From positions 1 through 64,000 of the forward strand of contig NZ_LECT01000046.1 in assembly GCF_001027925.1 (NCBI RefSeq): DNA of 64,000 nt. Direction: 5' to 3'. How positions within the stretch are numbered: position 1 is the stretch's first letter; the number at the start of each line of letters is the position of its first letter. Shown piece by piece: positions 1-64,000 of the stretch. A program made the position numbers and the translations under genes. The notes below the pieces were generated by a model. The model ran no database searches. It was not told the origin of the DNA and worked only from the letters and a program-made list of their open reading frames with translations. This stretch comes from Rhodopirellula islandica. Its GTDB lineage: Bacteria > Planctomycetota > Planctomycetia > Pirellulales > Pirellulaceae.

Positions 1-2
1 TG

Positions 3-1397
3 ACCGCGGCCGGTTCGACTGACAGTGACGGAACGATTGCCAGCTACGCCTGGGATCTCGACGGCGACGGCGAGTATGACGATGCCACGGGCGTGACCAC
101 GGCATTTGCAGCGACCGCCGCAGGAACATTCACCGTCGGCGTGCAAGTCACGGACGATGAAGGGGCGACGGGAGTTGATACCACGACCGTGACCGTTTCA
201 GTGGTCCCGGCCACCCCCGGTTTGGTCGTCAACCAATCCGCCGGATCGACGGTGGTCAATGAAAATGGAACCAGTGACAGTGTGACCGTTTCTTTGGCCA
301 GCCAGCCAACGGACGATGTCACCGTGACCATTTCCAGTGGTGACACGGGCGAAATTTCAGTGGGCACCGCTGCACTGACTTTCACCCCTGACAATTGGAA
401 TGTTGATCAGACGTTCGTCGTCACGGGAGTGGCCGACGGGATCGTTGATGGTGATCAAACGGTCGACGTGACGCTCACGGTGTCCAGTCAAGATGCAGAT
501 TACGCTGCGATTTCAGATTCTGAAATTGTTGCAACCAATCAGGACACGGACACCACACCGGACATCCCAGCTCAGATCATCACGCCGGACTTTGTTGTTC
601 GTCCGCATCTGATCTCCGCGGGCAGTGTGCAGACCGCGATTCTGTTTGTCGCCCATGCCACGGGAACGATGACAGTTGTGCCCATCGGCACCGCGTCGGT
701 GGGAGAAAGCATCCGCATTCTCGATGGCGACGTTCAGCAGGTCAGTCAGTTTGTGAACGGTGCCGCTCAAGCCACGGTGAACGCGGGTGGGCTGTATGCG
801 ATCATCTTTGAAGCCCATTCCAGCGACCGGATGTACTCCGTTGGTTCGACTGCCGGAACAGACGCTTTCTCGTTGACCGCAACAAACAACTTCTTGCAAC
901 CCACCGACACCAACGGTGATAGCCAGACCACGGCCTTGGATGCATTGGTGGTCGTCAATCGACTGAATGAAATGTCGGATGCAGCGGGAGAGCCTGTGTC
1001 GGATCCATCTTGGGTGGACGTCAACGCAGACGGTGCGGTCACGGCTTTGGATGCGTTGATCGTGATCAACCAGTTGAATCGAAGTCAGGATCCTGGATCG
1101 GACTCCACACCCGCCGGCGAGTCGCTCGAGGCATGGGATTTGGCTGCTCCGGTGCAAGTCTTCTCATTGCCAAGTGCTAATGAGGACAGGACTGAATCAG
1201 AAGAGTTGGGGATCGATGCTTCAGTGTCGGAAGTCGCCTCCTCCAACACTTCATTGAATGGTGGTCTCTTGCATCAAGATTTGGTGGATCAAGCGTTTTG
1301 CGATGCGTTCATCGATGGAGTGGATGACGATTCCGACGATTCGCACACCGATCTGCAACTCTTGACCGACGACGGGTTCGATCTGAGTTGGCTATGA
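3..1397 (+). CDS. C-terminal part of a large PKD/dockerin surface protein (5' truncated)
   Basis: The reading frame is already open at the window edge, so only the last 464 residues are visible. The first residues read as a PKD domain (SYAWDLDGDGEYDDATG, then the closing strands up to VTVSV). Next comes a beta-rich repeat of about 105 residues of the kind found in giant planctomycete adhesins. A further beta domain follows. Two calcium-loop repeats, DTNGDSQTTALDALVVVNRL and DVNADGAVTALDALIVINQL, match the type I dockerin duplication. The tail is acidic and ends at TGA 1395-1397. The protein is probably secreted or cell-surface; the N-terminus and signal peptide lie outside the window. No cohesin partner is seen here. 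It converges on the sulfatase gene with 38 bases between them. Confidence 0.85.
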   Translation, partial: TAAGSTDSDGTIASYAWDLDGDGEYDDATGVTTAFAATAAGTFTVGVQVTDDEGATGVDTTTVTVSVVPATPGLVVNQSAGSTVVNENGTSDSVTVSLASQPTDDVTVTISSGDTGEISVGTAALTFTPDNWNVDQTFVVTGVADGIVDGDQTVDVTLTVSSQDADYAAISDSEIVATNQDTDTTPDIPAQIITPDFVVRPHLISAGSVQTAILFVAHATGTMTVVPIGTASVGESIRILDGDVQQVSQFVNGAAQATVNAGGLYAIIFEAHSSDRMYSVGSTAGTDAFSLTATNNFLQPTDTNGDSQTTALDALVVVNRLNEMSDAAGEPVSDPSWVDVNADGAVTALDALIVINQLNRSQDPGSDSTPAGESLEAWDLAAPVQVFSLPSANEDRTESEELGIDASVSEVASSNTSLNGGLLHQDLVDQAFCDAFIDGVDDDSDDSHTDLQLLTDDGFDLSWL

Positions 1398-1435
1398 TTG
1401 GTGGCGGCACCTGGGAACCATCGGCGGTCTGTTGA

Positions 1436-3631
1436 TTAGTCCGCCTGGTTGAGTTGGTCGATCCATGCAGCGTGCTGCTTTTTGATCGCTTCCATGGCTG
1501 GATCGCCCGCGAGGTTGTGCCATTCATTGGGATCGTTGTCGTGATCGTAAAGCTCTTCCGATCCATCGATGTAGCGAATGTAACGCCAACGTTGTGAGCG
1601 AACCGTGTGGTTGCCGGCTTTGGTGGAGGTGAGTGCGGGGCGGTCCCAGGCGGCTTTTGGATTATCTAGCAGGTGCTGGAAACTCAAGCCTTGCAGATCG
1701 CTTGGCGGGGACAGGTTGCAGAGGTCAGCCAGGGTCGGGTAAATGTCGATCAGTCCCACGGTTCGTTCACTGACGCTGCCGTTGCCGGCCGCGTTGGGAG
1801 TTCGCACGATCAACAAACTGCGGGTGGATTCTTCCCAGGGCATCCATTTGCGCCAGTGATGTTTTTCTCCCAGATGCCAACCGTGATCGGAGCACAGGAC
1901 CACGATTGTGTTGTCGGCGTGAGGGCTGTTGTCCAGATGCGTCAGCACTTGTCCGATGCAGTCGTCCACCAAGGCAACGCAGGCATGGTAGGCGTGAACC
2001 AACTCTCGTCGGTAGGTTGGGCTGTACTGGCGGACGGCTTCTTCCGCGATCAGTTTGCTGCGATCGAGCACCCACCGACGACCGATTTCTGGGACATCAT
2101 CCAGGTCGTTTTCAAGTATCTCCGGCAAGGTCAGGCTGTCTCGATCGAACTGATCGAAGTATCGCTTCGGGGCCGTCATCGGTGTGTGAGGTTTGTAGAA
2201 ACCCAGCGATAGAAAAAACGGTTGGTCGTGTTGTTCGTTGAGTTTCTCAATTCCCCAAGCCGCGATTTGCTCGTCCGGCATGCCGCCTTCTTCAATGTCC
2301 AGCGCGGCCCAGGCCAAGGAGTCTTGGGCGTCTTTGCCGAATCGTTCGGCAAATTGTCGACCGTTTGGTGGTTCCGGTCCCCAGCGAAGAGTCTTGGGGC
2401 CGATCTCATCCCAGTAGGCCTTCTTGCCGTGATCGTTGTGATAGATCTTGCCCATGCACATCGTTCGATACCCATGCTCGCCAAACCAAACGGGCATGTG
2501 TTTCGCTTGGCGATACGCTTCATTGGCTGACTTGGATGAGTTGTTGTAGATGCCAGTTTTGGAGGCATACATGCCGGTCATGAACGAGGCTCGTGACGCA
2601 TAACACAGAGCCACCTGGCAATGGGCGTTGTTGAACAAGACGCTTTGTTGTGCCAACCGATCCAGGTTCGGTGTCTGGGCATCCGGGTTGCCACCCAAGC
2701 AGCCGACCCAGTCGTTCAAATCATCGACGGTGATGAACAACACGTTGGGTTTGGTCAGGTTGCTTTGCTCCGAGATCGCGGGCATCTCGCCCGGTTCTGG
2801 AATGGGAAGCTCACGCATCGCGGCCGAGTAACGTTCTCCCAGTAGCAATTGACTGGGGGCATCGAAGTGAGTGCCAGGATCCCACGTCTGGGTGCCTTCG
2901 GACGAAACCAGCCCGACGGTGGAGTCGCCGGCGGCGACCGCTTGAATCGCGGCGCGGACGCTGTCACGTTTGCCGTTGTCAAAGACCTCACCGACAACGA
3001 CCGGCAGTTCGGGAACGCCTACGTCTTCTCGAATGCGAACGATCAGTTCTTCCAGCCGGCGTTGATAGACCTCGGTGCTGGACTTGGAGTCCGACTCGCC
3101 TTGGTGCCAAAGCATTCCGCGAATGGCGAACGAATCGCCTCGTTGGACCAGTTCTTTGGTCGCCATGCGGATGGTTTCGATGAAATCGCGATACCGTTGT
3201 CCCTGGCTGCTGGGATCCCCCTGCACACCGGGTTTCCAATCAACTCGCAAACTGCTGCCGCCCTTGGAACCTTTGATCAACGCCAGTTTGCGATCCGGGT
3301 TGGCCTGCAGCATGGATCGTGCGAACCCGATTTCAGGTCCAAACTTTGGTGAAGGAAGCTCGCCTTTGTACCCCGGTGGCATGCTGAAACCGGGAGCGAG
3401 CGGTTGCCAACCTTCGCTGGAGTGAGGCACATTGCGGTAGAAAAGGATGGCGTCTTCGAATGGCTGTTGCTGTTCTTCAGTCAGCTTGCTCGCAAGTCCC
3501 CGCCCATCCATGTTGGACTGGCCGGCGAGAAGATAGACGTCGTATTCCTCCGCTGCACTGACGGCGTGAAATGCGATCAGGGTGCAAGCCAACATGACGC
3601 CACGGATCGCGGGTGCAAGAGTTTGGGTCAT
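1436..3631 (-). CDS. Secreted SASA-type esterase / sulfatase fusion
   Basis: A 731-residue two-domain enzyme. The start at 3631 is chosen because it gives a clean signal peptide (MTQTLAPAIRGVMLACTLIAF, cut near VSA|AE); an upstream start at 3730 would bury it. Residues about 30-290 form a SASA/DUF303 carbohydrate esterase domain: GQSNM at 37-41, a WHQGESDS block, and a late GTHFDAPS histidine. From about residue 305 (KPNVLFITVDDLND) a sulfatase of the iduronate-2-sulfatase type begins. Its formylglycine motif reads C343-Y-A-S-R, with Ala in place of the usual Pro. SDHGWHLGEKHHW and a C-terminal ELYDHDNDPNEWHNLA block are typical of the family. It likely removes acetyl and sulfate groups from the same polysaccharide, outside the cytoplasm. 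It lies head-to-tail 129 bases downstream of another sulfatase gene on the same strand. Confidence 0.88.
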   Translation of the reverse strand: MTQTLAPAIRGVMLACTLIAFHAVSAAEEYDVYLLAGQSNMDGRGLASKLTEEQQQPFEDAILFYRNVPHSSEGWQPLAPGFSMPPGYKGELPSPKFGPEIGFARSMLQANPDRKLALIKGSKGGSSLRVDWKPGVQGDPSSQGQRYRDFIETIRMATKELVQRGDSFAIRGMLWHQGESDSKSSTEVYQRRLEELIVRIREDVGVPELPVVVGEVFDNGKRDSVRAAIQAVAAGDSTVGLVSSEGTQTWDPGTHFDAPSQLLLGERYSAAMRELPIPEPGEMPAISEQSNLTKPNVLFITVDDLNDWVGCLGGNPDAQTPNLDRLAQQSVLFNNAHCQVALCYASRASFMTGMYASKTGIYNNSSKSANEAYRQAKHMPVWFGEHGYRTMCMGKIYHNDHGKKAYWDEIGPKTLRWGPEPPNGRQFAERFGKDAQDSLAWAALDIEEGGMPDEQIAAWGIEKLNEQHDQPFFLSLGFYKPHTPMTAPKRYFDQFDRDSLTLPEILENDLDDVPEIGRRWVLDRSKLIAEEAVRQYSPTYRRELVHAYHACVALVDDCIGQVLTHLDNSPHADNTIVVLCSDHGWHLGEKHHWRKWMPWEESTRSLLIVRTPNAAGNGSVSERTVGLIDIYPTLADLCNLSPPSDLQGLSFQHLLDNPKAAWDRPALTSTKAGNHTVRSQRWRYIRYIDGSEELYDHDNDPNEWHNLAGDPAMEAIKKQHAAWIDQLNQAD

Positions 3632-3760
3632 CTCGGATTCTTTCAGTTTGGATTTCACGCGAACCTCCGTCCGCAGACAGAGGTCGGGTCGAGAGAGCAA
3701 AGTTGGGTGGTGGTTGGGAGCAGGAGTCAATCCACAGGCCAGGTGCCGGATGGCCGCGAT

Positions 3761-5182
3761 TCAGTATCGATAGTCCGCCCCATCGCGACTCCGCTGGCAG
3801 CTCGCATCCAGGAGCTCAAGCTCTTTGCGAAGTCGTTCGGCTTGTTCTGGCTGTTCGGCGGACAAATCCTTTTTCTCAAACGGGTCTTTGGCGAGATCGT
3901 ACAAACGCACGCGACCGTTTTTCTTCGCTTCTCGAAGCAGTTTCCAGTCGTCTGAGATGATCGCTTGGCCATCGATGCCTTGGTGCAATCTGCGATAGCC
4001 AAAGAACAGGCTCCGGTCTCGAGCCTTGGTTTCGCCGCGAATCACCGGCATCAAGTCGATGCCATCGATGGGGCGGTTGGCTTTGGTTGCCATCGAATCA
4101 CCGACGATCGACGCCACCGTCGGTAGGAAATCCACCGTGCTGCATCGGACGTCGGTGGAAGTGCCCGCCGGAATCGTCCCGGGCCACTCGACACAGGCGG
4201 GAACCAGCAGGCCGCCTTCGTACATGGTGTGCTTGTGACCTTTGAAGGGTCCCGCTGAGGCGACCTTCCTCTTCGTCAAACCATCGGAGGGGCCATTGTC
4301 ACTGCAGAAGAAGACCACCGTGTTCTTCTCGATGCCAAGCTCACGGAGTTTGGTTCGCAAGCGTCCGATTTGCTGGTCCATCGCTGTGATGCAGCCGTAG
4401 TAGTTCTTTCGTTTGCTGCCGGCTTGGGGGTACAGCTTTTGAAACTCGTCGCCAGCGACCACCGGTTCGTGAGGTGCGTGGAACCAGACCGTTGCTAGAA
4501 AGGGTTGGGATTGGTTGGCTTCAATGAACGGGATCACACGATCCATGATGACGCGACTGTCGTCACCCGACAAATTCTCCTTGGCTTCGACGCCGTTGTG
4601 AACGTAGGGAAAGCCACCTTTCCACGGTTCACCCGGCTTGTTGCCCCAACTGTCCCAGTCGTCGGGTGTGACGGTTGGGTTCCACGTCGGCACCGCACTC
4701 GTGGTGGCGAAGTACTCATCGAAACCATGATGGGAGGGAGGGGAGTAGAAACCTCTTGTGCCGACTTCATCGGGCTTCACCCAGCCGATGTGCCACTTGC
4801 CGAACATGCCAGTTGCGTACTCTCTTTTCTTGAGCATCTCAGCAATCGTGATTTCGCCCACTCGCATGCCGCCGGTGTGAGCCGCCAGAATGCCAAAGCG
4901 AAATGGGTAGCGACCGGTGAGGCAGCTGCCGCGTGTCGGTGAACAAAGGGGGGCGGCAGCGTAAAAACGGTCGAATCGAACTCCCGCCGCGGCCATCGCA
5001 TCGAGGTGGGGCGTCTGCACAACCTCGTTGCCGTTGAAGCCGACATCGCCCCAGCCTTGATCGTCGCTCATCAACAAAATGATGTTGGGCGACGTGCTGT
5101 CATCGGAAAACGCAAGCGAGGTCGACAGCGGAACTGCGAGAAGAAACGCAACGAGGGCGCGGATGAGCGATGGGGATTTCAT
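3761..5182 (-). CDS. Secreted arylsulfatase A-type sulfatase
   Basis: A 473-residue type I sulfatase with an N-terminal signal peptide (hydrophobic run LIRALVAFLLAVPLSTSLAF). The metal-binding start SPNIILLMSDDQGWGDVGFN and the canonical formylglycine motif C80-S-P-T-R-G (FGly expected at Cys80) are present. GKWHIG, the FHAPHEP block and SDNGPSDG supply further active-site residues of the family. The length is normal for bacterial arylsulfatase A-like enzymes. Cys80 needs an anaerobic or FGE-type maturase encoded elsewhere. It is read in the same direction as the SASA-sulfatase fusion downstream, so the two may share a transcript. The substrate cannot be told from sequence; a sulfated marine polysaccharide is likely from context. 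Confidence 0.9.
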   Translation of the reverse strand: MKSPSLIRALVAFLLAVPLSTSLAFSDDSTSPNIILLMSDDQGWGDVGFNGNEVVQTPHLDAMAAAGVRFDRFYAAAPLCSPTRGSCLTGRYPFRFGILAAHTGGMRVGEITIAEMLKKREYATGMFGKWHIGWVKPDEVGTRGFYSPPSHHGFDEYFATTSAVPTWNPTVTPDDWDSWGNKPGEPWKGGFPYVHNGVEAKENLSGDDSRVIMDRVIPFIEANQSQPFLATVWFHAPHEPVVAGDEFQKLYPQAGSKRKNYYGCITAMDQQIGRLRTKLRELGIEKNTVVFFCSDNGPSDGLTKRKVASAGPFKGHKHTMYEGGLLVPACVEWPGTIPAGTSTDVRCSTVDFLPTVASIVGDSMATKANRPIDGIDLMPVIRGETKARDRSLFFGYRRLHQGIDGQAIISDDWKLLREAKKNGRVRLYDLAKDPFEKKDLSAEQPEQAERLRKELELLDASCQRSRDGADYRY

Positions 5183-5447
5183 TGCCGACTTCGGGGGATG
5201 CAGAGGAGGAAATGAAAAAAAGGTAGGCCGTATGTTAGTCCCCCGCCCGTGTCCACGCAGGGGTGGCGAAGGACGTTGCGGCGGAATAGCGGTGGGGAAT
5301 CACTCGCCATCGGGTCGGGACTTCAGTGAACGCATCCAGGAACTCATCGCCCTGGTCGCCGCCGTGCTTTGCTTTCAATGTCGGTTGAAGGATAATCCTC
5401 GGGTCTTGCGTTTCGTTGACCATCGAATGATTGCTTGCTGAGTCGCT
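5183..5447. other. Divergent intergenic region between sulfatase and sialate O-acetylesterase
   Basis: A 265-base gap between genes pointing away from each other. It must hold promoters for both. I saw no convincing -35/-10 pair, operator or hairpin in it. Confidence 0.5.
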
Positions 5448-6947
5448 ATGTTTCGTGTGCTGTCCGCTGTTTTGCCGTGCTGGCTGATCCTCGCTTCCAC
5501 AGCGGTGGTCGCCGAAGTGGAAACCTCCCAGCGAACGGCTTTGCGGCTGTCCGGCATGTTTGGTGACCGCATGGTGTTTCAGCAAGAAACCAACGCACCG
5601 GTTTGGGGAACGGTTGATCCGAACGCGATTGTTGCGGTGACCCCATCGTGGTCCGATCAAACCGTTCAATGCCAAGCAGACTCCGATGGGAAATGGCAGG
5701 TCAGGATCAAGACTCCCAAGGCGGGAGGGCCATTCCAGGTTCACGTGAGCAGTGGCGAGACGACGATCCAGTTGACCGATGTTTTGGTGGGGGAGGTTTG
5801 GATCTGTTCCGGTCAGTCGAACATGCAGTGGAAGATGCGTGGCTTCGGTGTGGATCATTTCAAAGAGGACGTGGTCCAAGCCAAGTACCCGCAAATTCGC
5901 TTTTGCGATGTGCCTCAGATCTTGGCACTGGAAGGACAAGACGACGTCCGAGCGAAGTGGACCACCTGCAGCCCACAAACCGTTCTCAACTTCAGTGCGG
6001 TAGGTTACTTCTTTGGCTCGCGACTGCACCAGGAATTGGACGTGCCGATCGGGTTGATCTCGAGCAACTGGGGTGGTTCCTCCGCTGAGGCTTGGGTGAG
6101 CCCCGAAGTTTTGAAAGAAGACTTCCCTGAGTTCAACCAACCGTTCGCGATCCATGCGAAATTGGCGGATGAGGTTGGCATCACATTCCCACGCGGTCAA
6201 AAGGCTCCGCGAGGGTTGAATCAACTGAACCCAAGCGTGCTGTACAACAGCATGGTCCAGCCGCTGATCCCATTTTCTTTTCGCGGTGTGATCTGGTACC
6301 AGGGCGAATCCAACGTCAAGCAACCCGAGCAATACCGAACTCTGTTCCCAGCCCTGATTCGCGACTGGCGAAGTCGTTGGGGGACTGGCGATTTTCCGTT
6401 TTACTTTGTGCAAATCGCTCCCTTTGCGTACAAGCAGGAACCGATCAGTGCGGCCTTTCTACGGGAGGCACAAACGATGGCGTTGTCGGAACCCAACACG
6501 GGGATGGTGGTCACGATGGACATTGGTGATCCAACCAATATCCACCCAAAGAACAAGAAACCTGTGGGCGAACGATTGGCTGGGCTGGCTCTTTCCCGTG
6601 ACTACGGTCGTCAAGACATCGTGGATTCAGGACCGCTCTTTCAAAGTCACGAGGTCGAAGGGGCATCCATTCGTCTGCACTTCCAGCATGTTGGCGGTGG
6701 GCTGACCACATCCGATGGCAAGTCACTGAGTCATTTTATCATTGCTGGAGCCGATCAAACGTTCGTCGCCGCCGACGCTAAGATCGACGGGGACACGATC
6801 GTCGGGCACAGCGACGCGGTCACTGAACCCGTTGCCGTGCGATACGCCTGGGGCAGTGGCGACACGCCCAATTTGTCTAACCAAGATGGCCTGCCTGCAT
6901 CCTCGTTTCGAACCGATGATTGGCCAATCGTTCCAGAAAAACCGTGA
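5448..6947 (+). CDS. Secreted sialate O-acetylesterase (SASA family)
   Basis: A 499-residue protein with a signal peptide (MFRVLSAVLPCWLILAST, cut near VVA|EV). An N-terminal beta domain (LSGMFGDRMVFQQETNAPVW) leads into the SGNH-like esterase fold with GQSNMQW at 122-128 (catalytic Ser124) and WYQGESN at 283-289. The C-terminal beta domain contains GKSLSHFIIAGADQTFVAA and VRYAWGSGDTPNL, the usual end of this family. It should remove O-acetyl groups from sialic acid-like or other acetylated sugars. It stops just before the next sulfatase, so the two are likely co-transcribed. Its SASA fold is distinct in architecture from the SASA domain fused to sulfatase at 1436-3631, which has no N-terminal beta domain. 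Confidence 0.92.
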   Translation: MFRVLSAVLPCWLILASTAVVAEVETSQRTALRLSGMFGDRMVFQQETNAPVWGTVDPNAIVAVTPSWSDQTVQCQADSDGKWQVRIKTPKAGGPFQVHVSSGETTIQLTDVLVGEVWICSGQSNMQWKMRGFGVDHFKEDVVQAKYPQIRFCDVPQILALEGQDDVRAKWTTCSPQTVLNFSAVGYFFGSRLHQELDVPIGLISSNWGGSSAEAWVSPEVLKEDFPEFNQPFAIHAKLADEVGITFPRGQKAPRGLNQLNPSVLYNSMVQPLIPFSFRGVIWYQGESNVKQPEQYRTLFPALIRDWRSRWGTGDFPFYFVQIAPFAYKQEPISAAFLREAQTMALSEPNTGMVVTMDIGDPTNIHPKNKKPVGERLAGLALSRDYGRQDIVDSGPLFQSHEVEGASIRLHFQHVGGGLTTSDGKSLSHFIIAGADQTFVAADAKIDGDTIVGHSDAVTEPVAVRYAWGSGDTPNLSNQDGLPASSFRTDDWPIVPEKP

Positions 6948-6949
6948 TC

Positions 6950-8332
6950 ATGAGAACTACGAACATGAATGAGACTCGAACGATGCGTTTGTGGGTGGGG
7001 TTGCTGTTGGCGTCTTGCTTGAACGCCTGCTTGATTCCAACCACGACAGCGGATCAACCGCACATCCTGTTCATCATGGCGGATGACATGGGATGGAAGG
7101 ATTTGCACTGCCAGGGCAACGAGGTGTTGCGGACGCCCAATATCGATGCATTGGCAGAATCAGGGGTGCGTTTCGACAACGCGTACGCGGCTTCCACGGT
7201 CTGTTCTCCAACACGTGCCGCTCTGATGACCGGGCTTGCTCCCGCGAGACTGCACATCACCCAGCATGGGGCGGATAGCAAGTCTTTTTGGCCCGAAGAT
7301 CGATTGATTCAACCACCCGCAACCAAACATGAATTGCCTCACGAAACCACGACGATGGCGGAGCGATTGAAAGCAGCCGGATACACGACCGGCTTCTTCG
7401 GCAAGTGGCATCTGGGCGGCGACAAAAAGTACTGGCCAACTGAGCACGGTTTTGATGTCAACGTGGGTGGTTGCGGCCTCGGGGGACCTCCGACGTACTT
7501 TGATCCCTATCGAATTCCCGCGTTGCCGCCTCGCAAAGAAGGCGAGTACCTGAGCGATCGTTTGGCCGACGAAACGATTGAATTCTTGCGGCGTGAGAAG
7601 GACCAGCCGATGTTCGTGTGCTTGTGGACTTACAATCCACATTATCCATTTGAGGCACCGGAGGACTTGATCGAACATTACAAAGGCAAAGAAGGTCCTG
7701 GTCTGAAGAATCCCATCTACGGTGGCCAGATTGAAGCCACCGACCGCGCTGTCGGACGCGTGCTGCGTGAGTTGGATTCGCTCGGCATCTCGGACGAGAC
7801 CTTGGTGGTGTTCACCAGTGACAACGGCGGTTGGTCGGGCGCGACTGACAACCGACCGCTGCGGAAAGGGAAGGGGTATCTGTTCGAGGGTGGTTTGCGA
7901 GTGCCACTGATCGTTCGCTGGCCCGGCGTGACGGAAGCGGCGACGGTGAATGAAACTCCTGTGATCAGCATGGATCTGACAGCAACCGTTTTGGATGCTG
8001 CAGGGGTCGGGCTTGCGGGCGATGAATCACTTGATGGCGAAACATTGCAACCGTTGTTCAGCGGTGGCAAACTCCAGCGTGATGCATTGTACTTTCACTA
8101 CCCACACTTCGCGTTTCACAAAGACAATCGTCCTGGTTCGGTGATTCGCAGCGGCCAATACAAGCTCATTCTTCGTCATGACGACGATTCCGTTGAACTG
8201 TACGACTTGGAAGCTGACCTGAGCGAGACGAAGGATCTGGCCGCTGTTCACCCGGAGATCGCTCAGAAGTTGACGGGGCGTTTGACCGAATGGCTCCAGG
8301 AAACCGGTGCTGGAATCCCAACCAAGCGATAG
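6950..8332 (+). CDS. Secreted arylsulfatase A-type sulfatase
   Basis: A 460-residue sulfatase. ATG 6950 lies two bases after the stop of the O-acetylesterase; ATG 6965 or 6983 are possible, and an ATG at 6920 would overlap the upstream gene. The N-terminus has a hydrophobic signal (MRLWVGLLLASCLNACLI). The key blocks are PHILFIMADDMGWKDL, the canonical formylglycine motif C85-S-P-T-R, GKWHLGGD, and TSDNGGWSG. The C-terminus ends with the usual ELYDLEADLSETKDLA segment. It should hydrolyse sulfate esters of a polysaccharide and works with the co-transcribed O-acetylesterase. The next gene belongs to a different functional cluster. Confidence 0.9.
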   Translation: MRTTNMNETRTMRLWVGLLLASCLNACLIPTTTADQPHILFIMADDMGWKDLHCQGNEVLRTPNIDALAESGVRFDNAYAASTVCSPTRAALMTGLAPARLHITQHGADSKSFWPEDRLIQPPATKHELPHETTTMAERLKAAGYTTGFFGKWHLGGDKKYWPTEHGFDVNVGGCGLGGPPTYFDPYRIPALPPRKEGEYLSDRLADETIEFLRREKDQPMFVCLWTYNPHYPFEAPEDLIEHYKGKEGPGLKNPIYGGQIEATDRAVGRVLRELDSLGISDETLVVFTSDNGGWSGATDNRPLRKGKGYLFEGGLRVPLIVRWPGVTEAATVNETPVISMDLTATVLDAAGVGLAGDESLDGETLQPLFSGGKLQRDALYFHYPHFAFHKDNRPGSVIRSGQYKLILRHDDDSVELYDLEADLSETKDLAAVHPEIAQKLTGRLTEWLQETGAGIPTKR

Positions 8333-8486
8333 GCAAGCTCCCTCTTGTTTCGCATCCTGGCGAAAGCGGTGGGCAATCAGGGCGCGCGATCGATCGCCTG
8401 ACCTTCCGTGAAAGACGGTGGGCGACGATGTTGGGTGTGTCTCCCTCTGTTTTTCAACTGCAACGATTTTTCAGGAATGCTCCCGC

Positions 8487-9719
8487 GTGACGATCGCCAT
8501 CGCTTTTTGTTGGGGTGTCTTCGTCATCGTGGCGATTCAGGCTGCGTTTTCGCTGATCTTTGTCGTGTGGATGTCGCGACGGGCGCGTTTGCCCGAACAG
8601 GCTTTCACACCCAAGGCAGCGGTCATCCTGTGTCTTCGCGGGGCGGACCCGTTTTTGAAGGAGTGCCTGCGAAGCTTGCTCGACCAGGATTACCCTGAGT
8701 TTCAGTTGCAGGTGGTCGTGGACAGTCAAGAAGATCCTTCACGAGCCGTTCTTCGCGAATTCGAATCCGACGAACGAGTGCGGGTCAGTGTCTTGCAGGA
8801 TCCACCGGAAACATGCAGCCTGAAGTGCGCCGCGATTGTTCAGGTGATCCGAGGGCTCGATCCATCGTTTGAGGTCATCGCGTTGTGTGACGCGGACACG
8901 GTTCCCCACCGGACGTGGTTGGCTGAACTGGCTGCACCGCTGCAAGACCCAACGGTGGCGGTCACAACGGGCAATCGTTGGTACCAACCTCAGGATCCAA
9001 CGGGTGCATCCTTGGTTCGATACCTTTGGAACATTCCCGCCGCCATCAACATGATCGTCTTTCGGATCGCTTGGGGTGGGAGCCTGCTGATTCGACGGCA
9101 GCTGATTGATGAAGCCGGTTTGCTGAAGAAATGGTCGCATGCATTTTGCGAGGACACGATGCTCGATCGAGTTGCGCGTCGTCAGGGGGATCGACAGATC
9201 TTCGTGCCCAACGTGATGGTCGTGAATCAGGAAACGTGCACCTTTGCTGACTTGATGAACTGGGTGCCTCGACAGTTGTTGACCGCGAAGCTTTATCATT
9301 CGAGTTGGCCAGCGACGGTCGGCTACGGGATCATCTCGTCGGCCATTCCGTTCCTCGCTGCAGTCGTTGCCGTGGTGGGATGGATGCAATCCGACTGGGA
9401 ATCGATGCGGGCCGCTTTGTTCGCGTTCATCGCCTTCGAGATTTCGAATGTGGTGTTGGTTTTGATGTGTGAAACCAGCTTTCATCGAAGTGGATCCCAC
9501 TGCGGTGCACCAACAAGTGGTTTGTCCACAGCATCGCTCGTGAAACTGCCGTTTTGGATCGTCATCAGCCAGATCGTCTCGCCGTTCTGGTTTTGCAAGT
9601 GCTTCTTCACGACCAAGGTGACTTGGCGCGGAATCGTCTATCACGTGCGTGGCGACAAGATTCAACGCGGGCCGCACACCTCGTATTCCGAGCCGGCACC
9701 GCAGTCCCGATCTCTTTGA
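8487..9719 (+). CDS. Membrane glycosyltransferase, GT2/GT21 (HpnI/ceramide glucosyltransferase-like)
   Basis: About 410 residues. GTG 8487 is chosen over the more upstream frame start because AGGAA at 8473-8477 sits at good spacing and the resulting protein opens directly with a transmembrane helix (AIAFCWGVFVIVAIQAAFSL). The catalytic region has AVILCLRGADP, an ETCSLKC segment, the D1/D2 motif ALCDADTVPHRTW, WGGSLLIRR and the acceptor-side FCEDTMLD. The usual QxxRW motif is degenerate (PRQLLTAK). Several membrane segments close the protein (SSAIPFLAAVVAVVGW and others). It probably transfers a sugar from a nucleotide donor to a lipid acceptor at the inner membrane. It is a paralogue of the protein at 13585-14859. 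It opens the biosynthetic cluster. Confidence 0.82.
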   Translation: MTIAIAFCWGVFVIVAIQAAFSLIFVVWMSRRARLPEQAFTPKAAVILCLRGADPFLKECLRSLLDQDYPEFQLQVVVDSQEDPSRAVLREFESDERVRVSVLQDPPETCSLKCAAIVQVIRGLDPSFEVIALCDADTVPHRTWLAELAAPLQDPTVAVTTGNRWYQPQDPTGASLVRYLWNIPAAINMIVFRIAWGGSLLIRRQLIDEAGLLKKWSHAFCEDTMLDRVARRQGDRQIFVPNVMVVNQETCTFADLMNWVPRQLLTAKLYHSSWPATVGYGIISSAIPFLAAVVAVVGWMQSDWESMRAALFAFIAFEISNVVLVLMCETSFHRSGSHCGAPTSGLSTASLVKLPFWIVISQIVSPFWFCKCFFTTKVTWRGIVYHVRGDKIQRGPHTSYSEPAPQSRSL

Positions 9720-9919
9720 TCGACCAGGAAAATTGGGTGCGTTGGCGATCGCCTTTTGCCTGCTCCATTCTGGGCAATGCGTGTCAGCCGGGTGACTTTG
9801 CGGGTTAGGTGTTTCGTTTGGGACGTGCCGGTATTGCTGTCAGGGTCGGCCTACAACTCCGATAAACGTTCAGGTCCGACAATCTCAAAGCATGCATCCG
9901 AGGACTCAGCGAACCACGA

Positions 9920-11833
9920 ATGCGTACTTCGCGATCATTCGAATTGACTCACCAAGCGATCGCATCGCTGCTGATCGCGTTGGTGACCAGCAGTTTCCCG
10001 GGGTGCCGGACGGCGGACATGCGTGCGCCACAGCAACCGGGGATGACGCCTTCGGATTGGTCCGCGATTTCGCTAGAGAAGCCCGTTGGGCAACCCGCCA
10101 CTGGGCAGTCCAACCAACCGCCTGAGATCGCGACGGTTTCGCATCTCGAATCAGTCGTGCAGCGATCGCCACCAACCGCCGACGAGTTTAATCAACTGAC
10201 GCCTTGGCATTTGTCGTTGGACGAAGCGATTCAGTTGGCGCTCGGAAACAGCCAGGTCATTCGCGACCAAGGCGGTCGAGTTTTGTCGTACCCGGACATG
10301 GTGCGAACCACGTTGGATCCGGCGGTGCTTCGCAACGATCCGAATCTGGGGCTCGACGCAAGCTTGTCTGCTTTTGACACCCAGTTCCAATCCAGTTTTG
10401 TTTGGAACGGCGACGGCAACTCAGTCAATTCCGCGTTCTCAAACGGCCAATTTGGCGTCTTTTCCCAGCCCGAGACGCTGGCGAGATTGGGTGTCGGCCG
10501 CATTCTGCATTCGGGAACGCAGGTGTCGATCGGCAGCATCGGTGGCTATGACGAGGATCTGGCCGGTGGGCTGTATGCGGCTTACGGAGCAGAAGTTCGG
10601 CACCCGCTGATGCGAGGGTCGGGAACCGAGATCAACGAGATCGCGGGCCCTTTGGCCAAACCCGGTGTGTACCGAGGCATTCGCATCGCCCAGATTGATC
10701 ACCAGCAGGTCAGCCTCGGAGTCGAACAGGCCGTCTCTGAATTGGTGCGAGATGTGTCGATCGTGTATTGGGAGTTGTTCTTCGCCTATCAAGATCTCGA
10801 GGCCAAGCGGGTTGCCATGCAGAACACGCGGCAAGCGTGGCAATTGGAGCAGCAACGCGTCGAACAACGAGTCAGCCCGCCCGATGTCGAAGCGTTGGCG
10901 AGGCAGCAGTTCTATTCTGCTGAGGCCGCGGTTCGAAATGCAATCTGTGGCACGGTCCCGGGGCAAACCGGGGTCTACAACGTTGAGCTCAAACTGCGAA
11001 CGTTGCTGGCGCTTCCAGCTTGCGACGACCGGCTGATCCAACCCATCGGACCTCCGCTGCAGGCACCGATCCGGTTTGATTGGCATGAAAGTGATGCGTT
11101 GGCGCAAGGCAGCCGAATCGAGCTTCGAAAACAACAGGCGATCATCGCCAAGCGTGTGCTCGAAATCAAAGCGGCGAAGAATTTGCAACGGCCCCAGTTG
11201 GATTTCATCGGGCAGTATCGACGACTGGCTGACGACCCGACCAATGACACCGAACTGTTCGGCAGTGCGTTGCAAGGTTGGCAGGTGGGAGTCGATTACA
11301 GTCGGCCGGTGGCGAACCGACGAGAGAACGCGGCGGTTCGGCATGCCCAACTTCAATTGCAGCGAGAGCGAGCGATTGCAGAGGAACAACGCCGACAAAT
11401 CTCGGCACAGCTTCGCACCACATTCATTGACCTGGATCGCGCCTATGGCACCATGAACTCGATGGCAAAGAGTCGCGAAGCGTCACAGATCCGGTTGGCT
11501 GCTCAGTCGCAACGGCATGCCGAAGGCGAAATTCAAGTGGAAGACGTGTTGGAAGCCCAGATCCGTGCCACCAAAGCGGAGACCGAGTTTCAACGCAGTG
11601 TGGTCGACTACAACCTCGCATTCATCAAGGTCCACCACGCTCGGGGCACCTTGTTGCAAGCGATGGGAGTGGGTTTTGGTCAGCCAACCTACGACGAATG
11701 TCGATTCGCGTTGAACTCAGCGTCTGTGTTCGCCCGGCCTGAGAAACTCGACAACAACATGACTGGCACTCGGATCGCCAGTCCATCCGCGACGCAGCGA
11801 AGAGCAATGCCGCAAACGGGAACGTTTCGTTGA
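9920..11833 (+). CDS. TolC-like outer-membrane efflux lipoprotein
   Basis: A 637-residue outer-membrane channel subunit. The N-terminus has a signal peptide with a possible lipobox (SSFPGC, Cys29). Long coiled-coil stretches typical of the OEP family are seen around AVSELVRDVSIVYWELFFAY and IAEEQRRQISAQLRTTFIDL. The protein is longer than E. coli TolC because of an extended N-terminal part and a proline-rich segment. It converges with the MacA-like adaptor gene across a 147-base gap that holds a hairpin repeat. Together with the adaptor and the MacB at 30795-32849 it would complete a tripartite exporter. An alternative is that it serves an RND pump, but the neighbouring adaptor makes the MacAB assignment more likely. 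Confidence 0.85.
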   Translation: MRTSRSFELTHQAIASLLIALVTSSFPGCRTADMRAPQQPGMTPSDWSAISLEKPVGQPATGQSNQPPEIATVSHLESVVQRSPPTADEFNQLTPWHLSLDEAIQLALGNSQVIRDQGGRVLSYPDMVRTTLDPAVLRNDPNLGLDASLSAFDTQFQSSFVWNGDGNSVNSAFSNGQFGVFSQPETLARLGVGRILHSGTQVSIGSIGGYDEDLAGGLYAAYGAEVRHPLMRGSGTEINEIAGPLAKPGVYRGIRIAQIDHQQVSLGVEQAVSELVRDVSIVYWELFFAYQDLEAKRVAMQNTRQAWQLEQQRVEQRVSPPDVEALARQQFYSAEAAVRNAICGTVPGQTGVYNVELKLRTLLALPACDDRLIQPIGPPLQAPIRFDWHESDALAQGSRIELRKQQAIIAKRVLEIKAAKNLQRPQLDFIGQYRRLADDPTNDTELFGSALQGWQVGVDYSRPVANRRENAAVRHAQLQLQRERAIAEEQRRQISAQLRTTFIDLDRAYGTMNSMAKSREASQIRLAAQSQRHAEGEIQVEDVLEAQIRATKAETEFQRSVVDYNLAFIKVHHARGTLLQAMGVGFGQPTYDECRFALNSASVFARPEKLDNNMTGTRIASPSATQRRAMPQTGTFR

Positions 11834-11861
11834 CACTTGTCGCGGACGTTTGTGATCAAGC

Positions 11862-11968
11862 GATCCGTCTAAGCAGGTGCGGGGAGGGTAGGGAACAACC
11901 ACGTGGGCCGTTTGGGCGTTCGCCCCGGTTGCGTGAGGGAACCGGGGCTAACGCCAAGCGGCTCACAT
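11862..11968. repeat. REP-like palindromic repeat, copy A; possible bidirectional terminator
   Basis: Located between the convergent TolC-like and MacA-like genes. The arms 11903-11930 and 11940-11966 are near-perfect inverted repeats (outer CCGTTTGGGCG facing CGCCAAGCGG; inner CCCCGGTT facing AACCGGGG) that form a strong GC-rich hairpin with a 9-base loop. The left flank (AAGCAGGT) matches copy B at 46.7 kb. It has no T-run, so its role as a terminator is inferred from position only. Confidence 0.7.
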
Positions 11969-11980
11969 ACTCAATGGCGC

Positions 11981-13243
11981 TTACCGAAGTGTTTTCACTT
12001 TCGGAATGATTCTGGCCAGCGTGGTGCGTTTGACTTCGCCAACGACCACGGGTGAATGGTTGTCCAATCCGGTTCCAATCACTTCGGTCTGCACGCCGTC
12101 GTCGATACCGACGAGAACCGAGATCGCTCGAACTTTGCCGTCTTGCGCGGGGACCCATATGTAGGCGGTGTCGCCTTTGTTGGGGCCGTTGGATTCGTCA
12201 CTCGGAGCGATCAAATCGGAGGCAATGGTTCGTTCCATCTGTTCCGATTCTGGCCACCACTGAAGAGCGCCCGTGGGCACCAGCCAAGCTTGTTCACGCT
12301 TGGTGATTTCAAATTCGACGTCCGTGGTCATGTGTGGCAAAAGATTCAAATCGGTTTGATCAATCGCCACGATCACGTCGTAGGTCACGAAGTTGCCGTG
12401 CATCCTGGCGTTGAGCAAGATCTCTTTCACGTGGCCCGTCATCACTTGGTCGCGATGGGCGTCAACGGTGAAGGTAACAGGTTGGCCTCGTTGGACTTTG
12501 CCGATGTCGCTTTCGCTCACGGATGCCCGGATTTGCATTTGGTCCAGGTCCTTCGCCAATAGAAAGAGTCCCGGATGACCAACGCTGACGTATTGGCCCA
12601 GGTTGGCGCGTCGGTCGATCACGATGCCGTCGATGGGGGATCGGACGTTGGTGTTCTCCAGGCTCACCTTGGCTTGATGAACTTCGGCTTCGGCTTCCTC
12701 CACTTTGGCTTTGCCAACCGCAAGCATTGCCGTCGCCATTTCATTGGCGGTCACGATCTCGTCGTAGACGCTTTGCGCGTTGGTCGATCGAAGGCGGTTG
12801 GCTCGATCAAGGTTTCGTTGCGATTGTTGAAACTGTGCCTCCAGCCGAACCAAGTCGGCCGTGGCCAATCGGTAAGCGGCATTGGCCTTTTCCAAAGCAA
12901 TCTCGTATTGCTGCGTGTCCAGTTGGAAGAGCACGGTGCCTTCGGCAACACGTGAGCCAACACCGATGGGTTTGTTGGGATCGCGCGAGTCCATGCCAAA
13001 GCGAACAATCTTCCCGGCCACATCGGGGCCCACTTGGACGACTTCGTCGGGTTCGATGGTCCCGGTGGTGCCGACCGTGATGACCAGGTCTCGTCGCTCG
13101 ACATTGACGGTGCGTAGTTCCGGCAATTCGTTGCGTTGACTGAACAGACGCCATCCGATCGCTGCCACAAGCAGGCAGCCAGTGGCAAGCGTGCCGATCA
13201 ACAGACGGGACGACAGCGAGTGTTTTCTAGCGGGGTGACTCAA
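11981..13243 (-). CDS. macA: MacA/HlyD-type periplasmic adaptor subunit
   Basis: A 420-residue membrane fusion protein. It has an N-terminal membrane anchor (LLIGTLATGCLLVAAIGWRLF), then a biotinyl-lipoyl-like half (GTTGTIEPDEVVQVGPDVAG) and a long coiled coil (YRLATADLVRLEAQFQQSQR through EAEAEVHQAKVSLE). The second lipoyl half is VRSPIDGIVIDRRANLGQYV. Beta-barrel and membrane-proximal domains follow (GQPVTFTVDA, DVEFEITKREQAWLVP). The order matches MacA and PvdR. It would link the MacB protein at 30795-32849 to the TolC-like channel. It lies 17 kb from macB, on the opposite strand, with GT and acyl genes between them, which is unusual for this operon type. Confidence 0.88.
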   Translation of the reverse strand: MSHPARKHSLSSRLLIGTLATGCLLVAAIGWRLFSQRNELPELRTVNVERRDLVITVGTTGTIEPDEVVQVGPDVAGKIVRFGMDSRDPNKPIGVGSRVAEGTVLFQLDTQQYEIALEKANAAYRLATADLVRLEAQFQQSQRNLDRANRLRSTNAQSVYDEIVTANEMATAMLAVGKAKVEEAEAEVHQAKVSLENTNVRSPIDGIVIDRRANLGQYVSVGHPGLFLLAKDLDQMQIRASVSESDIGKVQRGQPVTFTVDAHRDQVMTGHVKEILLNARMHGNFVTYDVIVAIDQTDLNLLPHMTTDVEFEITKREQAWLVPTGALQWWPESEQMERTIASDLIAPSDESNGPNKGDTAYIWVPAQDGKVRAISVLVGIDDGVQTEVIGTGLDNHSPVVVGEVKRTTLARIIPKVKTLR

Positions 13244-13584
13244 GCGGTCGTTCCTTGCCTCGACAGGACTTTTGTTTCGTCCGTCAATGATGTTTGTCGC
13301 ACCGTTGACGCCAGTGCCATTGAAGTCTTGGATCGATCACCAATGCATGGACCTATTCCATTGGCATCCCTCCGTTTAGCAAAGTCGGTCCAGTGAACCA
13401 ATAGCATTCGGGGGCCTGAATGGCTCTCGGCATGCAAAAAACGAACGAATGAGCGTGAAAAAGGCTTGGTCGAGTCGCGGTTGCGTTCGCCGCCAAAGTT
13501 GACCTCGCCACGGTGTTTGCGTAGCTTGCTGCCGGTCGTTCTTAAAATGATTCGCCGATTGTGGCCTCACTTCCAAATGTTCGC
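13244..13584. other. Divergent intergenic region between macA and the second GT21-like gene
   Basis: A 341-base gap with divergent genes, so promoters of both must lie here. One candidate promoter is listed separately (13499-13527). No hairpin repeat or small reading frame of clear merit was seen. Confidence 0.6.
13499..13527 (+). promoter_or_regulatory. Candidate sigma70-type promoter for the GT2 gene
   Basis: TTGACC (13499-13504) and TAGCTT (13522-13527) are separated by 17 bases and lie about 55 bases upstream of the start at 13585. The -10 box is poor, so this is only a candidate. Confidence 0.3.
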
Positions 13585-14859
13585 ATGACTCTCCTTCACC
13601 TAGCGACATTTGCGTTTTGGGCACTCATCGGATTTGCTGTGGTCAATGCACTGTGCACAACGTTCACGCTGGTGGCACTGTTTCGGCACCGCCGTGAGAG
13701 GTCCGATGACAGGGAACTGCCACGGGTTGCCATTTTGTTGTGCTTGCGGGGTGCCGATCCTCAATTGGCGGGTGGCCTGCAGCGGTTGATGAATCAGCAG
13801 TACCCTGACTACGAAATTTTTATCGTCATTGATTCTGAGGCCGATCCCGCTTGGGGAGTGGTGAAACAGGGCGTTGATGACACGGGAGGCAAGTCCGCCG
13901 CGTGCCGGGTTCACATTTCGACGCTTCGCCAGCGACTGGAGACGTGCAGTTTGAAATGCAGTTCGTTGGTCCAGCTTCTGGATCAGATCGATGATTCGTT
14001 TGAGGTGGTTGTGCTTGCCGATTCTGATCTGGAAAGCCATCCCACTTGGCTGCGTGAGTTGGTGGCTCCGCTGGATGACCCTCGCGTGGGTGCGGCTTTT
14101 GGAAATCGATGGTTTCTTCCAACCGTTGGCTGGATGGGATCGCTCGTGCGTCAGGTTTGCAACGCGATCGGCGTCGTCACGATGCATCTCGGGCAAATTC
14201 CGTGGGGCGGATCTTTGGCGATCCGGGCGTCGGTGGTGAAAGAGAGCGGCTTGCGAGAGACACTGACCCGATCCATCGTCGACGATGGACCTGTCCGAGT
14301 GGCGTTGAGAGAACAGGGACTCAAGCTTCAATTTGTCCCCTCGTTGTTGATGGCCAATCGAGAAGACTGCGATTTGCGATTTGCTCACAACTTTCTCACT
14401 CGCCAATTGAAGTGGACGCAGACTTACATGAGCAGCCAATGGCCGATCATGTTGGTTTACACGTTGGGTGTGCTTGGCATTTATATGGTCACCTTGGTGT
14501 TGGCCATTGTTTGTACGCTCGTGGGATACCACGAGGAGGCATTTGGGTTTGTGGTCGGCTCCGCCATCTACAGCGGGACGGTCATGACGCTCTGGTTTTT
14601 GTTGGACGTCGCTGCCCGCCGAATCATCCGAGCACAGGGCGAGCCGGTTCCAGGATTCATTGGCGTCCAATTGTTGAAGCTTCCCATTGCGATGCTACTG
14701 GCGGTTGTCATTCATGTTTCCGCCATGGTTCGTGCGACGGTCCTTCGACGGGTGATCTGGCGGGGTGTGACCTACGAGGTGCTCGGGCCCAAAGAAGTCT
14801 CTTTGTTGAATGAAGAGGCGATGGAGACATCTCTGGAATCAGCCAACGTGTCACTTTGA
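13585..14859 (+). CDS. Membrane glycosyltransferase, GT2/GT21 (HpnI/ceramide glucosyltransferase-like)
   Basis: About 424 residues from ATG 13585; a TTG 24 bases upstream is also possible. The layout copies the gene at 8487-9719: one N-terminal membrane helix (LATFAFWALIGFAVVNALCT), then AILLCLRGADP, LETCSLKC, a DSD motif (VVLADSDLESHPTWL), PWGGSLAIR, IVDDGPVRVALR and TRQLKW. The last retains the QxxRW-like aromatic that the other copy has lost. Three or more C-terminal membrane helices follow. Both proteins likely glycosylate a lipid at the inner membrane. Placing the two paralogues on either side of the TolC/MacA pair suggests a segmental duplication. Confidence 0.82.
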   Translation: MTLLHLATFAFWALIGFAVVNALCTTFTLVALFRHRRERSDDRELPRVAILLCLRGADPQLAGGLQRLMNQQYPDYEIFIVIDSEADPAWGVVKQGVDDTGGKSAACRVHISTLRQRLETCSLKCSSLVQLLDQIDDSFEVVVLADSDLESHPTWLRELVAPLDDPRVGAAFGNRWFLPTVGWMGSLVRQVCNAIGVVTMHLGQIPWGGSLAIRASVVKESGLRETLTRSIVDDGPVRVALREQGLKLQFVPSLLMANREDCDLRFAHNFLTRQLKWTQTYMSSQWPIMLVYTLGVLGIYMVTLVLAIVCTLVGYHEEAFGFVVGSAIYSGTVMTLWFLLDVAARRIIRAQGEPVPGFIGVQLLKLPIAMLLAVVIHVSAMVRATVLRRVIWRGVTYEVLGPKEVSLLNEEAMETSLESANVSL

Positions 14860-14867
14860 AACTCGTG

Positions 14868-16289
14868 TCACTTTGAGTTTTTGAGCTCCATCCAGAGCGA
14901 CTTGATCGTGCGGACGATGCCCGGCCAAGCCTTGGGATGCCAACCGAAACGCATCGTTCGCAACAACGCTCGCAAAGCAATTCGCCAGTCGCCGGAATAC
15001 AACGCACGACCGTACAGTGTCACGTAAAGTTCAGCGGTTCGATGCTGTTCGGTTGATTGGAAGTGCCCGGTCGACATCGCGTCGTTCCAAAATCGATCGA
15101 CCGTTTGGACTGGTGTAGGCACCATGCCGGTTCGCAGGTAGAAGCCGACTTGCTCGAGGAGTTGATCGGGATCGAGGGGCGGAGAGTGTTTGAGTTGTGA
15201 CGCGGCGTTTGGACTTTTTTCAGAAAGGTAGTGCCGCCAAACGGAAAGCCACCAGTGCAGCGAAGTGGTCAGGTGGTTTGAGGCAGACAGATCTCCGTCA
15301 CCAAGCGTCTCAAAGGCACCAATCATTGTTCGGACGTCTTCCGGATCTGAACCTGCCGCTTCCGTCCAGCTTGTGAAGTGATACAAGCAATCGTGAGCGG
15401 TGCGTCGAAGATCGTCCTTTGAATAGGAACGAGTCTGTTGAAGTTGCTGCGCGGCAGCCTCTGCGTTTCCAATGTGGAACAGGTGCCAGGCCAGCCACAT
15501 GCTGGAGTAGTATCGCACTGAACGTTCGTTGCGTTTGATCGCGGAAGGGACCAAGGGATTCGCATAGAACTTGTTCAGCACCATCGTGGCGTATTTGACC
15601 TGGCCCAAACCGTTGCGGCGAATGGTGCTGAAAGGGTGCCGGCGGTAGCAGAGGGTGGCGGCCTTTTGCCATTGGAAGGTGCAGCCAGCCAGAGACAGTC
15701 GTAGCATCAAATCGACATCTTGAGACTGCAGCAGTTCGGGATCAAAGCCGCCCACCTTTTGTAGCCACTCGCGGCGAAACAGCATCGCCCCGAGCTTGGC
15801 AGGTTTGAAAACCAACCAAGTGTTCAGATCGAGTTCAGGAGCATCGACCCAAGGCTCAATCACCTTGGTCACGGCGCCCTCTGCGTCCGTGATCTTCCAC
15901 CCGCTGTGCACGGCGCCCAGTTCCGGATCTGCATCGAGGATCTCGGTTTGTCGGGCAAACTTTCCCGGCAGAAACCAATCGTCTGCGTCCAAGAAGGCCA
16001 CGTACTCACCGGTGGTCTCACGCAAGCCGACATTTCGAGCGATGGCCGATCCTGCATTGGATTGCCGAACGATTTCAATGCGATCCGAAAATTCTGCGAG
16101 CACTTCGCCGGTTGCATCGGTCGACCCATCATCGACCACGATGATCTCGGTGTTGGGGGCGTCCTGGTCAAACACGCTTTGCAATGCCTGCTCAATGAAG
16201 GCGGCATTGTTGAAGACCGGGATCACAACGCTGATTCGCGGCCGTGATGTGCGGGGTGAATTCAAACCGCCTTCGCTTTCGTTCGCCAT
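14868..16289 (-). CDS. Cytoplasmic glycosyltransferase, family 2
   Basis: A 473-residue GT-A protein. The N-terminal 230 residues show RISVVIPVFNNAAFIEQAL, IIVVDDGSTDAT, NAGSAIARNVGL, and the DXD block AFLDADDWFLPGKF, followed by GAVHSGW and MLFRREWLQKVGGFDPELLQ. The C-terminal half is alpha-helical without membrane segments and may be an acceptor or tether domain. It should transfer one sugar during assembly of the cluster product. It is convergent with the GT21-like gene at 13585 with an 8-base gap, and its 5' side faces the MITE-like palindrome. Confidence 0.85.
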   Translation of the reverse strand: MANESEGGLNSPRTSRPRISVVIPVFNNAAFIEQALQSVFDQDAPNTEIIVVDDGSTDATGEVLAEFSDRIEIVRQSNAGSAIARNVGLRETTGEYVAFLDADDWFLPGKFARQTEILDADPELGAVHSGWKITDAEGAVTKVIEPWVDAPELDLNTWLVFKPAKLGAMLFRREWLQKVGGFDPELLQSQDVDLMLRLSLAGCTFQWQKAATLCYRRHPFSTIRRNGLGQVKYATMVLNKFYANPLVPSAIKRNERSVRYYSSMWLAWHLFHIGNAEAAAQQLQQTRSYSKDDLRRTAHDCLYHFTSWTEAAGSDPEDVRTMIGAFETLGDGDLSASNHLTTSLHWWLSVWRHYLSEKSPNAASQLKHSPPLDPDQLLEQVGFYLRTGMVPTPVQTVDRFWNDAMSTGHFQSTEQHRTAELYVTLYGRALYSGDWRIALRALLRTMRFGWHPKAWPGIVRTIKSLWMELKNSK

Positions 16290-16658
16290 GTTGCAGAAGG
16301 CCGCGAAGTGGTTGTCAAAGGTGGCGTGAAAGGGGAGGCTGCGGACGGCTCACGATACCAATTCCACATTCGAAGGCCCAGTTGAGTTTCATCCGGGGTG
16401 AAAATGGATGTGCTAGTGGTCTGTCACAGCTAAAAGTTAGGGTTGATCGTAGTGGACGAGGCCACGAGTCCTTGGTTTTGACGCCAGTTCAGGACTCGTG
16501 GCCTCGTCCACTACCCTAAAAGCAAGTCCTGACAGACCACTAGGAGGAGAACTGCGCTGGGCACCGGTTGCGATCTCGTGGCGTCGGCAGTTGGCACCTT
16601 TGCCGATACATTGACGGCGAACGCAACGACCAGCGACCGAGTTTTCGAAAGCACCGAG
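16290..16658. other. Intergenic region with nested palindrome
   Basis: A 369-base divergent gap. It contains the 131-bp element listed separately (16413-16543). The remainder has no clear promoter, operator or small gene; a GTG at 16578 could extend the ATP-grasp gene by 27 codons. Confidence 0.6.
16413..16543. repeat. MITE-like nested palindrome
   Basis: The ends are perfect 14-bp inverted repeats, CTAGTGGTCTGTCA at 16413-16426 against its complement at 16530-16543. Inside are perfect 24-bp inverted arms (16449-16472 and 16491-16514) around an 18-base loop, plus a matching TTAGGG/CCCTAA pair at 16437-16442 and 16514-16519. No coding capacity. The architecture fits a non-autonomous element. 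The inner-arm sequence recurs singly at about 49430-49454 with three mismatches over the aligned length. Confidence 0.75.
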
Positions 16659-17630
16659 ATGAACAAAGGCCGCCTCGCGGTTTACGAATGGCATGCGTGG
16701 GAGCTGTTCTCGATCTGCGAATGGCGTCCTGATGCGTACCGAATCAAGGCTCATCCGGATGACGAAGTGGAGGACGTGCTCGATCGGTTGCCACCCGATA
16801 CCTCCGATTTCTTGCCGCACCTCAACCTCAGTCGCCAAGCTCTGTTTCCAAGGCAACGCAGCGAACTTTTTGAAGCTCTTCAAGCCAAGGGCATTCGCAT
16901 TTGGAATGCGACCATCAGCGACATCACGAAACGGTTTGTCCAAAGTGAGTGCCAGCGACTGGGGCTTCCGACAACCGTGGCGACTCGGGACGGCGACCCG
17001 GACGAGAAGTTGATTCTGAAGTCCGACTGCAACCACGGCGGCCGAAATGAACGCCGGTTCGACCCCGAAACCCGTCGTCGTTTGGGACTGCCTCCCGAAT
17101 CGACGTTGATTGATGGCAGCTTGGATTACCCGGTCATGAAGCGTTTGGAATTGACCGACCAATGGGACGATCCGGGTCTCGTTGTGGAACGGTTGATCGA
17201 AAACCCACAGGGTATCTACTATCGAGCCTACGCGATTGACAGGCGATTGGTGATTTCTCGCTTTGTGCCACCGAATTCCGACAATCGGATTCAGCGAATT
17301 GAAGATGCGAAAGCGAGACGCAATTTCTTGTACAGGGATTACACCCAACTTGTCGGTGCATCTGATTCAGGCGATGCCCTGCCTGCTCGTTTGAAATCCG
17401 TGGTGGCTTCGTTCTTGGTTGGGATCCAAATCGACTTTGGTGCGCTCGATGTGGTCGAGGACAATGCAGGGAACTTCTACATCATCGATCTCAACATCAC
17501 GCCGTATTGGGGCAAGCCAGGGCAACGCAAAATGACGAGGTTTCTCCGTGGGGAATTGTCGCTGCGAGAGAAACTATCAAAGCGAATGGCGCGATGGATT
17601 CCCGGGTGTTGTTCCGAAGACAAACGGTAG
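16659..17630 (+). CDS. ATP-grasp family protein
   Basis: About 323 residues from ATG 16659 (a GTG at 16578 is less likely). Features of the ATP-grasp fold: TKRFVQSECQRLGLPTTVAT leading into the nucleotide-binding strand KLILKSDCNHGG, the hinge LVVERLIENPQGIYYRAYAI, and the catalytic metal segment FGALDVVEDNAGNFYIIDLN followed by TPYWG. Family members join a carboxylate to an amine or similar nucleophile with ATP. The exact substrate is not evident; the fold is divergent from RimK and D-Ala-D-Ala ligase at the ends. It precedes the acyltransferase gene by 52 bases on the same strand, so a joint role in amide or acyl attachment is plausible. Confidence 0.75.
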   Translation: MNKGRLAVYEWHAWELFSICEWRPDAYRIKAHPDDEVEDVLDRLPPDTSDFLPHLNLSRQALFPRQRSELFEALQAKGIRIWNATISDITKRFVQSECQRLGLPTTVATRDGDPDEKLILKSDCNHGGRNERRFDPETRRRLGLPPESTLIDGSLDYPVMKRLELTDQWDDPGLVVERLIENPQGIYYRAYAIDRRLVISRFVPPNSDNRIQRIEDAKARRNFLYRDYTQLVGASDSGDALPARLKSVVASFLVGIQIDFGALDVVEDNAGNFYIIDLNITPYWGKPGQRKMTRFLRGELSLREKLSKRMARWIPGCCSEDKR

Positions 17631-17682
17631 ACCTAAACCACGACTTGGTCGTCTCTCTATTTCATTCACCGACGCTTCGCTG

Positions 17683-19014
17683 ATGCCGCTCACCTATCCG
17701 CTGACCCATTTTGAAGAGTTGATGCTGCATCAGGACAGCACTGCTTTTCCGACGAACTGCTTTGTTCGCATGCGGTTCCGCGGACGCCTGGATAAAAGTG
17801 GGTTCCGTGCGGCGGCACTCGTTGTGGTGGCGCGGCATCCGTTGCTGCACGCCAGAGTTCAGCAACAGCGTGGACGATATCACTGGCAAGTCGACGATCC
17901 GGCACCCGACATCTCTTGGTGCGATGGAGCAGCCGAAGAGCGCCCGTCCTTTCGCCGGTTGAACCTCGAACGAGAGCATGGACTGAAATTTGTGGTTTGT
18001 TTGCACGAGCACGAATCCGAGTTGATGGTCCAGTTTCATCATGCTTGCTGTGACGGACTGGCGATCTTTCAGATGATTCATGAATTGCTGTTGGCCTACA
18101 CGATGGAGACCGACCGGAACGCAAACGTTTCGCTTCCGGAGATCGACCTGAGTTTGCTAGAACGCCGCGGATCGCTTGGATTGACGACGGGGAGCTTTCT
18201 TCGAAACCTCTCTCGCCAAGCAGTTGGCCTTCGAGGGGTTTGGCAGTTTTTGACGCGAAAGCCATCGCATCTGTTGCCGCATCATGTGCCTCAACGCGAT
18301 GAACCCGCACCCTTGAGCTTTCCGTCTGTGATCGCCCATCACTTTGAACCGGATGTTTCGGCGGGTGTGCGACGAGCCGCGAAACGAGCGAAAGTGACCC
18401 AGAATGACTTGTTGATCCGGGACCTGTTTCTGGCGTTGGAGGAGTTTCGACGATCGCAGGGCGTTCATGATCCAACGAGCTGGATGCGATTGATGATCCC
18501 GGTCAGTTTGAGGCAAAAGCATCAGTACCAAGCACCGGCTGCCAACATTGTCAGCTCCGTGTTCTTGGACCGACGAGCGACCGACATGGAGGACCCAGCG
18601 CACCTGCTTCAAGACCTCAGTGAGGAAATGAGTCTGATCAAGCGTCGCCATCTGAACCATTTGTTCCTGTATTCGTTGTGGGCACAGCGATTGGTGCCGC
18701 GTGGGTTGCAGCGGACCGCGAGACCGAAACGCTGCCAAACGACCGTCGTCTTCACCAACCTCAGTCGCGTTTTCGCGAGATCACCCTTGCCGCGTCAAGA
18801 AGGTCGGCTGCAGTGCGGGAACGTGGTGTTGCTTCGGGTTGAGGCGATTCCGCCGATCGCGAGGCACTTGAATGCGGCGTTGGGAGTCAGTTGGTACGCC
18901 AATCAAATGACGATCACGCTGCACCACGATCCACGCGCGGTTTCCAACGAAGCTGCTGGCGAGTTGCTCAATGGGTTGGTTCGGCGAATGCGGGAATCCA
19001 CGAAGGAGAAGTGA
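17683..19014 (+). CDS. Stand-alone condensation/CoA-dependent-type acyltransferase
   Basis: A 443-residue protein from ATG 17683. The motif HHACCDG at 119-125 is the HHxxxDG catalytic signature of NRPS condensation domains and related CoA-dependent and wax-ester acyltransferases. The second half carries a MRLMIPVSLR segment and SSVFLDRRATDMEDP as in that superfamily. No carrier or adenylation domain is attached, so it is probably a free acyltransferase that puts a fatty acyl or aminoacyl group on the cluster product, like PapA-type enzymes. It lies next to a desaturase gene, which supports an acyl substrate. Confidence 0.78.
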   Translation: MPLTYPLTHFEELMLHQDSTAFPTNCFVRMRFRGRLDKSGFRAAALVVVARHPLLHARVQQQRGRYHWQVDDPAPDISWCDGAAEERPSFRRLNLEREHGLKFVVCLHEHESELMVQFHHACCDGLAIFQMIHELLLAYTMETDRNANVSLPEIDLSLLERRGSLGLTTGSFLRNLSRQAVGLRGVWQFLTRKPSHLLPHHVPQRDEPAPLSFPSVIAHHFEPDVSAGVRRAAKRAKVTQNDLLIRDLFLALEEFRRSQGVHDPTSWMRLMIPVSLRQKHQYQAPAANIVSSVFLDRRATDMEDPAHLLQDLSEEMSLIKRRHLNHLFLYSLWAQRLVPRGLQRTARPKRCQTTVVFTNLSRVFARSPLPRQEGRLQCGNVVLLRVEAIPPIARHLNAALGVSWYANQMTITLHHDPRAVSNEAAGELLNGLVRRMRESTKEK

Positions 19015-19231
19015 CGTTTCCGCAACGAGGATGACGTCCTGCTCCGCTGATCGAGCGAGAGGCCATCCGCTGCAAGCCTACCTTGACGATTTCATCACTC
19101 TGTCTTCTCTCGTCGGATGGCCCTACAATTCCCATTCTGTTGAATGGATTCACGTTGGGTCCTCCCCGCTGCTGGTCCATTCGTTCACGCGGAGCGAACG
19201 TCTTGAAGCATCTCCCCATTGGGCTTGTCAG

Positions 19232-20242
19232 ATGACCCACGCCGATCAATCGGTCGCACCTGCGGCATCGCAGGAAGCCGAGGCTCTGATGGAGGACGCG
19301 GCTGGTGTGGCGGACCCGGTCGGTGTGGTGGAGCCTTACGAGTTCACCGAAATCGCGATTCCGATCATCGCCATGCACGTGCTGGCTTTGTTTGCATTCA
19401 TTCCGGCATTCATCACGGGAACCAACGTGTTGTTGTTGGCGATTGCCTTGGTCGTCTTCAGCAACGGAATCACGCTTGGTTACCATCGCTTGCTGACCCA
19501 CAAAAGTCTACGAGTCCCCAAGTGGTTGGAATACGGTTACGTCGGCCTTGCGTTGTGCTGTCTGCAAGAGTCGCCTGCCAAATGGGTTTCAACGCATCGA
19601 CGCCATCACAGCCATTCGGATGAGCCAGACGACCCACATTCACCGACCGCAAGCTTTGGGTGGTCGCACGTCGGTTGGCTGCTTTGGAAGCGAAAAGGGC
19701 AGCACGAATTTCGGACGGATGATCGCTACTGCGCCGATATCATCGCCGATCCATTTTATGCTTTGATGGAAAAGCACCCTGATCTGCCGGCGGGAATCTA
19801 CATCCTTCACGCAGGTGCGATTTGGTTCGTCGCGTCGGCCCTGTTTTTGATGGAAAACAGTTTCGGATCGGCGATTTGGCAGGGTGTGGGCGTTGTGCTT
19901 TGGTGTGTCGTTTTACGAACCGTCATGATTTGGCACTTCTCGTGGTCGGTCAATTCGCTGACTCATTGCTTTGGTTATCAGAACTACAAAACATCGGACC
20001 AAAGTCGAAACAATTGGTTGGTTGCGATCGTGAGCAACGGGGAAGGTTGGCACAACAACCACCACCATGATCCCGCGAGTGCATCGGTGCAGCACAAATG
20101 GTGGGAGTTTGATCCAACCTACCTTCAGATCCGAGTTCTCAAGCGATTGGGACTGGCAACGCATGTGATCGAGCCGCGGCAAGTCAGAAAAACGGTTGTC
20201 GAACGTGAAGACTCCAGCAGCCTCAACAAACAGGCTGGTTAG
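19232..20242 (+). CDS. Acyl-CoA/phospholipid delta-9-type fatty acid desaturase
   Basis: A 336-residue membrane di-iron desaturase. ATG 19232 is preferred over the much earlier frame start since the family begins near the first helix. Three histidine boxes are seen: GYHRLLTH (HxxxxH), STHRRHHSHSDEPDDPH (HxxHH) and EGWHNNHHHDP (HxxHH). Hydrophobic helices flank them (IAMHVLALFAFIPAFI and IWQGVGVVLWCVVLR). It would insert a double bond in an acyl chain, most likely acyl-CoA. The gene sits 217 bases after the acyltransferase and ends 18 bases from the convergent GT4 gene. Confidence 0.9.
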   Translation: MTHADQSVAPAASQEAEALMEDAAGVADPVGVVEPYEFTEIAIPIIAMHVLALFAFIPAFITGTNVLLLAIALVVFSNGITLGYHRLLTHKSLRVPKWLEYGYVGLALCCLQESPAKWVSTHRRHHSHSDEPDDPHSPTASFGWSHVGWLLWKRKGQHEFRTDDRYCADIIADPFYALMEKHPDLPAGIYILHAGAIWFVASALFLMENSFGSAIWQGVGVVLWCVVLRTVMIWHFSWSVNSLTHCFGYQNYKTSDQSRNNWLVAIVSNGEGWHNNHHHDPASASVQHKWWEFDPTYLQIRVLKRLGLATHVIEPRQVRKTVVEREDSSSLNKQAG

Positions 20243-20260
20243 AAAATTCCCAGCCCAGTG

Positions 20261-21730
20261 CTAACGAAGTGGCTCATCGCGTTCGTTTGAGGCGGACAAC
20301 ATGAAATTCACGTAGGCATCAGCGCATTGGTTCACATCGTGCCATTTGGCGATGTGCTCCGCCGCTGCCGACCCTTTTTGCTGCCGCTCGTTCGCATCGC
20401 AGGCCAACTCGCGGAGGGCGTTCGCCAAACCGGTGTGGGAGGAGATCTCCAGGGGGATCTTCACCAGAGCGTCATCGGGGTAGTCCAGGGCGGTTCCAGA
20501 ATCAAAGACAACACAGGGCTTGCCGGCGCCCATTGCTCTGATCAACGTTGCCGACGATTCTCCAGCGGAAGGGAAACGCAGGTTCACCACAACGTCGCCG
20601 TGGTCGATGAATGCCTGGAAGGTGTCCATGTCAACTCGGCCGGTCACTTGCAAGTGGTTTGTCATTCCAGAGTTGTTCGCAAGTTCCTGCAGACGCAGTG
20701 AATCGGGCATCTCGCCCACCACCCACAATTCAAACGCTGGGATTTGGTCTTTGATCGAACCCAGAGCGGTGATGAGCTGATCGACTCGCTTTGGGATTGT
20801 TGCGAACCCGAGAGCCACGAAGATCAGTCGATCGGGATGCATTCCAAGTCGCTTCCGGATTTCGCCCGCATTCGTTGCCGTGAAAAGTGTTGCACGCGAA
20901 TATTGAAGTGGGATTCTTTGAACGGGAATGTGGGGCAGCAGGTCTCGGACTCGGTACATCGATTCGAAGGAATGCACGATCACAGCCTTCGCGTTCTGCA
21001 GAGCGGGGGCAGTCAACGGCAAGCCAAACCGAAAGGCAGCGCCTGACAAGTCGCGTTCGGCTAGATCAGCGATCATCTCTCCCAATCGTCCGTGTTGTTC
21101 GGCCGCAAGCGTTTTGAACGTTTGAGAATCGCCTCGCCGGAGGAAGGTTTGTTCGAAGAGATGGTGCAGCACTCTGTCGTGCAGCACGACGACGCCTGGC
21201 CGCCGCATGGCCTCCTCCAGGACGTAATCATGGATGCGACTGTTTCCGAGATGGTAGAGCCGGGGAGTCGCGAGGTCGCGTTCCTGGTTCGACTTCCATT
21301 CGTGGAGTCGTTGGACGGCGAAGCCAAAGTGGTCTGGATCAGGATCGGGTGCGTCATCGGCAACGACGTAGGTGGCGTTCAGCCGGGGGGCCAATGATGG
21401 AGCAAGCTCGGCGGCGTAATCTGCGATGCCAGAGGCAGTTGGTGGAAGCGGGGTGAAGATTGCCCAGTCACCACCGAATGCATCGCTCTTGGCGGGGGGA
21501 TTGGAGGAGGAGTTGATTCTCAGAGACGCGTTTTCGAGGATTCTTGCCCGGAGCCGTTGATTCCGGAGTTCATCCAGTGGGATGCCGTACAGTTCCAGCA
21601 ACGCAGCGTGATGTTGATCGAGCACCTGTTGAACTTCGTGCAGGCTGAATTTGCGATCGTGAGATTGGTGATCTCTTCCAATCAAAGAGCCGATCTTTTC
21701 GAGAATCTTGCTGAACACCGGCCCTGCCAA
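20261..21730 (-). CDS. Glycosyltransferase, family 4 (start uncertain, possible 5' frameshift)
   Basis: A 489-residue GT-B protein. The donor-binding half is clear: RLIFVALGFATIPKRVDQLI, FELWVVGEMPDSL, then a VNLRFPSAGESSATLIRAMG segment with the retaining-GT glutamate, and AGKPCVVFDSG. The N-terminal half carries TPLPPTASGIADYAAELAPS and VVLHDRVLHHLF, typical of GT4 acceptor domains. The only in-frame start before the reading frame closes at 21853 is a TTG at 21730 with no Shine-Dalgarno site. A second open frame on the same strand (21888-21682) carries a helix-rich segment ending near here, so the true N-terminus may lie there after a frameshift. Divergent from the PqqD-like gene. Confidence 0.8.
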   Translation of the reverse strand: MAGPVFSKILEKIGSLIGRDHQSHDRKFSLHEVQQVLDQHHAALLELYGIPLDELRNQRLRARILENASLRINSSSNPPAKSDAFGGDWAIFTPLPPTASGIADYAAELAPSLAPRLNATYVVADDAPDPDPDHFGFAVQRLHEWKSNQERDLATPRLYHLGNSRIHDYVLEEAMRRPGVVVLHDRVLHHLFEQTFLRRGDSQTFKTLAAEQHGRLGEMIADLAERDLSGAAFRFGLPLTAPALQNAKAVIVHSFESMYRVRDLLPHIPVQRIPLQYSRATLFTATNAGEIRKRLGMHPDRLIFVALGFATIPKRVDQLITALGSIKDQIPAFELWVVGEMPDSLRLQELANNSGMTNHLQVTGRVDMDTFQAFIDHGDVVVNLRFPSAGESSATLIRAMGAGKPCVVFDSGTALDYPDDALVKIPLEISSHTGLANALRELACDANERQQKGSAAAEHIAKWHDVNQCADAYVNFMLSASNERDEPLR

Positions 21731-21927
21731 TCTTGCTTGCGGAGCGTTCGTGCCCGCTGCTGAAACTCTGCGGACTCGCTCAAACGCTTTGCGATCCGTT
21801 CTAACGGTTGAACGCCGTCGCGAATAGCAACTGCCCGCATGAGATGCTTCTCAGACAAACGTCGCTCCGGTAGACTCGGCAAACGCATTGGGCGATGACA
21901 AAATTTCGCAAATCTTTTTGACTGACA

Positions 21928-22365
21928 ATGGACGGAGTCATGTACTACGCGATCAATTCGCCAGCGCTCTCGCACAATGCGTTTGACGATGAGACCATCG
22001 TTATCCATTTCGCGACTGGAAACTACTTCAGTTTACGAGAGATGGCAGAAAGGATTTGGCAACGTCTGGAGAACCAACCCTTGACGGTCTCCGCAATTGT
22101 CGACGCGTCGGAGGACGCCCCTCCGGAAGCTGCTTCTGAAGTCGAGGACTTTTTGAAGCAACTGGTGAAGAATGATCTTGTCTGTGAACTGCAGGATCAT
22201 GCCAGCCCTGAATCGGTGGCAAGCCTCGGGGCTTGGCGAACGCCAGCGATGGAAGTGTTTGACGACATGAAAAACATGTTGCTCGGCGATGTGATTCACG
22301 ACACCGACAAGGAAGGTTGGCCTCAAATGGCCCAAGACGACCAAGCTGCGCCCGGCCCTCGCTAG
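21928..22365 (+). CDS. PqqD-like peptide-binding protein
   Basis: A 145-residue protein. The first 85 residues match the PqqD fold: FDDETIVIHFATGNYFSLRE, then AERIWQRLENQPLTVSAIVD and VEDFLKQLVKNDLVCEL. The rest is a polar tail of about 55 residues. PqqD proteins bind a peptide or leader and present it to a modifying enzyme; standalone PqqD-like proteins next to HprK-like kinases are also known from the HprK-rel-A type systems. ATG 21928 is used; ATG 21940 is possible. First gene of a tightly packed run of nine forward genes to 32849. Confidence 0.82.
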   Translation: MDGVMYYAINSPALSHNAFDDETIVIHFATGNYFSLREMAERIWQRLENQPLTVSAIVDASEDAPPEAASEVEDFLKQLVKNDLVCELQDHASPESVASLGAWRTPAMEVFDDMKNMLLGDVIHDTDKEGWPQMAQDDQAAPGPR

Positions 22366-22368
22366 TCA

Positions 22369-23433
22369 ATGAGCGGGAAAGATGGCATGACGACAATCAC
22401 CACTTGCGACGATTCACGGGCTGCTTTGAGGCAGCAGTTTGATCGTGCCGCCGAAAACGATGGCTTGGTCGAGAAGCGATTGTCGATTGGTGGACGTCAG
22501 GTTTGTTTGAAGTTTGCTGGCCAGTCGCTGCTGTGTCGATTGATGCCGGCTTTGGCCCATCACCCAGAGGGCACTGGACAGGCTGAACTCAACATCCATT
22601 TTTGGGAGAGCGTCAGGCCACCGGTGGAACACTCGTTGGCGGAATGGACCGGTTTGCAATCCGTCATTCGCGCCGACAGCGATTCGTGCTGGACCCTGAT
22701 TGAACCGGGGATCGGTTTGTTCAGTCGGCTGACCCAGGATGGGAATGCGTTTGTTTGTTGTCGAAACGGCGATGAACTGCCGGTTTGGGAATCCGCCGTT
22801 CCGCTGCGTTCTTTATTGAATGCCTGGTCCGCACCGCACGGCAGCGTGGTCCATGGCGCCGCGGTGGGAGATGATCAGGCAGCGGTTCTTTTGGCCGGAG
22901 TGGGTGGATCTGGGAAGTCCAGCACCGCGTTGACGTGTCTTGCCGAGCCGGATCTTTGTCACTTGGGGGATGACTTGGTCATGCTCACCAATGATTCGCA
23001 GCCCTTGGTGAACAGCCTGTACAACTCCGCGAAATTGCTGCCGGACAACCTTCGCCGTTTCAGCGATCTGTCGCTCTCGGTGAACCCGACTCTGCCACGC
23101 AACCCAGAAAAGGAAACCTACTTTTTGTTCCCGCAATTCGCGGAAAAGTTGGCGATGCAGCGACCGTTGAAAGCGATTCTGTTGCCGCGAGTCAGTGGCG
23201 AAACTCAGACAAATCTGGTCCCAGCTTCCCAAGTCGAAGCGTGGCACGCGATCGTGCCCGTCACGTTGACGCTGTTGGGGGGCACTCGGCCCGAGAACAT
23301 TCAGTCGATTACGGAAATCATCAAACGTGTCCCGGTTTATCGTTTGAATCTGGGATCGGATCGCACCGGCATTGCTCCCGTCATTCGTCGGGTGCTGAAA
23401 GGAATTGAGCTTGAAGGCGGAGTCTCGCCGTGA
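22369..23433 (+). CDS. HprK-like P-loop kinase (HprK-rel type)
   Basis: A 354-residue protein whose C-terminal half shows an HPr kinase-like P-loop, AGVGGSGKSSTALTC at about residues 176-190, preceded by SVVHGAAVGDDQAAVLL. A LCHLGDDLVML block matches the acidic second motif of the HprK fold. The N-terminal half is specific to this subfamily. It starts three bases after the PqqD-like stop codon. HprK-like kinases also occur in lasso-peptide gene sets and in the HprK-related kinase A/B groups, where the substrate is not HPr. Here it may phosphorylate a peptide or sugar-linked Ser/Thr; no HPr gene is seen. Confidence 0.8.
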   Translation: MSGKDGMTTITTCDDSRAALRQQFDRAAENDGLVEKRLSIGGRQVCLKFAGQSLLCRLMPALAHHPEGTGQAELNIHFWESVRPPVEHSLAEWTGLQSVIRADSDSCWTLIEPGIGLFSRLTQDGNAFVCCRNGDELPVWESAVPLRSLLNAWSAPHGSVVHGAAVGDDQAAVLLAGVGGSGKSSTALTCLAEPDLCHLGDDLVMLTNDSQPLVNSLYNSAKLLPDNLRRFSDLSLSVNPTLPRNPEKETYFLFPQFAEKLAMQRPLKAILLPRVSGETQTNLVPASQVEAWHAIVPVTLTLLGGTRPENIQSITEIIKRVPVYRLNLGSDRTGIAPVIRRVLKGIELEGGVSP

Positions 23434-24101
23434 CGCAAACGATCAGTGTGGTGATCCCGGCGTACAACGCGGAGTTGTTTCTGGCGGAGGCGATTGAGAG
23501 CTGTCTTGCACAAACGCGGCAACCCGATCAGGTCATCGTGATCGATGACGGGTCAACCGATCGCACGGCAGAGGTTGCACTCTCATTTGCAGACTTCGTC
23601 ACGCTGATTCCTCTGGAGCGAAGCGGGCCCGGTGTTGCTCGCAACGCGGGGATCGCTGCTGCGACAGGTGACTACATCGCCCTGTTGGATGCCGATGATC
23701 GGATGACGCCGAACCGACTTCAGTTGCAAATGGATTTGTTCGATGCCCGTCCTGAGGTTGGCATGGCCTTTGGTCATCAACTGATCTTCCAAGATGGGGA
23801 AGACCCGGCAGAGCATCACGAAAAGGGCACGGGACGTGTGCTGGCGCCGTGTGTCACTGGTGCGGTGATGTGCCGTCGATGCGTCTTCGACGACGTCGGA
23901 CCTTTTTCGAATGATCGGGAGACGATCGAAGTGCTTGATTGGTTTGCTCGCGCCGAAGACCAAGGCATTCTCAAGGTCAGCGTCGAGGAGGTCGTTCTTT
24001 ATCGACGCCACCATGCAAACAACTGGTCCACTCAGGAACAAAACCGCTTGAAGTACGTTCATATGTTGAAAGCGGTTTTGGACCGGAGACGCGCTCAGTG
24101 A
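23430..24101 (+). CDS. Glycosyltransferase, family 2 (small)
   Basis: A 223-residue GT-A enzyme from GTG 23430, whose GTGA overlaps the stop codon of the HprK-like gene. Motifs are SVVIPAYNAELFLAEAIES, VIVIDDGSTDRTAE, GPGVARNAGIAAATGDYIAL and the DXD block LLDADDRMTPNRL. The protein ends soon after the catalytic domain, so it is a minimal GT2. Overlapping ends suggest translational coupling with both neighbours. It should add one sugar to the cluster product in the cytoplasm. Confidence 0.88.
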   Translation: MTQTISVVIPAYNAELFLAEAIESCLAQTRQPDQVIVIDDGSTDRTAEVALSFADFVTLIPLERSGPGVARNAGIAAATGDYIALLDADDRMTPNRLQLQMDLFDARPEVGMAFGHQLIFQDGEDPAEHHEKGTGRVLAPCVTGAVMCRRCVFDDVGPFSNDRETIEVLDWFARAEDQGILKVSVEEVVLYRRHHANNWSTQEQNRLKYVHMLKAVLDRRRAQ

Positions 24102-25699
24102 CGTTTCTGATGCGGTGGATGGACCAGGACCAGGCCTGGCCTCGCGGTTGTTGGCCGAATCAGGCACAGCGATTGTTGCTGCAAGCCTGTTTGCTGGAGG
24201 ACGATGCCGCCGCGATTCGTGCTTGGCAGAAATGGGAAGACTTGGTCCCCTGGGATTTCATTGACTTTGGCTCCCATCGATTGTTGTTGTTGCTGCACGA
24301 TCGTTTGCGACGCCTCGGACTGGCATCTCGGAACCAGGGCCGATTGGCTGGCGTGGCCCGATATTACTGGGTGCAGACGGAACTGCGTCAGCGACAAGCG
24401 GTTGCGATTCTTCAGCTGTTTGAGAAGGCCCAGATTCCAACGCTGCTGCTCAAAGGAGCCGCGCTGAACGCGACGGTGTACCGGACTGGGTTTCGGGCCA
24501 TGAACGACCTGGATGTGGCGGTTCGCCGGGAAGATGCTCCGCAGGCCGTTCAACTTTTGAATCAAGCGGAGGCCGCACCACCGCTGAATGTGACGGAGGA
24601 TTCGTTTCGTGTGGGGCATGGCACCAACTTCAGCCTGGCTGAAGGCACCGAGGTGGATCTTCACTGGGACTTTTTTCACAGTCGTTCGCTATCGCCCACT
24701 CAGCAGCAATCGCTGTGGGATGCCAGTTTGCCAGTGAAAATCGGACCTGCGAACAGTCGTGTTTTGTGTCCCGCCGATCAACTGTTGCACACGTGTGAGC
24801 ATGGTGTTCGATACAACGAAACCCCGCCGTTTCGTTGGCTTGCGGACTCCTTTCAGATCATTCGAACAGCGGGTGCCGAGATGGATTGGCAACGGCTCGC
24901 CGAGCAGGCAAGGGAATGGAATGCCGTGTTGCAAGTTCGTCGAAGTCTGCAGTGGTTGAACGATCACTTGGATGTGCCGATTCCAGACGAGGCATTGGCA
25001 AACTTGGATGACACAAAAGTGTCGCTTGCCAACCGCTTGGAGTACCGAGTGACGGGGCAAAGAGGACTCGCCGGGCAACATACTTTTTGGCAGACGTTCC
25101 CCGAGCACGTTTTCGCTTGGCAGCGTCAAGGACGCCCTGGTTCGCTTGCCAAATACCACTGCTTGCAACACAACATCAGCCAGAATCACCGGACTCGATT
25201 CACGGAGTTCACCAAGCTTGGGTTGTTGCAAACGGTGTCGAGGGTGAAAGCGGTGGTTCCGTCGATTCGAAAGAGACAGCGTTTCGTCGTCAGCACATTG
25301 GCGGACGATGAGATCGTTGGTTGTCATGAAGTCGAACGATCGGGGCATCGAACGTTTCGTTGGACCAGTGGTGAATCCACATTGGTCGTGACGCTCCCAC
25401 GTGGTGATTACGACGTGGATGTTCGCGTGTTTCCGTGGCGTGATTGGGAGACCGATTTGGCGTCTGAGTTGCGAGTCGATTTCGATCGAAATGTTGTCTT
25501 GGTCACTGCGGAAGGAAATCGCAATCGTGTTTTGCGGTTTTCAATCCAGCGTGATATGTTTGGCCCCGCGTCGCAGCAACGCCTGACATTTCGATGTGGC
25601 CGTTTTCGAGGTGTTCCGGAAGGCGAAACGCGACATCTTGGGCTTCCGCTGCAAACGGTTTGCTTTCGGCCACGCTCATGCGGGGGCACTGAGTCGTGA
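24098..25699 (+). CDS. PF14907-type nucleotidyltransferase with C-terminal beta domain
   Basis: About 533 residues from GTG 24098; its GTGA overlaps the GT2 stop, which fixes the start. The block TLLLKGAALNATVYRTGFRA followed by MNDLDVAV matches the uncharacterised nucleotidyltransferase family (NTP_transf_5) often found beside PqqD-like and HprK-like proteins and in lasso-peptide-like loci. The C-terminal part from about residue 395 is a beta-rich domain with GCHEVERSGHRTFRWTSGES, a pattern seen in carbohydrate-linked planctomycete proteins. It may transfer a nucleotide or act on a sugar-linked peptide; this is inference. No adenylation substrate can be named. Confidence 0.75.
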   Translation: MTFLMRWMDQDQAWPRGCWPNQAQRLLLQACLLEDDAAAIRAWQKWEDLVPWDFIDFGSHRLLLLLHDRLRRLGLASRNQGRLAGVARYYWVQTELRQRQAVAILQLFEKAQIPTLLLKGAALNATVYRTGFRAMNDLDVAVRREDAPQAVQLLNQAEAAPPLNVTEDSFRVGHGTNFSLAEGTEVDLHWDFFHSRSLSPTQQQSLWDASLPVKIGPANSRVLCPADQLLHTCEHGVRYNETPPFRWLADSFQIIRTAGAEMDWQRLAEQAREWNAVLQVRRSLQWLNDHLDVPIPDEALANLDDTKVSLANRLEYRVTGQRGLAGQHTFWQTFPEHVFAWQRQGRPGSLAKYHCLQHNISQNHRTRFTEFTKLGLLQTVSRVKAVVPSIRKRQRFVVSTLADDEIVGCHEVERSGHRTFRWTSGESTLVVTLPRGDYDVDVRVFPWRDWETDLASELRVDFDRNVVLVTAEGNRNRVLRFSIQRDMFGPASQQRLTFRCGRFRGVPEGETRHLGLPLQTVCFRPRSCGGTES

Positions 25700-25781
25700 G
25701 AAAACCACAGCAGTGTCAACGCTCGACTCGCCGCATCTTCCCTTGGTCGATCCGGCCGACCCTTTCATGGAAAGAAAATTG

Positions 25782-26861
25782 ATGTCCAACCAGCGTTCTG
25801 TTGGCGTCGTGCCGGGATCGACGGATTCAACAGGGATTCAGACCGATCACTACGAAATCCCTTCCAATCCGCTGGGGCGAATTCGACTTGCGCCGCAAAC
25901 AACGTTCGCCCTGCATCGCAGCGGATGGGCCGGCGCGATGGATGCTTTGATTCCAGAGCACAACGAAAACGGGGTGATCTTTGAAGGCTTTTTGGATCGC
26001 CTTTTCGATCCTCATTGGCCGCACGAGATGGGACCGATGTTGCCGTTGACGGAACCTTGGACAGGTGTCTTTCACAATCCACCTGGTGCGGAAGGTTGGC
26101 ACAGTTCCTCCGGGGCTCCCCAACGTCTGATTGTCTCCGATGCGTTTCGCGACAGCATGCCGGCATGTCGAGGACTCTTCACCCTGTCGGACTACTTGTC
26201 CGATTTTTTTGCGAAGGAAACCGGTCTGCTCACATCGACACTGAGGTTGCCGACGGAAATTCCTGACCGACTGTTTCGCATGGATGACTTTGCAAACGAA
26301 GCGGAAAAGAAGGTTGTGATGGTCGGGTGGTGGTTGCGAAGGCTGGCGGCAATCTATTTTCTTCCCTTGGATCATGCCAGCGGATTTCGAAAGCACCGAC
26401 TGATCAGCAACCCTTGCACGGAGTTGGAGCAGACGAACCTGCTCAAGCAAGAGTTCGTGCGACAGTCGATGGCACTTCGGCAACCACTCTTGCCCGCCTA
26501 TCGCGACAACACGTCTGCTTTGCCGCGGCAGAATGATTCTGAATACGACGAGTTGCTTTCGACGAGCATCGTGTTTCTCGACCTTTACGATGCATCCGCC
26601 AACAATGCCGTGGTGGAATGCATCGCGCGAGCGACACCTCTGCTGATCAATCGCATTGCACCGGTCGAAGAATACTTGGGCGTGGACTACCCGTTCTACT
26701 TTGAGTCGCTGGACGAGGCCGCTCGAAAGGCTCAGGACTTGGACCTGGTCGCAACGACTCACGAGTATCTGATGCAGTGCCCGATGCGGAAGAAGCTTTC
26801 ACCGTCGACTTTTCTGGACGATCTTCGCGGCAGCGATGTTTACCAAAATTTACAAGCTTGA
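25782..26861 (+). CDS. Glycosyltransferase-like protein, family unclear
   Basis: About 359 residues from ATG 25782, chosen because GGAAAG at 25769-25774 gives a good site; ATG 25767 and upstream GTG starts are possible. I do not recognise the N-terminal half. The C-terminal part contains SIVFLDLYDASANNAVVECI, then ARATPLLINRIAPVEEYLG, which matches the donor-sugar end of GT-B enzymes (the E and P-L-I spacing). A WWLRRLAAIYFLPLDH segment may be an interface helix. It lies between two other sugar-transfer genes. Assignment to glycosyl transfer is therefore by context and partial motif. Confidence 0.55.
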   Translation: MSNQRSVGVVPGSTDSTGIQTDHYEIPSNPLGRIRLAPQTTFALHRSGWAGAMDALIPEHNENGVIFEGFLDRLFDPHWPHEMGPMLPLTEPWTGVFHNPPGAEGWHSSSGAPQRLIVSDAFRDSMPACRGLFTLSDYLSDFFAKETGLLTSTLRLPTEIPDRLFRMDDFANEAEKKVVMVGWWLRRLAAIYFLPLDHASGFRKHRLISNPCTELEQTNLLKQEFVRQSMALRQPLLPAYRDNTSALPRQNDSEYDELLSTSIVFLDLYDASANNAVVECIARATPLLINRIAPVEEYLGVDYPFYFESLDEAARKAQDLDLVATTHEYLMQCPMRKKLSPSTFLDDLRGSDVYQNLQA

Positions 26862-26954
26862 TCGATCATTGCCGACGATGGATGAACAGACTGTTTGAGA
26901 AAGCATCTCGTCAAGTTTTTAACGGATCCCAGCCACCTTCCAATCATTTACATC

Positions 26955-28151
26955 GTGACTGCACAAGTAAACGACCGCACCCAACGACGAATCTTGATCG
27001 ACGGCACGAAGTTGGCCGATTCTGCGTCCGATGGAATTCGTCGGTTTGTCTCTGGCCTCCTGGGGGCGATGCGATCCGTCGCAGTTCAGCATCCTGAGTG
27101 GGCGGTGGATGTTCATGTCGGTTCACGAATCATCCCACTCGCTGAGATCGATTCGTGGCTGACGCTGCCGGAACCGCAACCGACTGGTGCAGCGCAGTTT
27201 CTTCGAGGGGCACTGAACCTGATTCGATTGCGGCACCAGATGCGGACGACGCATTACGACGTCGTTCACCAGACGATGCCGAACACCTTTGACACGTTTC
27301 GTCGTTTTCGAGGCGCTCGCTTGGTCACGGTTCATGATCTTTCCCATTTGGCATGCCCTCAGTGGCAGGCTGCGGTCAACAGCGAAAGCCTGGAACGGGG
27401 CCTGCGTGACGCCATTGAGCGAAACGCTTGGTTCAGCACGGACACGGATTTTATCCGTCAAGAAATGATCTCCCGTTGCGGTCTTTCGAACAGCGCTGTC
27501 ACCGGTGCCGGTTGCGATCGATCGCTTTTCCATTCGCAGTATTCGCAAGAGGCGAAAGATGCCGTGCGACCGAAGTATTCGTTGCCGGACGCCCCGTTTT
27601 TGCTTTCGGTTGGGACGTTGGAACCGCGAAAGAATTTGTTGGGGACGGTGCGAGCCTACCGCCGGTTGTTGGAAACGAACCCACAAACTCCGCTCGAACT
27701 GGTGATCGTTGGGAAATACGGTTGGGGCGATCTCGATGAGGTGTACGCCGCCGCGAAAGATTGCGATCGAATCCACTGGCTGGGCAGTGTTCCGGATGAG
27801 GATTTGCCTTTGATTTATTCTCAAGCGGAGGCCCTGTCGTATGTCTCGCACTACGAAGGATTTGGCTTGCCACCACTGGAGTCGATGAACTGTGGCGTGC
27901 CAGTGATTTACGGGGCAGGGACCGCGGTCGCCGAGGTTGTGGCGGACGCTGGTTGGGCGGCTGATCCCAATGACGTCGAACAGATCTGTGACTGTTTCGT
28001 TGAACTGGTCACTCAACCTGATCTTCGCGAAGAACGGTCTCGCAAGGCGATTGCACGGGCGGAGTTGTTTGATTGGCAACGCGTGGCCGAAGCGATGTGG
28101 GAGCAATACATGCTCGTCGCGGAAAGCCCTGCCTCTCGGTTGGCAGGTTGA
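26955..28151 (+). CDS. Glycosyltransferase, family 4
   Basis: About 398 residues. GTG 26955 is used; a TTG at 26895 would add 20 residues. The first half shows ILIDGTKLADSASDGIRRFV, YDVVHQTMPNTFDTFRRF and VTVHDLSHLACPQW. The second half has FLLSVGTLEPRKNLLGTVRA, ELVIVGKYGWGDLDEV and SHYEGFGLPPLESMNCGVPV, the diagnostic GT4 donor block. It is a retaining hexosyl- or mannosyl-type enzyme of the cytoplasm. Spacing to the GT32 gene is 22 bases, which suggests a shared transcript. Confidence 0.9.
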   Translation: MTAQVNDRTQRRILIDGTKLADSASDGIRRFVSGLLGAMRSVAVQHPEWAVDVHVGSRIIPLAEIDSWLTLPEPQPTGAAQFLRGALNLIRLRHQMRTTHYDVVHQTMPNTFDTFRRFRGARLVTVHDLSHLACPQWQAAVNSESLERGLRDAIERNAWFSTDTDFIRQEMISRCGLSNSAVTGAGCDRSLFHSQYSQEAKDAVRPKYSLPDAPFLLSVGTLEPRKNLLGTVRAYRRLLETNPQTPLELVIVGKYGWGDLDEVYAAAKDCDRIHWLGSVPDEDLPLIYSQAEALSYVSHYEGFGLPPLESMNCGVPVIYGAGTAVAEVVADAGWAADPNDVEQICDCFVELVTQPDLREERSRKAIARAELFDWQRVAEAMWEQYMLVAESPASRLAG

Positions 28152-28173
28152 TGCGAGTCACGATCGCAAGCCG

Positions 28174-28959
28174 ATGAGCGTTCCGAAAATCCTGCACCAA
28201 ACGTGGAAAGATGAACGCGTTCCGGATGACTTTTCGGAATGTGTCCAGTCCTGGAGGACTCACCATCCGGATTGGCAGTTTCGATTGTGGACTGACCAAA
28301 ACAACCGCGAATTGATCGCGGAAGAATACGCGTGGTTCTTGGAGACGTACGATGGCTATCCAGCGGCCATCCAACGCGCCGATGCCATTCGGTACTTCAT
28401 TCTTCATCGGTTTGGAGGCATGTATGTGGATCTGGATTTCATTTGTCGGAAGCCTCTCGATCCGTTGTTGGCCGATCAAGGCTGCGTCGTCGGGATGGAA
28501 CCACCTCAGCACTGTCGGCATCACCGAGTTCCCAATCTGTTGTGCAACGCACTGATGGCGTCGGCACCCGGACATCCTTTCTTTGAACGCGTGATCCAGC
28601 GATTGCCGGATTTCGTTGATCATGTCGAGAACAACGAACCGATTCTCAGCAGCACCGGCCCGATCATGATGTCGCGTGTCTTGAACGATTTTGAGACGCC
28701 CGAATCTGTCACGGTGCTTCCCTCTCGATTCTTGTATCCGTTGACGATGCACCAAGCGGCCCAGTACCGGTTGGCCGGGCACGTGGGCGTCGACCTTTCG
28801 GATGCGTTCGCGATTCACCTTTTCTATGGCACTTGGTGGAAGACCGATCGATGGGGTCGAAATTGGCGAGGCTACTACAAGCTGAAGTCTTTGATTCAGC
28901 GGCGTGTCAGCGGACTTTGGGCTCGCGTTTCTGCAGTGCGGGGCGGTCCACGCTCCTAA
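28174..28959 (+). CDS. Glycosyltransferase, family 32-like (DXD)
   Basis: A 261-residue protein from ATG 28174. It opens with KILHQTWKDERVPDDFSECV and carries the DXD block MYVDLDFICRKPLDPLL. AIRYFILHRFGG and HLFYGTWWKTDRW match the Gly_transf_sug domain of GT32 (OCH1-like, initiating mannosyl- or galactosyltransferases). It lies within the run of glycosyltransferases, just upstream of the export genes. The acceptor is unknown. Confidence 0.87.
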   Translation: MSVPKILHQTWKDERVPDDFSECVQSWRTHHPDWQFRLWTDQNNRELIAEEYAWFLETYDGYPAAIQRADAIRYFILHRFGGMYVDLDFICRKPLDPLLADQGCVVGMEPPQHCRHHRVPNLLCNALMASAPGHPFFERVIQRLPDFVDHVENNEPILSSTGPIMMSRVLNDFETPESVTVLPSRFLYPLTMHQAAQYRLAGHVGVDLSDAFAIHLFYGTWWKTDRWGRNWRGYYKLKSLIQRRVSGLWARVSAVRGGPRS

Positions 28960-29045
28960 CTTTTGGGAACGGATTGGGCAGAGAGACGATGCCTGCGGAG
29001 TGAGATTGGTCGACTTTTGTGGGGGGAGAGCCAATCGGATCTCAA

Positions 29046-29075
29046 TTGCGACTGAGGCTGGTTCCCTGCTATATC
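29046..29075 (+). promoter_or_regulatory. Candidate promoter for the exporter genes
   Basis: TTGCGA (29046-29051) and TATATC (29070-29075) are separated by 18 bases and precede ATG 29155 by about 80 bases. This lies in a 195-base gap, so the export genes could be transcribed separately from the sugar genes. Confidence 0.3.
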
Positions 29076-29154
29076 GAGCCGCAGCGTCTCTGCCCACGCG
29101 GCCGGAAACTTGTGTTTCCCGCATCCAGCCTGAGTTACCCAACATGCTACGTCG

Positions 29155-30798
29155 ATGAAACTGCTTCTGATCCTGCTTCGATCGTCCTGGATTTCTGGTC
29201 TGGTTTCCGGACTTTTGGGAGCGTTCAGCGGTGTGGCGAATCTCGGCTTGATCATGCTGATCCACCACGCTTTGACGGGTGACCCGTCCGAAGCGGGCTC
29301 GTTGCCGTACTTATTCGCTGGTGCGTGTGTCTTGGTCCTGGTCACTCAAGTGGCGGCCAAGTGCTTGCTTGTTCAGTTGTCCCAGGCAACAGCGGCTCGA
29401 TTGCGATACGAGCTGTGCACCAAAATCATTTCGGCTCCTTTGCCGACGTTGGAATCCGTCGGATCGCATCGGTTGTTGGCCGCTCTGATCAACGATGTCA
29501 ACGCGATCACGTCAGCCTTGTCCGCGTTCCCCGCTGCCTGCGCCAACGCGATGGTGTTGGTTTGTGGACTGGTTTACTTGGCGACACTGTCCGTGCCATT
29601 GGCGGGTGGGACGATTGTGATGGCGGGAATTGGCGTGTTCACGTTCATGACCGGTCTGCGGTTTGCCAACCGGCATCTGCGCCAGGCTCGGGAAGACCAA
29701 GATGAAGTGGTCAAGCAACTGCGAGCCATGATCGATGGCATCAAAGAACTCAAAGGCAACAACATGCGGTGCCTGGACTTTGTCTACGACGTGTTGTTAC
29801 CAGCCGACACAAAGATGCGTCACAGCCTGATCATCGGGTCGAACATTCAGGGGTTTGCCCACAGTTGGGGACGACTGTTTCTGTTCATCGGCATTGGATT
29901 GTTGCTGTTTGCTTGGCCGCAGATCGCGACCGTGTCGACCGCGACTTTGACCGGATACGTTCTGACGATTTTGTATCTGACTTATCCGCTGGATGGGATT
30001 TTGGGTTGGTTGCCAGCAATGAATGGTGCCTCGATCGCAGTTGCCAAGATTGAGAAGTTGGGTTTGATGATCGATCAGCCTGAACAACAAACCTCGCATG
30101 TCGCACCGACTCAGTTCGAATCGCTTGAGATGCGAAGCGTGACCTATCAGTACGATTCCTCCGGCGACGAATGCTTTGCACTGGGACCCGTCGATTTGAC
30201 GCTTTCGCCCGGTGAGATTTTGTTCATCGCGGGTGGCAACGGCAGCGGAAAAACAACGCTCGCGAAATTGTTGACCGGGCTTTATGTTCCCGACGCAGGT
30301 GAAGTGTGCTGGAACGGGCGGGACGTGACGGACAAAGTTCGAGCCGATTATCGCCAGCTCTTTTCGACTGTCTTTGTAGAAGGCCACCTGTTCGATCGGT
30401 TGCTGGGGATCGATGTCACACCCGGCAAGTTGGAGCATTGGATTTCTCTGTTGGGAATGGAAGAGAAGGTCGACGTGCAGACCGGTCGACTGTTGACCCA
30501 AGAACTTTCACGCGGCCAGCACAAACGTTTGGCGTTGTTGGTGGCGGCGCTCGACGATCGTCCCATCTTTGTTTTCGACGAATGGGCCGCCGAACAAGAT
30601 CCGGGATTCAAGGACGTCTTCTACCAACAGATCCTGCCGGAGCTTCGCCGGATCGGGAAAACCGTTGTCGCGATCACGCATGACGACCGCTATTTCTCTG
30701 TTGCGACGCGAGTGTTGAGGGTTGTGGATGGTCGCTTGACTCATGCGACCGAGAAAGCGGCTGATTCGTTGCACGTCATCCACAGGGACGCAGCGTGA
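29155..30798 (+). CDS. SyrD/PvdE-like ABC exporter (cyclic peptide type)
   Basis: A 547-residue half transporter. Six membrane helices occupy about 320 residues (LLILLRSSWISGLVSGLLGA, LVLVTQVAAKC, AMVLVCGLVYLATL, TIVMAGIGVFTFM and others). The ATPase domain has Walker A GGNGSGKTTLAKLL at about 359-372, LSRGQHKRLALLV as signature, and IFVFDEWAAEQDP as Walker B. The close relatives SyrD, YojI and PvdE export or transfer cyclic peptides and pyoverdine precursors across the inner membrane. The stop overlaps the macB start by four bases. It should move the finished or partly finished product across the cytoplasmic membrane. Confidence 0.88.
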   Translation: MKLLLILLRSSWISGLVSGLLGAFSGVANLGLIMLIHHALTGDPSEAGSLPYLFAGACVLVLVTQVAAKCLLVQLSQATAARLRYELCTKIISAPLPTLESVGSHRLLAALINDVNAITSALSAFPAACANAMVLVCGLVYLATLSVPLAGGTIVMAGIGVFTFMTGLRFANRHLRQAREDQDEVVKQLRAMIDGIKELKGNNMRCLDFVYDVLLPADTKMRHSLIIGSNIQGFAHSWGRLFLFIGIGLLLFAWPQIATVSTATLTGYVLTILYLTYPLDGILGWLPAMNGASIAVAKIEKLGLMIDQPEQQTSHVAPTQFESLEMRSVTYQYDSSGDECFALGPVDLTLSPGEILFIAGGNGSGKTTLAKLLTGLYVPDAGEVCWNGRDVTDKVRADYRQLFSTVFVEGHLFDRLLGIDVTPGKLEHWISLLGMEEKVDVQTGRLLTQELSRGQHKRLALLVAALDDRPIFVFDEWAAEQDPGFKDVFYQQILPELRRIGKTVVAITHDDRYFSVATRVLRVVDGRLTHATEKAADSLHVIHRDAA

Positions 30799-32849
30799 TT
30801 CAACTGCATGGCCTTCGCAAAGACTATCGGGTCGGTGATCACGATCTGCCGGTGCTCAAGGGCATCACGCTGAACATCGAAGCGGGGGAATATGTTGCGT
30901 TGATGGGATCGTCGGGTTCTGGGAAGACAACCCTGATGAACCTGCTGGGGAGTTTGGATCATCCGACCGATGGCGACTACCATCTGGCCGGGATCGATGT
31001 GTCGAGTCTGACACCGTTGGAACTCGCCGCGTTTCGAAGCCAGCATATCGGGTTTGTCTTTCAGAACTTCAACCTGCTGCCGCGTGCGACCGCGTTGGAC
31101 AACGTGATGCTGCCGACGATCTATGCGTCGGATGGAAGGTCACGGCGCGAGTGCATCGAAGACGCGACGAAGTTGTTGGAGTCCGTCGGTTTGGGAGGTC
31201 GACTGGACCACATGCCCAATCAGTTGTCGGGCGGCGAACGACAACGAATCGCGATCGCTCGAGCGTTGATGAACCGCCCCAAGCTGTTGTTGGCCGATGA
31301 GCCAACCGGGAACCTGGACACGGTCACGGAACAAGAAATTCTGGCGTTGTTTCGTCAGCTCAATCAAGAACACGGCATCACGTTGGTGGTGGTCACGCAC
31401 GATGCGGAGGTCGCTCATGAAGCGGATCGAGTCGTGCGAATGAAAGACGGGCTGGTGGCGGAGGATGTTCGGCAACGAGCGTCCACCGTCGACCGTTCGA
31501 GACTCGCGAATTCCAGATCGGAGCCCCTGAGAGAACCGGCGACCGCTTGGCCAATGGCAGCGACTTGGAATGCGGTGATCGTGGCTGTCTTGGCGCTTCG
31601 TCGCAATGCATTGCGGACCGTGTTGACGATGTTGGGGGTGATCATCGGTGTCGCCTCGGTGATTTCGACCATGGAACTGAGTGCCGGTGCTTCCACTGCG
31701 ATTGAAGAAACGGTCGCAAGCATGGGAGCCAGCATGCTGACGATCAGTCCCGGCAAAGCGTCGAGTACTGGCGGGCGTCAGCGCCCGATCCAGATTGTTC
31801 CCGACGATGTGCTTGCGGTCGCTGAGCAATGTTCCGCAGTCAAAGTTGCGGCCCCGCTTGTGTATTCCCAAGTCCAATTGGTTCGTCAGAATCGCCGTTG
31901 GAGCCCCAATCTGGCGCTTGGCACAACGCCGCAATACTTGGCGGCGCGGAACTGGGATCAGTTGGAGATGGGAACGCCATTCACGCAGGAACAAGTTCTC
32001 GATGCGGCGAAGGTTTGCATCTTGGGAAAAACCGTCGCTCACGAATTGTTTGATTCGGAGTACCCGATCGGCGAAGAGATTCGCGTCAACGGGGTTCCGC
32101 TCCGCGTGGTTGGCGTCCTCACCGAAAAGGGCGGGGATGTGATCGGGAACGATCAAGACGACATCATCATCGGACCGTGGACGACGTTCAAACTCCGAGT
32201 GAACAGCAGCACGGGCGCGACTGCTCAGTTCAGCACCTTCGCGGATCAGATGCCACCGATGCAACTGGCATCAACCCGGCGATCGACGCAGCGAGAAGAG
32301 ATTCACCAAATCTATGTGGAGGCTGAATCGCCGGATCACGTGGAACTGGCTCGTCAGCAGATCACGCAGTTGCTTTCCCGCCGACACAATGTTGAACCCG
32401 CGGGTGCCTATCGCATCAACGACATCACCGAAGTTTCCAAAGTGGTCGGGCAAGTCGTGGGTGGTGTGTCCGCTTTGGGGCTGGTGATCGCCGGCGTCTC
32501 ACTGATGGTGGGCGGTGTGGGAATCATGAACATCATGCTGGTCTCGGTCACCGAGCGGACGCGTGAGATTGGTTTGCGGATGGCGGTCGGAGCCAATCGC
32601 AGTGCGATCCTTCGTCAGTTTCTGATCGAGGCGACCGTGTTGTGCGTGGTCGGCGGATTCCTCGGTATTTTCGCGGGCCACATGTGGTCCATGTTGGTCG
32701 GCCGGGTGATCGGGTGGCCGACTGCGATGTCGATCTGGGCGCCGATTGTTGCCGTGACCGTTGCCGCGTCAGTGGGCATCGTGTTTGGTTACTACCCAGC
32801 CCGGACGGCGTCCCGGTTGAATCCGATCGATGCGTTGCGGTACGAGTGA
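30795..32849 (+). CDS. macB: MacB-type ABC transporter (PvdT-like)
   Basis: A 684-residue protein starting with GTG 30795, overlapping the previous stop. Residues 1-235 form the ATPase: MGSSGSGKTTLMNLLG (Walker A), QLSGGERQRIAIARALM (signature) and LLADEPTGNLD (Walker B). A membrane helix (MLGVIIGVASVISTMELS) leads to a large periplasmic domain and an FtsX-type end with three helices (GGVSALGLVIAGVSLMVGGV, FLIEATVLCVVGGFLGIF, AAVTVAASVGIVFGYY-like). MacB works as a dimer with MacA and TolC and pushes substrates from the periplasm outward. Adaptor and channel genes lie upstream at 9920-13243. Confidence 0.92.
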   Translation: MIQLHGLRKDYRVGDHDLPVLKGITLNIEAGEYVALMGSSGSGKTTLMNLLGSLDHPTDGDYHLAGIDVSSLTPLELAAFRSQHIGFVFQNFNLLPRATALDNVMLPTIYASDGRSRRECIEDATKLLESVGLGGRLDHMPNQLSGGERQRIAIARALMNRPKLLLADEPTGNLDTVTEQEILALFRQLNQEHGITLVVVTHDAEVAHEADRVVRMKDGLVAEDVRQRASTVDRSRLANSRSEPLREPATAWPMAATWNAVIVAVLALRRNALRTVLTMLGVIIGVASVISTMELSAGASTAIEETVASMGASMLTISPGKASSTGGRQRPIQIVPDDVLAVAEQCSAVKVAAPLVYSQVQLVRQNRRWSPNLALGTTPQYLAARNWDQLEMGTPFTQEQVLDAAKVCILGKTVAHELFDSEYPIGEEIRVNGVPLRVVGVLTEKGGDVIGNDQDDIIIGPWTTFKLRVNSSTGATAQFSTFADQMPPMQLASTRRSTQREEIHQIYVEAESPDHVELARQQITQLLSRRHNVEPAGAYRINDITEVSKVVGQVVGGVSALGLVIAGVSLMVGGVGIMNIMLVSVTERTREIGLRMAVGANRSAILRQFLIEATVLCVVGGFLGIFAGHMWSMLVGRVIGWPTAMSIWAPIVAVTVAASVGIVFGYYPARTASRLNPIDALRYE

Positions 32850-32906
32850 TCGCGAACGATGACCGGGGTTTGCAAACGGTCGGTCACGCCTCTGCCAATG
32901 CGCTGG

Positions 32907-34412
32907 CTAGGCACACGCGACCTTGGAAAACAGCAGTCGACAGGTGTCGATTGCTTCTCGAGGGATCTTCGTGGCAGCCCAATTGCCGTCGAGGTAGTGC
33001 CCTAATTCGGTTGGGCAAAGATCTTGGTTGGTCATCAGTTTCGATAACGCACGCGAGCTCGCGCGAATGGTGAGGGTTTTGGGGCAGGGGAGTCCATGGG
33101 CAACTTCCAATCTTGCCGACCCTTGCCGACTGACCACACGCCATTGCCCACCACCAGGACCCAGGATGTTCAGGCCAAGCAATGTCTGAGGCTGCGTCTC
33201 TGTTTGCTCCGCTTCTTCCTGTTGCATGGAGGCGACGGTTGCATCCCGCAAGTAATCGACCAAGTGGTTGATGGACGCGACCCCGGGATCGCGACGCTTG
33301 CCCCATCGATCTGCCAGTCCAAACGCGAGGTAGCGATGGACCACCGTTTCGTCGATCTCTGGGCACGGAAGATCTGCGGTGAACGCAAGCAGGTTCGAGT
33401 TGTCGAACGCTGGGTCGGTGGAGTTGTAAGACTCGTACAGAGAAACGCCAGAGAAGTAGTTCCGTTCGAAGCCATTCAGCTCGTTGCTCGGGACGTCGAT
33501 GTCACCGCAGTACTGGACCCCGGTGGAGTTGAAGTACGAGCAGCAGCAGTCAATGATTTTTCGCGGCGTCAGATGAACCCGCGGAGTCAAATGGTACGTT
33601 TGTCCGTGAGCTTCCGGCGTGTCGAGAAGCCGCGACACCACGTCGGCCACCCAATCAATCGGCACGACATTGCGGCGTTCGTCTCCGGTCATGGGAAGCC
33701 GAATGGGCGTGTGCCGGACACCGTCTTGATCAGGCTCCACCATTGGTACCAGCAACGCCATCAATCGCAGGTAAGTGTGCAGCCCGTGGTAGCTGGTCGT
33801 GTGCCCGGTTTGCGAATCGCCGGAGATCACAGCGGGGCGGTAGACGGTCAGTTGATCGAGAAACGACGCTGCCCGAACAGCTTGTTCCGCTTCAAACTTG
33901 CTCTGCTCGTAGTCGTTCCGAAAGTTCTGTCCGACATCCAAGTCTGATTCATGAACCAAGTCGGTTCGGTTGCCGCAGACGTATGCGGTGGAGAGATAAT
34001 GGAAGTCTCGGATGTTCGTTTCGCGGCAGAACGCCAAGACATTCTGGGTGCCGCCCAGATTCGTTTTCCACGGGTCTCCGGAGCGATCGGATCCTTGAAA
34101 TTTCAGCACCGCGGCCCCGTGGATCATCCGGTCGCAGTTTTGGCGGACCCATTCGGTCGCACCCGCATTCAGACCAAGGTTGGGTTGGACAATGTCGCCT
34201 TCCAAGCAAACCGGGCGAGGCAGCTCACGCCCCAGTTCGGTCTCGAATCGTTGCAGGATCGCTTCAACACGTTCGTAAGCCGTCTTCTTTTTGCTGCTTC
34301 TCGCGATCACCGCGACGCGTTTGCCGCTCATCATCGCGTTGCGAAGCAGGTACTGTCCAACCAGACCAGTCGCGCTGGTCATCAAGGTGTATTGATGGTT
34401 GCCAATAACCAT
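32907..34412 (-). CDS. Thioester-reductase-like SDR with C-terminal SCP2-like extension
   Basis: About 501 residues from ATG 34412; the frame is open much further upstream but that part runs opposite to another gene region and lacks domain content. The N-terminus MTSATGLVGQYLLRN is the NAD(P)-binding loop of the NAD_binding_4 (male sterility/thioester reductase) group. NYEQSKFEAEQAV has the Tyr-x-x-x-Lys pair and FHYLSTAYVCG the catalytic Ser/Thr. The last 85 residues (LGLNILGPGGGQWRVVSRQG onward) resemble a lipid-binding sterol-carrier fold by pattern only. The family reduces acyl thioesters to aldehydes or alcohols. It faces the macB gene convergently with a 57-base gap. Confidence 0.7.
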   Translation of the reverse strand: MVIGNHQYTLMTSATGLVGQYLLRNAMMSGKRVAVIARSSKKKTAYERVEAILQRFETELGRELPRPVCLEGDIVQPNLGLNAGATEWVRQNCDRMIHGAAVLKFQGSDRSGDPWKTNLGGTQNVLAFCRETNIRDFHYLSTAYVCGNRTDLVHESDLDVGQNFRNDYEQSKFEAEQAVRAASFLDQLTVYRPAVISGDSQTGHTTSYHGLHTYLRLMALLVPMVEPDQDGVRHTPIRLPMTGDERRNVVPIDWVADVVSRLLDTPEAHGQTYHLTPRVHLTPRKIIDCCCSYFNSTGVQYCGDIDVPSNELNGFERNYFSGVSLYESYNSTDPAFDNSNLLAFTADLPCPEIDETVVHRYLAFGLADRWGKRRDPGVASINHLVDYLRDATVASMQQEEAEQTETQPQTLLGLNILGPGGGQWRVVSRQGSARLEVAHGLPCPKTLTIRASSRALSKLMTNQDLCPTELGHYLDGNWAATKIPREAIDTCRLLFSKVACA

Positions 34413-34581
34413 AGAGAACAGACGACACGAGGTGCCAAGAGGGCCACGGATGAAATGAGAGGGGCGGGGATGGTCGCGGGTGATTGTAGTAGCCGCAGCG
34501 AACAAGCTGCAAGGCACTGTCTCGCAAATGCTCGATCGGCCAATGGTTGTCGTTCGCGTCGGTGCTGCGGATGCAGCCTGT

Positions 34582-37188
34582 TCATTCATCGTCCGAAACG
34601 TATTCCATGCTTTGTTTGCCCGATTTGTCGATCCGTGTGGCTGCACCGCTCGCACCACCGACGATGAACTGGCTTCCGTCGCGATTGGAATCCAATGCGT
34701 ACAGGTAGTCTCCAGAGACCTTGGCATTGGTTTCTCGAGAGCCGTTGTCGGTGCGATAGACGCGGAAGTGACTGTCGCCGCTGGCCACCCCAATGCGGTT
34801 TTCGCGGCCGACATAAACCAGTTTTGTCACTTCGGTTTTGAATCCCGTGATCGTGCGTGTGGCCTGACCGGTTTCAATGTTCCAGATTTTGACCGAGGCG
34901 TCAGCAGAAGCCGTTGCGAGTTGACGACCATTGAGGTTCCACGCGATCGAGGTGACATGGTGCGTGTGTCCTTCGAGTGTTTTGATCAGCGAGCCCGATT
35001 CAATGTCCCACAGCTTGATCATTTGATCGGCACCGCCGGTCGCCAAGATCTTGCCGTCCGGCGAAAAGCGGACACACAGAACGGTGTCGCCATGCGGGTT
35101 GGGGATCTCGCGAATCAGGGAACCGTCGGAGACTTTCCAAAGCATCAATTCACCCGCTCGCGAAGGATCTCCTCCACCGGTGGCCAGCAATTTGCCGGAA
35201 GGATGAACGTCGATGCTCAACACGCGATTCGCAAACGGGCTCGGACCGGTCGACGCACCAATGGTCTGACGAAGACTCCATGAACGGGGCGGAGCAACGA
35301 ACGCCTGGGTCTCGCCGTTGGTTCCTCGAATCAGGACGCAGCGATCACCGCTGGCGATCAGTTGTCCGTCGGTCGGCAGTTCGGGCAATTCGGCCAACCA
35401 GTCGCCGGTTGCGGACCACAGACTCCATGCGTTTTGAGATGCGTCGTCGGTGTTGGCAGCGTGGGTGAGGATGCGCGATCCTGAGTCCATGACGGCGAGT
35501 GTGGCATCGGTCGCGCGAGATGAATCATGCCGTGATTGGGAAGCGGCGGCCTTGGCCTTACTCGATTCGTGATCTTGTTTGAGTTTCGCCAGGACTTGCT
35601 GATGACGTTTGCGTTCCGCCTCCAAGTCCGTTAGCCGAGCCTCACCGCGGGCCTTGATCTTCTCGGCTTGGTTGAGTTCTTTCATGGCAGCGGCGAGTTC
35701 GTTCTCTTTGGTCGCGACGACTTGCTTGGCTTCGGCCAGTTTCTCGGCGGCTGACTCGGCGGCCTGCTTGGCTTCCTCAACGCTGACCTGTTTCTCGTTA
35801 CGCAGTTTGGTCTTGGTTTCGATCTCTTTGGCAATCGATTCCAAGTTCTTCTTCTCTGCCGCGACGTCGTCTTCGGCTTGCTTGACGTCCTTTTCTTGAG
35901 CCGCGACGAGTGTTTCAGCGACCAGCGTTTGCCAGTTGTCGTCTGCCAATTGAGCTGCGGCGACAGGATCCGTCTTCGCGACCTCGACATAGCTTTGATC
36001 GGCGAGGTTGTATTGCCCGATGGCTCCCGAGTCGGTGCTGATCCACAGTGTGGTGCCGTTGGGCGAGAGCGAGGCGGACACGGCGGGAGCGGGCAATTTG
36101 CCGGTCGCGGTCGCCAGATGATCCGGTTCGATCCACTGCATCGACGTGAACGCGCTTGCCGCATCGAGGGTTTCGACGTCTTTGCTGTCGACACGAACGA
36201 TGCGAATCGTGTTGCCCCACTGCATCGCCGCTTGATGACCATCGCTATCCAGCATGATTCGGACTTGGGTGGGATCGTCTGTTTTGAGATCTTCAGGCAG
36301 ATCGAAACTCTTCATCCACAGCCATCGATCACTGCCGACTTCCGCCACGCTCAACTCTCCACGACGTGAGAGCGCCGCCAGATGAGTTCCGTTGGCATTC
36401 ATCGCAATCGCCAGGGTCTCGTCTTGATTGATCGTGGGAATCGTGGCTGGTTCGAACGGTGTTCTCTCCCAAATCTTGACGTTGCGATAACCCGCCGAGA
36501 TGAGTTGGTGGCCGGTTGGATCGAAGAACAAATCTTGGACGAAGTCATCGTGAGCTGGCTTTGCTTCTTCGCCTTCGACGATTGCAAGCGTTTCAATCGG
36601 TTCAGAGGACTTGGTGCCGAACACACGAATCTGGTTGCCAAAACTGACCGCGGACAATCTTCCGTCGGCGGTCATGGCTGATCCGTAAACCGTCTGCAAT
36701 TCGGTCGGTAGTGGTTGCCAGTTTTGTTCTGCCGGAACATCGGTGGTTTGGTCGACGATGGCGCCGGATTGGATCCAACGCTTTAGCAAAGCGAGCTCCA
36801 TCGGGTTCAAAATGGATGCCGAGACATCGTTGTCTTCTGGTGGCATCACGGGATCATCCGCGTGGGACGCGAGCAGGAACAGTCGACTGCCCGCGGCGTT
36901 TCCGGGAACGACAAGGTCGTCCAATTCGGAGGTTCGAATCTGTTCTCCGGATTCCAGGTTCACTCCGCCTTCGTCGTCGCTGGTGTTGTGGCAGGCAACG
37001 CAGTTCTTTTTCAGGACCGGTGCCACGTCGCGGCTGAAGAGGACTTCATGTCCGTCGGGCAAGTCGTCGATTGGGAGCGTGTCTGCGCTCACTTGGTTGG
37101 GCGTGCCGACGATCGAATCAAGTCCGACGCTCCACTCAAAACTCAGTGCCAGCACGACGAGCAAAGACTTGGTGGCTGGACGGATCAT
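34582..37188 (-). CDS. Planctomycete cytochrome c / WD40 protein with coiled coil
   Basis: An 868-residue secreted protein. After an N-terminal signal anchor (LLVVLALSFEWSVGLDSIVG) residues about 50-135 hold a c-type heme domain with the motif CVACH (VLKKNCVACHNTSDDEGGVN). A first beta-propeller region follows. A coiled coil spans about residues 410-550 (EKDVKQAEDDVAAEKKNLES through LTDLEAERKRHQQVLAKLKQ). Clear WD40 repeats close the protein (VLCVRFSPDGKILATGGADQ and similar). It is the last gene of a four-gene operon; ATG 37186-37188 overlaps the stop of the PPC gene. Such proteins accompany DUF1549/DUF1553 partners in this phylum; the biochemical role is unknown. Confidence 0.85.
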   Translation of the reverse strand: MIRPATKSLLVVLALSFEWSVGLDSIVGTPNQVSADTLPIDDLPDGHEVLFSRDVAPVLKKNCVACHNTSDDEGGVNLESGEQIRTSELDDLVVPGNAAGSRLFLLASHADDPVMPPEDNDVSASILNPMELALLKRWIQSGAIVDQTTDVPAEQNWQPLPTELQTVYGSAMTADGRLSAVSFGNQIRVFGTKSSEPIETLAIVEGEEAKPAHDDFVQDLFFDPTGHQLISAGYRNVKIWERTPFEPATIPTINQDETLAIAMNANGTHLAALSRRGELSVAEVGSDRWLWMKSFDLPEDLKTDDPTQVRIMLDSDGHQAAMQWGNTIRIVRVDSKDVETLDAASAFTSMQWIEPDHLATATGKLPAPAVSASLSPNGTTLWISTDSGAIGQYNLADQSYVEVAKTDPVAAAQLADDNWQTLVAETLVAAQEKDVKQAEDDVAAEKKNLESIAKEIETKTKLRNEKQVSVEEAKQAAESAAEKLAEAKQVVATKENELAAAMKELNQAEKIKARGEARLTDLEAERKRHQQVLAKLKQDHESSKAKAAASQSRHDSSRATDATLAVMDSGSRILTHAANTDDASQNAWSLWSATGDWLAELPELPTDGQLIASGDRCVLIRGTNGETQAFVAPPRSWSLRQTIGASTGPSPFANRVLSIDVHPSGKLLATGGGDPSRAGELMLWKVSDGSLIREIPNPHGDTVLCVRFSPDGKILATGGADQMIKLWDIESGSLIKTLEGHTHHVTSIAWNLNGRQLATASADASVKIWNIETGQATRTITGFKTEVTKLVYVGRENRIGVASGDSHFRVYRTDNGSRETNAKVSGDYLYALDSNRDGSQFIVGGASGAATRIDKSGKQSMEYVSDDE

Positions 37189-38813
37189 GGCGAGGCTTCT
37201 TTTGCGGGGGCAGGAGGAACGGTGAGCCAGAACTCCGTCAGTGGGATGGATGGCCGCAGACTGTAGGTGGCCTCGATGGTTTCTTCCGTCGGCTCGTCAT
37301 TCGCGTCCAAAATGGTTCCCTGGATTCGAAAGCGACCGTGACCGATCGCATTGTCCGCGGCGGTCAGTTTCAGTTTGACCGTCTTGGCGGTGTCGCCTTT
37401 GGGTTCGGAAACCACGGCGTCCGATTGGATCCCTTCGGGCAAATCCGTCGCGGCGATTTTGACTTTTGAGTTGAAACCCGACTTGCGATTGACGGACACG
37501 CTGAGTTGCAGCGGTTTCGCTTGAGTGACCACAAAGTGATCTTCAGCCATCGAAAGTTGGCACTCCGGTTTCAATTCGCGAATCGACAATTGATAGAAGT
37601 GTCGAGGGCCAAATTCACCCAGCATCTCGGAGATCGCGACGTCGATGGTTCCATCCTCGGCCGCGGTGAAGTCGACTCCTGCGTCGTAGCCACCGGACGA
37701 CATGTCGTCGTTGCTGGCCAGTGTTTTGCCTGACTTTGAGTCCGTGATCGTGAGCTTGGAATCGAGCAGAAATCCGTCGGCCTTGGAACGGACTTCGGCG
37801 TGGTACTTGGTTCCTTTGTTGGCCTTGAATTGATAGTGATGCGTTTCATCTGCTTTCAGGAAGTGACCGAACAGCAAAGCGGGCAGCGTTCCATCGAACT
37901 CGCCACCGGGTAAGACTCGATGAACCGATTCATCAACGGGTGACACCCAAGACCACCCCAAGGCATCGGGGATCGTCGCGACGGGAGGCGAGAGGCTTTC
38001 GGTGATGTTTGAGACCGTCGCGATGGAATCGTCGAGGTTGTAGCCAAACGCAACGGCCTTCTCTTCGTTGGCAGCAACATGATCGACAAACGGGCCGGTG
38101 GTCACGTCCAACGTGTAAATGAATGAGGCTGATCCCGCGTAGCCGATCGTGCTGTTGGGCGTTTCGGGGAACGCGAAAGTTCGGATCAGGAGTTCTTGAT
38201 CTGAGTCAGCGGTGAAAACGATTTGCGGGTCCAATCCACGGGCATCGTCGGAATGGAAGAGCACGTTGCCGCGAAGGTCCGTCAACTGAAGCACCGCGTC
38301 CATGGGTGACTTCAAGACTTGGTTCGCGGTCGCCGAAACGACCAATGTCTGGCCCGCTTTCAATGACACGCGGTAGGCATCACTGTCGCCGCCCTTGGAC
38401 AAACGGCCGGCGACGACGATGGGAAGTTCAATTGGGTTGGCTTCCGATCGTTTGTCATTGGGTTCCGTCTCAGAGAACACGTCGACGGAGGAGAGGATCA
38501 GCGGAACCAACGCGGTCATGGACTGATCGTCGTGGAATCGGATCCATGCGACTCCCGGTGCTGCATCGCCAGCGACTTTGACGGTCAGCTTGCCGGAGTC
38601 CTTGCCAGCCGAGATGGAAAGCTGGTCGACATCGCAATCGATGTTGGGCGGCCAGTTAGGAAAAGTGCCTTCTGCGGTGACCGCTGTTTCAGCACCAACG
38701 GCAACCGCCGGCGGGAACACTCGATCCAGCTTGATTTGTGCGTGAGCCAAGTGCGGGGTGAAGCAGCATAAAACCCATGCCCACATCAGGCGACGATGAA
38801 GTGCGGCAACGAT
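37185..38813 (-). CDS. Secreted PPC-domain protein of planctomycete operon
   Basis: About 542 residues. GTG 38813 is chosen because it gives a signal peptide with basic residues (VIVAALHRRLMWAWVLCC, cut near AHA|Q); ATG 38786 would omit them. Two pre-peptidase C-terminal-like beta domains are suggested by SETEPNDKRSEANPIELPIV and SKGGDSDAYRVSLKAGQTLV near residue 120-170, and by FKANKGTKYHAEVRSKADGF later. The rest is beta-rich. No catalytic domain was seen, so it is probably a binding or scaffold protein of the outer compartment. The end overlaps the WD40 gene. Confidence 0.75.
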   Translation of the reverse strand: MVAALHRRLMWAWVLCCFTPHLAHAQIKLDRVFPPAVAVGAETAVTAEGTFPNWPPNIDCDVDQLSISAGKDSGKLTVKVAGDAAPGVAWIRFHDDQSMTALVPLILSSVDVFSETEPNDKRSEANPIELPIVVAGRLSKGGDSDAYRVSLKAGQTLVVSATANQVLKSPMDAVLQLTDLRGNVLFHSDDARGLDPQIVFTADSDQELLIRTFAFPETPNSTIGYAGSASFIYTLDVTTGPFVDHVAANEEKAVAFGYNLDDSIATVSNITESLSPPVATIPDALGWSWVSPVDESVHRVLPGGEFDGTLPALLFGHFLKADETHHYQFKANKGTKYHAEVRSKADGFLLDSKLTITDSKSGKTLASNDDMSSGGYDAGVDFTAAEDGTIDVAISEMLGEFGPRHFYQLSIRELKPECQLSMAEDHFVVTQAKPLQLSVSVNRKSGFNSKVKIAATDLPEGIQSDAVVSEPKGDTAKTVKLKLTAADNAIGHGRFRIQGTILDANDEPTEETIEATYSLRPSIPLTEFWLTVPPAPAKEASP

Positions 38814-38893
38814 CACGGAGCAACACGCACTGCGTGAACGAAGGGTGGTTTCGTAGACGCACCTGTGGTTGGTTGAATTCAATGAGTGACGCA

Positions 38894-40234
38894 CTAGCTC
38901 ATCAACTCGGTGATTGGAGTCGCGTCGCTGACCAAGTGTGTGGGGCGTCCTTCGCCGGTGTACATCATTTGGCCCGGATCGATGCCGAGTTTCTCGTAGA
39001 TGGTCGACACGAAATTTTCTGGCGAGAGGACTCGTTCGACCGCCGCGTAACCTTGTCGGTCGGTCGCCCCGATGACTTGTCCGCCCCGCGTCTGCCCGCC
39101 TGCGAACACGACGCTCATCGCATTGGACCAATGGTCGCGTCCGCCGCGTTCGTTGATCTTGGGTGTCCGTCCGAACTCACCCAGGACAACGACCAAGGTG
39201 CGTTCGAGCATGCCCTGTTGTTTGAGGTCGGAGATCAACGCCGCAACCGTTGCTTCGAAAGGCGGCAGTTTCTTATCGAGTGCATTGAAAATGTCGACGT
39301 GATGATCCCAGCCACCGCTGTAGAGCGTCACGAAAGGAACGCCGGCACCGACCAATCGCCGAGCGAGCAAGGCTTGCTGGCCAAACGGGTTTCGTCCATA
39401 GGCATCGCGGACTTCGTCGGATTCTTGGTGAATGTCGAACGCGGCTTGGGCTTCTTTGCTGCTGATGATTTGCAGGCTCTGCTGATAGAACTCATCGACT
39501 GCCAAGGTTGGATCGGCGACGCTGGCGTCATTGAAACGCATCATCGTGTCGATGCGTTGGCGGATCTGTTGTCGGGAACTGAAACGGCCGTCGGTGAGTC
39601 CTGTGGGGATCGTGACATCGCGCACGCGAAAGCTGGAACTGTTCGGATTGTCAGGAACGACGAACGGTGCGTACTTGCTGCCGAGGAAATTCGGTCCGCC
39701 CGAACGCGACATGCGGGGCAGAGAAAAGTAGGCGGGGATCCCGTGGGGGGCGCCGATCTCTTTGGAGACCACGCTGCCGAGGCTGGGGTGAAAACTGACG
39801 AACGCACCACAACCAACCGGAATGCGAGGCGGGGCCCCGGTCATCATGTAGTGATTGCCGGCACCGTGGTTGCCCTGGTCGTGCCGAATCGAACGGACGA
39901 TTGCCAGGTCATCGCTGATCGCCGCCATCTTTTGCATCGGTTGGGCGAACTGGATGCCGGGCGTTTGAGTCGCGATGGGCTGGTAGGCACCACGGATCTC
40001 GACGGGCGCATCTGGTTTGGGGTCAAACGTTTCGTAGTGACTGGGCCCACCGTCCATCCAAACCAAGATGCAGGCATCCGCCTGAGCGTTGCGACGGCGG
40101 GAACCGGAGTTCTCCGACGCGCGAGCTTGCGCACTCAAGGCTCCTGATAGGCCTCCGCCAATCAGTCCGCCAAGACCCAATTTCAGACCGTCGCGGCGCG
40201 TCAGTCCTTCACAGTTTGTCCAAGTGTTCGACAT
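38894..40234 (-). CDS. DUF1501 protein with Tat signal
   Basis: A 446-residue protein with a twin-arginine leader (LTRRDGLKLGLGGLIGGGLS). CILVWMDGGPSHYETFDPKP starts the sulfatase/alkaline-phosphatase-like fold typical of DUF1501. VLGEFGRTPKINERGGRDHW and YSGGWDHHVD are conserved metal-site patterns. The family is very abundant in planctomycetes and is encoded with DUF1549/DUF1553 proteins, as here (6-base gap). Function is undetermined; it folds like a phosphatase but lacks a proven activity. Confidence 0.92.
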   Translation of the reverse strand: MSNTWTNCEGLTRRDGLKLGLGGLIGGGLSGALSAQARASENSGSRRRNAQADACILVWMDGGPSHYETFDPKPDAPVEIRGAYQPIATQTPGIQFAQPMQKMAAISDDLAIVRSIRHDQGNHGAGNHYMMTGAPPRIPVGCGAFVSFHPSLGSVVSKEIGAPHGIPAYFSLPRMSRSGGPNFLGSKYAPFVVPDNPNSSSFRVRDVTIPTGLTDGRFSSRQQIRQRIDTMMRFNDASVADPTLAVDEFYQQSLQIISSKEAQAAFDIHQESDEVRDAYGRNPFGQQALLARRLVGAGVPFVTLYSGGWDHHVDIFNALDKKLPPFEATVAALISDLKQQGMLERTLVVVLGEFGRTPKINERGGRDHWSNAMSVVFAGGQTRGGQVIGATDRQGYAAVERVLSPENFVSTIYEKLGIDPGQMMYTGEGRPTHLVSDATPITELMS

Positions 40235-40240
40235 GGTTCA

Positions 40241-42601
40241 TCAGTTTTGAATAATAAACTCAGGCGAATTCATCATCGCCCACATCAAGTCCTCAATCAC
40301 ACGCCGACGACCTTCATCGGTGGTTTCCTTCTGTTCTTTGTCGCCGCTTTGATTCGCCGTGTCTTCCTTGCTGGCAGTTTTCTTGCTGGAGTCGCGAATC
40401 AGTGTCTCGGCATAGCTTCGTTCTTCGTCGTTTGGCATTCGCGAGAAGATGGCCAAGTACAAATCCGTCACGATGTCCGCGGGTGATGAGTCACTATTGG
40501 CCAGTCTCGCGGCACGACCGGAATCACTTCGGACACGTGCGTCGAGTTCCCTTGCGTTCATCAGGTGCAACGTTTGAGTGACGGATGAATCAGGGATGCG
40601 TTCGCAGGGTGGATCCTTGTTCTCATCCGGTCTGCCAAACGTATCCAGGAACGTCGAATCGATCCGGTGCGTCCAGACTTGGTTGGCTCGCGATTCGGGG
40701 GCCAACGCGGAAAACGATTCGGATGTTTCGGTCACGTCCGCGACCGCTTGGGCCAGCACTTCGGCTCGCAACCGATGGCGGTAGTGACGGGAGTAGTTCA
40801 GTCGGTCGGCCGCGTTGGTTTCGTTGGGAACGGAACTGAGCGAGTAAACGTTGGACAGGACGATGGTTTTGATCAGGTCCTTTTGATCAAAACCGGATTG
40901 TTGAAAGTGTTCGGCCAAGGCATCGAGCAGCGCTGGGTTGCTGGGCGGATTGGTGCTGCGAAGATCGTCGACCGGATCGACGATGCCTCGACCCATCAAC
41001 TGTGCCCACACGCGATTGACTTGAACCTGAGCGAAGTAGTCGTTGTCCGGGGACGTCATCCATTCCGCGAGAGCCTCTCGTGGATCCGAGCCCTCGGCCA
41101 CGTCGGCGGTGCCAAACAGAGGTGAGGGAGGCAGCACTTCGTCGGTCACGGGATGCTTGACGCTGCCCTTGGTGGAAACGTAAACGATCTCTTCACCACC
41201 CGAGATCGGTGGCGACAATCCTTTGCCTTTGCGGCCGACTCTGCCGAAGTAGGCGGCGAAGGAATAGAAGTCGTGTTGGCTCCATTTTTCGAATGGATGA
41301 TGGTGGCACTTGGCACATTCCAAACGAACGCCGAGAAACAGTTGGCTGACCAGCGTGGCGACTTCATCGGGACTGCGTCGATCTCGGAACAGAGTCACGG
41401 CGCCGTTGTGCCACGTGCTGCCTTTGGCCGTGATCAGACGTCGTGCAAACTCGTCGTAGGGAACGTTTTCTCGGAACTGCTGACGGATCCAGTTGTCATA
41501 GTTCAGGACCGCTTTGATCCCGACACGATAGGGATTGGGACGCAGCAGGTCGGCCCATTGGTTGGCCCAGTGATCGATGTATTCCGGTTGATCGAGAAGT
41601 TGGTCGACAAGCTTCTTGCGTTTGTCGGGATCTTGAGACTCAATGAATTCGCGAGCCTCGTCCGCCGTCGGTGCTCGTCCGATCACGTCGGTGTACACAC
41701 GTCGCAAGAACGTTGATTCGCTGGCCGGATCGGAAACCTGGATCTGAAGTTGATTCAGTTTGTCGTGGACCAAATCATCGATGAAGTTGGCACGCGGTTG
41801 TTGGTCGTAGAATCCTTCGGGCAACTCCGTCGTTCGTGGGATGCTGACGTTGGCCACACAAATGTGATTCATGTAGCGGGCCATCACGGCGGTCTCGCCA
41901 GGAATCGGTCCGGCAACGAGTTTTCCCGTGGCATCGACCGATGTGATTGCGGTGTCGTTGGAAAGGTAGCCGGTCATCGAGGTGACATCTCGCTGGCTGC
42001 CGTCGCTGTAGCGAGCCAAGACAGCAAGCTGAGCTGTTTCGGATGGCTTGAGTAGAAACTCGGTCTCAGCAATTTCGACGGAAGTCAACGTGGGTTCGTC
42101 TTCCAGTCGACGCGGTGCTCCTTGGCGAATCCAAGCGGTCAGTGTCTGGTAGGCCGGCGAGCCGACTTCGATTTTTCGCCCGCCACCATGAGGCAATTCT
42201 GCCGTCGCTTTTTGAACCAACAAACTGGATTCAGGAGCCCGGATGGTGAGCCGCCGTCCGCGAGCCTGTCGGGCAATCGCGTCATAATCGAAGTTGGAAT
42301 CAAACCCCAGCAGCGAAAGTTGGAACCCATTCTGTCCGCGTTGTTTGCCGTGGCAGGCACCTGCGTTGCAGCCTTGAGCGGCTAGGATCGGTTGCACGTC
42401 CAGTTCAAAACTGACCGGCGTTTCCACGCTGGCGGGCAATTCTGAGCGGTTCGGCAGCGTCGTATTGGACGCAGTCGCTGGCTGGGTCGGATCCGCGAAC
42501 ACTTTGCCGGGGCCGACAGTGCTTTGATAGACAATCCCCAACAACGTCGCGGCGATGGCAACGTGAATGGGCGACAACCTTCGAGAAAGGCGATCTGACA
42601 T
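40241..42601 (-). CDS. DUF1549/DUF1553 secreted cytochrome-type protein
   Basis: A 786-residue first gene of the operon. An N-terminal signal helix (VAIAATLLGIVYQSTVG) is followed by ELDVQPILAAQGCNAGACHG, an unusual CxxxxCH heme-type motif. A Big_2-like beta domain (RYSDGSQRDVTSMTGYLSND) is next. The DUF1549 part has NFIDDLVHDKL, TFLRRVYTDVIGRAPTADEA and ECAKCHHHPFEKWSQHDFYS with a CxxCH heme site. DUF1553 (AEWMTSPDNDYFAQVQVNRV, then a long helical end) closes the protein. These proteins may handle redox chemistry on the periplasmic side; the phylum-wide role is unknown. Confidence 0.92.
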   Translation of the reverse strand: MSDRLSRRLSPIHVAIAATLLGIVYQSTVGPGKVFADPTQPATASNTTLPNRSELPASVETPVSFELDVQPILAAQGCNAGACHGKQRGQNGFQLSLLGFDSNFDYDAIARQARGRRLTIRAPESSLLVQKATAELPHGGGRKIEVGSPAYQTLTAWIRQGAPRRLEDEPTLTSVEIAETEFLLKPSETAQLAVLARYSDGSQRDVTSMTGYLSNDTAITSVDATGKLVAGPIPGETAVMARYMNHICVANVSIPRTTELPEGFYDQQPRANFIDDLVHDKLNQLQIQVSDPASESTFLRRVYTDVIGRAPTADEAREFIESQDPDKRKKLVDQLLDQPEYIDHWANQWADLLRPNPYRVGIKAVLNYDNWIRQQFRENVPYDEFARRLITAKGSTWHNGAVTLFRDRRSPDEVATLVSQLFLGVRLECAKCHHHPFEKWSQHDFYSFAAYFGRVGRKGKGLSPPISGGEEIVYVSTKGSVKHPVTDEVLPPSPLFGTADVAEGSDPREALAEWMTSPDNDYFAQVQVNRVWAQLMGRGIVDPVDDLRSTNPPSNPALLDALAEHFQQSGFDQKDLIKTIVLSNVYSLSSVPNETNAADRLNYSRHYRHRLRAEVLAQAVADVTETSESFSALAPESRANQVWTHRIDSTFLDTFGRPDENKDPPCERIPDSSVTQTLHLMNARELDARVRSDSGRAARLANSDSSPADIVTDLYLAIFSRMPNDEERSYAETLIRDSSKKTASKEDTANQSGDKEQKETTDEGRRRVIEDLMWAMMNSPEFIIQN

Positions 42602-42700
42602 GGCGGGCGGGAGGTGGGTGGGGTCTGGGGAGGGACCCTCAGCATAGCCGATTGCGGAACTCCGTTGGGGACTAATTTTCGCCCGTGCCAGATCGCCTCT

Positions 42701-43105
42701 CTATTGCTCGCCGCAACCGTTCAACCGAATTCGAACCAGCAGATCGTTCAGAGCCGGGCGGGCGGAGGGGGTTTCCGGCAGTTCTGACTGCACGTGGGCC
42801 TCCTCGAGTTGCCTGACCAATCGCTCAAATTCATGCGCGTGGAATTCGAGATCGGCGGCATCGAGCGTCCCTTTTTCGGGCCCGGTTTGCTTGCGAACGA
42901 TCAATTGGTCGTGATGAATGGCCGCTTCAAACCCGTCGCTGAATTTGACGCGATAGGCGTGCGTGCGATCCACCGGTGACCGCACGACCACGCCGACCGC
43001 TCCCGCAGGATGAGCGATTCGATCGTTCGACGTCATGATTTCTTTCTGCGCGACGACCTGGGTACCAGGCGAATGGATCAAAGAAGGGTTGGGTGAATGG
43101 GCCAT
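42701..43105 (-). CDS. Small conserved-type hypothetical protein
   Basis: About 134 residues from ATG 43105; an upstream frame start is less likely. Residues about 35-75 (HPAGAVGVVVRSPVDRTHAY, then RVKFSDGFEAAIHHDQLIVR) look like a small SH3/KOW-like beta barrel. The rest is helical (EFHAHEFERLVRQLEEAHVQ). No family recognised. No membrane segment or signal peptide, so it is likely cytoplasmic. It stands alone between the large operon and the MarR gene. Confidence 0.55.
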   Translation of the reverse strand: MAHSPNPSLIHSPGTQVVAQKEIMTSNDRIAHPAGAVGVVVRSPVDRTHAYRVKFSDGFEAAIHHDQLIVRKQTGPEKGTLDAADLEFHAHEFERLVRQLEEAHVQSELPETPSARPALNDLLVRIRLNGCGEQ

Positions 43106-43332
43106 TGGATTTGACTGGCACGATGAAAGGGGGAGGGCTTGATTGTAGAGAGTGGATAGTTTGGAAGGGCCCAAGGTTCGGTGGATGTTCCCTTGGAGAT
43201 GGGAGGCGAATGCTCTGGGTATCAACGTTTTTGCTTTGCCACGTCCCCTTTACGCGAGAAAAATCTTGCCGAAGGAGCGAGGATTTCGTGGGCTTGGGGC
43301 GTGGCTGACGGACGGTTTGAAAGAAAGGGTAT

Positions 43333-43360
43333 TGTCTGAGAGGCACTTGGTTGTATAGTG
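43333..43360 (+). promoter_or_regulatory. Candidate promoter of the MarR gene
   Basis: TTGTCT (43333-43338) and TATAGT (43355-43360) are separated by 16 bases. The -10 box matches consensus at five of six positions. The transcript leader would be about 90 bases. Confidence 0.45.
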
Positions 43361-43401
43361 CAAGTAAGTAGCTGTGGAATGCAGGTAAATGGCTGAGGCG
43401 G
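43346..43401. promoter_or_regulatory. Operator-like repeats over the MarR promoter
   Basis: An inverted pair ACTTG (43346-43350) / CAAGT (43362-43366) brackets the -10 box. A 21-base direct repeat follows: 43360-43380 and 43381-43401 share GCA-GTAA-T-GCTG with few mismatches. Period 21 equals two helical turns, which suits binding of MarR dimers on one DNA face. Autoregulation is inferred. Confidence 0.45.
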
Positions 43402-43458
43402 ATCGACCGATTCGCAGATCGGAACGAAACGATTGATCGAGTTTGCGGGAGGACGAAC

Positions 43459-43890
43459 ATGGACCATGAGGAACGACCTGGGTTTCTACTCAGTCGATTG
43501 GCGTACCTGTTTCGAATTCGAATCACCGACGTTTTGAAAGAGGCGGGGTTGGATTTGTCGGTCGAAGAATCCTCGATCTTGATGGTGCTTCATGAAGCCG
43601 GTGAGCCGCTTCGCACGGGAGACTTTGCGAAACTGGTGATGCGTGACATCACCACCGTGACCCGGCAGGTGGATGGCTTGGTCAAAAAACGATTGGTCTC
43701 GCGAGAACGTGATCCCAATGATGGTCGAGCGGTTCTGATTTGCCCGACCGCCAAAGGGACGAAGCAAATGGAAAAGTTGATGCCGCTGGCGGAAGCTCTC
43801 CGGCAGCGATTGAAATCTGGAATCAGTGTCCAGCAATGGAGCACCACCATCCGGACGATGCAGCGGATGCAAGAGAACTTGATCGAATGA
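43459..43890 (+). CDS. MarR-family transcriptional regulator
   Basis: A 143-residue winged-helix protein. The recognition region runs SSILMVLHEAGEPLRTGDFA, KLVMRDITTVTRQVDGLVKK and the wing RLVSRERDPNDGRAVLICPT, all typical of MarR. It should bind as a dimer and release DNA on ligand binding. It precedes the alkylsulfatase-like gene by 45 bases on the same strand and likely controls it and itself through the operator-like repeats upstream. Confidence 0.92.
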   Translation: MDHEERPGFLLSRLAYLFRIRITDVLKEAGLDLSVEESSILMVLHEAGEPLRTGDFAKLVMRDITTVTRQVDGLVKKRLVSRERDPNDGRAVLICPTAKGTKQMEKLMPLAEALRQRLKSGISVQQWSTTIRTMQRMQENLIE

Positions 43891-43935
43891 AGTTGCGAGT
43901 CGATGAACCCATCACCCCCTTTGGAGAAAAGCCCA

Positions 43936-45309
43936 ATGAATCGAACACGAAACGCACTGTTTGCTGCGAAGTTGTTAGCGGTGGTCTTGCTTGGGGCCGC
44001 ACCCGTGGTCGCGCAGGAGAACGCAGCGACGGCAAAGCTGAGGCAGCAATCCAAACAGTTTGAAGAAGAGATCGTTCATGTTTCCGACAACGTCTACATC
44101 GCGGTGGGATACAGTGTTTCGAACGTCACGATGATCGAGGGCGACGATGGAGTCGTGATCATCGACACAGGCATTTCGCTGGACGATGCCAACCGGATCG
44201 TGGCAGAGTTTCGCAAACTCAGTGACAAGCCGGTCAAGGGAATTGTTTTCACGCACTCCCACGGCGATCACACGAACGGAGCGGCAGCGTTCTTTGGGGA
44301 AGAGCGACCACAGATCTGGGCTCACAAAAACTTCGGCAGTGAAGCCCAACCGTTGGTTGCCGGTGGCGTGACATTTCAAAGCGTTCGAGGTGCACGTCAG
44401 GCTGGTTTCAAGCTGCCACCCGAGCAGCGTATCAACAACGGCGTCGCACCCGTTCGGTATCCCAAACGAGGTGGTCAAGCTTTCGCATCGCGAGCGGAAA
44501 CCAAGCCGACTCACTTTCTGGAAGAGGACCGTCAAACGATCGAGATTGCAGGTGTCGAACTTGAACTGGTTTCGTCTCCTGGCGAGACCAACGATCAGTT
44601 GTTCGTCTGGTATCCCGCTGGAAAGGCGTTGTTTGCCGGCGATAATTTCTACCGATCGTTTCCGAACTTGTATGCCATCCGTGGGACTCCCAATCGCAGC
44701 GTGCGTTTGTGGGCGGAGAGTCTTGGCAAGTTAGCGGCCAACGATGCGGATGTGTTGGTTGGTGGTCACACCAAACCGATCCTCGGAGCCAGCAAAGTCA
44801 AGCAAGTCTTGGAAGACTACCGCGATGCCGTTCAGTTCATTCACGACAAAACCGTCGAAGGAATGAACCAAGGAATGACGCCAGACGAATTGGTCGGCTA
44901 TGTCCAGTTGCCGGAAAACCTAGCCAGCAAAGATTACTTGCAGCCCTTCTACGGGCATCCTGAATGGGGCGTCCGCAGTGTCTTCAACGGATACTTTGGC
45001 TGGTACGACGGCAACCCATCGAACTTGTTTCGTTTGTCACCGCGAGCGGAAGCGGAGCGAGTTGCCCAATTGGCCGGAGGGCCTGACAAACTGTTCGCTG
45101 TCGCGAAGGCTGCGTTGGCTGACGATGACAACCAATGGGCAGCACAGCTTGCCGATCATCTGTTGGCGATCGACGGTGATTCGGCCGATGCGAAAGTGTT
45201 GAAAGCCGATGCGTTGAGCAAACTCGCTGGCGGAATGGTCAACGCCACTGCGAGAAACTACTACCTCACCGTTGCTCGCGAACTTCGTGAAGAAGCCGCG
45301 GCGAAATAG
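43936..45309 (+). CDS. Alkylsulfatase-like metallo-beta-lactamase-fold hydrolase (SdsA/BDS1 family)
   Basis: About 457 residues. ATG 43936 has GGAG at 43926-43929 region and yields a signal peptide (ALFAAKLLAVVLLGAAPVVA, cut before QE). Zinc site motifs are FTHSHGDHTNGAAAF and LVGGHTKPILG; PFYGHPEWGVRSVFNGYFGW and the dimerisation part (RVAQLAGGPDKLFAVAKAAL, then KADALSKLAGGMVNATARNY) match secondary alkylsulfatases of the SdsA1 type. The C-terminal sterol-carrier-like domain of that family is missing, so the protein is short. It should cleave sulfate from alkyl sulfates in the periplasm, possibly on sulfated lipids. Co-transcribed with marR. Confidence 0.82.
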   Translation: MNRTRNALFAAKLLAVVLLGAAPVVAQENAATAKLRQQSKQFEEEIVHVSDNVYIAVGYSVSNVTMIEGDDGVVIIDTGISLDDANRIVAEFRKLSDKPVKGIVFTHSHGDHTNGAAAFFGEERPQIWAHKNFGSEAQPLVAGGVTFQSVRGARQAGFKLPPEQRINNGVAPVRYPKRGGQAFASRAETKPTHFLEEDRQTIEIAGVELELVSSPGETNDQLFVWYPAGKALFAGDNFYRSFPNLYAIRGTPNRSVRLWAESLGKLAANDADVLVGGHTKPILGASKVKQVLEDYRDAVQFIHDKTVEGMNQGMTPDELVGYVQLPENLASKDYLQPFYGHPEWGVRSVFNGYFGWYDGNPSNLFRLSPRAEAERVAQLAGGPDKLFAVAKAALADDDNQWAAQLADHLLAIDGDSADAKVLKADALSKLAGGMVNATARNYYLTVARELREEAAAK

Positions 45310-45339
45310 AGGGTCCAGGTTTTCACGACGCGACGCGGT

Positions 45340-45363
45340 TTCGGCAACTTCGCAATTGCCGAA
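45340..45363 (+). terminator. Candidate hairpin after the alkylsulfatase gene
   Basis: TTCGGCAA (45340-45347) and TTGCCGAA (45356-45363) form a perfect 8-bp stem with an 8-base loop, 31 bases after the stop codon. Only a weak T-rich stretch follows, so Rho-independent termination is uncertain. Confidence 0.4.
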
Positions 45364-45568
45364 GCTGCGTTTCGCTTTGATCCCGCGGTTGATTTGCTAT
45401 GCTTTCGGCCCTCCAAGACACAAGACAATTCTCGGTCTGGAGGAATTGAGATTTGGGGCAATCAATCGGTCTTCGTGAGGATCGTTCCTCGGCGTCGAGG
45501 TTTGATCCGTTTGATTGTCCGACCTGCTTCTACGCTGACCTGTTTTTTACACTGAGAGCCCGCATCTT

Positions 45569-46612
45569 GTGAGTCCGCCGCCACCGCTTCCCATGTTGAT
45601 CACCGGCATTGCTGGTGTGCCAGGGTACAACGCGTTGCACTACTTTCGGTCGTTGTACGGTGATCAGGTCATCGGCATTCGTCAGCCATCGATGTGGCCG
45701 TTGGTCGGTGAGGGGATTGTCGCTTGCGATGTCGAGGACGCGGATCAAGTCAATGCATTGTGGGCGAAGTACCGGTTTGCAAGCTTGTTGAACTGTGGCG
45801 GAAGTTGTCGGTTGAAGTCGTGCGAGCTGGATCCGGAAATGGCTCATCGCGTCAACGTTACCAGCACGGAAAACATGATCCGAGCGGCGGTTTGCTACCA
45901 CGCGCAGGTCATTCATTTGTCCATCGACTTGGTCTACGCTGGTCGTGAGGACCGGGGGTACCACGAACATGATCCGCCCGACCCAGTCACGGTGTACGGG
46001 GCGAAGATGGTCGAGGCGGAACAGGTCGTGCGCCGCTCGAGGCCGGATGCGTGCCTGCTGCGAATTTCGCTGCCGATGGGGATCAGCTTCAGCGGTCACG
46101 CTGGAGCCATTGATTGGATCTCATCGCGATTCAAGCAAGGCAAGCCGGCCACGTTGTACATCGACGAAGCCCGCACCCCCACCTACACCGACTGCATGAA
46201 CCGGTTGTTTGCTCGGCTGTTGGCACGCCCCATCGAGGGGACGTTTCACGCTGGTGGGACGCGGCGGTTGAGCCTGTATCAGATCGCACAAATTGTTAGC
46301 GTCGTGGGTGGTTACGATCCCGATTGCCTGCAAGGATGCCCGCGGATGGAAGCTGGGCCGATGCCACCGCGTGCCGGTGACGTGACGATGGATTCGTCCA
46401 AGCTAGCGGACGCGATCGGGTGTGAGCCATTCGATCCCTGGCCAGCCGACGATGCACTGGTGCCGACCGATCCAGAATGGCACTACCGGATGGCCAAGCA
46501 GTTTGGCGGCAGCGAATCGGCGGTGCATCGACTGCTGTACTGCAACCCAATTCGCCCCGGGATTGTGCCACCTAGCCGAGACGAGCTTTGGGGCGAGCGA
46601 TTTGGCAAGTGA
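45569..46612 (+). CDS. RmlD/epimerase-like extended SDR
   Basis: A 347-residue protein; GTG 45569 or ATG 45593 may start it. The nucleotide loop is LITGIAGVPGYNALHYFRSL, followed by IRQPSMWPLVGEGIVACDVE. A serine block LSIDLVYAG and the sequence VYGAKMVEAEQVV align with STDYVFDG and the YxxxK motif of dTDP-4-dehydrorhamnose reductases. Here the position four residues after Tyr is Met, with Lys one residue earlier, so the catalytic lysine is displaced. The substrate is unknown. It converges with the next SDR over a REP-like repeat. Confidence 0.75.
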   Translation: MSPPPPLPMLITGIAGVPGYNALHYFRSLYGDQVIGIRQPSMWPLVGEGIVACDVEDADQVNALWAKYRFASLLNCGGSCRLKSCELDPEMAHRVNVTSTENMIRAAVCYHAQVIHLSIDLVYAGREDRGYHEHDPPDPVTVYGAKMVEAEQVVRRSRPDACLLRISLPMGISFSGHAGAIDWISSRFKQGKPATLYIDEARTPTYTDCMNRLFARLLARPIEGTFHAGGTRRLSLYQIAQIVSVVGGYDPDCLQGCPRMEAGPMPPRAGDVTMDSSKLADAIGCEPFDPWPADDALVPTDPEWHYRMAKQFGGSESAVHRLLYCNPIRPGIVPPSRDELWGERFGK

Positions 46613-46691
46613 TCTGGTCTGACGGTTGATTGGGCATGGCGGCGCATTGCAGCGTGGAAGCATCCGTTCCTTGGCGAAGCGTTCCCGTTTT

Positions 46692-46820
46692 TAAGCAGGT
46701 CGGCAGGAATGATCGGGCATCACCATGTGAGCCGTTTGGGCGTTAGCCCCGGTTGGACGTGGAAGCAACCACGCTTGCCAAGACATTTCAAATGCCGAAA
46801 GACTCCTGCCAACCTGCTTA
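46692..46820. repeat. REP-like palindromic repeat, copy B
   Basis: Outer inverted arms TAAGCAGGTCGGCAGGAA (46692-46709) and the complement at 46803-46820, with two mismatches over 18 positions. Inside lies GTGAGCCGTTTGGGCGTTAG, shared with copy A. The right arm ends in TTA 46818-46820, which is the stop codon (TAA on the reverse strand) of the SDR gene, so the repeat supplies the end of that gene. Confidence 0.72.
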
Positions 46821-47624
46821 GTTGAGTTGCTTGGCGAGTGTCTCTTCGATGGCCTGGATGATTTGGGCGTTCTTTTCGGCGTCCAGTGCATCGGCGTGGG
46901 GTGGTCCAAACTCTCCGGTGTCGTTGTTGAAGTATTGGCCCGATGCGGTGGCGAATTCGTCGTCCAATGTGGCACGGGTGAGAATCTTCGCTCCGATGTT
47001 GATGTCTTGGCCTGGAACACCGAAAGCTTGCTGGACCATTTTGCTGGCGAGCAAGGATCCCGGGTTCACTGCGATGATCGCCGGGCCGTCGGTGCCGAGG
47101 GAATCTGCCAGACCGCGGGACCACATGGTGAGCGCAAGTTTGCTTTGCGAATAGGCATCCAGGTCACTCAGCAGGCGCTCACCACGAAACGCGTCCATTG
47201 CCACGGGAGATTGAGCGGACGAGGAGAGGTTGATGACTCGGCTGGTTGAATCCATTCGCGGCAACAATCGCTGCGTCAACAGGTACGGTGCGATCGCGTT
47301 GACCACGAACCGAACATCGAGGCCCTCCGGCGAGAGCGGATCGGAGGTCGAGAAGACGCCCGCGTTGTTGATCAGCACGTCCAGATGATCGTGCTTGGCG
47401 GACACGGCCTCGGCCAGCGATTTCACTTCGTTCATGCGGGACAGGTCGGCCACGTAGCATTCGACCACGGCCTCATTGGAAAGTTCCCGCAAGGAGTGTT
47501 CCAATTGCTCGAGTTTCTGGGCATCGCGGCCATGCAGCAAAAGATGGTGGCCGAGGGGGGCCAGCATTTTGGCGGTCGCCAGTCCAATGCCGTCGGTGGC
47601 TCCGGTGATCAGAATGCGTTTCAT
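46818..47624 (-). CDS. Short-chain dehydrogenase (retinol dehydrogenase-like)
   Basis: A 268-residue classical SDR from ATG 47624. RILITGATDGIGLATAKMLA is the TGxxxGIG loop, LDVLINNAGVFSTSDPL the NNAG motif, INLSSSAQSP the catalytic Ser, and DAYSQSKLALTMWSRGL the YxxxK pair. The C-terminal segment has a NPGSLLASKMVQQAFGVPGQ block typical of WW-domain oxidoreductase/RDH-like members. Cytoplasmic, NAD(P)-dependent; the substrate is unknown. Its stop codon falls in a REP-like arm. Confidence 0.88.
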   Translation of the reverse strand: MKRILITGATDGIGLATAKMLAPLGHHLLLHGRDAQKLEQLEHSLRELSNEAVVECYVADLSRMNEVKSLAEAVSAKHDHLDVLINNAGVFSTSDPLSPEGLDVRFVVNAIAPYLLTQRLLPRMDSTSRVINLSSSAQSPVAMDAFRGERLLSDLDAYSQSKLALTMWSRGLADSLGTDGPAIIAVNPGSLLASKMVQQAFGVPGQDINIGAKILTRATLDDEFATASGQYFNNDTGEFGPPHADALDAEKNAQIIQAIEETLAKQLN

Positions 47625-47801
47625 CAGTGACTCATTTCGTGTCGAATTTTGGAAGGGCTTTTTAAGCGATTGGCGGCACCGTTGTTCAACTTCGGTTGGG
47701 AGCAATCCTAGGTCCTCGGTGACTTGATTGACACCCATCGCGGTGTTGCGGTTCACGCGAAAAGCCGTTCCAGGTCCGCTGGCGAGTCTTTTCGCGTTGA
47801 T

Positions 47802-48788
47802 CTAATTCTCGATGACGACTTTGCCCATGGTTTTGCCGCTCTCGAGCCTCGCGTAGGCTTGGCCAGCTTCTTCCAGCGAAAAGTTGGTTTCATCGAGAAC
47901 GGGTTTCAGGTCACCGGACTCGGCGATCTCCGTCAGTTTGCGGAGGATTTCGCCATGCTGTTCCCTGTTGTGGTGGTGCAGCATCGGGATCAACATGAAG
48001 ACGACGTGAAGAGACAAGCCTTTGAAGTGAGCTGGCGTGAGATCCAGTTCGCACATCGAAACGGTCGTCGCAATTTGCCCGTTGAGTGCAGCGGCTTCGA
48101 ACGAGTTGGTCAGGTTGGCTCCTCCGACGGAATCAAACACCACATCGAATCCGGCTCCATCGGTGTGTTTGGCAACGTATTGCTCGACCGACTCGGTTTT
48201 GTAGTTGATGCCCGTCGCACCCAGCTTTTCAATGAGGGCGAGTTGTGGCTCGCCGCCACCCGTGGAGTAAACGTCGGTTCCGAAGTGCTTAGCCAATTGC
48301 AACGCGATGTGTCCAACGCCGCCTGAGCCACCGTGCACGAGGACTTTCTGGCCCGCTTGGATGCCGGCCCGCACCAAGCCTTCGTAGGCGGTGATCGCAA
48401 CGAGTGGCAACGCCGCGGCTTCTTTCATCGACAGGTTCTTGGCCTTGTGCGCGATCAAGTCCGCATCGGCCACGATGTAATCAGCCAAGGTGCCCGGCAG
48501 ATCTGCCAGCCCGCCGGCGCAGCCATAGACTTCGTCGCCAACGGAATAGTTCTGCACACCTTCGCCAACGGCTTCGACGGTTCCGGCGAAGTCCATGCCG
48601 AGAAGGGCAGGGGCGGATGGCGAGAGAGGCAGTTCCTCACCCATTTTGCGAATCATCGTGTCGACCGTGTTCACGCTCGAGGCGGCAATCTTGACCAACA
48701 CGTGGCCCGGTTTGACGGCAGGTTGATCGACTTCGGATGCTTCGAAGGCTGCGTTTTCACCGTAGTTCTTGATCAGCATGGCTTTCAT
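47802..48788 (-). CDS. NADPH:quinone reductase / zinc-independent MDR oxidoreductase
   Basis: About 328 residues from ATG 48788, which has AAGGAA at 8 bases distance. VLVKIAASSVNTVDTMIRKM, LLGMDFAGTVEAVGEGVQNY, VGDEVYGCAGG and QKVLVHGGSGGVGHIALQLA (nucleotide site) are hallmarks of the medium-chain dehydrogenase/reductase family, quinone-reductase branch, which lacks the zinc ligands. FDVVFDSVGGANLTNSFEAA and the end LESGKTMGKVVIEN fit. It should reduce quinones or enones with NADPH. It is divergent from an hxlR-type regulator gene, a common arrangement that implies control by that regulator. Confidence 0.9.
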   Translation of the reverse strand: MKAMLIKNYGENAAFEASEVDQPAVKPGHVLVKIAASSVNTVDTMIRKMGEELPLSPSAPALLGMDFAGTVEAVGEGVQNYSVGDEVYGCAGGLADLPGTLADYIVADADLIAHKAKNLSMKEAAALPLVAITAYEGLVRAGIQAGQKVLVHGGSGGVGHIALQLAKHFGTDVYSTGGGEPQLALIEKLGATGINYKTESVEQYVAKHTDGAGFDVVFDSVGGANLTNSFEAAALNGQIATTVSMCELDLTPAHFKGLSLHVVFMLIPMLHHHNREQHGEILRKLTEIAESGDLKPVLDETNFSLEEAGQAYARLESGKTMGKVVIEN

Positions 48789-48896
48789 GATTGGTTTCCT
48801 TTGAATTGAAAGTGGCTCGGACGCAATCGCACGATTTCGTTGTTTTCGCGGTCCCGTGACTGTTTGTTTGTCAGTACAGTGTGATAATAGGAGTAG
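48789..48896. promoter_or_regulatory. Divergent promoter region of quinone reductase and HxlR regulator
   Basis: A 108-base gap between divergent starts. On the plus strand GATAAT (48883-48888) is a candidate -10 box for the regulator and TGTCAGTACAGTGTGA (48869-48884) could be an operator because it overlaps this box and has partial symmetry around GTAC. Confidence 0.4.
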
Positions 48897-49328
48897 ATGC
48901 CAAACCGGCAAGAACGCACTTTTGAGACACATAGGCACAAAATGGATACCAATGGAAAAGCTCGGCATTTGAACTACGAGCTGCCGGCGTGTCCCGTCGA
49001 AGCGACCTTGGAGCTGATCGGCGGCAAGTGGAAAGGGATCGTGCTTTACTATTTGTTGGTCGATGGACGAGTTCGCTTCAGCGAGCTGAAACGCAAGGTT
49101 GGCTGCGTCACACAGAGAATGCTGACCAAGCAACTTCGCGAATTGGAGAGCGCCGGTTTGGTCAATCGAATCGTCTACGCGGAAGTACCACCGCGAGTGG
49201 AGTACGAATTGACGGAAGAAGGCGAGTCGCTCAAACCCGTTTTGCTGTTGCTGAAGAAATGGGGCGAAAGTCACGCGTTGCAACTGCTGCAGGAACGCGA
49301 AAATCGCAAACCTGTGGAAGCGTCGTGA
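48897..49328 (+). CDS. HxlR-family transcriptional regulator
   Basis: A 143-residue protein from ATG 48897 (AGGAG at 48889-48893; ATG 48942 possible). [60 protein letters not shown] and the end [20 protein letters not shown] cover the whole HxlR domain, including the conserved near-N-terminal Cys. Such regulators sense quinones, aldehydes or disulfide stress. Its divergent partner is a quinone reductase, which suggests local regulation. Confidence 0.93.
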
Positions 49329-49428
49329 CCGACGTTTTCCTAGAATGCATCTCCATGAGTTTTATCACGGCATGAACTCAGGTTGAATGCGGGCGATGTT
49401 CGTATCTCGACGACGCTTTCGGTTGCAA

Positions 49429-49455
49429 CCGTAGTGGATGAGGCAACGAATCCTT
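49429..49455. repeat. Single copy of the MITE inner-arm sequence
   Basis: The stretch from GTAGTGGATGAGGCAACGAA is the same as the inner arm of the 16413-16543 element, with three substitutions. It lies 50 bases upstream of the SDR at 49508. An adjacent GGTTGCAACC (about 49421-49430) is a short palindrome. Confidence 0.55.
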
Positions 49456-49507
49456 CCGCTTTCCTGAACACCGCACTCTTCTCCCGACCATTCCCAGGAC
49501 AACAGAG

Positions 49508-50314
49508 ATGGATTTAAAATTGAGCGGCAACACCGCTTTGGTCACGGGTGGCGCCAGCGGGATAGGGTTGGCGACCGCGAGGCTGTTTGTGGAAGAAGGT
49601 TGTTCGATTCAGCTTTGGGATGTCTCGCCCAAAGTCGAAGATGCGGCCAGCGAGTTGCGAGAGCTGGGCGTGAACGTCAGCACGCAAGTGGTCGATATCG
49701 TCGATGAACGACAAGTTGAACAGGCGGTCGGTTGCTGCCTCGATCAGCACGGGCGTCTGGATCATGTGGTGCACTGCGCCGCGATCGGGTCGGGGAAGTT
49801 TGGCTTCCCGTTCACCCGTGTCGCCCCGAGTGAATGGAAACGAACTCTGGAGGTCAACGTCATCGGAATGGCCAATGTTGCTGCGGCTTTGGCTCCTCCT
49901 ATGGTTGCTCAACGATCGGGCACGTTTGTGTTTCTGGCATCCATCGCGGGACAGATGGGATCGCAGACCGATCCGCCCTACAGTGCCAGCAAGGCAGCCA
50001 ACATCAACTTTGCCCAGTGCATGGCCAAAGACTTGGCACCGCACAATGTTCGGGTGAACACGGTTTGTCCCGGGATGGTGAAGACGGCCCTGAACCGTTC
50101 GGTTTGGCAGGCTTGGTATGACGGCGCCCCACCACAAGATCGACTTTCCTACGAAGACTGGACGGATCAAAAGATCAAGGACGTGATCCCGCTCGCCCGT
50201 TGGCAAACCAGCGAAGACATCGCCGCGATGATCGTGTTCCTCTCGTCAGAACGAGCCAAAGAAGTGACGGGACAAACCATCAACGTGGATGGCGGTTGCG
50301 TGATGCATTGTTAG
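49508..50314 (+). CDS. Short-chain dehydrogenase (FabG/glucose dehydrogenase-like)
   Basis: A 268-residue SDR. The loop NTALVTGGASGIGLATARLF, the motif LDHVVHCAAIGSGKF (HCAA instead of NNAG), VFLASIAGQMGS with the catalytic Ser, and PPYSASKAANINFAQCMAKD with YxxxK are visible. The end TGQTINVDGGCVMHC is the usual classical-SDR C-terminus. It is cytoplasmic and NAD(P)-dependent with unknown substrate. A REP-like repeat follows 2-90 bases downstream. Confidence 0.9.
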   Translation: MDLKLSGNTALVTGGASGIGLATARLFVEEGCSIQLWDVSPKVEDAASELRELGVNVSTQVVDIVDERQVEQAVGCCLDQHGRLDHVVHCAAIGSGKFGFPFTRVAPSEWKRTLEVNVIGMANVAAALAPPMVAQRSGTFVFLASIAGQMGSQTDPPYSASKAANINFAQCMAKDLAPHNVRVNTVCPGMVKTALNRSVWQAWYDGAPPQDRLSYEDWTDQKIKDVIPLARWQTSEDIAAMIVFLSSERAKEVTGQTINVDGGCVMHC

Positions 50315-50315
50315 T

Positions 50316-50402
50316 CAGGCGGGCAGGAATGATTGTGGACAACCAGGTGACCTGTGGCGAACGCCGAACGGCTCACCTACCCGAAGACTCCTGCATGCTT
50401 GC
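50316..50402. repeat. REP-like palindromic repeat, copy C
   Basis: Left arm GGGCAGGAATGAT (50321-50333) and right part GACTCCTGCATGC (50386-50398) match copy B arms. Between them GCGAACGCCGAACGGCTCAC matches the right inner half of copies A and D. The left inner half is degenerate in this copy. Confidence 0.6.
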
Positions 50403-50563
50403 TTCAGCCAAGCAAACCGTGGATGGAGCGTCGTTTTGCACAAAATGGCGGGACCAATCACAATCTTGCCCACGATTCATGTCCAATTCTGTTGCGTTCC
50501 GCCATTCCATGGCCGTTCAGTCAACTTGAAACCATTCTCCCACCGAATTCTTTGAGCTGGAAA

Positions 50564-53443
50564 ATGAAAACCCTGCGGCGTCTGATGCCATGCTTCTTGC
50601 TTCTGTTGATGGTGTCGGATGCAAAGTTTGCAGGCGGCCAGCAACCACCGATTCGGACGGATCTGTTCATCAGTGGGGTTTACCCGCACCTGACGACGTA
50701 TGGCATTTACAGCCAGAACGGGGCTCATTTGAAAACAGGCCACAACGAGTGTGGGATCGGCGCGATCGTGCCGTGGGCCGGCAAGCTTTGGATGGTCAAC
50801 TATGCACCGCATATGCCGGGCGGCAGCGAGCATAAACTGTTCTCCGTCGATCCCGATTTGACGAAGCCTTTGAATGTGCATCCTGAAAGCGTTGGCGGGA
50901 CACCTGCGGGACGGATGATCCATGAAGAGTCACGGCAGTTGCTGATTGGTCATCACTTGATCGATGCCAAAGGCAACGTGCGAACGATCTCGCCGAGCGA
51001 CATGCCAATGCGAGTGACGGCGATCACACGGCATCTGAAAGACCCGGAGAACATGGTGTACTACATCGACATGGAAGGCGCGATTTGGGAAGCCAACGTG
51101 CACTCCTTGGAGGTCCAACGCTTGTTCAAAAAGCCGGTTCCGGGTTGGCACGGGAAGGGTGGCTACACCTCGCAAGGACGTTTGGTGATTTCCAACAACG
51201 GGGAATTGCATGTGGGAAGTTACAAGGATGTCTTGGTGGGTGGCGAAGCCAAGACGGAGGAAGAACGCGGCGTGCTGGCGGAGTGGGATGGTGAGACGTG
51301 GAAGATCGTCGAGCGTCGGCAGTACACGGAAGTCACCGGCCCCAATGGGATCACCGGAGGCAGCGACGGGGACGATCCGATTTGGGCGATGGGTTGGGAT
51401 CGACGAACCGTTCGGCTGAAGGTGTTGGAAGACGGCAAGTGGCACACCTATTTGCTACCCAAGGCAGCTTATTGCAACGACGCCAGTCATGGTTGGTACA
51501 CCGAATGGCCGCGAATTCGTGAGATCACGGATGGACGCTGGATGATGGACATGCATGGGATGTTCTTTGATTTTCCCAAGACGTTTTCAGTGAAGCAGTC
51601 CAAGGGAATTCGGCCGATTGGCAGTCACCTCCGCTACGTTCCGGACTTCTGTGCCTGGAACGGTCAATTGGTGCTGGCAACGGATGAGACCAGCATCCAA
51701 GGCAATCCTTTGGCGGGCCAACCGCAGAGCAATTTGTGGTTTGGTGACTACCAAGACTTGCAGACTTGGGGTCCTGCGTCAGCTTATGGTGGGCCGTGGA
51801 TTGATGATGAAGTGAAGGCCAACGAATGGTCCGATCCGTTTCTCGTCGATGGTTTCCAATCGCGAACCTTGTACTTGGCGGTTGGCCAATTGAAATCGAA
51901 GCCAGTGGTCACGTTGCGAGCGACTGACCAACAAGAAATCACATCGATGCCGGAGGAATTGAGTGCGCTTCCGACCGTGACGGTACGACGTGGCAACTGG
52001 ACTCGACCGGCACCGGGCTACGCCTTCCAGGTCGATCAGCCTGTCACGGTTTACTTGGCCGTGGATCATCGAGGCGACCCGCCCATGTCGTCGGACTGGC
52101 AGTTGACGCAGATGGAAGTTCGGTGGGGCAATGGACACCACGATCGAGTTTACAAGCGTTCCTTCCCGGCAGGGGAAATCTCGATTCCAGCCAATGAAAC
52201 CGAGCACACGCCTGGATCATTTGGGATGCCGCACACCGCGTTCGTTGCTGGCAACGCAGCCGTGAAGATGATTCGTGGTGAGGGAGCGACGCTGAATCAA
52301 TCGCAGGCTTCGCAGCAATCCAAAAACATCGTGGTGCCTGCGGATGCTTCCGTTCAGTTCACGATGCAACTTGATCCAAATGGAACGAACGAGTGGATTG
52401 ACTTTCGTCAGTTTTCGGTGGCTGGTGAGAACTCGGTTGTCGAGATGCTTCCCGAACAGATGGACGCCGTTTGGGTACGGTTCAAAACGGATCGCGATTG
52501 CATGGCGACGGCGTTCTTGCATCAAACATCCGCTTATTCAAATCAGAAGCGTCACGAGGAGCTGTTCGCTGGCTTGGCTGAGGTGGATGATTCACAAGCC
52601 ATCAATGCATTGGTCTATCCCGCTAAACACAGTCGTGACTTGCGACTGCTGACGGATGATGGAAAGGCATTTGAATTCACAAAGAGCGACTTTCAGTTTG
52701 TGGCGGACGAATTGGATCCGGAGTTGGCGGAGAAGCTGCAAGTGGAACCGGAGTTCACGGTGGATGACGCCTCCGTCATTGTTCGGTATCAGGGGAAACG
52801 TTATCGACTGCCCAAGGGTGATGCGATCTATGACAAACCCTTTGAGTCGGGTTGGCCTCGAGCGTTGCGAGAAGTGGAATCGGAACGCACCATCGCGAAT
52901 ATTCATGGGACGTTTTATGAGGTCCCGTTGGTGATCAATGGAGCCCCGCCGGCTTGGAATTTGATTCGTCCGATCGCCAGCCATCGCAAACAGATCACCG
53001 ATTTTTGTTCTTGGAACGGCTTGTTGGTTTTGGCGGGTGTGAAATCCGACGCGAAAGAGGACGGGCATGTCTTTCGTGATGCGGAGTCCGGGATGGGGCT
53101 GTGGTTCGGCGGCGTGGATGATTTGTGGAAGTTTGGGAAACCGGTGGGGCATGGCGGACCGTGGAAGGACTCGCCCGTTCAGGATGGGAAACCTTCGGAC
53201 GCCTACTTGATGCGAGGTTATGACCAAAAGTCGGTGACGTTGTCGCACGAGCATTCGCAACCGGTTGGTTTCACCTTGGAAGTCGACTTCGATGGAGAAG
53301 GACGCTGGGTTCCCGCCAAGCACCTGGTGGTTCCGAGTGGATCGCCGGTCCGGTACAAGTTTCCCGAGGGCTTTTCAGCGTGCTGGGTGCGGGCGATCAG
53401 CGATGCTGACACAACCGCAACCGTGCAGTTGGATTACCAATGA
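50564..53443 (+). CDS. Large secreted protein with internal duplication, family unrecognised
   Basis: A 959-residue protein. ATG 50564 is chosen because it gives a signal peptide (RRLMPCFLLLLMVSDAKFAG); the longer frame begins inside a REP-like repeat. No known family was recognised. Two long segments repeat: residues about 290-440 and 740-895 share LLPK..WPRIREI / RLPK..WPRALRE, then MHGMFFDFP / IHGTFYEVP, IRPIGSHL / IRPIASHR, DFCAWNGQLVLA / DFCSWNGLLVLA, NLWFGDYQDL / GLWFGGVDDL and GGPW. The pattern suggests a beta-propeller or beta-sandwich repeat. Role unknown; likely extracytoplasmic. A PhyH gene follows 32 bases later. Confidence 0.7.
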   Translation: MKTLRRLMPCFLLLLMVSDAKFAGGQQPPIRTDLFISGVYPHLTTYGIYSQNGAHLKTGHNECGIGAIVPWAGKLWMVNYAPHMPGGSEHKLFSVDPDLTKPLNVHPESVGGTPAGRMIHEESRQLLIGHHLIDAKGNVRTISPSDMPMRVTAITRHLKDPENMVYYIDMEGAIWEANVHSLEVQRLFKKPVPGWHGKGGYTSQGRLVISNNGELHVGSYKDVLVGGEAKTEEERGVLAEWDGETWKIVERRQYTEVTGPNGITGGSDGDDPIWAMGWDRRTVRLKVLEDGKWHTYLLPKAAYCNDASHGWYTEWPRIREITDGRWMMDMHGMFFDFPKTFSVKQSKGIRPIGSHLRYVPDFCAWNGQLVLATDETSIQGNPLAGQPQSNLWFGDYQDLQTWGPASAYGGPWIDDEVKANEWSDPFLVDGFQSRTLYLAVGQLKSKPVVTLRATDQQEITSMPEELSALPTVTVRRGNWTRPAPGYAFQVDQPVTVYLAVDHRGDPPMSSDWQLTQMEVRWGNGHHDRVYKRSFPAGEISIPANETEHTPGSFGMPHTAFVAGNAAVKMIRGEGATLNQSQASQQSKNIVVPADASVQFTMQLDPNGTNEWIDFRQFSVAGENSVVEMLPEQMDAVWVRFKTDRDCMATAFLHQTSAYSNQKRHEELFAGLAEVDDSQAINALVYPAKHSRDLRLLTDDGKAFEFTKSDFQFVADELDPELAEKLQVEPEFTVDDASVIVRYQGKRYRLPKGDAIYDKPFESGWPRALREVESERTIANIHGTFYEVPLVINGAPPAWNLIRPIASHRKQITDFCSWNGLLVLAGVKSDAKEDGHVFRDAESGMGLWFGGVDDLWKFGKPVGHGGPWKDSPVQDGKPSDAYLMRGYDQKSVTLSHEHSQPVGFTLEVDFDGEGRWVPAKHLVVPSGSPVRYKFPEGFSACWVRAISDADTTATVQLDYQ

Positions 53444-53475
53444 TCCGATGGCGTCTTGTTTGACGAGGGTGTTTG

Positions 53476-54213
53476 ATGGCGGGGAATGGAATGGCGAACG
53501 AGGCGTTGGATCGAGATGGATTCTGTGTGCTTCGTGGGGCGGTGACGTCTTCCGTGGTCGAGCATCTGTTGCAGGTGTGCACGCAAACTTTGGTCGCGGA
53601 ATCCGAGTCCGTGCGGGCTCGGTCGAGTCGCGGGCATGTCTACGCCGCACGCAATTTGATCGCCAGCATCCCGGAGGTGACCACCGTTTGGCAGTCGGAT
53701 CCGTTGCTGTCTTTCTTGCGAGCTGAGTTGGGTGACGGTCTGGGATTGGTGCGAGCGTTGTTCTTTGACAAGCCGCCGGATCGAACGTGGGCGTTGCCAT
53801 GGCACAAGGACACTTCCATCGCCGTGCGTGACAACTCGGTGGAGTCGGCATGTTTTTCTCGGCCGACGAGGAAGGCTGGCGTGCCGCACTTGATTGCAAG
53901 CGACGATGTCTTGCAGCGAATGCTGACGCTTCGCATTCACCTGGACGAAGTCACCTCAGAGAACGGGCCATTGCAAGTCATCCCCGGTTCGCATCACTCG
54001 AGCGATTGTGAAGGAGACGGTGTGGAGTCGGCGGTTCCCGTCTATGCCGCGGGTGGTGACGTGTTGGCGATGCGTCCGTTGATCAGTCACAGCAGCGGAT
54101 CATCCCAGCCCGGCACGCGTCGTCACCGCCGAATCTTGCATCTGGAATTCGCGAATTCGACGACGCTACCCGATGGAGTTCAGTGGCATGACTTTGTCAC
54201 GCCGGGTGTTTGA
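53476..54213 (+). CDS. Phytanoyl-CoA dioxygenase family (PhyH) oxygenase
   Basis: About 245 residues from ATG 53476; GAGGGT lies about 8 bases upstream. ALDRDGFCVLRGAVTSSVVE is the start block; WALPWHKDTSIAVRD carries the HxD iron ligands (His/Asp) and LISHSSGSSQPGTRRHRRIL the distal His and the 2-oxoglutarate-binding Arg. SENGPLQVIPGSHHSS is conserved. Non-heme Fe(II)/2-oxoglutarate hydroxylase; the substrate is unknown. Translation may be coupled to the upstream gene. Confidence 0.88.
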   Translation: MAGNGMANEALDRDGFCVLRGAVTSSVVEHLLQVCTQTLVAESESVRARSSRGHVYAARNLIASIPEVTTVWQSDPLLSFLRAELGDGLGLVRALFFDKPPDRTWALPWHKDTSIAVRDNSVESACFSRPTRKAGVPHLIASDDVLQRMLTLRIHLDEVTSENGPLQVIPGSHHSSDCEGDGVESAVPVYAAGGDVLAMRPLISHSSGSSQPGTRRHRRILHLEFANSTTLPDGVQWHDFVTPGV

Positions 54214-54235
54214 GTCGCGGTGGATGGCGTGACGT

Positions 54236-57200
54236 TCACTTGGACTTCGAGCTGGGGTGATCGTCAAAGTAGAAGTCGTACCAGTCTCGCTCTCGCATTT
54301 TCTTGCCTTGGGGCAAGCCGGGCGGATCCAATTCCAAGGTCCAGGTTCGCAAGGAGGCGTGCAATTTGTTCCCAAGTTCTGGGTAGCTTGCGATCAGGTT
54401 GCGATGCTCGTGTTGGTCACTTTCCAAGTCGAAGAGGTAACGTCGGCCGTCGCCAACGAAGATGTACTTCCATTTGCCTTGCCGGACCGCGGCTTGGTCC
54501 CAGAAGCGAAAGTACAACGTGCGTGTGGAGGGGATTTGGATGTCGTTCAATCGCGGGATCAGGTTGATGCCATCGAAGGGTTCGCTTTTTGGATCGAGTT
54601 TTCCACCGGCGAGCTGCAAGACGCTGGGGGCGATGTCGAGGGTGCTGATGGGCCAGTTGTAAGTGATGGCGCTGGGCAGTTGGCTGGGTAGACTCCAGAT
54701 CATTGGGACGCGAATGCCGCCTTCGGAAAGCATCCCTTTTTCGCCGACCCAAGGGTCATTGAGGGATCCGTCCCAACCGCCTGCGTCGCCATCGATCGGG
54801 GCGTCGACCTTGGTCATCTTCAGTGGTGCGCCGTTGTCGCTGGTCATGACCACCAAGGTGTTGTCCAGCAAACCGTGGGTCTTCAATTGGTCAACGATCC
54901 GTCCGACGCCGTCGTCGATCGCGGCGAGCATCGCGAGTGCATATCGCCGTCGCTTGGGCATCGATTTTGGGAACCGATCGAGGTACTCCTCCGTGGCCTC
55001 GAGAGGCGTGTGTGGTCCGTAGTAGTTCAACTGCAAGTAAAACGGTTGGTCATGATTGCGGTCGATGAAGCTGACGGCGGCATCGGTTTGCACATCGATG
55101 CGAAATCGTTCGTCGTGAAGTTGCTTCATCTTTGGAAGCAGATCATCTGAGGCGAGGTCAAAGTTGGTGCGATAGTTCGTCATTGCTCCCCAGTAGTATT
55201 CGTCGAAACCTTGTTGAGCGGGAGAATACGGTTGGATCTTTGGCCATGGGATTCGGACTTGTCGTCGTGGTTTGTTCGCCATCGCCGGTAGTTCGCGGCG
55301 GATCCAGTCGGCGCAGGTGACGTTGGGTTCCAAGTGCCATTTGCCGACCATTCCAGTGCGGTAACCAAGTGGTTGCAAGTGCTCGGCAATGGTCACGGCT
55401 TCGGTTGGCAACGGCATGTCTGGGATCGTGTCGATGCCGAGACGTTGTTGGTAACGCCCGGTGATCAGCCCGGCACGCGATGGGCTGCACTGTGGCGAGG
55501 TCACGTAAGCATTCGTGCAGCGAACCCCGCGAGCGGCCAGGGCATCGATGTGCGGCGTTTGGATGTCGTCGACGACGTCTTGGCAACTCAGGTCGGCCCA
55601 GCCCTGGTCATCGGTGAGGATGATGACGACGTTGGGTTTGGTGGCGGGAATGACGGCTTGGGCGGTGCGGTCACCGACACGGAAGTAGCCCAGAGGTTTG
55701 CCGGTGGCAGGTTCTCGGACCATCCACACCGCGCCGGGGCGAGTGGATTGGGTTTGGGTTTCGCCCGGGCGGATGGTGCCGTAGGGTTTGGGGTTCGCTT
55801 CTTCATCCATCCAGCAGAGTTCGACCGGGTCACGTTGCTGGTTGAGGAAGTGCACAGGGAACTTGTTCCCGGCGGGTTTGGATGCCGGAGCGGCATCGTC
55901 ATCGATCGGATGGAAAGAAAGTTTCGCGAGTGACTTCACCGATGGTTCGATCCGTTTTGCAAACTTGGTGGGTGCGATGGATCGAAAGTGGGTGAGTTGT
56001 GAGAGGGCAGTGGGCTTGCTCGCGAGATTCTCCCATTCGTAGGGATCGGATTGGATGTCATACAGTTCTTCGCTGCCGTCGGGGTAATGAACGTAACGAT
56101 GAGTCCGTCCGCTGATCGCGTAAGCTCCGGGTTGGGAGAGATACGTGACGGAATCACGCGTCCAGTCCTTTGAGTCCGGATCGTGAAGCAACGGCAGTAG
56201 ACTTGGTCCGTCGTTTTGCGGCCGCGAAGGCAGTTCACACAAATCGAGGAGCGTCGGGAACAGACTGAGTGTGTTCACGGGGGCATCGCAGACGACGCCG
56301 GAGGGTGTGCCTTCGGGCAGCGATGGGCTGAGCGATTTAGGCACGCGAACCATCAAGGGCACGCGGGTCACCGCTCGCCATGGGGTGTACTTTTGCCAGT
56401 GTTCTTTTTCGCCCAGTTGCCACCCGTGGTCCGACCAGAGAACCACGATTGTGTTGTCCGCGTTGGGGCCGGATTCCAAGGCGTCCAGGACGCGGCCCAG
56501 CATGGCATCGGCAAAGTGAATCGACGCGAGGTAGCCTTGGATGCCTTGCTTCCATTGGTCTTGTTCTTGAATGTGAGCGAAGTAGCGATTGCGAGCGGCG
56601 CGTTGGCCGGCGGCGGGCACGTCGTCCAAATCATTCTCAAGGTATCCCGGTGGAAGCTGGATGCTCTCGAGCGGAAATGGCTCGAAGTATTTCTTGGGAA
56701 CAAACCAGGGTTCGTGCGGTCGGTAGATTCCACAACCAAGGAAGAACGGTTGGTCATGTTCGGCGAGAAGTTTGTCGCCAATCCACTGGCTGACCGCCCA
56801 GTCGCCACCGAATTCTTCATCCGTCACGTCGAGCGCGGCCCAGTCGGTTTCAACGTATTGCCACGGACCGCCTCGTTTCAAACTGACGGGACGTTGGGTG
56901 GGGTAGAACGTTTGTGGCAAGGGATTTTCCGATTCGGCTTTGGGAAAGTACTCGTCCCAAGAATCGGCGTCGATGAAGTAGTGAAGCAGTTTGCCAGAAC
57001 CCGAGGCGTGATAGCCATGATTGCGGAAGTACTGTGGCAAGATGACTTCGTCCGGCATGATCTCTCGCATCTGTTGGCGATTGTCATACAACCCGGTTTG
57101 ATTGGGAGCTCGGCCCGTGAAGACGGCCGAGCGACAGGGGTTGCAAGCCGGTGCCGGGCAATGAGCGTTGGAAAACAGCACGCCGCTGGCCGCCAGTCGA

Positions 57201-57379
57201 TCCAAGTTGGGCGTGATGGTTTGTGGGTGTCCTCCCAAGCAACCAATCCAATCGTTCAGATCGTCCATCGCGATGAACAGAACGTTCGGTTTTGTAGGCG
57301 ATTGGGGGGACTCTGCGAAAGCATGCGGAATGGCGAGCAGCATCCAAAGCAGCAAGGTCGACAGTGGTCGATACATCAT
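54236..57379 (-). CDS. Secreted tandem double sulfatase with VHL-beta-like linker
   Basis: About 1047 residues from ATG 57379, which gives a signal peptide (LSTLLLWMLLAIPHAFA). First sulfatase, residues about 28-500: PNVLFIAMDDLNDWIGCLGG, formylglycine motif C79-N-P-C-R, VVLWSDHGWQLGEKEHW, of the iduronate-2-sulfatase type. Residues about 505-570 (FPVHFLNQQRDPVELCWMDE, then PKPYGTIRPGETQTQSTRPG and AVWMVREPATGKPLGYFRVG) resemble the beta domain of von Hippel-Lindau protein. Second sulfatase, about 575-1047: PNVVIILTDDQGWADLSCQD, C631-S-P-S-R, GKWHLEP, TSDNGAP, of arylsulfatase A type. Two different sulfatases in one chain may remove different sulfates of one polymer. Divergent from an esterase gene. 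Confidence 0.88.
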   Translation of the reverse strand: MMYRPLSTLLLWMLLAIPHAFAESPQSPTKPNVLFIAMDDLNDWIGCLGGHPQTITPNLDRLAASGVLFSNAHCPAPACNPCRSAVFTGRAPNQTGLYDNRQQMREIMPDEVILPQYFRNHGYHASGSGKLLHYFIDADSWDEYFPKAESENPLPQTFYPTQRPVSLKRGGPWQYVETDWAALDVTDEEFGGDWAVSQWIGDKLLAEHDQPFFLGCGIYRPHEPWFVPKKYFEPFPLESIQLPPGYLENDLDDVPAAGQRAARNRYFAHIQEQDQWKQGIQGYLASIHFADAMLGRVLDALESGPNADNTIVVLWSDHGWQLGEKEHWQKYTPWRAVTRVPLMVRVPKSLSPSLPEGTPSGVVCDAPVNTLSLFPTLLDLCELPSRPQNDGPSLLPLLHDPDSKDWTRDSVTYLSQPGAYAISGRTHRYVHYPDGSEELYDIQSDPYEWENLASKPTALSQLTHFRSIAPTKFAKRIEPSVKSLAKLSFHPIDDDAAPASKPAGNKFPVHFLNQQRDPVELCWMDEEANPKPYGTIRPGETQTQSTRPGAVWMVREPATGKPLGYFRVGDRTAQAVIPATKPNVVIILTDDQGWADLSCQDVVDDIQTPHIDALAARGVRCTNAYVTSPQCSPSRAGLITGRYQQRLGIDTIPDMPLPTEAVTIAEHLQPLGYRTGMVGKWHLEPNVTCADWIRRELPAMANKPRRQVRIPWPKIQPYSPAQQGFDEYYWGAMTNYRTNFDLASDDLLPKMKQLHDERFRIDVQTDAAVSFIDRNHDQPFYLQLNYYGPHTPLEATEEYLDRFPKSMPKRRRYALAMLAAIDDGVGRIVDQLKTHGLLDNTLVVMTSDNGAPLKMTKVDAPIDGDAGGWDGSLNDPWVGEKGMLSEGGIRVPMIWSLPSQLPSAITYNWPISTLDIAPSVLQLAGGKLDPKSEPFDGINLIPRLNDIQIPSTRTLYFRFWDQAAVRQGKWKYIFVGDGRRYLFDLESDQHEHRNLIASYPELGNKLHASLRTWTLELDPPGLPQGKKMRERDWYDFYFDDHPSSKSK

Positions 57380-57808
57380 CGCGGAATTTTCTAGGTGCGA
57401 GTGAGAATGGGCAGCGTGAAAAAAAGTCCCGATTCGTTCCTCTGATTGGAACGCTATCCCGGAGGACGTCGATTGAATGAGTGACTCATTGGAGCGTGCT
57501 AGCCTCCATCGGGCGAAGGAAGGAGGCTTTGCGACGCACATCTGGCAATGACTTGCCTGAAGGGGGCGCTCATCTGCCGGAGCAGTGCCAAAGCGGCTCG
57601 ATCCGGCCTGCCTGTTGAGCGTCGATGATACAATGCGCTTGGCAGCGATGTTTCACCGCAACGCCTGATAGGACGCAAACGCCCGCTAGCGGTGGATTAT
57701 GCTGCGTTGGGGTGAAGTTTCGTCCCAGGAAGAATCGCTGGGTGACGTCGCTTTCGTTTTGACACCAGCACGAATGAACTTTGATTGCTCCAATGGTATA
57801 GGCAAGTG
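57380..57808. other. Divergent intergenic region, sulfatase/esterase
   Basis: A 429-base gap between divergent genes. No compelling promoter pair, operator or hairpin was found. A TTGACA at 57759-57764 has no convincing -10 partner. Confidence 0.5.
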
Positions 57809-58645
57809 ATGAGACGTGATTTTCTAGTCGGTGTGATTTTCGCCGCAGCAACAGTTGGTTGGAGTGGTTTCCAGGGCGGGACGCTGTCGGCGCAAGAGCC
57901 CACAGAAACGGCCTCGACAACCGAGGCGAATTCAAAAATTCAGATTGAACCGGGCGAGCAAACCGAGAACTTCTTTGCGATCCCGAAACCTGCGGAGGGG
58001 CGACCGGATCGGCTGCCGTACCTGCTGTACACGCCCGAGGACTACGATCCCGGTCAGCGCGTGCCGTTGTTGTTGTTCTTGCACGGGTTGGGCGAGAGCG
58101 GCGACGGGAACTTTCAGCAGATCGCAGTGCATGGGCCACCCAAGCGAGTCGGGAAGGAAGGCAAGGAGTTGCCCTTTGTGATCGTTTCACCGCAGAGTCC
58201 GATGCCGGGAAGAGATCGCAAAGAGGTCGTTGAGTCATGGAAAGCGGATGAGTTGATGGCGTTGTTGGATCATGTCGAAGGCCAACTCTCGATTGATACG
58301 CGGCGCGTTTACGTGACCGGTTTGAGCATGGGCGGATTTGGAACCTGGCGATTGACGGCGACTCATCCCGAACGCTTTGCAGCGGCGATTCCGATTTGTG
58401 GTGGTGGCAAAACGGAGTGGGCAGACGAACTTGCCAAGACTCCAATTTGGGTCTTTCATGGTGGCCAGGACTCTGTCGTGGCACTCAGCGGGAGCGAAGA
58501 GATGGTCACCGCGATCCAGCGAGCTGGCGGGGACGTGAAGCTGACGATCTACCCCGATGCGGGGCATGACAGTTGGACGGCAACGTATGCGAACCCCGAG
58601 GTCTACGCTTGGTTGCTGCGGCATCAGTTGGAGCAATCGAACTGA
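57809..58645 (+). CDS. Secreted alpha/beta-hydrolase (phospholipase/carboxylesterase type)
   Basis: About 278 residues from ATG 57809. The signal region FLVGVIFAAATVGWSGFQGG starts with MRR. PLLLFLHGLGESGDGNFQQI is the oxyanion region, VTGLSMGGFGTWRLTATHPE the nucleophile elbow with Ser173, HGGQDSVV the acid Asp, and YPDAGHDSWTATYANPEVYA the His. The size and motifs fit the predicted-peptidase/esterase group that cleaves ester bonds in plant and algal polymers. The neighbouring sulfatases suggest it de-esterifies the same polysaccharides. Confidence 0.87.
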   Translation: MRRDFLVGVIFAAATVGWSGFQGGTLSAQEPTETASTTEANSKIQIEPGEQTENFFAIPKPAEGRPDRLPYLLYTPEDYDPGQRVPLLLFLHGLGESGDGNFQQIAVHGPPKRVGKEGKELPFVIVSPQSPMPGRDRKEVVESWKADELMALLDHVEGQLSIDTRRVYVTGLSMGGFGTWRLTATHPERFAAAIPICGGGKTEWADELAKTPIWVFHGGQDSVVALSGSEEMVTAIQRAGGDVKLTIYPDAGHDSWTATYANPEVYAWLLRHQLEQSN

Positions 58646-58699
58646 GCGTTTCGTAGTTGCTCAACGGTTTTTTTGTTGAAGTGCTGTTCGGAAACAATC

Positions 58700-58770
58700 T
58701 TGACAGTCCAGCGTTAGCCCCGGTTCTGTGACGGCGAAGCCGAGGCCAACGCCGAAGCGGCTCACTCAAT
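58700..58770. repeat. REP-like palindromic repeat, copy D
   Basis: GCGTTAGCCCCGGTT (58711-58725) and CCAACGCCGAAGCGGCTCAC (58746-58765) match the inner arms of copies A and C. The flanking arms of copy B are absent. It lies between the esterase and the next sulfatase. Confidence 0.6.
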
Positions 58771-58861
58771 CAACATCCCGCGAGCCCTCCGGTCACGCAG
58801 CGTATGGCTGGCACTGTATTGCGAAGTCGAGTTCCATCCCCCACCTGTTCCAGAGAGTCCC

Positions 58862-60319
58862 GTGAAAAGATTTGTCTTCCTATTGGCGTTGTGTTTCTAT
58901 GCAACGGCGACGTTGGCTGATCGCCCGAACGTGTTGCTTTTTTACATTGATGATCTGCGTCCGCAGACAAGTGACTACGGGCATTCGTCGATGCAAACTC
59001 CGAACTTTGATGCGTTGGCGGCGGCTGGTGTTCGGTTTGAAAACGCATACTGTCAGGTGCCGACGTGTGGTGCTTCGCGGGCCAGTTTGTTCACGGCCTT
59101 GTATCCCACGGTGGAGCGGTTCCCTAACTTCTTCACTTGGGCGGAACGCGATGCAGCGGATGTGAAAACGTTGCCGCAGCGATTCAAGGAAGCCGGCTAC
59201 ACGACGATCAGCAACGGCAAGGTCTTTCATCATAAGAAGGACACGGACGATCGGTCGTGGAGCGAGCCTGCTTGGCGGCCCAAGACGAGCGGTCGCACGT
59301 TCTACAATGACGCCACCAAGGAATGGAAGAAGAAACGTGAGCAGACGATCAAAGGCAAGAACGCCCAGGAACGCAAAGAAAAGGTGCCGATGTGGGAGGC
59401 CGGCGAAGTCGATGTGATGGACACGCACGACGGAACGATCGCCGCAAGAACAATGGCGGATTTGGAACGTCTTTCGAAGCAGGACCAGCCGTTTTTCTTG
59501 GCATGCGGCTTGGCGAAACCGCACATGCCGTTTTACTCGCCGAAGGAAACCTACGACCGGTACCCGTTGGCGGAGGTGAGGCTGGCTGAAAACCGGCGAT
59601 TGCCACAGCCCATGCCGGACGAGTTTCGTTTGGTGCGGGAGCAGTTTGCATACGTCCCGATGACGTTGGATCTGTCACGCAGGGTGGAATACAACAGCGA
59701 CGAGTACCATCAACGGATGCGTCAGGGGTACTACGCTTCGGTGACGCAAGCGGATGATTTGATGGGACGCGTGTTTGCGAAAATGCGAGAGCTCAATTTG
59801 GATCAAAACACCCTCGTGGTTGTCTTGGGGGATCATGGTTGGTTGCTCGGTGAGCACAATTCGTGGGCCAAGAACCAACTGCTGCACGATGCGCTTCGCA
59901 CCGCGATGTGGATGAAGGGGCCAGGGATCGCAAAGGACGCGGTGATTCCTTCTCACGTTGAGTTTGTCGACGTGCATCCGACGTTGTGTGAGCTGGCGGG
60001 CATTGAAATCAAAGACGCAATTCACGGAAAAAGTTTTGCTTCTTTGTTGTCAAACCCAACCCAGGTTCATCGTGAAGACGCGTACACGCGGTTTGGTCCG
60101 GGGGATGCCTTGACCACGGAGGATCACTTCTTTGTGCGATGGCGAGCCGATGGGGCGAGTGATAGGGCAGGCGTTGAGCATGAATTGCTGGTTGATCGGA
60201 AAGCGGATCCGCTGCATCAGCACAACGTCAGTGGCCAGCCTCAGTACGAAGCGATTCAGAACCAGTTGCGGGAAAAGTTGATGGCCCGGATTGAGTTGGC
60301 AGAATCAGCGATGCCATAG
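58862..60319 (+). CDS. Secreted iduronate-2-sulfatase-type sulfatase
   Basis: A 485-residue sulfatase from GTG 58862 with a signal peptide (RFVFLLALCFYATATLA|D). RPNVLLFYIDDLRPQTSDYG starts the domain; the formylglycine motif is C69-G-A-S-R, again with Ala at the proline position. GKVFHHKK, CGLAKPHMPFYSPKETYDRY, LGDHGWLLGEHNSWAK and the C-terminal RWRADGASDRAGVEHELLVD are IDS-like. It should remove sulfates from a polysaccharide in the periplasm or outside. It is preceded by the REP-like copy D. Confidence 0.9.
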   Translation: MKRFVFLLALCFYATATLADRPNVLLFYIDDLRPQTSDYGHSSMQTPNFDALAAAGVRFENAYCQVPTCGASRASLFTALYPTVERFPNFFTWAERDAADVKTLPQRFKEAGYTTISNGKVFHHKKDTDDRSWSEPAWRPKTSGRTFYNDATKEWKKKREQTIKGKNAQERKEKVPMWEAGEVDVMDTHDGTIAARTMADLERLSKQDQPFFLACGLAKPHMPFYSPKETYDRYPLAEVRLAENRRLPQPMPDEFRLVREQFAYVPMTLDLSRRVEYNSDEYHQRMRQGYYASVTQADDLMGRVFAKMRELNLDQNTLVVVLGDHGWLLGEHNSWAKNQLLHDALRTAMWMKGPGIAKDAVIPSHVEFVDVHPTLCELAGIEIKDAIHGKSFASLLSNPTQVHREDAYTRFGPGDALTTEDHFFVRWRADGASDRAGVEHELLVDRKADPLHQHNVSGQPQYEAIQNQLREKLMARIELAESAMP

Positions 60320-60485
60320 ACAACGCTGCCATCGGCTCGGAGGCTCGATTCCGGTGGCGGAGAGGCTCTCGCAAGGATTCGCGTTTGATGGTGAAATCAG
60401 TGTTTTGGTATAGTCCCGTGAGCATTCATGGCGGATTATCGACGCTGGTCTCATTCTTTTCAACGCAATCCAGACGAAGCCACCC

Positions 60486-61640
60486 ATGACAAACCGGCCT
60501 TCACGAAGCAACTCGGTTCAGGACGCCTGTTTGCTGATTCTCACCGCGATCGCCTTGACGGCGGCGGTGTACTGGCTGCGCTCGGTGTTGGTTCCATTTG
60601 TGGTGGCGTTGTTCATTGTCAGCGGAATCACGCCGATTTTGGATTTCCTGCAAGCGCGATTGAATGTCAATCGTGTGGTCGCGGCAGGCGTCACGTTTGT
60701 GTTGGCAATCGGTGGCACGTGTTTGGTTGGAATGAGCATTTGGTTGTCGATCGCCCAAATGTCGGAAGAGGGCAAGTTGTACCGGATGCGGGTGTCGGAG
60801 ATCGTTTCGAACGCGGAAGGCTGGCTGCACGACAACGTTGCTGAGCGATTTGATTCCAAGGAAGTGACGGAGCGATCCGAAGCCGCGGTCGCCGATTTGG
60901 TGGAGGGAGTCGAGGCACCAGTTGTCTCCACGAACCAGGCGGAACCCGATGAGTTGCTCGCCAACGCAGCGGCGGATTTGCGGGCTCAACTCGAGGAGTT
61001 TTTGCGAAACGGTGTCGCGTCTTTGTCGAGCGAACTGTTTCAGTTGGGATCGACCAGCATCGTGATTTTGATCTACGTGTTCTTCCTGCTGCTGGGCAAC
61101 TTGAGCGGCTACGGCGAAAACACGTTGGCGTATCAAGTCAATCGGCAGGTTCGCTCGTATCTGTTTGTGAAGACGATGATCTCTTTGGCAACCGGCATCG
61201 TCTTTGGGATGGCGCTGTGGTTGTTTGGGGTGCCGATGGCGCTCACGTTCGGACTGCTGGCTTTCTTGCTCAACTACATTCCCAACATCGGTCCGATCTT
61301 GGCCAGCATTCTGCCACTGCCGTTCATTTTGCTGCATCCCGACGGCAGTCTGACTTGGATGATTACCGCGATTGCGGTGACCTGCTCGATTCAGGTTGCC
61401 AGCGGCAATTTGCTGGAGCCGAAGTTGATGGGGAACTCGGCGGATCTGCACCCGGTGGTGATTCTGTTGGCATTGATGTTTTGGGGAACGCTTTGGGGCA
61501 TCACCGGGATGTTCTTGGCGACGCCGATCACAGCAGCGATCAAGATTGCCTTGGACCGGATGGATGTCACGCGTCCGGTGGCGCAAGTGATGGCGGGACG
61601 CTTGGGACCGCGTTCCAACGACCCGATCGTGGCGAACTGA
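60486..61640 (+). CDS. AI-2E family membrane transporter (UPF0118)
   Basis: A 384-residue protein with about eight membrane helices: LLILTAIALTAAVYWLRSVL, VPFVVALFIVSGITPILDFL, AAGVTFVLAIGGTCLVGMSI, SIVILIYVFFLLLGNLSGYG, MISLATGIVFGMALWLFGVP, LTFGLLAFLLNYIPNIGPIL and others. LNYIPNIGPILAS is the signature of this family. Roughly residues 105-180 form a soluble insertion. The family includes AI-2 and antiporter-like exporters; the substrate here is unknown. The gene ends 47 bases from the convergent RND pump. Confidence 0.9.
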   Translation: MTNRPSRSNSVQDACLLILTAIALTAAVYWLRSVLVPFVVALFIVSGITPILDFLQARLNVNRVVAAGVTFVLAIGGTCLVGMSIWLSIAQMSEEGKLYRMRVSEIVSNAEGWLHDNVAERFDSKEVTERSEAAVADLVEGVEAPVVSTNQAEPDELLANAAADLRAQLEEFLRNGVASLSSELFQLGSTSIVILIYVFFLLLGNLSGYGENTLAYQVNRQVRSYLFVKTMISLATGIVFGMALWLFGVPMALTFGLLAFLLNYIPNIGPILASILPLPFILLHPDGSLTWMITAIAVTCSIQVASGNLLEPKLMGNSADLHPVVILLALMFWGTLWGITGMFLATPITAAIKIALDRMDVTRPVAQVMAGRLGPRSNDPIVAN

Positions 61641-61687
61641 AGACACCGTGGACGGTGCCATTCAAGTCGGATTGTCGGGCCGTGAGA

Positions 61688-64000
61688 TCAGCTGTCGGAC
61701 TTGCCAGCCATGCGTTCGGAGAGTGTTCGGAAGACGACGAAGAACGTGGGGACGAGCAACAGTGCAAAAATGGTGGCGGCGATCATGCCTCCCACCACGG
61801 CGGTGCCGACGGCTTGTCGGCTGGCGGCGCCTGCACCGGAGGCGACCAGCAACGGCAGGAAGCCCAGAATCGAGGAGAACGCTGTCATCAAGATGGCTCG
61901 GAACCGGAGTTTGGCAGCTTCTGTCGCGGCTTCTCGAGGCGATCGACCCGCGGAACGCAGTTCGCTGGCAAACTCCACGATCAGGATCGCGTTTTTGCTG
62001 GCCAACGCGACCAACAGCACGATACCGATTTGCGTGTACGTGTTGTTATCGCTTCCTCGCAGCATCAATGACAGGGCGACACCGAGTGCGGCGAGCGGCA
62101 CCACGGCAATCACGGCCGCGGGGCTGGTCCAACTTTCGTACTGAGCGGCAAGGACCAAGAACACAAACAGAATGGCCAATCCAAAGATCAGGTACTGGCC
62201 ACCGGAGGCCTGTTTCTCTTGGAATGACATCCCGGTCCATTCATATGAGAAGGACGCGGGCAGCGATTGGTCAGCGGTCTGTTCCATCAGTACCAGAGCC
62301 GAGCCTGAGCTGACGCCTGGGGCGGCGGACCCGTTGATCGCGGCGCTGGGATACATGTTGTAGCGTCGCACAACATCGGGACCAAAGTCATCGCGGACGG
62401 TCACGATGGAGCCCAGCGGCACCATGTTGCCGTTGCTGTCTCGAACATCCAGTTGCGTGATATCGGATGCCGTTCGGCGGAACGGAGCCTCGGCCTGCGC
62501 GCGAACTTGGTAGGAACGGTTGTTGAGCGTGAAGTCGTTGATGTAGGCCGATCCGAGGGAGGTCTGCAAGGTCGAGAAAACGCTGCTCAATGGGATGTTC
62601 TTCGTCTTCGCTTTTTCGCGATCCACATCCACATAGAGTTGGGGAACGGTGGCTCGGAAGGAAGTGTTCAGGGCTGCCAAGCTGGACTGGGTGGAGGCGT
62701 TGGCAACCAGTTCTTCGGTTGCATTTTGCAGTGGCAGGTAGCCGTTGCTGCCTCGGTCTTGGACTTCCATTTGAAATCCGCCGGCAGTTCCTAAACCGTC
62801 GATGGGTGGAGGAGCAAACGTGAACAACATGGCCCGTTGTTCGCTCGCAAATTTTCGTTGCAGGTATTGTTGAATCGCAGCGACACTCTCGGTGGTTGCA
62901 TCGCGATCATCCCAGGGTTTCAGGACCAGCACCGAGAACCCGACGTTGGGCCCACCGCTGCCGCCCAGCAAGGAATATCCCGTCACGGACAACCAGCCTT
63001 GGACCCCTGGGGTTTGCGAGTAGACCTCATCCAAGTGTCGGATCACTGCATCGGTGCGTTCTTTGCTGGCCGCATCAGGCAGTTGGACGTTGACGAACAG
63101 CACGCCTTGGTCTTCGTCCGGGACGAAACCGGTTGGCAATTGGGTGAGCATCCAGCCGGTTGCCATCACCAAGGCGATGGAAGCCACGGAGACGATCAAT
63201 GTCAGTCGCACCAAACGTGCGACCGTCGCACCATAGATGGCGGTGGTTCGGTCAAAGATTTGGTTGAACCAACGAAAGCCAATGAATCGCGTTTCCGTGG
63301 CGGGGCGCAGGAAGATTCCGCAGAGGGCAGGGCTGAGTGTCAACGCGTTGATCGTGCTGATGACGACGGCCGCGGAGATGGTCAGAGCGAATTGCCGAAA
63401 CAGCTCGCCGGTGATGCCGGGCATGAACGCACAGGGCACAAACACGGCCAGCAGCACCAAGGTGGTGGCGATTACCGGGCCGGTGATTTCGGACATGGCT
63501 TTGACGGCCGCGTCGCGGCTGGACAAACCATTGGCGATGTGTCGAGAAACATTTTCGACGACCACGATCGCATCATCCACCACGATCCCAATGGCCAACA
63601 CGATGCCGAACAACGACAGCATGTTCAGTGAGAATCCAATGCCTGCCATGATGGCGAAGGTGCCGATCAGCGACACGGGGATCGCTGCGACGGGAACAAT
63701 CGTGGCACGCCAGTCTTGCAGGAAGATGAAGATGACAAGCACAACCAGTGCGATCGCCGTTGCCAGCGTTTTGTAGACCTCGCTGATGGAGGCGTTGACG
63801 AATTCGGTCGCGTCGTAGGCGATTTGATACGCGACGTCGTCGGGCCAGTTGGATGCCGATGAAAGCTCTTCCATTTTGACATGGATCGCTTTTGCGGTTT
63901 CCAAGGCGTTGGCACCGGGAAGTTGGTAGATCGCGATCGTGGCGGCAGCGTCGCCGGAAAAGGAACTGGAGTACGTGTAGGCTTCGGAACCGAGTTCGAC
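61688..64000 (-). CDS. RND multidrug efflux pump, HAE1/AcrB type (N-terminus outside the window)
   Basis: The last 770 residues are visible; the frame stays open to the window edge, where VELGSEAYTYSSSFSGDAAA and PGANALETAKAI match AcrB near residue 260-300. Large membrane blocks follow: LATAIALVVLVIFIFLQDWR, FAIMAGIGFSLNMLSLFGIV, LAIGIVVDDAIVVVENVSRH (with the paired Asp of the proton relay, GIVVDDAIVVVEN) and the final FILVLAAQYESWTSPAAVIA. This is a proton-driven drug or toxin exporter of the inner membrane. The matching adaptor gene should lie just upstream beyond the window. It is distinct from the MacAB set. Confidence 0.95.
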   Translation of the reverse strand, partial: VELGSEAYTYSSSFSGDAAATIAIYQLPGANALETAKAIHVKMEELSSASNWPDDVAYQIAYDATEFVNASISEVYKTLATAIALVVLVIFIFLQDWRATIVPVAAIPVSLIGTFAIMAGIGFSLNMLSLFGIVLAIGIVVDDAIVVVENVSRHIANGLSSRDAAVKAMSEITGPVIATTLVLLAVFVPCAFMPGITGELFRQFALTISAAVVISTINALTLSPALCGIFLRPATETRFIGFRWFNQIFDRTTAIYGATVARLVRLTLIVSVASIALVMATGWMLTQLPTGFVPDEDQGVLFVNVQLPDAASKERTDAVIRHLDEVYSQTPGVQGWLSVTGYSLLGGSGGPNVGFSVLVLKPWDDRDATTESVAAIQQYLQRKFASEQRAMLFTFAPPPIDGLGTAGGFQMEVQDRGSNGYLPLQNATEELVANASTQSSLAALNTSFRATVPQLYVDVDREKAKTKNIPLSSVFSTLQTSLGSAYINDFTLNNRSYQVRAQAEAPFRRTASDITQLDVRDSNGNMVPLGSIVTVRDDFGPDVVRRYNMYPSAAINGSAAPGVSSGSALVLMEQTADQSLPASFSYEWTGMSFQEKQASGGQYLIFGLAILFVFLVLAAQYESWTSPAAVIAVVPLAALGVALSLMLRGSDNNTYTQIGIVLLVALASKNAILIVEFASELRSAGRSPREAATEAAKLRFRAILMTAFSSILGFLPLLVASGAGAASRQAVGTAVVGGMIAATIFALLLVPTFFVVFRTLSERMAGKSDS

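What the first reader, a model, noticed from the sequence alone, without database searches (positions are those of the whole stretch)
8487..34412. A 26-kb export cluster with PvdE/PvdRT-OpmQ-like transporters but no NRPS
The sequence shows an SyrD/PvdE-like ABC exporter overlapping a MacB, plus a MacA-like adaptor and TolC-like channel in the same cluster. In pseudomonads this exporter set handles pyoverdine made by NRPSs. Here no adenylation, carrier or ketosynthase domain exists. Instead the region holds seven or eight glycosyltransferases, an ATP-grasp enzyme, a stand-alone HHxxxDG acyltransferase, a desaturase and a thioester-reductase-like SDR. The inference is an exported glycosylated, acylated product of a kind not clearly described.
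Basis: partly seen in the sequence, partly recalled or inferred. Interest (0 to 1): 0.85.

Follow-up and report, generated by a model that had tools for sequence, protein, structure and literature searches.

The report
Glycolipid export island lacking its synthase
A 26-kb block of genes in a marine planctomycete appears to build a sugar-decorated lipid and pump it out of the cell; related species have the same pump beside a giant lipid-making enzyme that was not found here.

Summary
PvdE-like exporter, MacA, MacB, TolC, seven clear glycosyltransferases plus a probable eighth, HHxxxDG acyltransferase, desaturase and thioester-reductase-like SDR lie at 8.4-34.5 kb. No ketosynthase, carrier or adenylation domain was found on the contig. 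The ATP-grasp call is weak.

The block is a real unit: whole in two same-genus species, absent at the same site in two others, all 19 genes under purifying selection. The exporter core recurs in five more Pirellulaceae, each time beside a ~3000-aa reducing PKS; one was read in full and ends in a thioester reductase. The window group is a PKS-less variant.

Best reading: assembly and export of a glycosylated lipid. HpnI-like lipid glycosyltransferases belong to the core. Among the 80 closest named exporter relatives, 28 of 64 cyanobacterial loci lie near HpnI-type genes, but 11 of 16 others lie near PKS/NRPS: the label 'NRPS exporter' fits one part of the family, not the other. Substrate, order of steps and product are inferred. 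Closest known: heterocyst glycolipid PKS with DevBCA-TolC.

The parts
8418..9719 (+). HpnI-like glycosyltransferase type 1 (core)
   Evidence: PF13641, PF13506; TIGR03472 97 bits, under cut-off 310; orthologues in G001, G003, G009, G025 clusters
9920..11833 (+). TolC-like outer-membrane channel (core)
   Evidence: PF02321; 50-68% identical in five other clusters
11981..13243 (-). MacA-like periplasmic adaptor (core)
   Evidence: TIGR01730 over cut-off; lies between PvdE and MacB in five relatives
13561..14859 (+). HpnI-like glycosyltransferase type 2 (core)
   Evidence: PF13506; TIGR03472 104 bits, under cut-off
14868..16289 (-). GT2 glycosyltransferase
   Evidence: PF00535
16578..17630 (+). 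possible ATP-grasp ligase (weak)
   Evidence: NCBIfam ATP-grasp E 0.003, far under cut-off; conserved in G002/G004
17548..19014 (+). stand-alone WS/DGAT-PapA-type acyltransferase; start likely about 17683
   Evidence: TIGR02946 51 bits, under cut-off, HHACCDG; homologue beside the PKS in G003, G009, G025, G083
18971..20242 (+). fatty-acid desaturase
   Evidence: PF00487, three His boxes
20261..21730 (-). GT4 glycosyltransferase, fastest evolving of the set
   Evidence: PF00534, omega 0.20-0.25
21928..22365 (+). PqqD-like protein
   Evidence: PF05402 over cut-off
22369..23433 (+). HPr-kinase-like protein with P-loop, conserved H162, K183, D201
   Evidence: profile A2 matches HPr kinase structures, E 5e-6; alone only E 0.2 to PF07475
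23430..24101 (+). GT2 glycosyltransferase
   Evidence: PF00535
23939..25699 (+). NTP_transf_5 nucleotidyltransferase-like protein; start likely near 24050
   Evidence: PF14907 132 bits
25782..26861 (+). core protein of unknown family, probably divergent GT-B
   Evidence: orthologues next to MacB in G025, G003, G009; weak GT-B signals
26895..28151 (+). GT4 glycosyltransferase
   Evidence: PF00534
27937..28959 (+). DXD-type glycosyltransferase (called GT32 here)
   Evidence: PF04488; 57% homologue beside MacB in G138
29155..30798 (+). PvdE/SyrD-type ABC exporter (core)
   Evidence: TIGR01194 over cut-off, omega 0.02-0.03
30795..32849 (+). MacB-like ABC transporter (core)
   Evidence: PF12704, PF00005, PF02687
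32907..34469 (-). thioester-reductase-like SDR (ORF runs to 34814; only this part aligns continuously in G002/G004)
   Evidence: PF07993, YxxxK, residues 116-635 conserved
8330..34561 (.). extent of the island, absent in G005 and G007
   Evidence: between the last and first bases that match the empty site in G005

Best explanation
The island encodes assembly and export of a glycosylated lipid, and is a PKS-less variant of a cluster family in Pirellulaceae. Likely order (inferred): an acyl chain from ordinary fatty-acid synthesis is desaturated and reduced by the SDR; HpnI-like GT2 enzymes put on the first sugar at the inner leaflet and the other GTs extend it; the WS/DGAT-type enzyme O-acylates it; the HPr-kinase-like and NTP_transf_5 proteins, with the PqqD-like partner, add a phosphate-linked sugar or similar group; the PvdE-type exporter flips the lipid-anchored product, and MacAB-TolC carries it through periplasm and outer membrane. 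Shown: gene content, linkage, conservation, selection, no cis megasynthase found, and its presence in relatives. Inferred: substrate, order, product.
For: Exporters, adaptor, channel and HpnI-like GTs are linked in the window group and in G001, G003, G009, G025, G083 (type 1 GT not seen in the G083 stretch). In these five the partner is a PKS; the one of G009 has KS-AT-DH-MT-ER-KR-ACP-thioester reductase in one ORF, i.e. a reduced, reductively released chain; a WS/DGAT-type acyltransferase and a sulfotransferase accompany it in 4 of 5 (all but G001). In cyanobacteria 28 of 64 exporter relatives lie near an HpnI-family GT, 17 of them within 520 bp; of ten neighbour ORFs tested, two pass the HpnI cut-off, two HpnJ and one HpnK. 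A MacAB-like pump with TolC exports heterocyst glycolipids (PMC6161253, passages); PvdE most likely moves acylated ferribactin (PMC6206403, passages). HPr kinase plus nucleotidyltransferase add phosphate then hexose in pseudomycoidin (PMC8498205, passages). No capsule-type polymerase or flippase showed in the 40 ORFs scanned.
Against: The window HpnI-like GTs score 97 and 104 bits against a cut-off of 310, so lipid acceptance is by analogy. The hpn link is cyanobacterial, mostly one clade (26 of 28 rows in a 47-row clade), and that clade is not the window's; outside cyanobacteria 11 of 16 exporter relatives lie near PKS/NRPS, so a peptide or polyketide cargo is the commoner company there. No matched control of other ABC exporters was run. 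The lipid source is unknown. The trio also sits among GT2s without the exporter.
Confidence: 0.55

Rival explanations
1. Surface polysaccharide (capsule or holdfast-like) cluster in which the ABC pumps serve another purpose.
For: Seven or eight GTs; the PqqD/HPr-kinase-like pair lies in a row of GT2 genes in G495.
Against: No capsule-type polymerase, flippase or exporter in the 40 ORFs scanned; the core in five relatives has a PKS.
Confidence: 0.17
2. Split pathway: a PKS or NRPS elsewhere in the genome makes the core and the island tailors and exports it.
For: Own genome has PKS or hybrid genes at C14, C31 and C44, and ORFs with adenylation plus carrier at C16, C25 and C29; relatives carry a PKS in cis; 11 of 16 non-cyanobacterial exporter relatives lie near PKS/NRPS.
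Against: The C14, C31 and C44 kinds have like-sized counterparts in G005 and, with a shorter frame for the C44 kind (2093 aa), in G007, which lack the island; C31 is about 36% identical to the cluster PKS. C16, C25 and C29 were not traced in the sisters.
Confidence: 0.13
3. Ribosomal peptide (RiPP) pathway: PqqD-like leader binder, HPr-kinase-like and NTP_transf_5 modifiers, possible ATP-grasp ligase, peptide-type exporter.
For: HPr kinase and nucleotidyltransferase modify phosphoglycosylated lasso peptides; the exporter also matches PRK10522 at 402 bits, under its cut-off of 604 (that this is YojI is recalled).
Against: No small ORF in the gaps shows a coding signature of its own across three species; no lasso B2 or cyclase family in the ORFs scanned. 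ORFs lying mostly inside longer genes were not tested.
Confidence: 0.08
4. Chance neighbours: a drug-efflux set beside unrelated GT genes.
For: MacAB-TolC pumps are common efflux systems (recalled).
Against: Conserved linkage, presence/absence as one block, strongest constraint on PvdE and MacB.
Confidence: 0.03

Closest known systems
Heterocyst glycolipid system (hgl PKS island with DevBCA-TolC)
   Same: PKS with thioester reductase, lipid GT, MacAB-like pump and TolC occur in the wider cluster family
   Different: No PKS found in the window; extra PvdE-type exporter, many GTs, acyltransferase, desaturase and the HPr-kinase-like trio
Pyoverdine export (PvdE, PvdRT-OpmQ)
   Same: Pairing of a SyrD/PvdE-type exporter with a MacAB-TolC-type pump
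   Different: No NRPS; no periplasmic maturation enzyme recognised in the ORFs scanned; GTs instead
hpnI/hpnJ/hpnK hopanoid head-group genes
   Same: HpnI-like GTs linked with an exporter of the same ABC subfamily
   Different: Window GTs fall well under the HpnI cut-off; only partial, weak squalene-cyclase-type matches in the genome
Lasso-peptide phosphoglycosylation (pseudomycoidin type)
   Same: HPr-kinase-like, nucleotidyltransferase and PqqD-like proteins
   Different: No precursor, B2 protease or cyclase found; trio sits among glycosyltransferases

Membership tests
Pyoverdine system | PvdE-type exporter | tested here: met
   TIGR01194 423.9 bits, cut-off 286.2; a subfamily wider than PvdE
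Pyoverdine system | NRPSs in the cluster | tested here: not met
   No PF00501/PF00550 on the contig
Pyoverdine system | MacAB-TolC-type pump | tested here: met
   Domain level only; MacB equivalog 497 bits, cut-off 966 not reached
Heterocyst glycolipid system | PKS with thioester reductase | tested here: not met
   Not found on the contig (capped list); a PKS is present in five of five other Pirellulaceae clusters
Heterocyst glycolipid system | MacAB-like pump with TolC | tested here: met
   DevBCA models themselves under cut-off
HpnI | TIGR03472 over cut-off | tested here: not met
   97 and 104 bits against 310
Phosphoglycosylated lasso peptide | HPr-kinase-like protein | tested here: met
   Profile to HPr kinase structures E 5e-6; single sequence only E 0.2 to PF07475
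Phosphoglycosylated lasso peptide | Precursor, B2 and C | tested here: not met
   that the lasso nucleotidyltransferase belongs to PF14907 is recalled
All | Identity of the exported product | not testable with these tools
   Needs chemistry

The most novel reading that the evidence does not exclude
The planctomycete and cyanobacterial branches of the so-called cyclic-peptide exporters (TIGR01194) are glycolipid flippases that take over the products of HpnI-type glycosyltransferases, and in Pirellulaceae hand them to MacAB-TolC; the window makes a new, phosphoglycosylated surface lipid whose chain comes from fatty-acid synthesis after loss of the family's PKS.
Probability: 0.24. Interest if true: 0.8.

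Novelty: new variant of a known kind. Interest (0 to 1): 0.55.

Why it matters
If right, part of an exporter family now labelled 'cyclic peptide' would carry glycolipids, and the natural presence/absence pattern among Rhodopirellula-group species would make that testable by comparing lipids. It would also join HPr-kinase-like/nucleotidyltransferase decoration, known from lasso peptides, to lipid or glycan chemistry, and give planctomycetes an outer-membrane glycolipid export route.

Tried and rejected
RiPP precursor search: small ORFs in the gaps compared with G002 and G004. Only 32792-32914 (-) changes at third positions alone over its 60 aligned bases, and these lie antisense to the end of MacB, which I take as the cause.

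Leftover of the PKS: the window SDR is 27-28% identical to the thioester-reductase domains of G083, G009 and G001, which are 47-61% identical to one another, so it is not a recent remnant.

Hopanoid substrate: PF13249 gives partial matches of at most 42 bits, over its cut-off in 5 of 6 genomes, with the island (G000, G002, G004) or without (G005, G007), none in G001; inconclusive.

Fold of 25782-26861: AlphaFold2 with three rows gave pLDDT 32.6, useless; no fold search was made. A model of the ATP-grasp candidate was never accepted.

Mosaic origin: TolC groups the window with G025/G003/G009 (95/92), MacB with G001 (96/92); long branches make this only suggestive.

Literature: searches. In the listings (titles and starts of abstracts) I saw no paper on this cluster; only open-licence papers are held. 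Passages only were read of PMC6206403, PMC11804610, PMC13190842, PMC6161253, PMC8498205 and PMC5462960.

Full report
What is there. The window is bases 1-64000 of contig C46 (124,411 bases) of a 7.43-Mb genome. G004 has the length I recall for R. baltica SH1, and G000 the size I recall for R. islandica; neither was confirmed (one search found no genome paper).

Is it a unit. tblastn places all 19 island proteins in the same order in G002 and G004, best pieces at 76-98% identity. In G005 the match to the window stops at 8329 and resumes at 34562, with 2.1 kb between; in G007 it stops at 8329 and resumes at 34576. The gap there holds one ORF of 608 (G005) or 606 aa with an SHD1 domain; a full-length homologue lies in G004, pieces in G002, and no match in the window. 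dN/dS against G002 and G004 is 0.02-0.25 for the 19 genes, lowest for PvdE and MacB; dS is 0.43-0.85, against 0.54-0.73 for three flanking genes. One stop each fell in the G002 alignments of the first HpnI-like GT and of the GT4 at 26.9 kb; in the GT4 it lies at residue 3, before the likely start, in the other it was not placed. Island G+C (56.3%) is close to the flanks (56.9%). The simplest history is old presence with loss in the G005/G007 line: flank DNA of G000 is closer to G005/G007 (89-95%) than to G002/G004 (82-85% in the larger pieces), and the island diverges from G002/G004 as the flanks do.

Relatives of the exporter core. Among 147 relatives the exporter has matches with E below 1e-100 in 13 genomes including the window's; in the genus 6 of 13 have it (G000, G001, G002, G003, G004, G009). 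In five further genomes, G001, G003 (C4), G009, G025 and G083, PvdE, MacA and MacB are neighbours, with TolC and HpnI-like GTs in the same cluster (type 1 not seen in the G083 stretch). Each has a PKS in the same cluster; the other four are 50-73% identical to that of G009. The G009 ORF carries KS, AT, DH, methyltransferase, ER, KR, ACP and a terminal NAD_binding_4 domain. G019 and G071 have exporter, MacA and MacB next to PKS/NRPS ORFs, as do two named MAG loci, L117 and L118. So, outside the window group, 9 of 9 planctomycete loci read that have the exporter with MacAB and enough contig hold a megasynthase. Undetermined: G138 (exporter split over two contig ends, with TolC, MacB and a GT32 homologue; no PKS in the 28.6 kb read, its PKS-type matches listed on other contigs) and L116 (4.5-kb contig). 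Others read: G125 and G066 have remoter exporters (39% and 31%), no MacA/MacB and no PKS seen; G107 (39%) has a megasynthase but no MacA/MacB seen. Across the phylum 10 of 392 genomes, the own one included, have an exporter match at E up to 1e-40; the surroundings of the other nine (27-40% identical) were not read.

No synthase here. The PKS query hits nothing listed on C46 but an ADH outside the island; in G002 and G004 the listed PKS-type matches nearest the locus are about 460 kb or more away (22 candidates scored per genome, capped list; NRPS domains searched only in G000). Own PKS or hybrid genes at C14, C31 and C44 have like-sized counterparts in G005, which lacks the island, so these three do not track it. 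Three smaller ORFs with adenylation and carrier domains (C16, C25, C29) were not traced.

What the exporter family keeps company with. PKS/NRPS query domains match 14 of 80 loci (10 of the 49 with 20 kb or more): 11 of the 16 others, 3 of the 64 cyanobacterial. This undercounts: L114 and L115 (R. rubra, A. aestuarii) score negative because their PKS lies beyond the 10-kb flank, and some loci are short. HpnI-family GTs match 28 of 80 with a Calothrix query, all cyanobacterial, 30 of 80 with any query, 20 of the 49 long loci; 17 of the 28 are within 520 bp of the exporter. Of ten neighbour ORFs tested against NCBIfam, two pass the HpnI cut-off, two HpnJ, one HpnK. hpnI, hpnK and hpnJ are the genes required to turn bacteriohopanetetrol into its cyclitol ether (PMC5462960, passages). 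In a tree of 88 exporters the planctomycete group with the window is separate from the cyanobacteria, and 26 of the 28 cyanobacterial hpn-linked rows fall in one clade, so these are few independent events. So the family as a whole is split: PKS/NRPS company is common outside cyanobacteria, lipid-glycosyl company within them; the Pirellulaceae clusters have both, and the window group only the second. No matched control of other ABC exporters was run.

The trio. An HPr-kinase-like match exists in 8 of 147 relatives and 16 of 392 phylum genomes at E up to 0.001, the own one included; most of the weak phylum matches were not read further. Of 13 loci read (G002 and G004 not counted) a PqqD-like gene lies beside it in 11 (misses: G345, G016 C56), with GT2 genes in 9 of these 11 (not seen on the short contigs of G197 and G235), and an NTP_transf_5 homologue in 8. 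A profile of 12 sequences hits HPr kinase structures at E 5e-6 over residues 161-214, with H162, K183 and D201 invariant. In the lasso peptide pseudomycoidin such a kinase phosphorylates serine and a nucleotidyltransferase adds hexose to the phosphate (PMC8498205, passages). By analogy the trio could put a phosphate-linked sugar on the glycolipid; this is inference. In G001 the trio, the exporters and the PKS stand in one cluster, which ties the trio to the export set in a second arrangement.

Mechanism and comparison. The heterocyst glycolipid system has PKS genes with a thioester reductase, a lipid GT and a MacAB-like DevBCA-TolC pump whose activity in vitro was highest with glycolipids (PMC11804610, PMC6161253, passages). 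The Pirellulaceae family matches this logic with a PvdE-type flippase added; PvdE itself most likely moves an acylated precursor, although transport in vitro is not shown (PMC6206403, passages). The window group keeps pump and lipid-type GTs, has no PKS that I could find, and has a desaturase, an SDR reductase, more GTs and perhaps an ATP-grasp ligase, which suggests a chain taken from fatty-acid synthesis. It works like a glycolipid exporter; it is not a member of the pyoverdine or heterocyst systems, since the synthase test fails.

Verdict. Observation confirmed; interpretation partly supported; a new variant of a known kind, with an exporter family whose label deserves a test.

Noticed in passing
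window 16402-16546: About 130-bp dispersed repeat between the GT2 and ATP-grasp genes; 22 other copies listed (capped list) in the own genome at 94-98% identity, also in G002, G005-G007 and G012 elsewhere; the G002 and G004 alignments break at this spot.
   Followed up: partly
window about 11869-11976: Second dispersed repeat of about 108 bp between TolC and MacA, many copies in G002; 62-65 bp of it match just beyond the sulfatase gene at the empty site in G005 and G007.
   Followed up: partly
L072:4480-6306 (-): SHD1-domain gene at the empty site; full-length homologue in G004 and G007, pieces in G002, none in the window.
   Followed up: partly
L121, L123, L153, L192 and others: TIGR01194-type exporters near hpnI, hpnJ, hpnK and a B12 radical-SAM/CDP-alcohol transferase pair in cyanobacteria, mostly Nostocales.
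   Followed up: partly
window 1436-8332 and 54236-60319: Sulfatase and sialate-esterase-like genes on both sides, including one 1101-aa ORF with two sulfatase stretches.
   Followed up: no
L062:2626-3483 (+): Sulfotransferase inside the PKS-type cluster of G009, with homologues in G003, G025 and G083, suggesting a sulfated product there.
   Followed up: no
G083:C1:1397793-1407098: A second PKS like the cluster type (63% in the KS piece) elsewhere in G083; its neighbours were not read.
   Followed up: no
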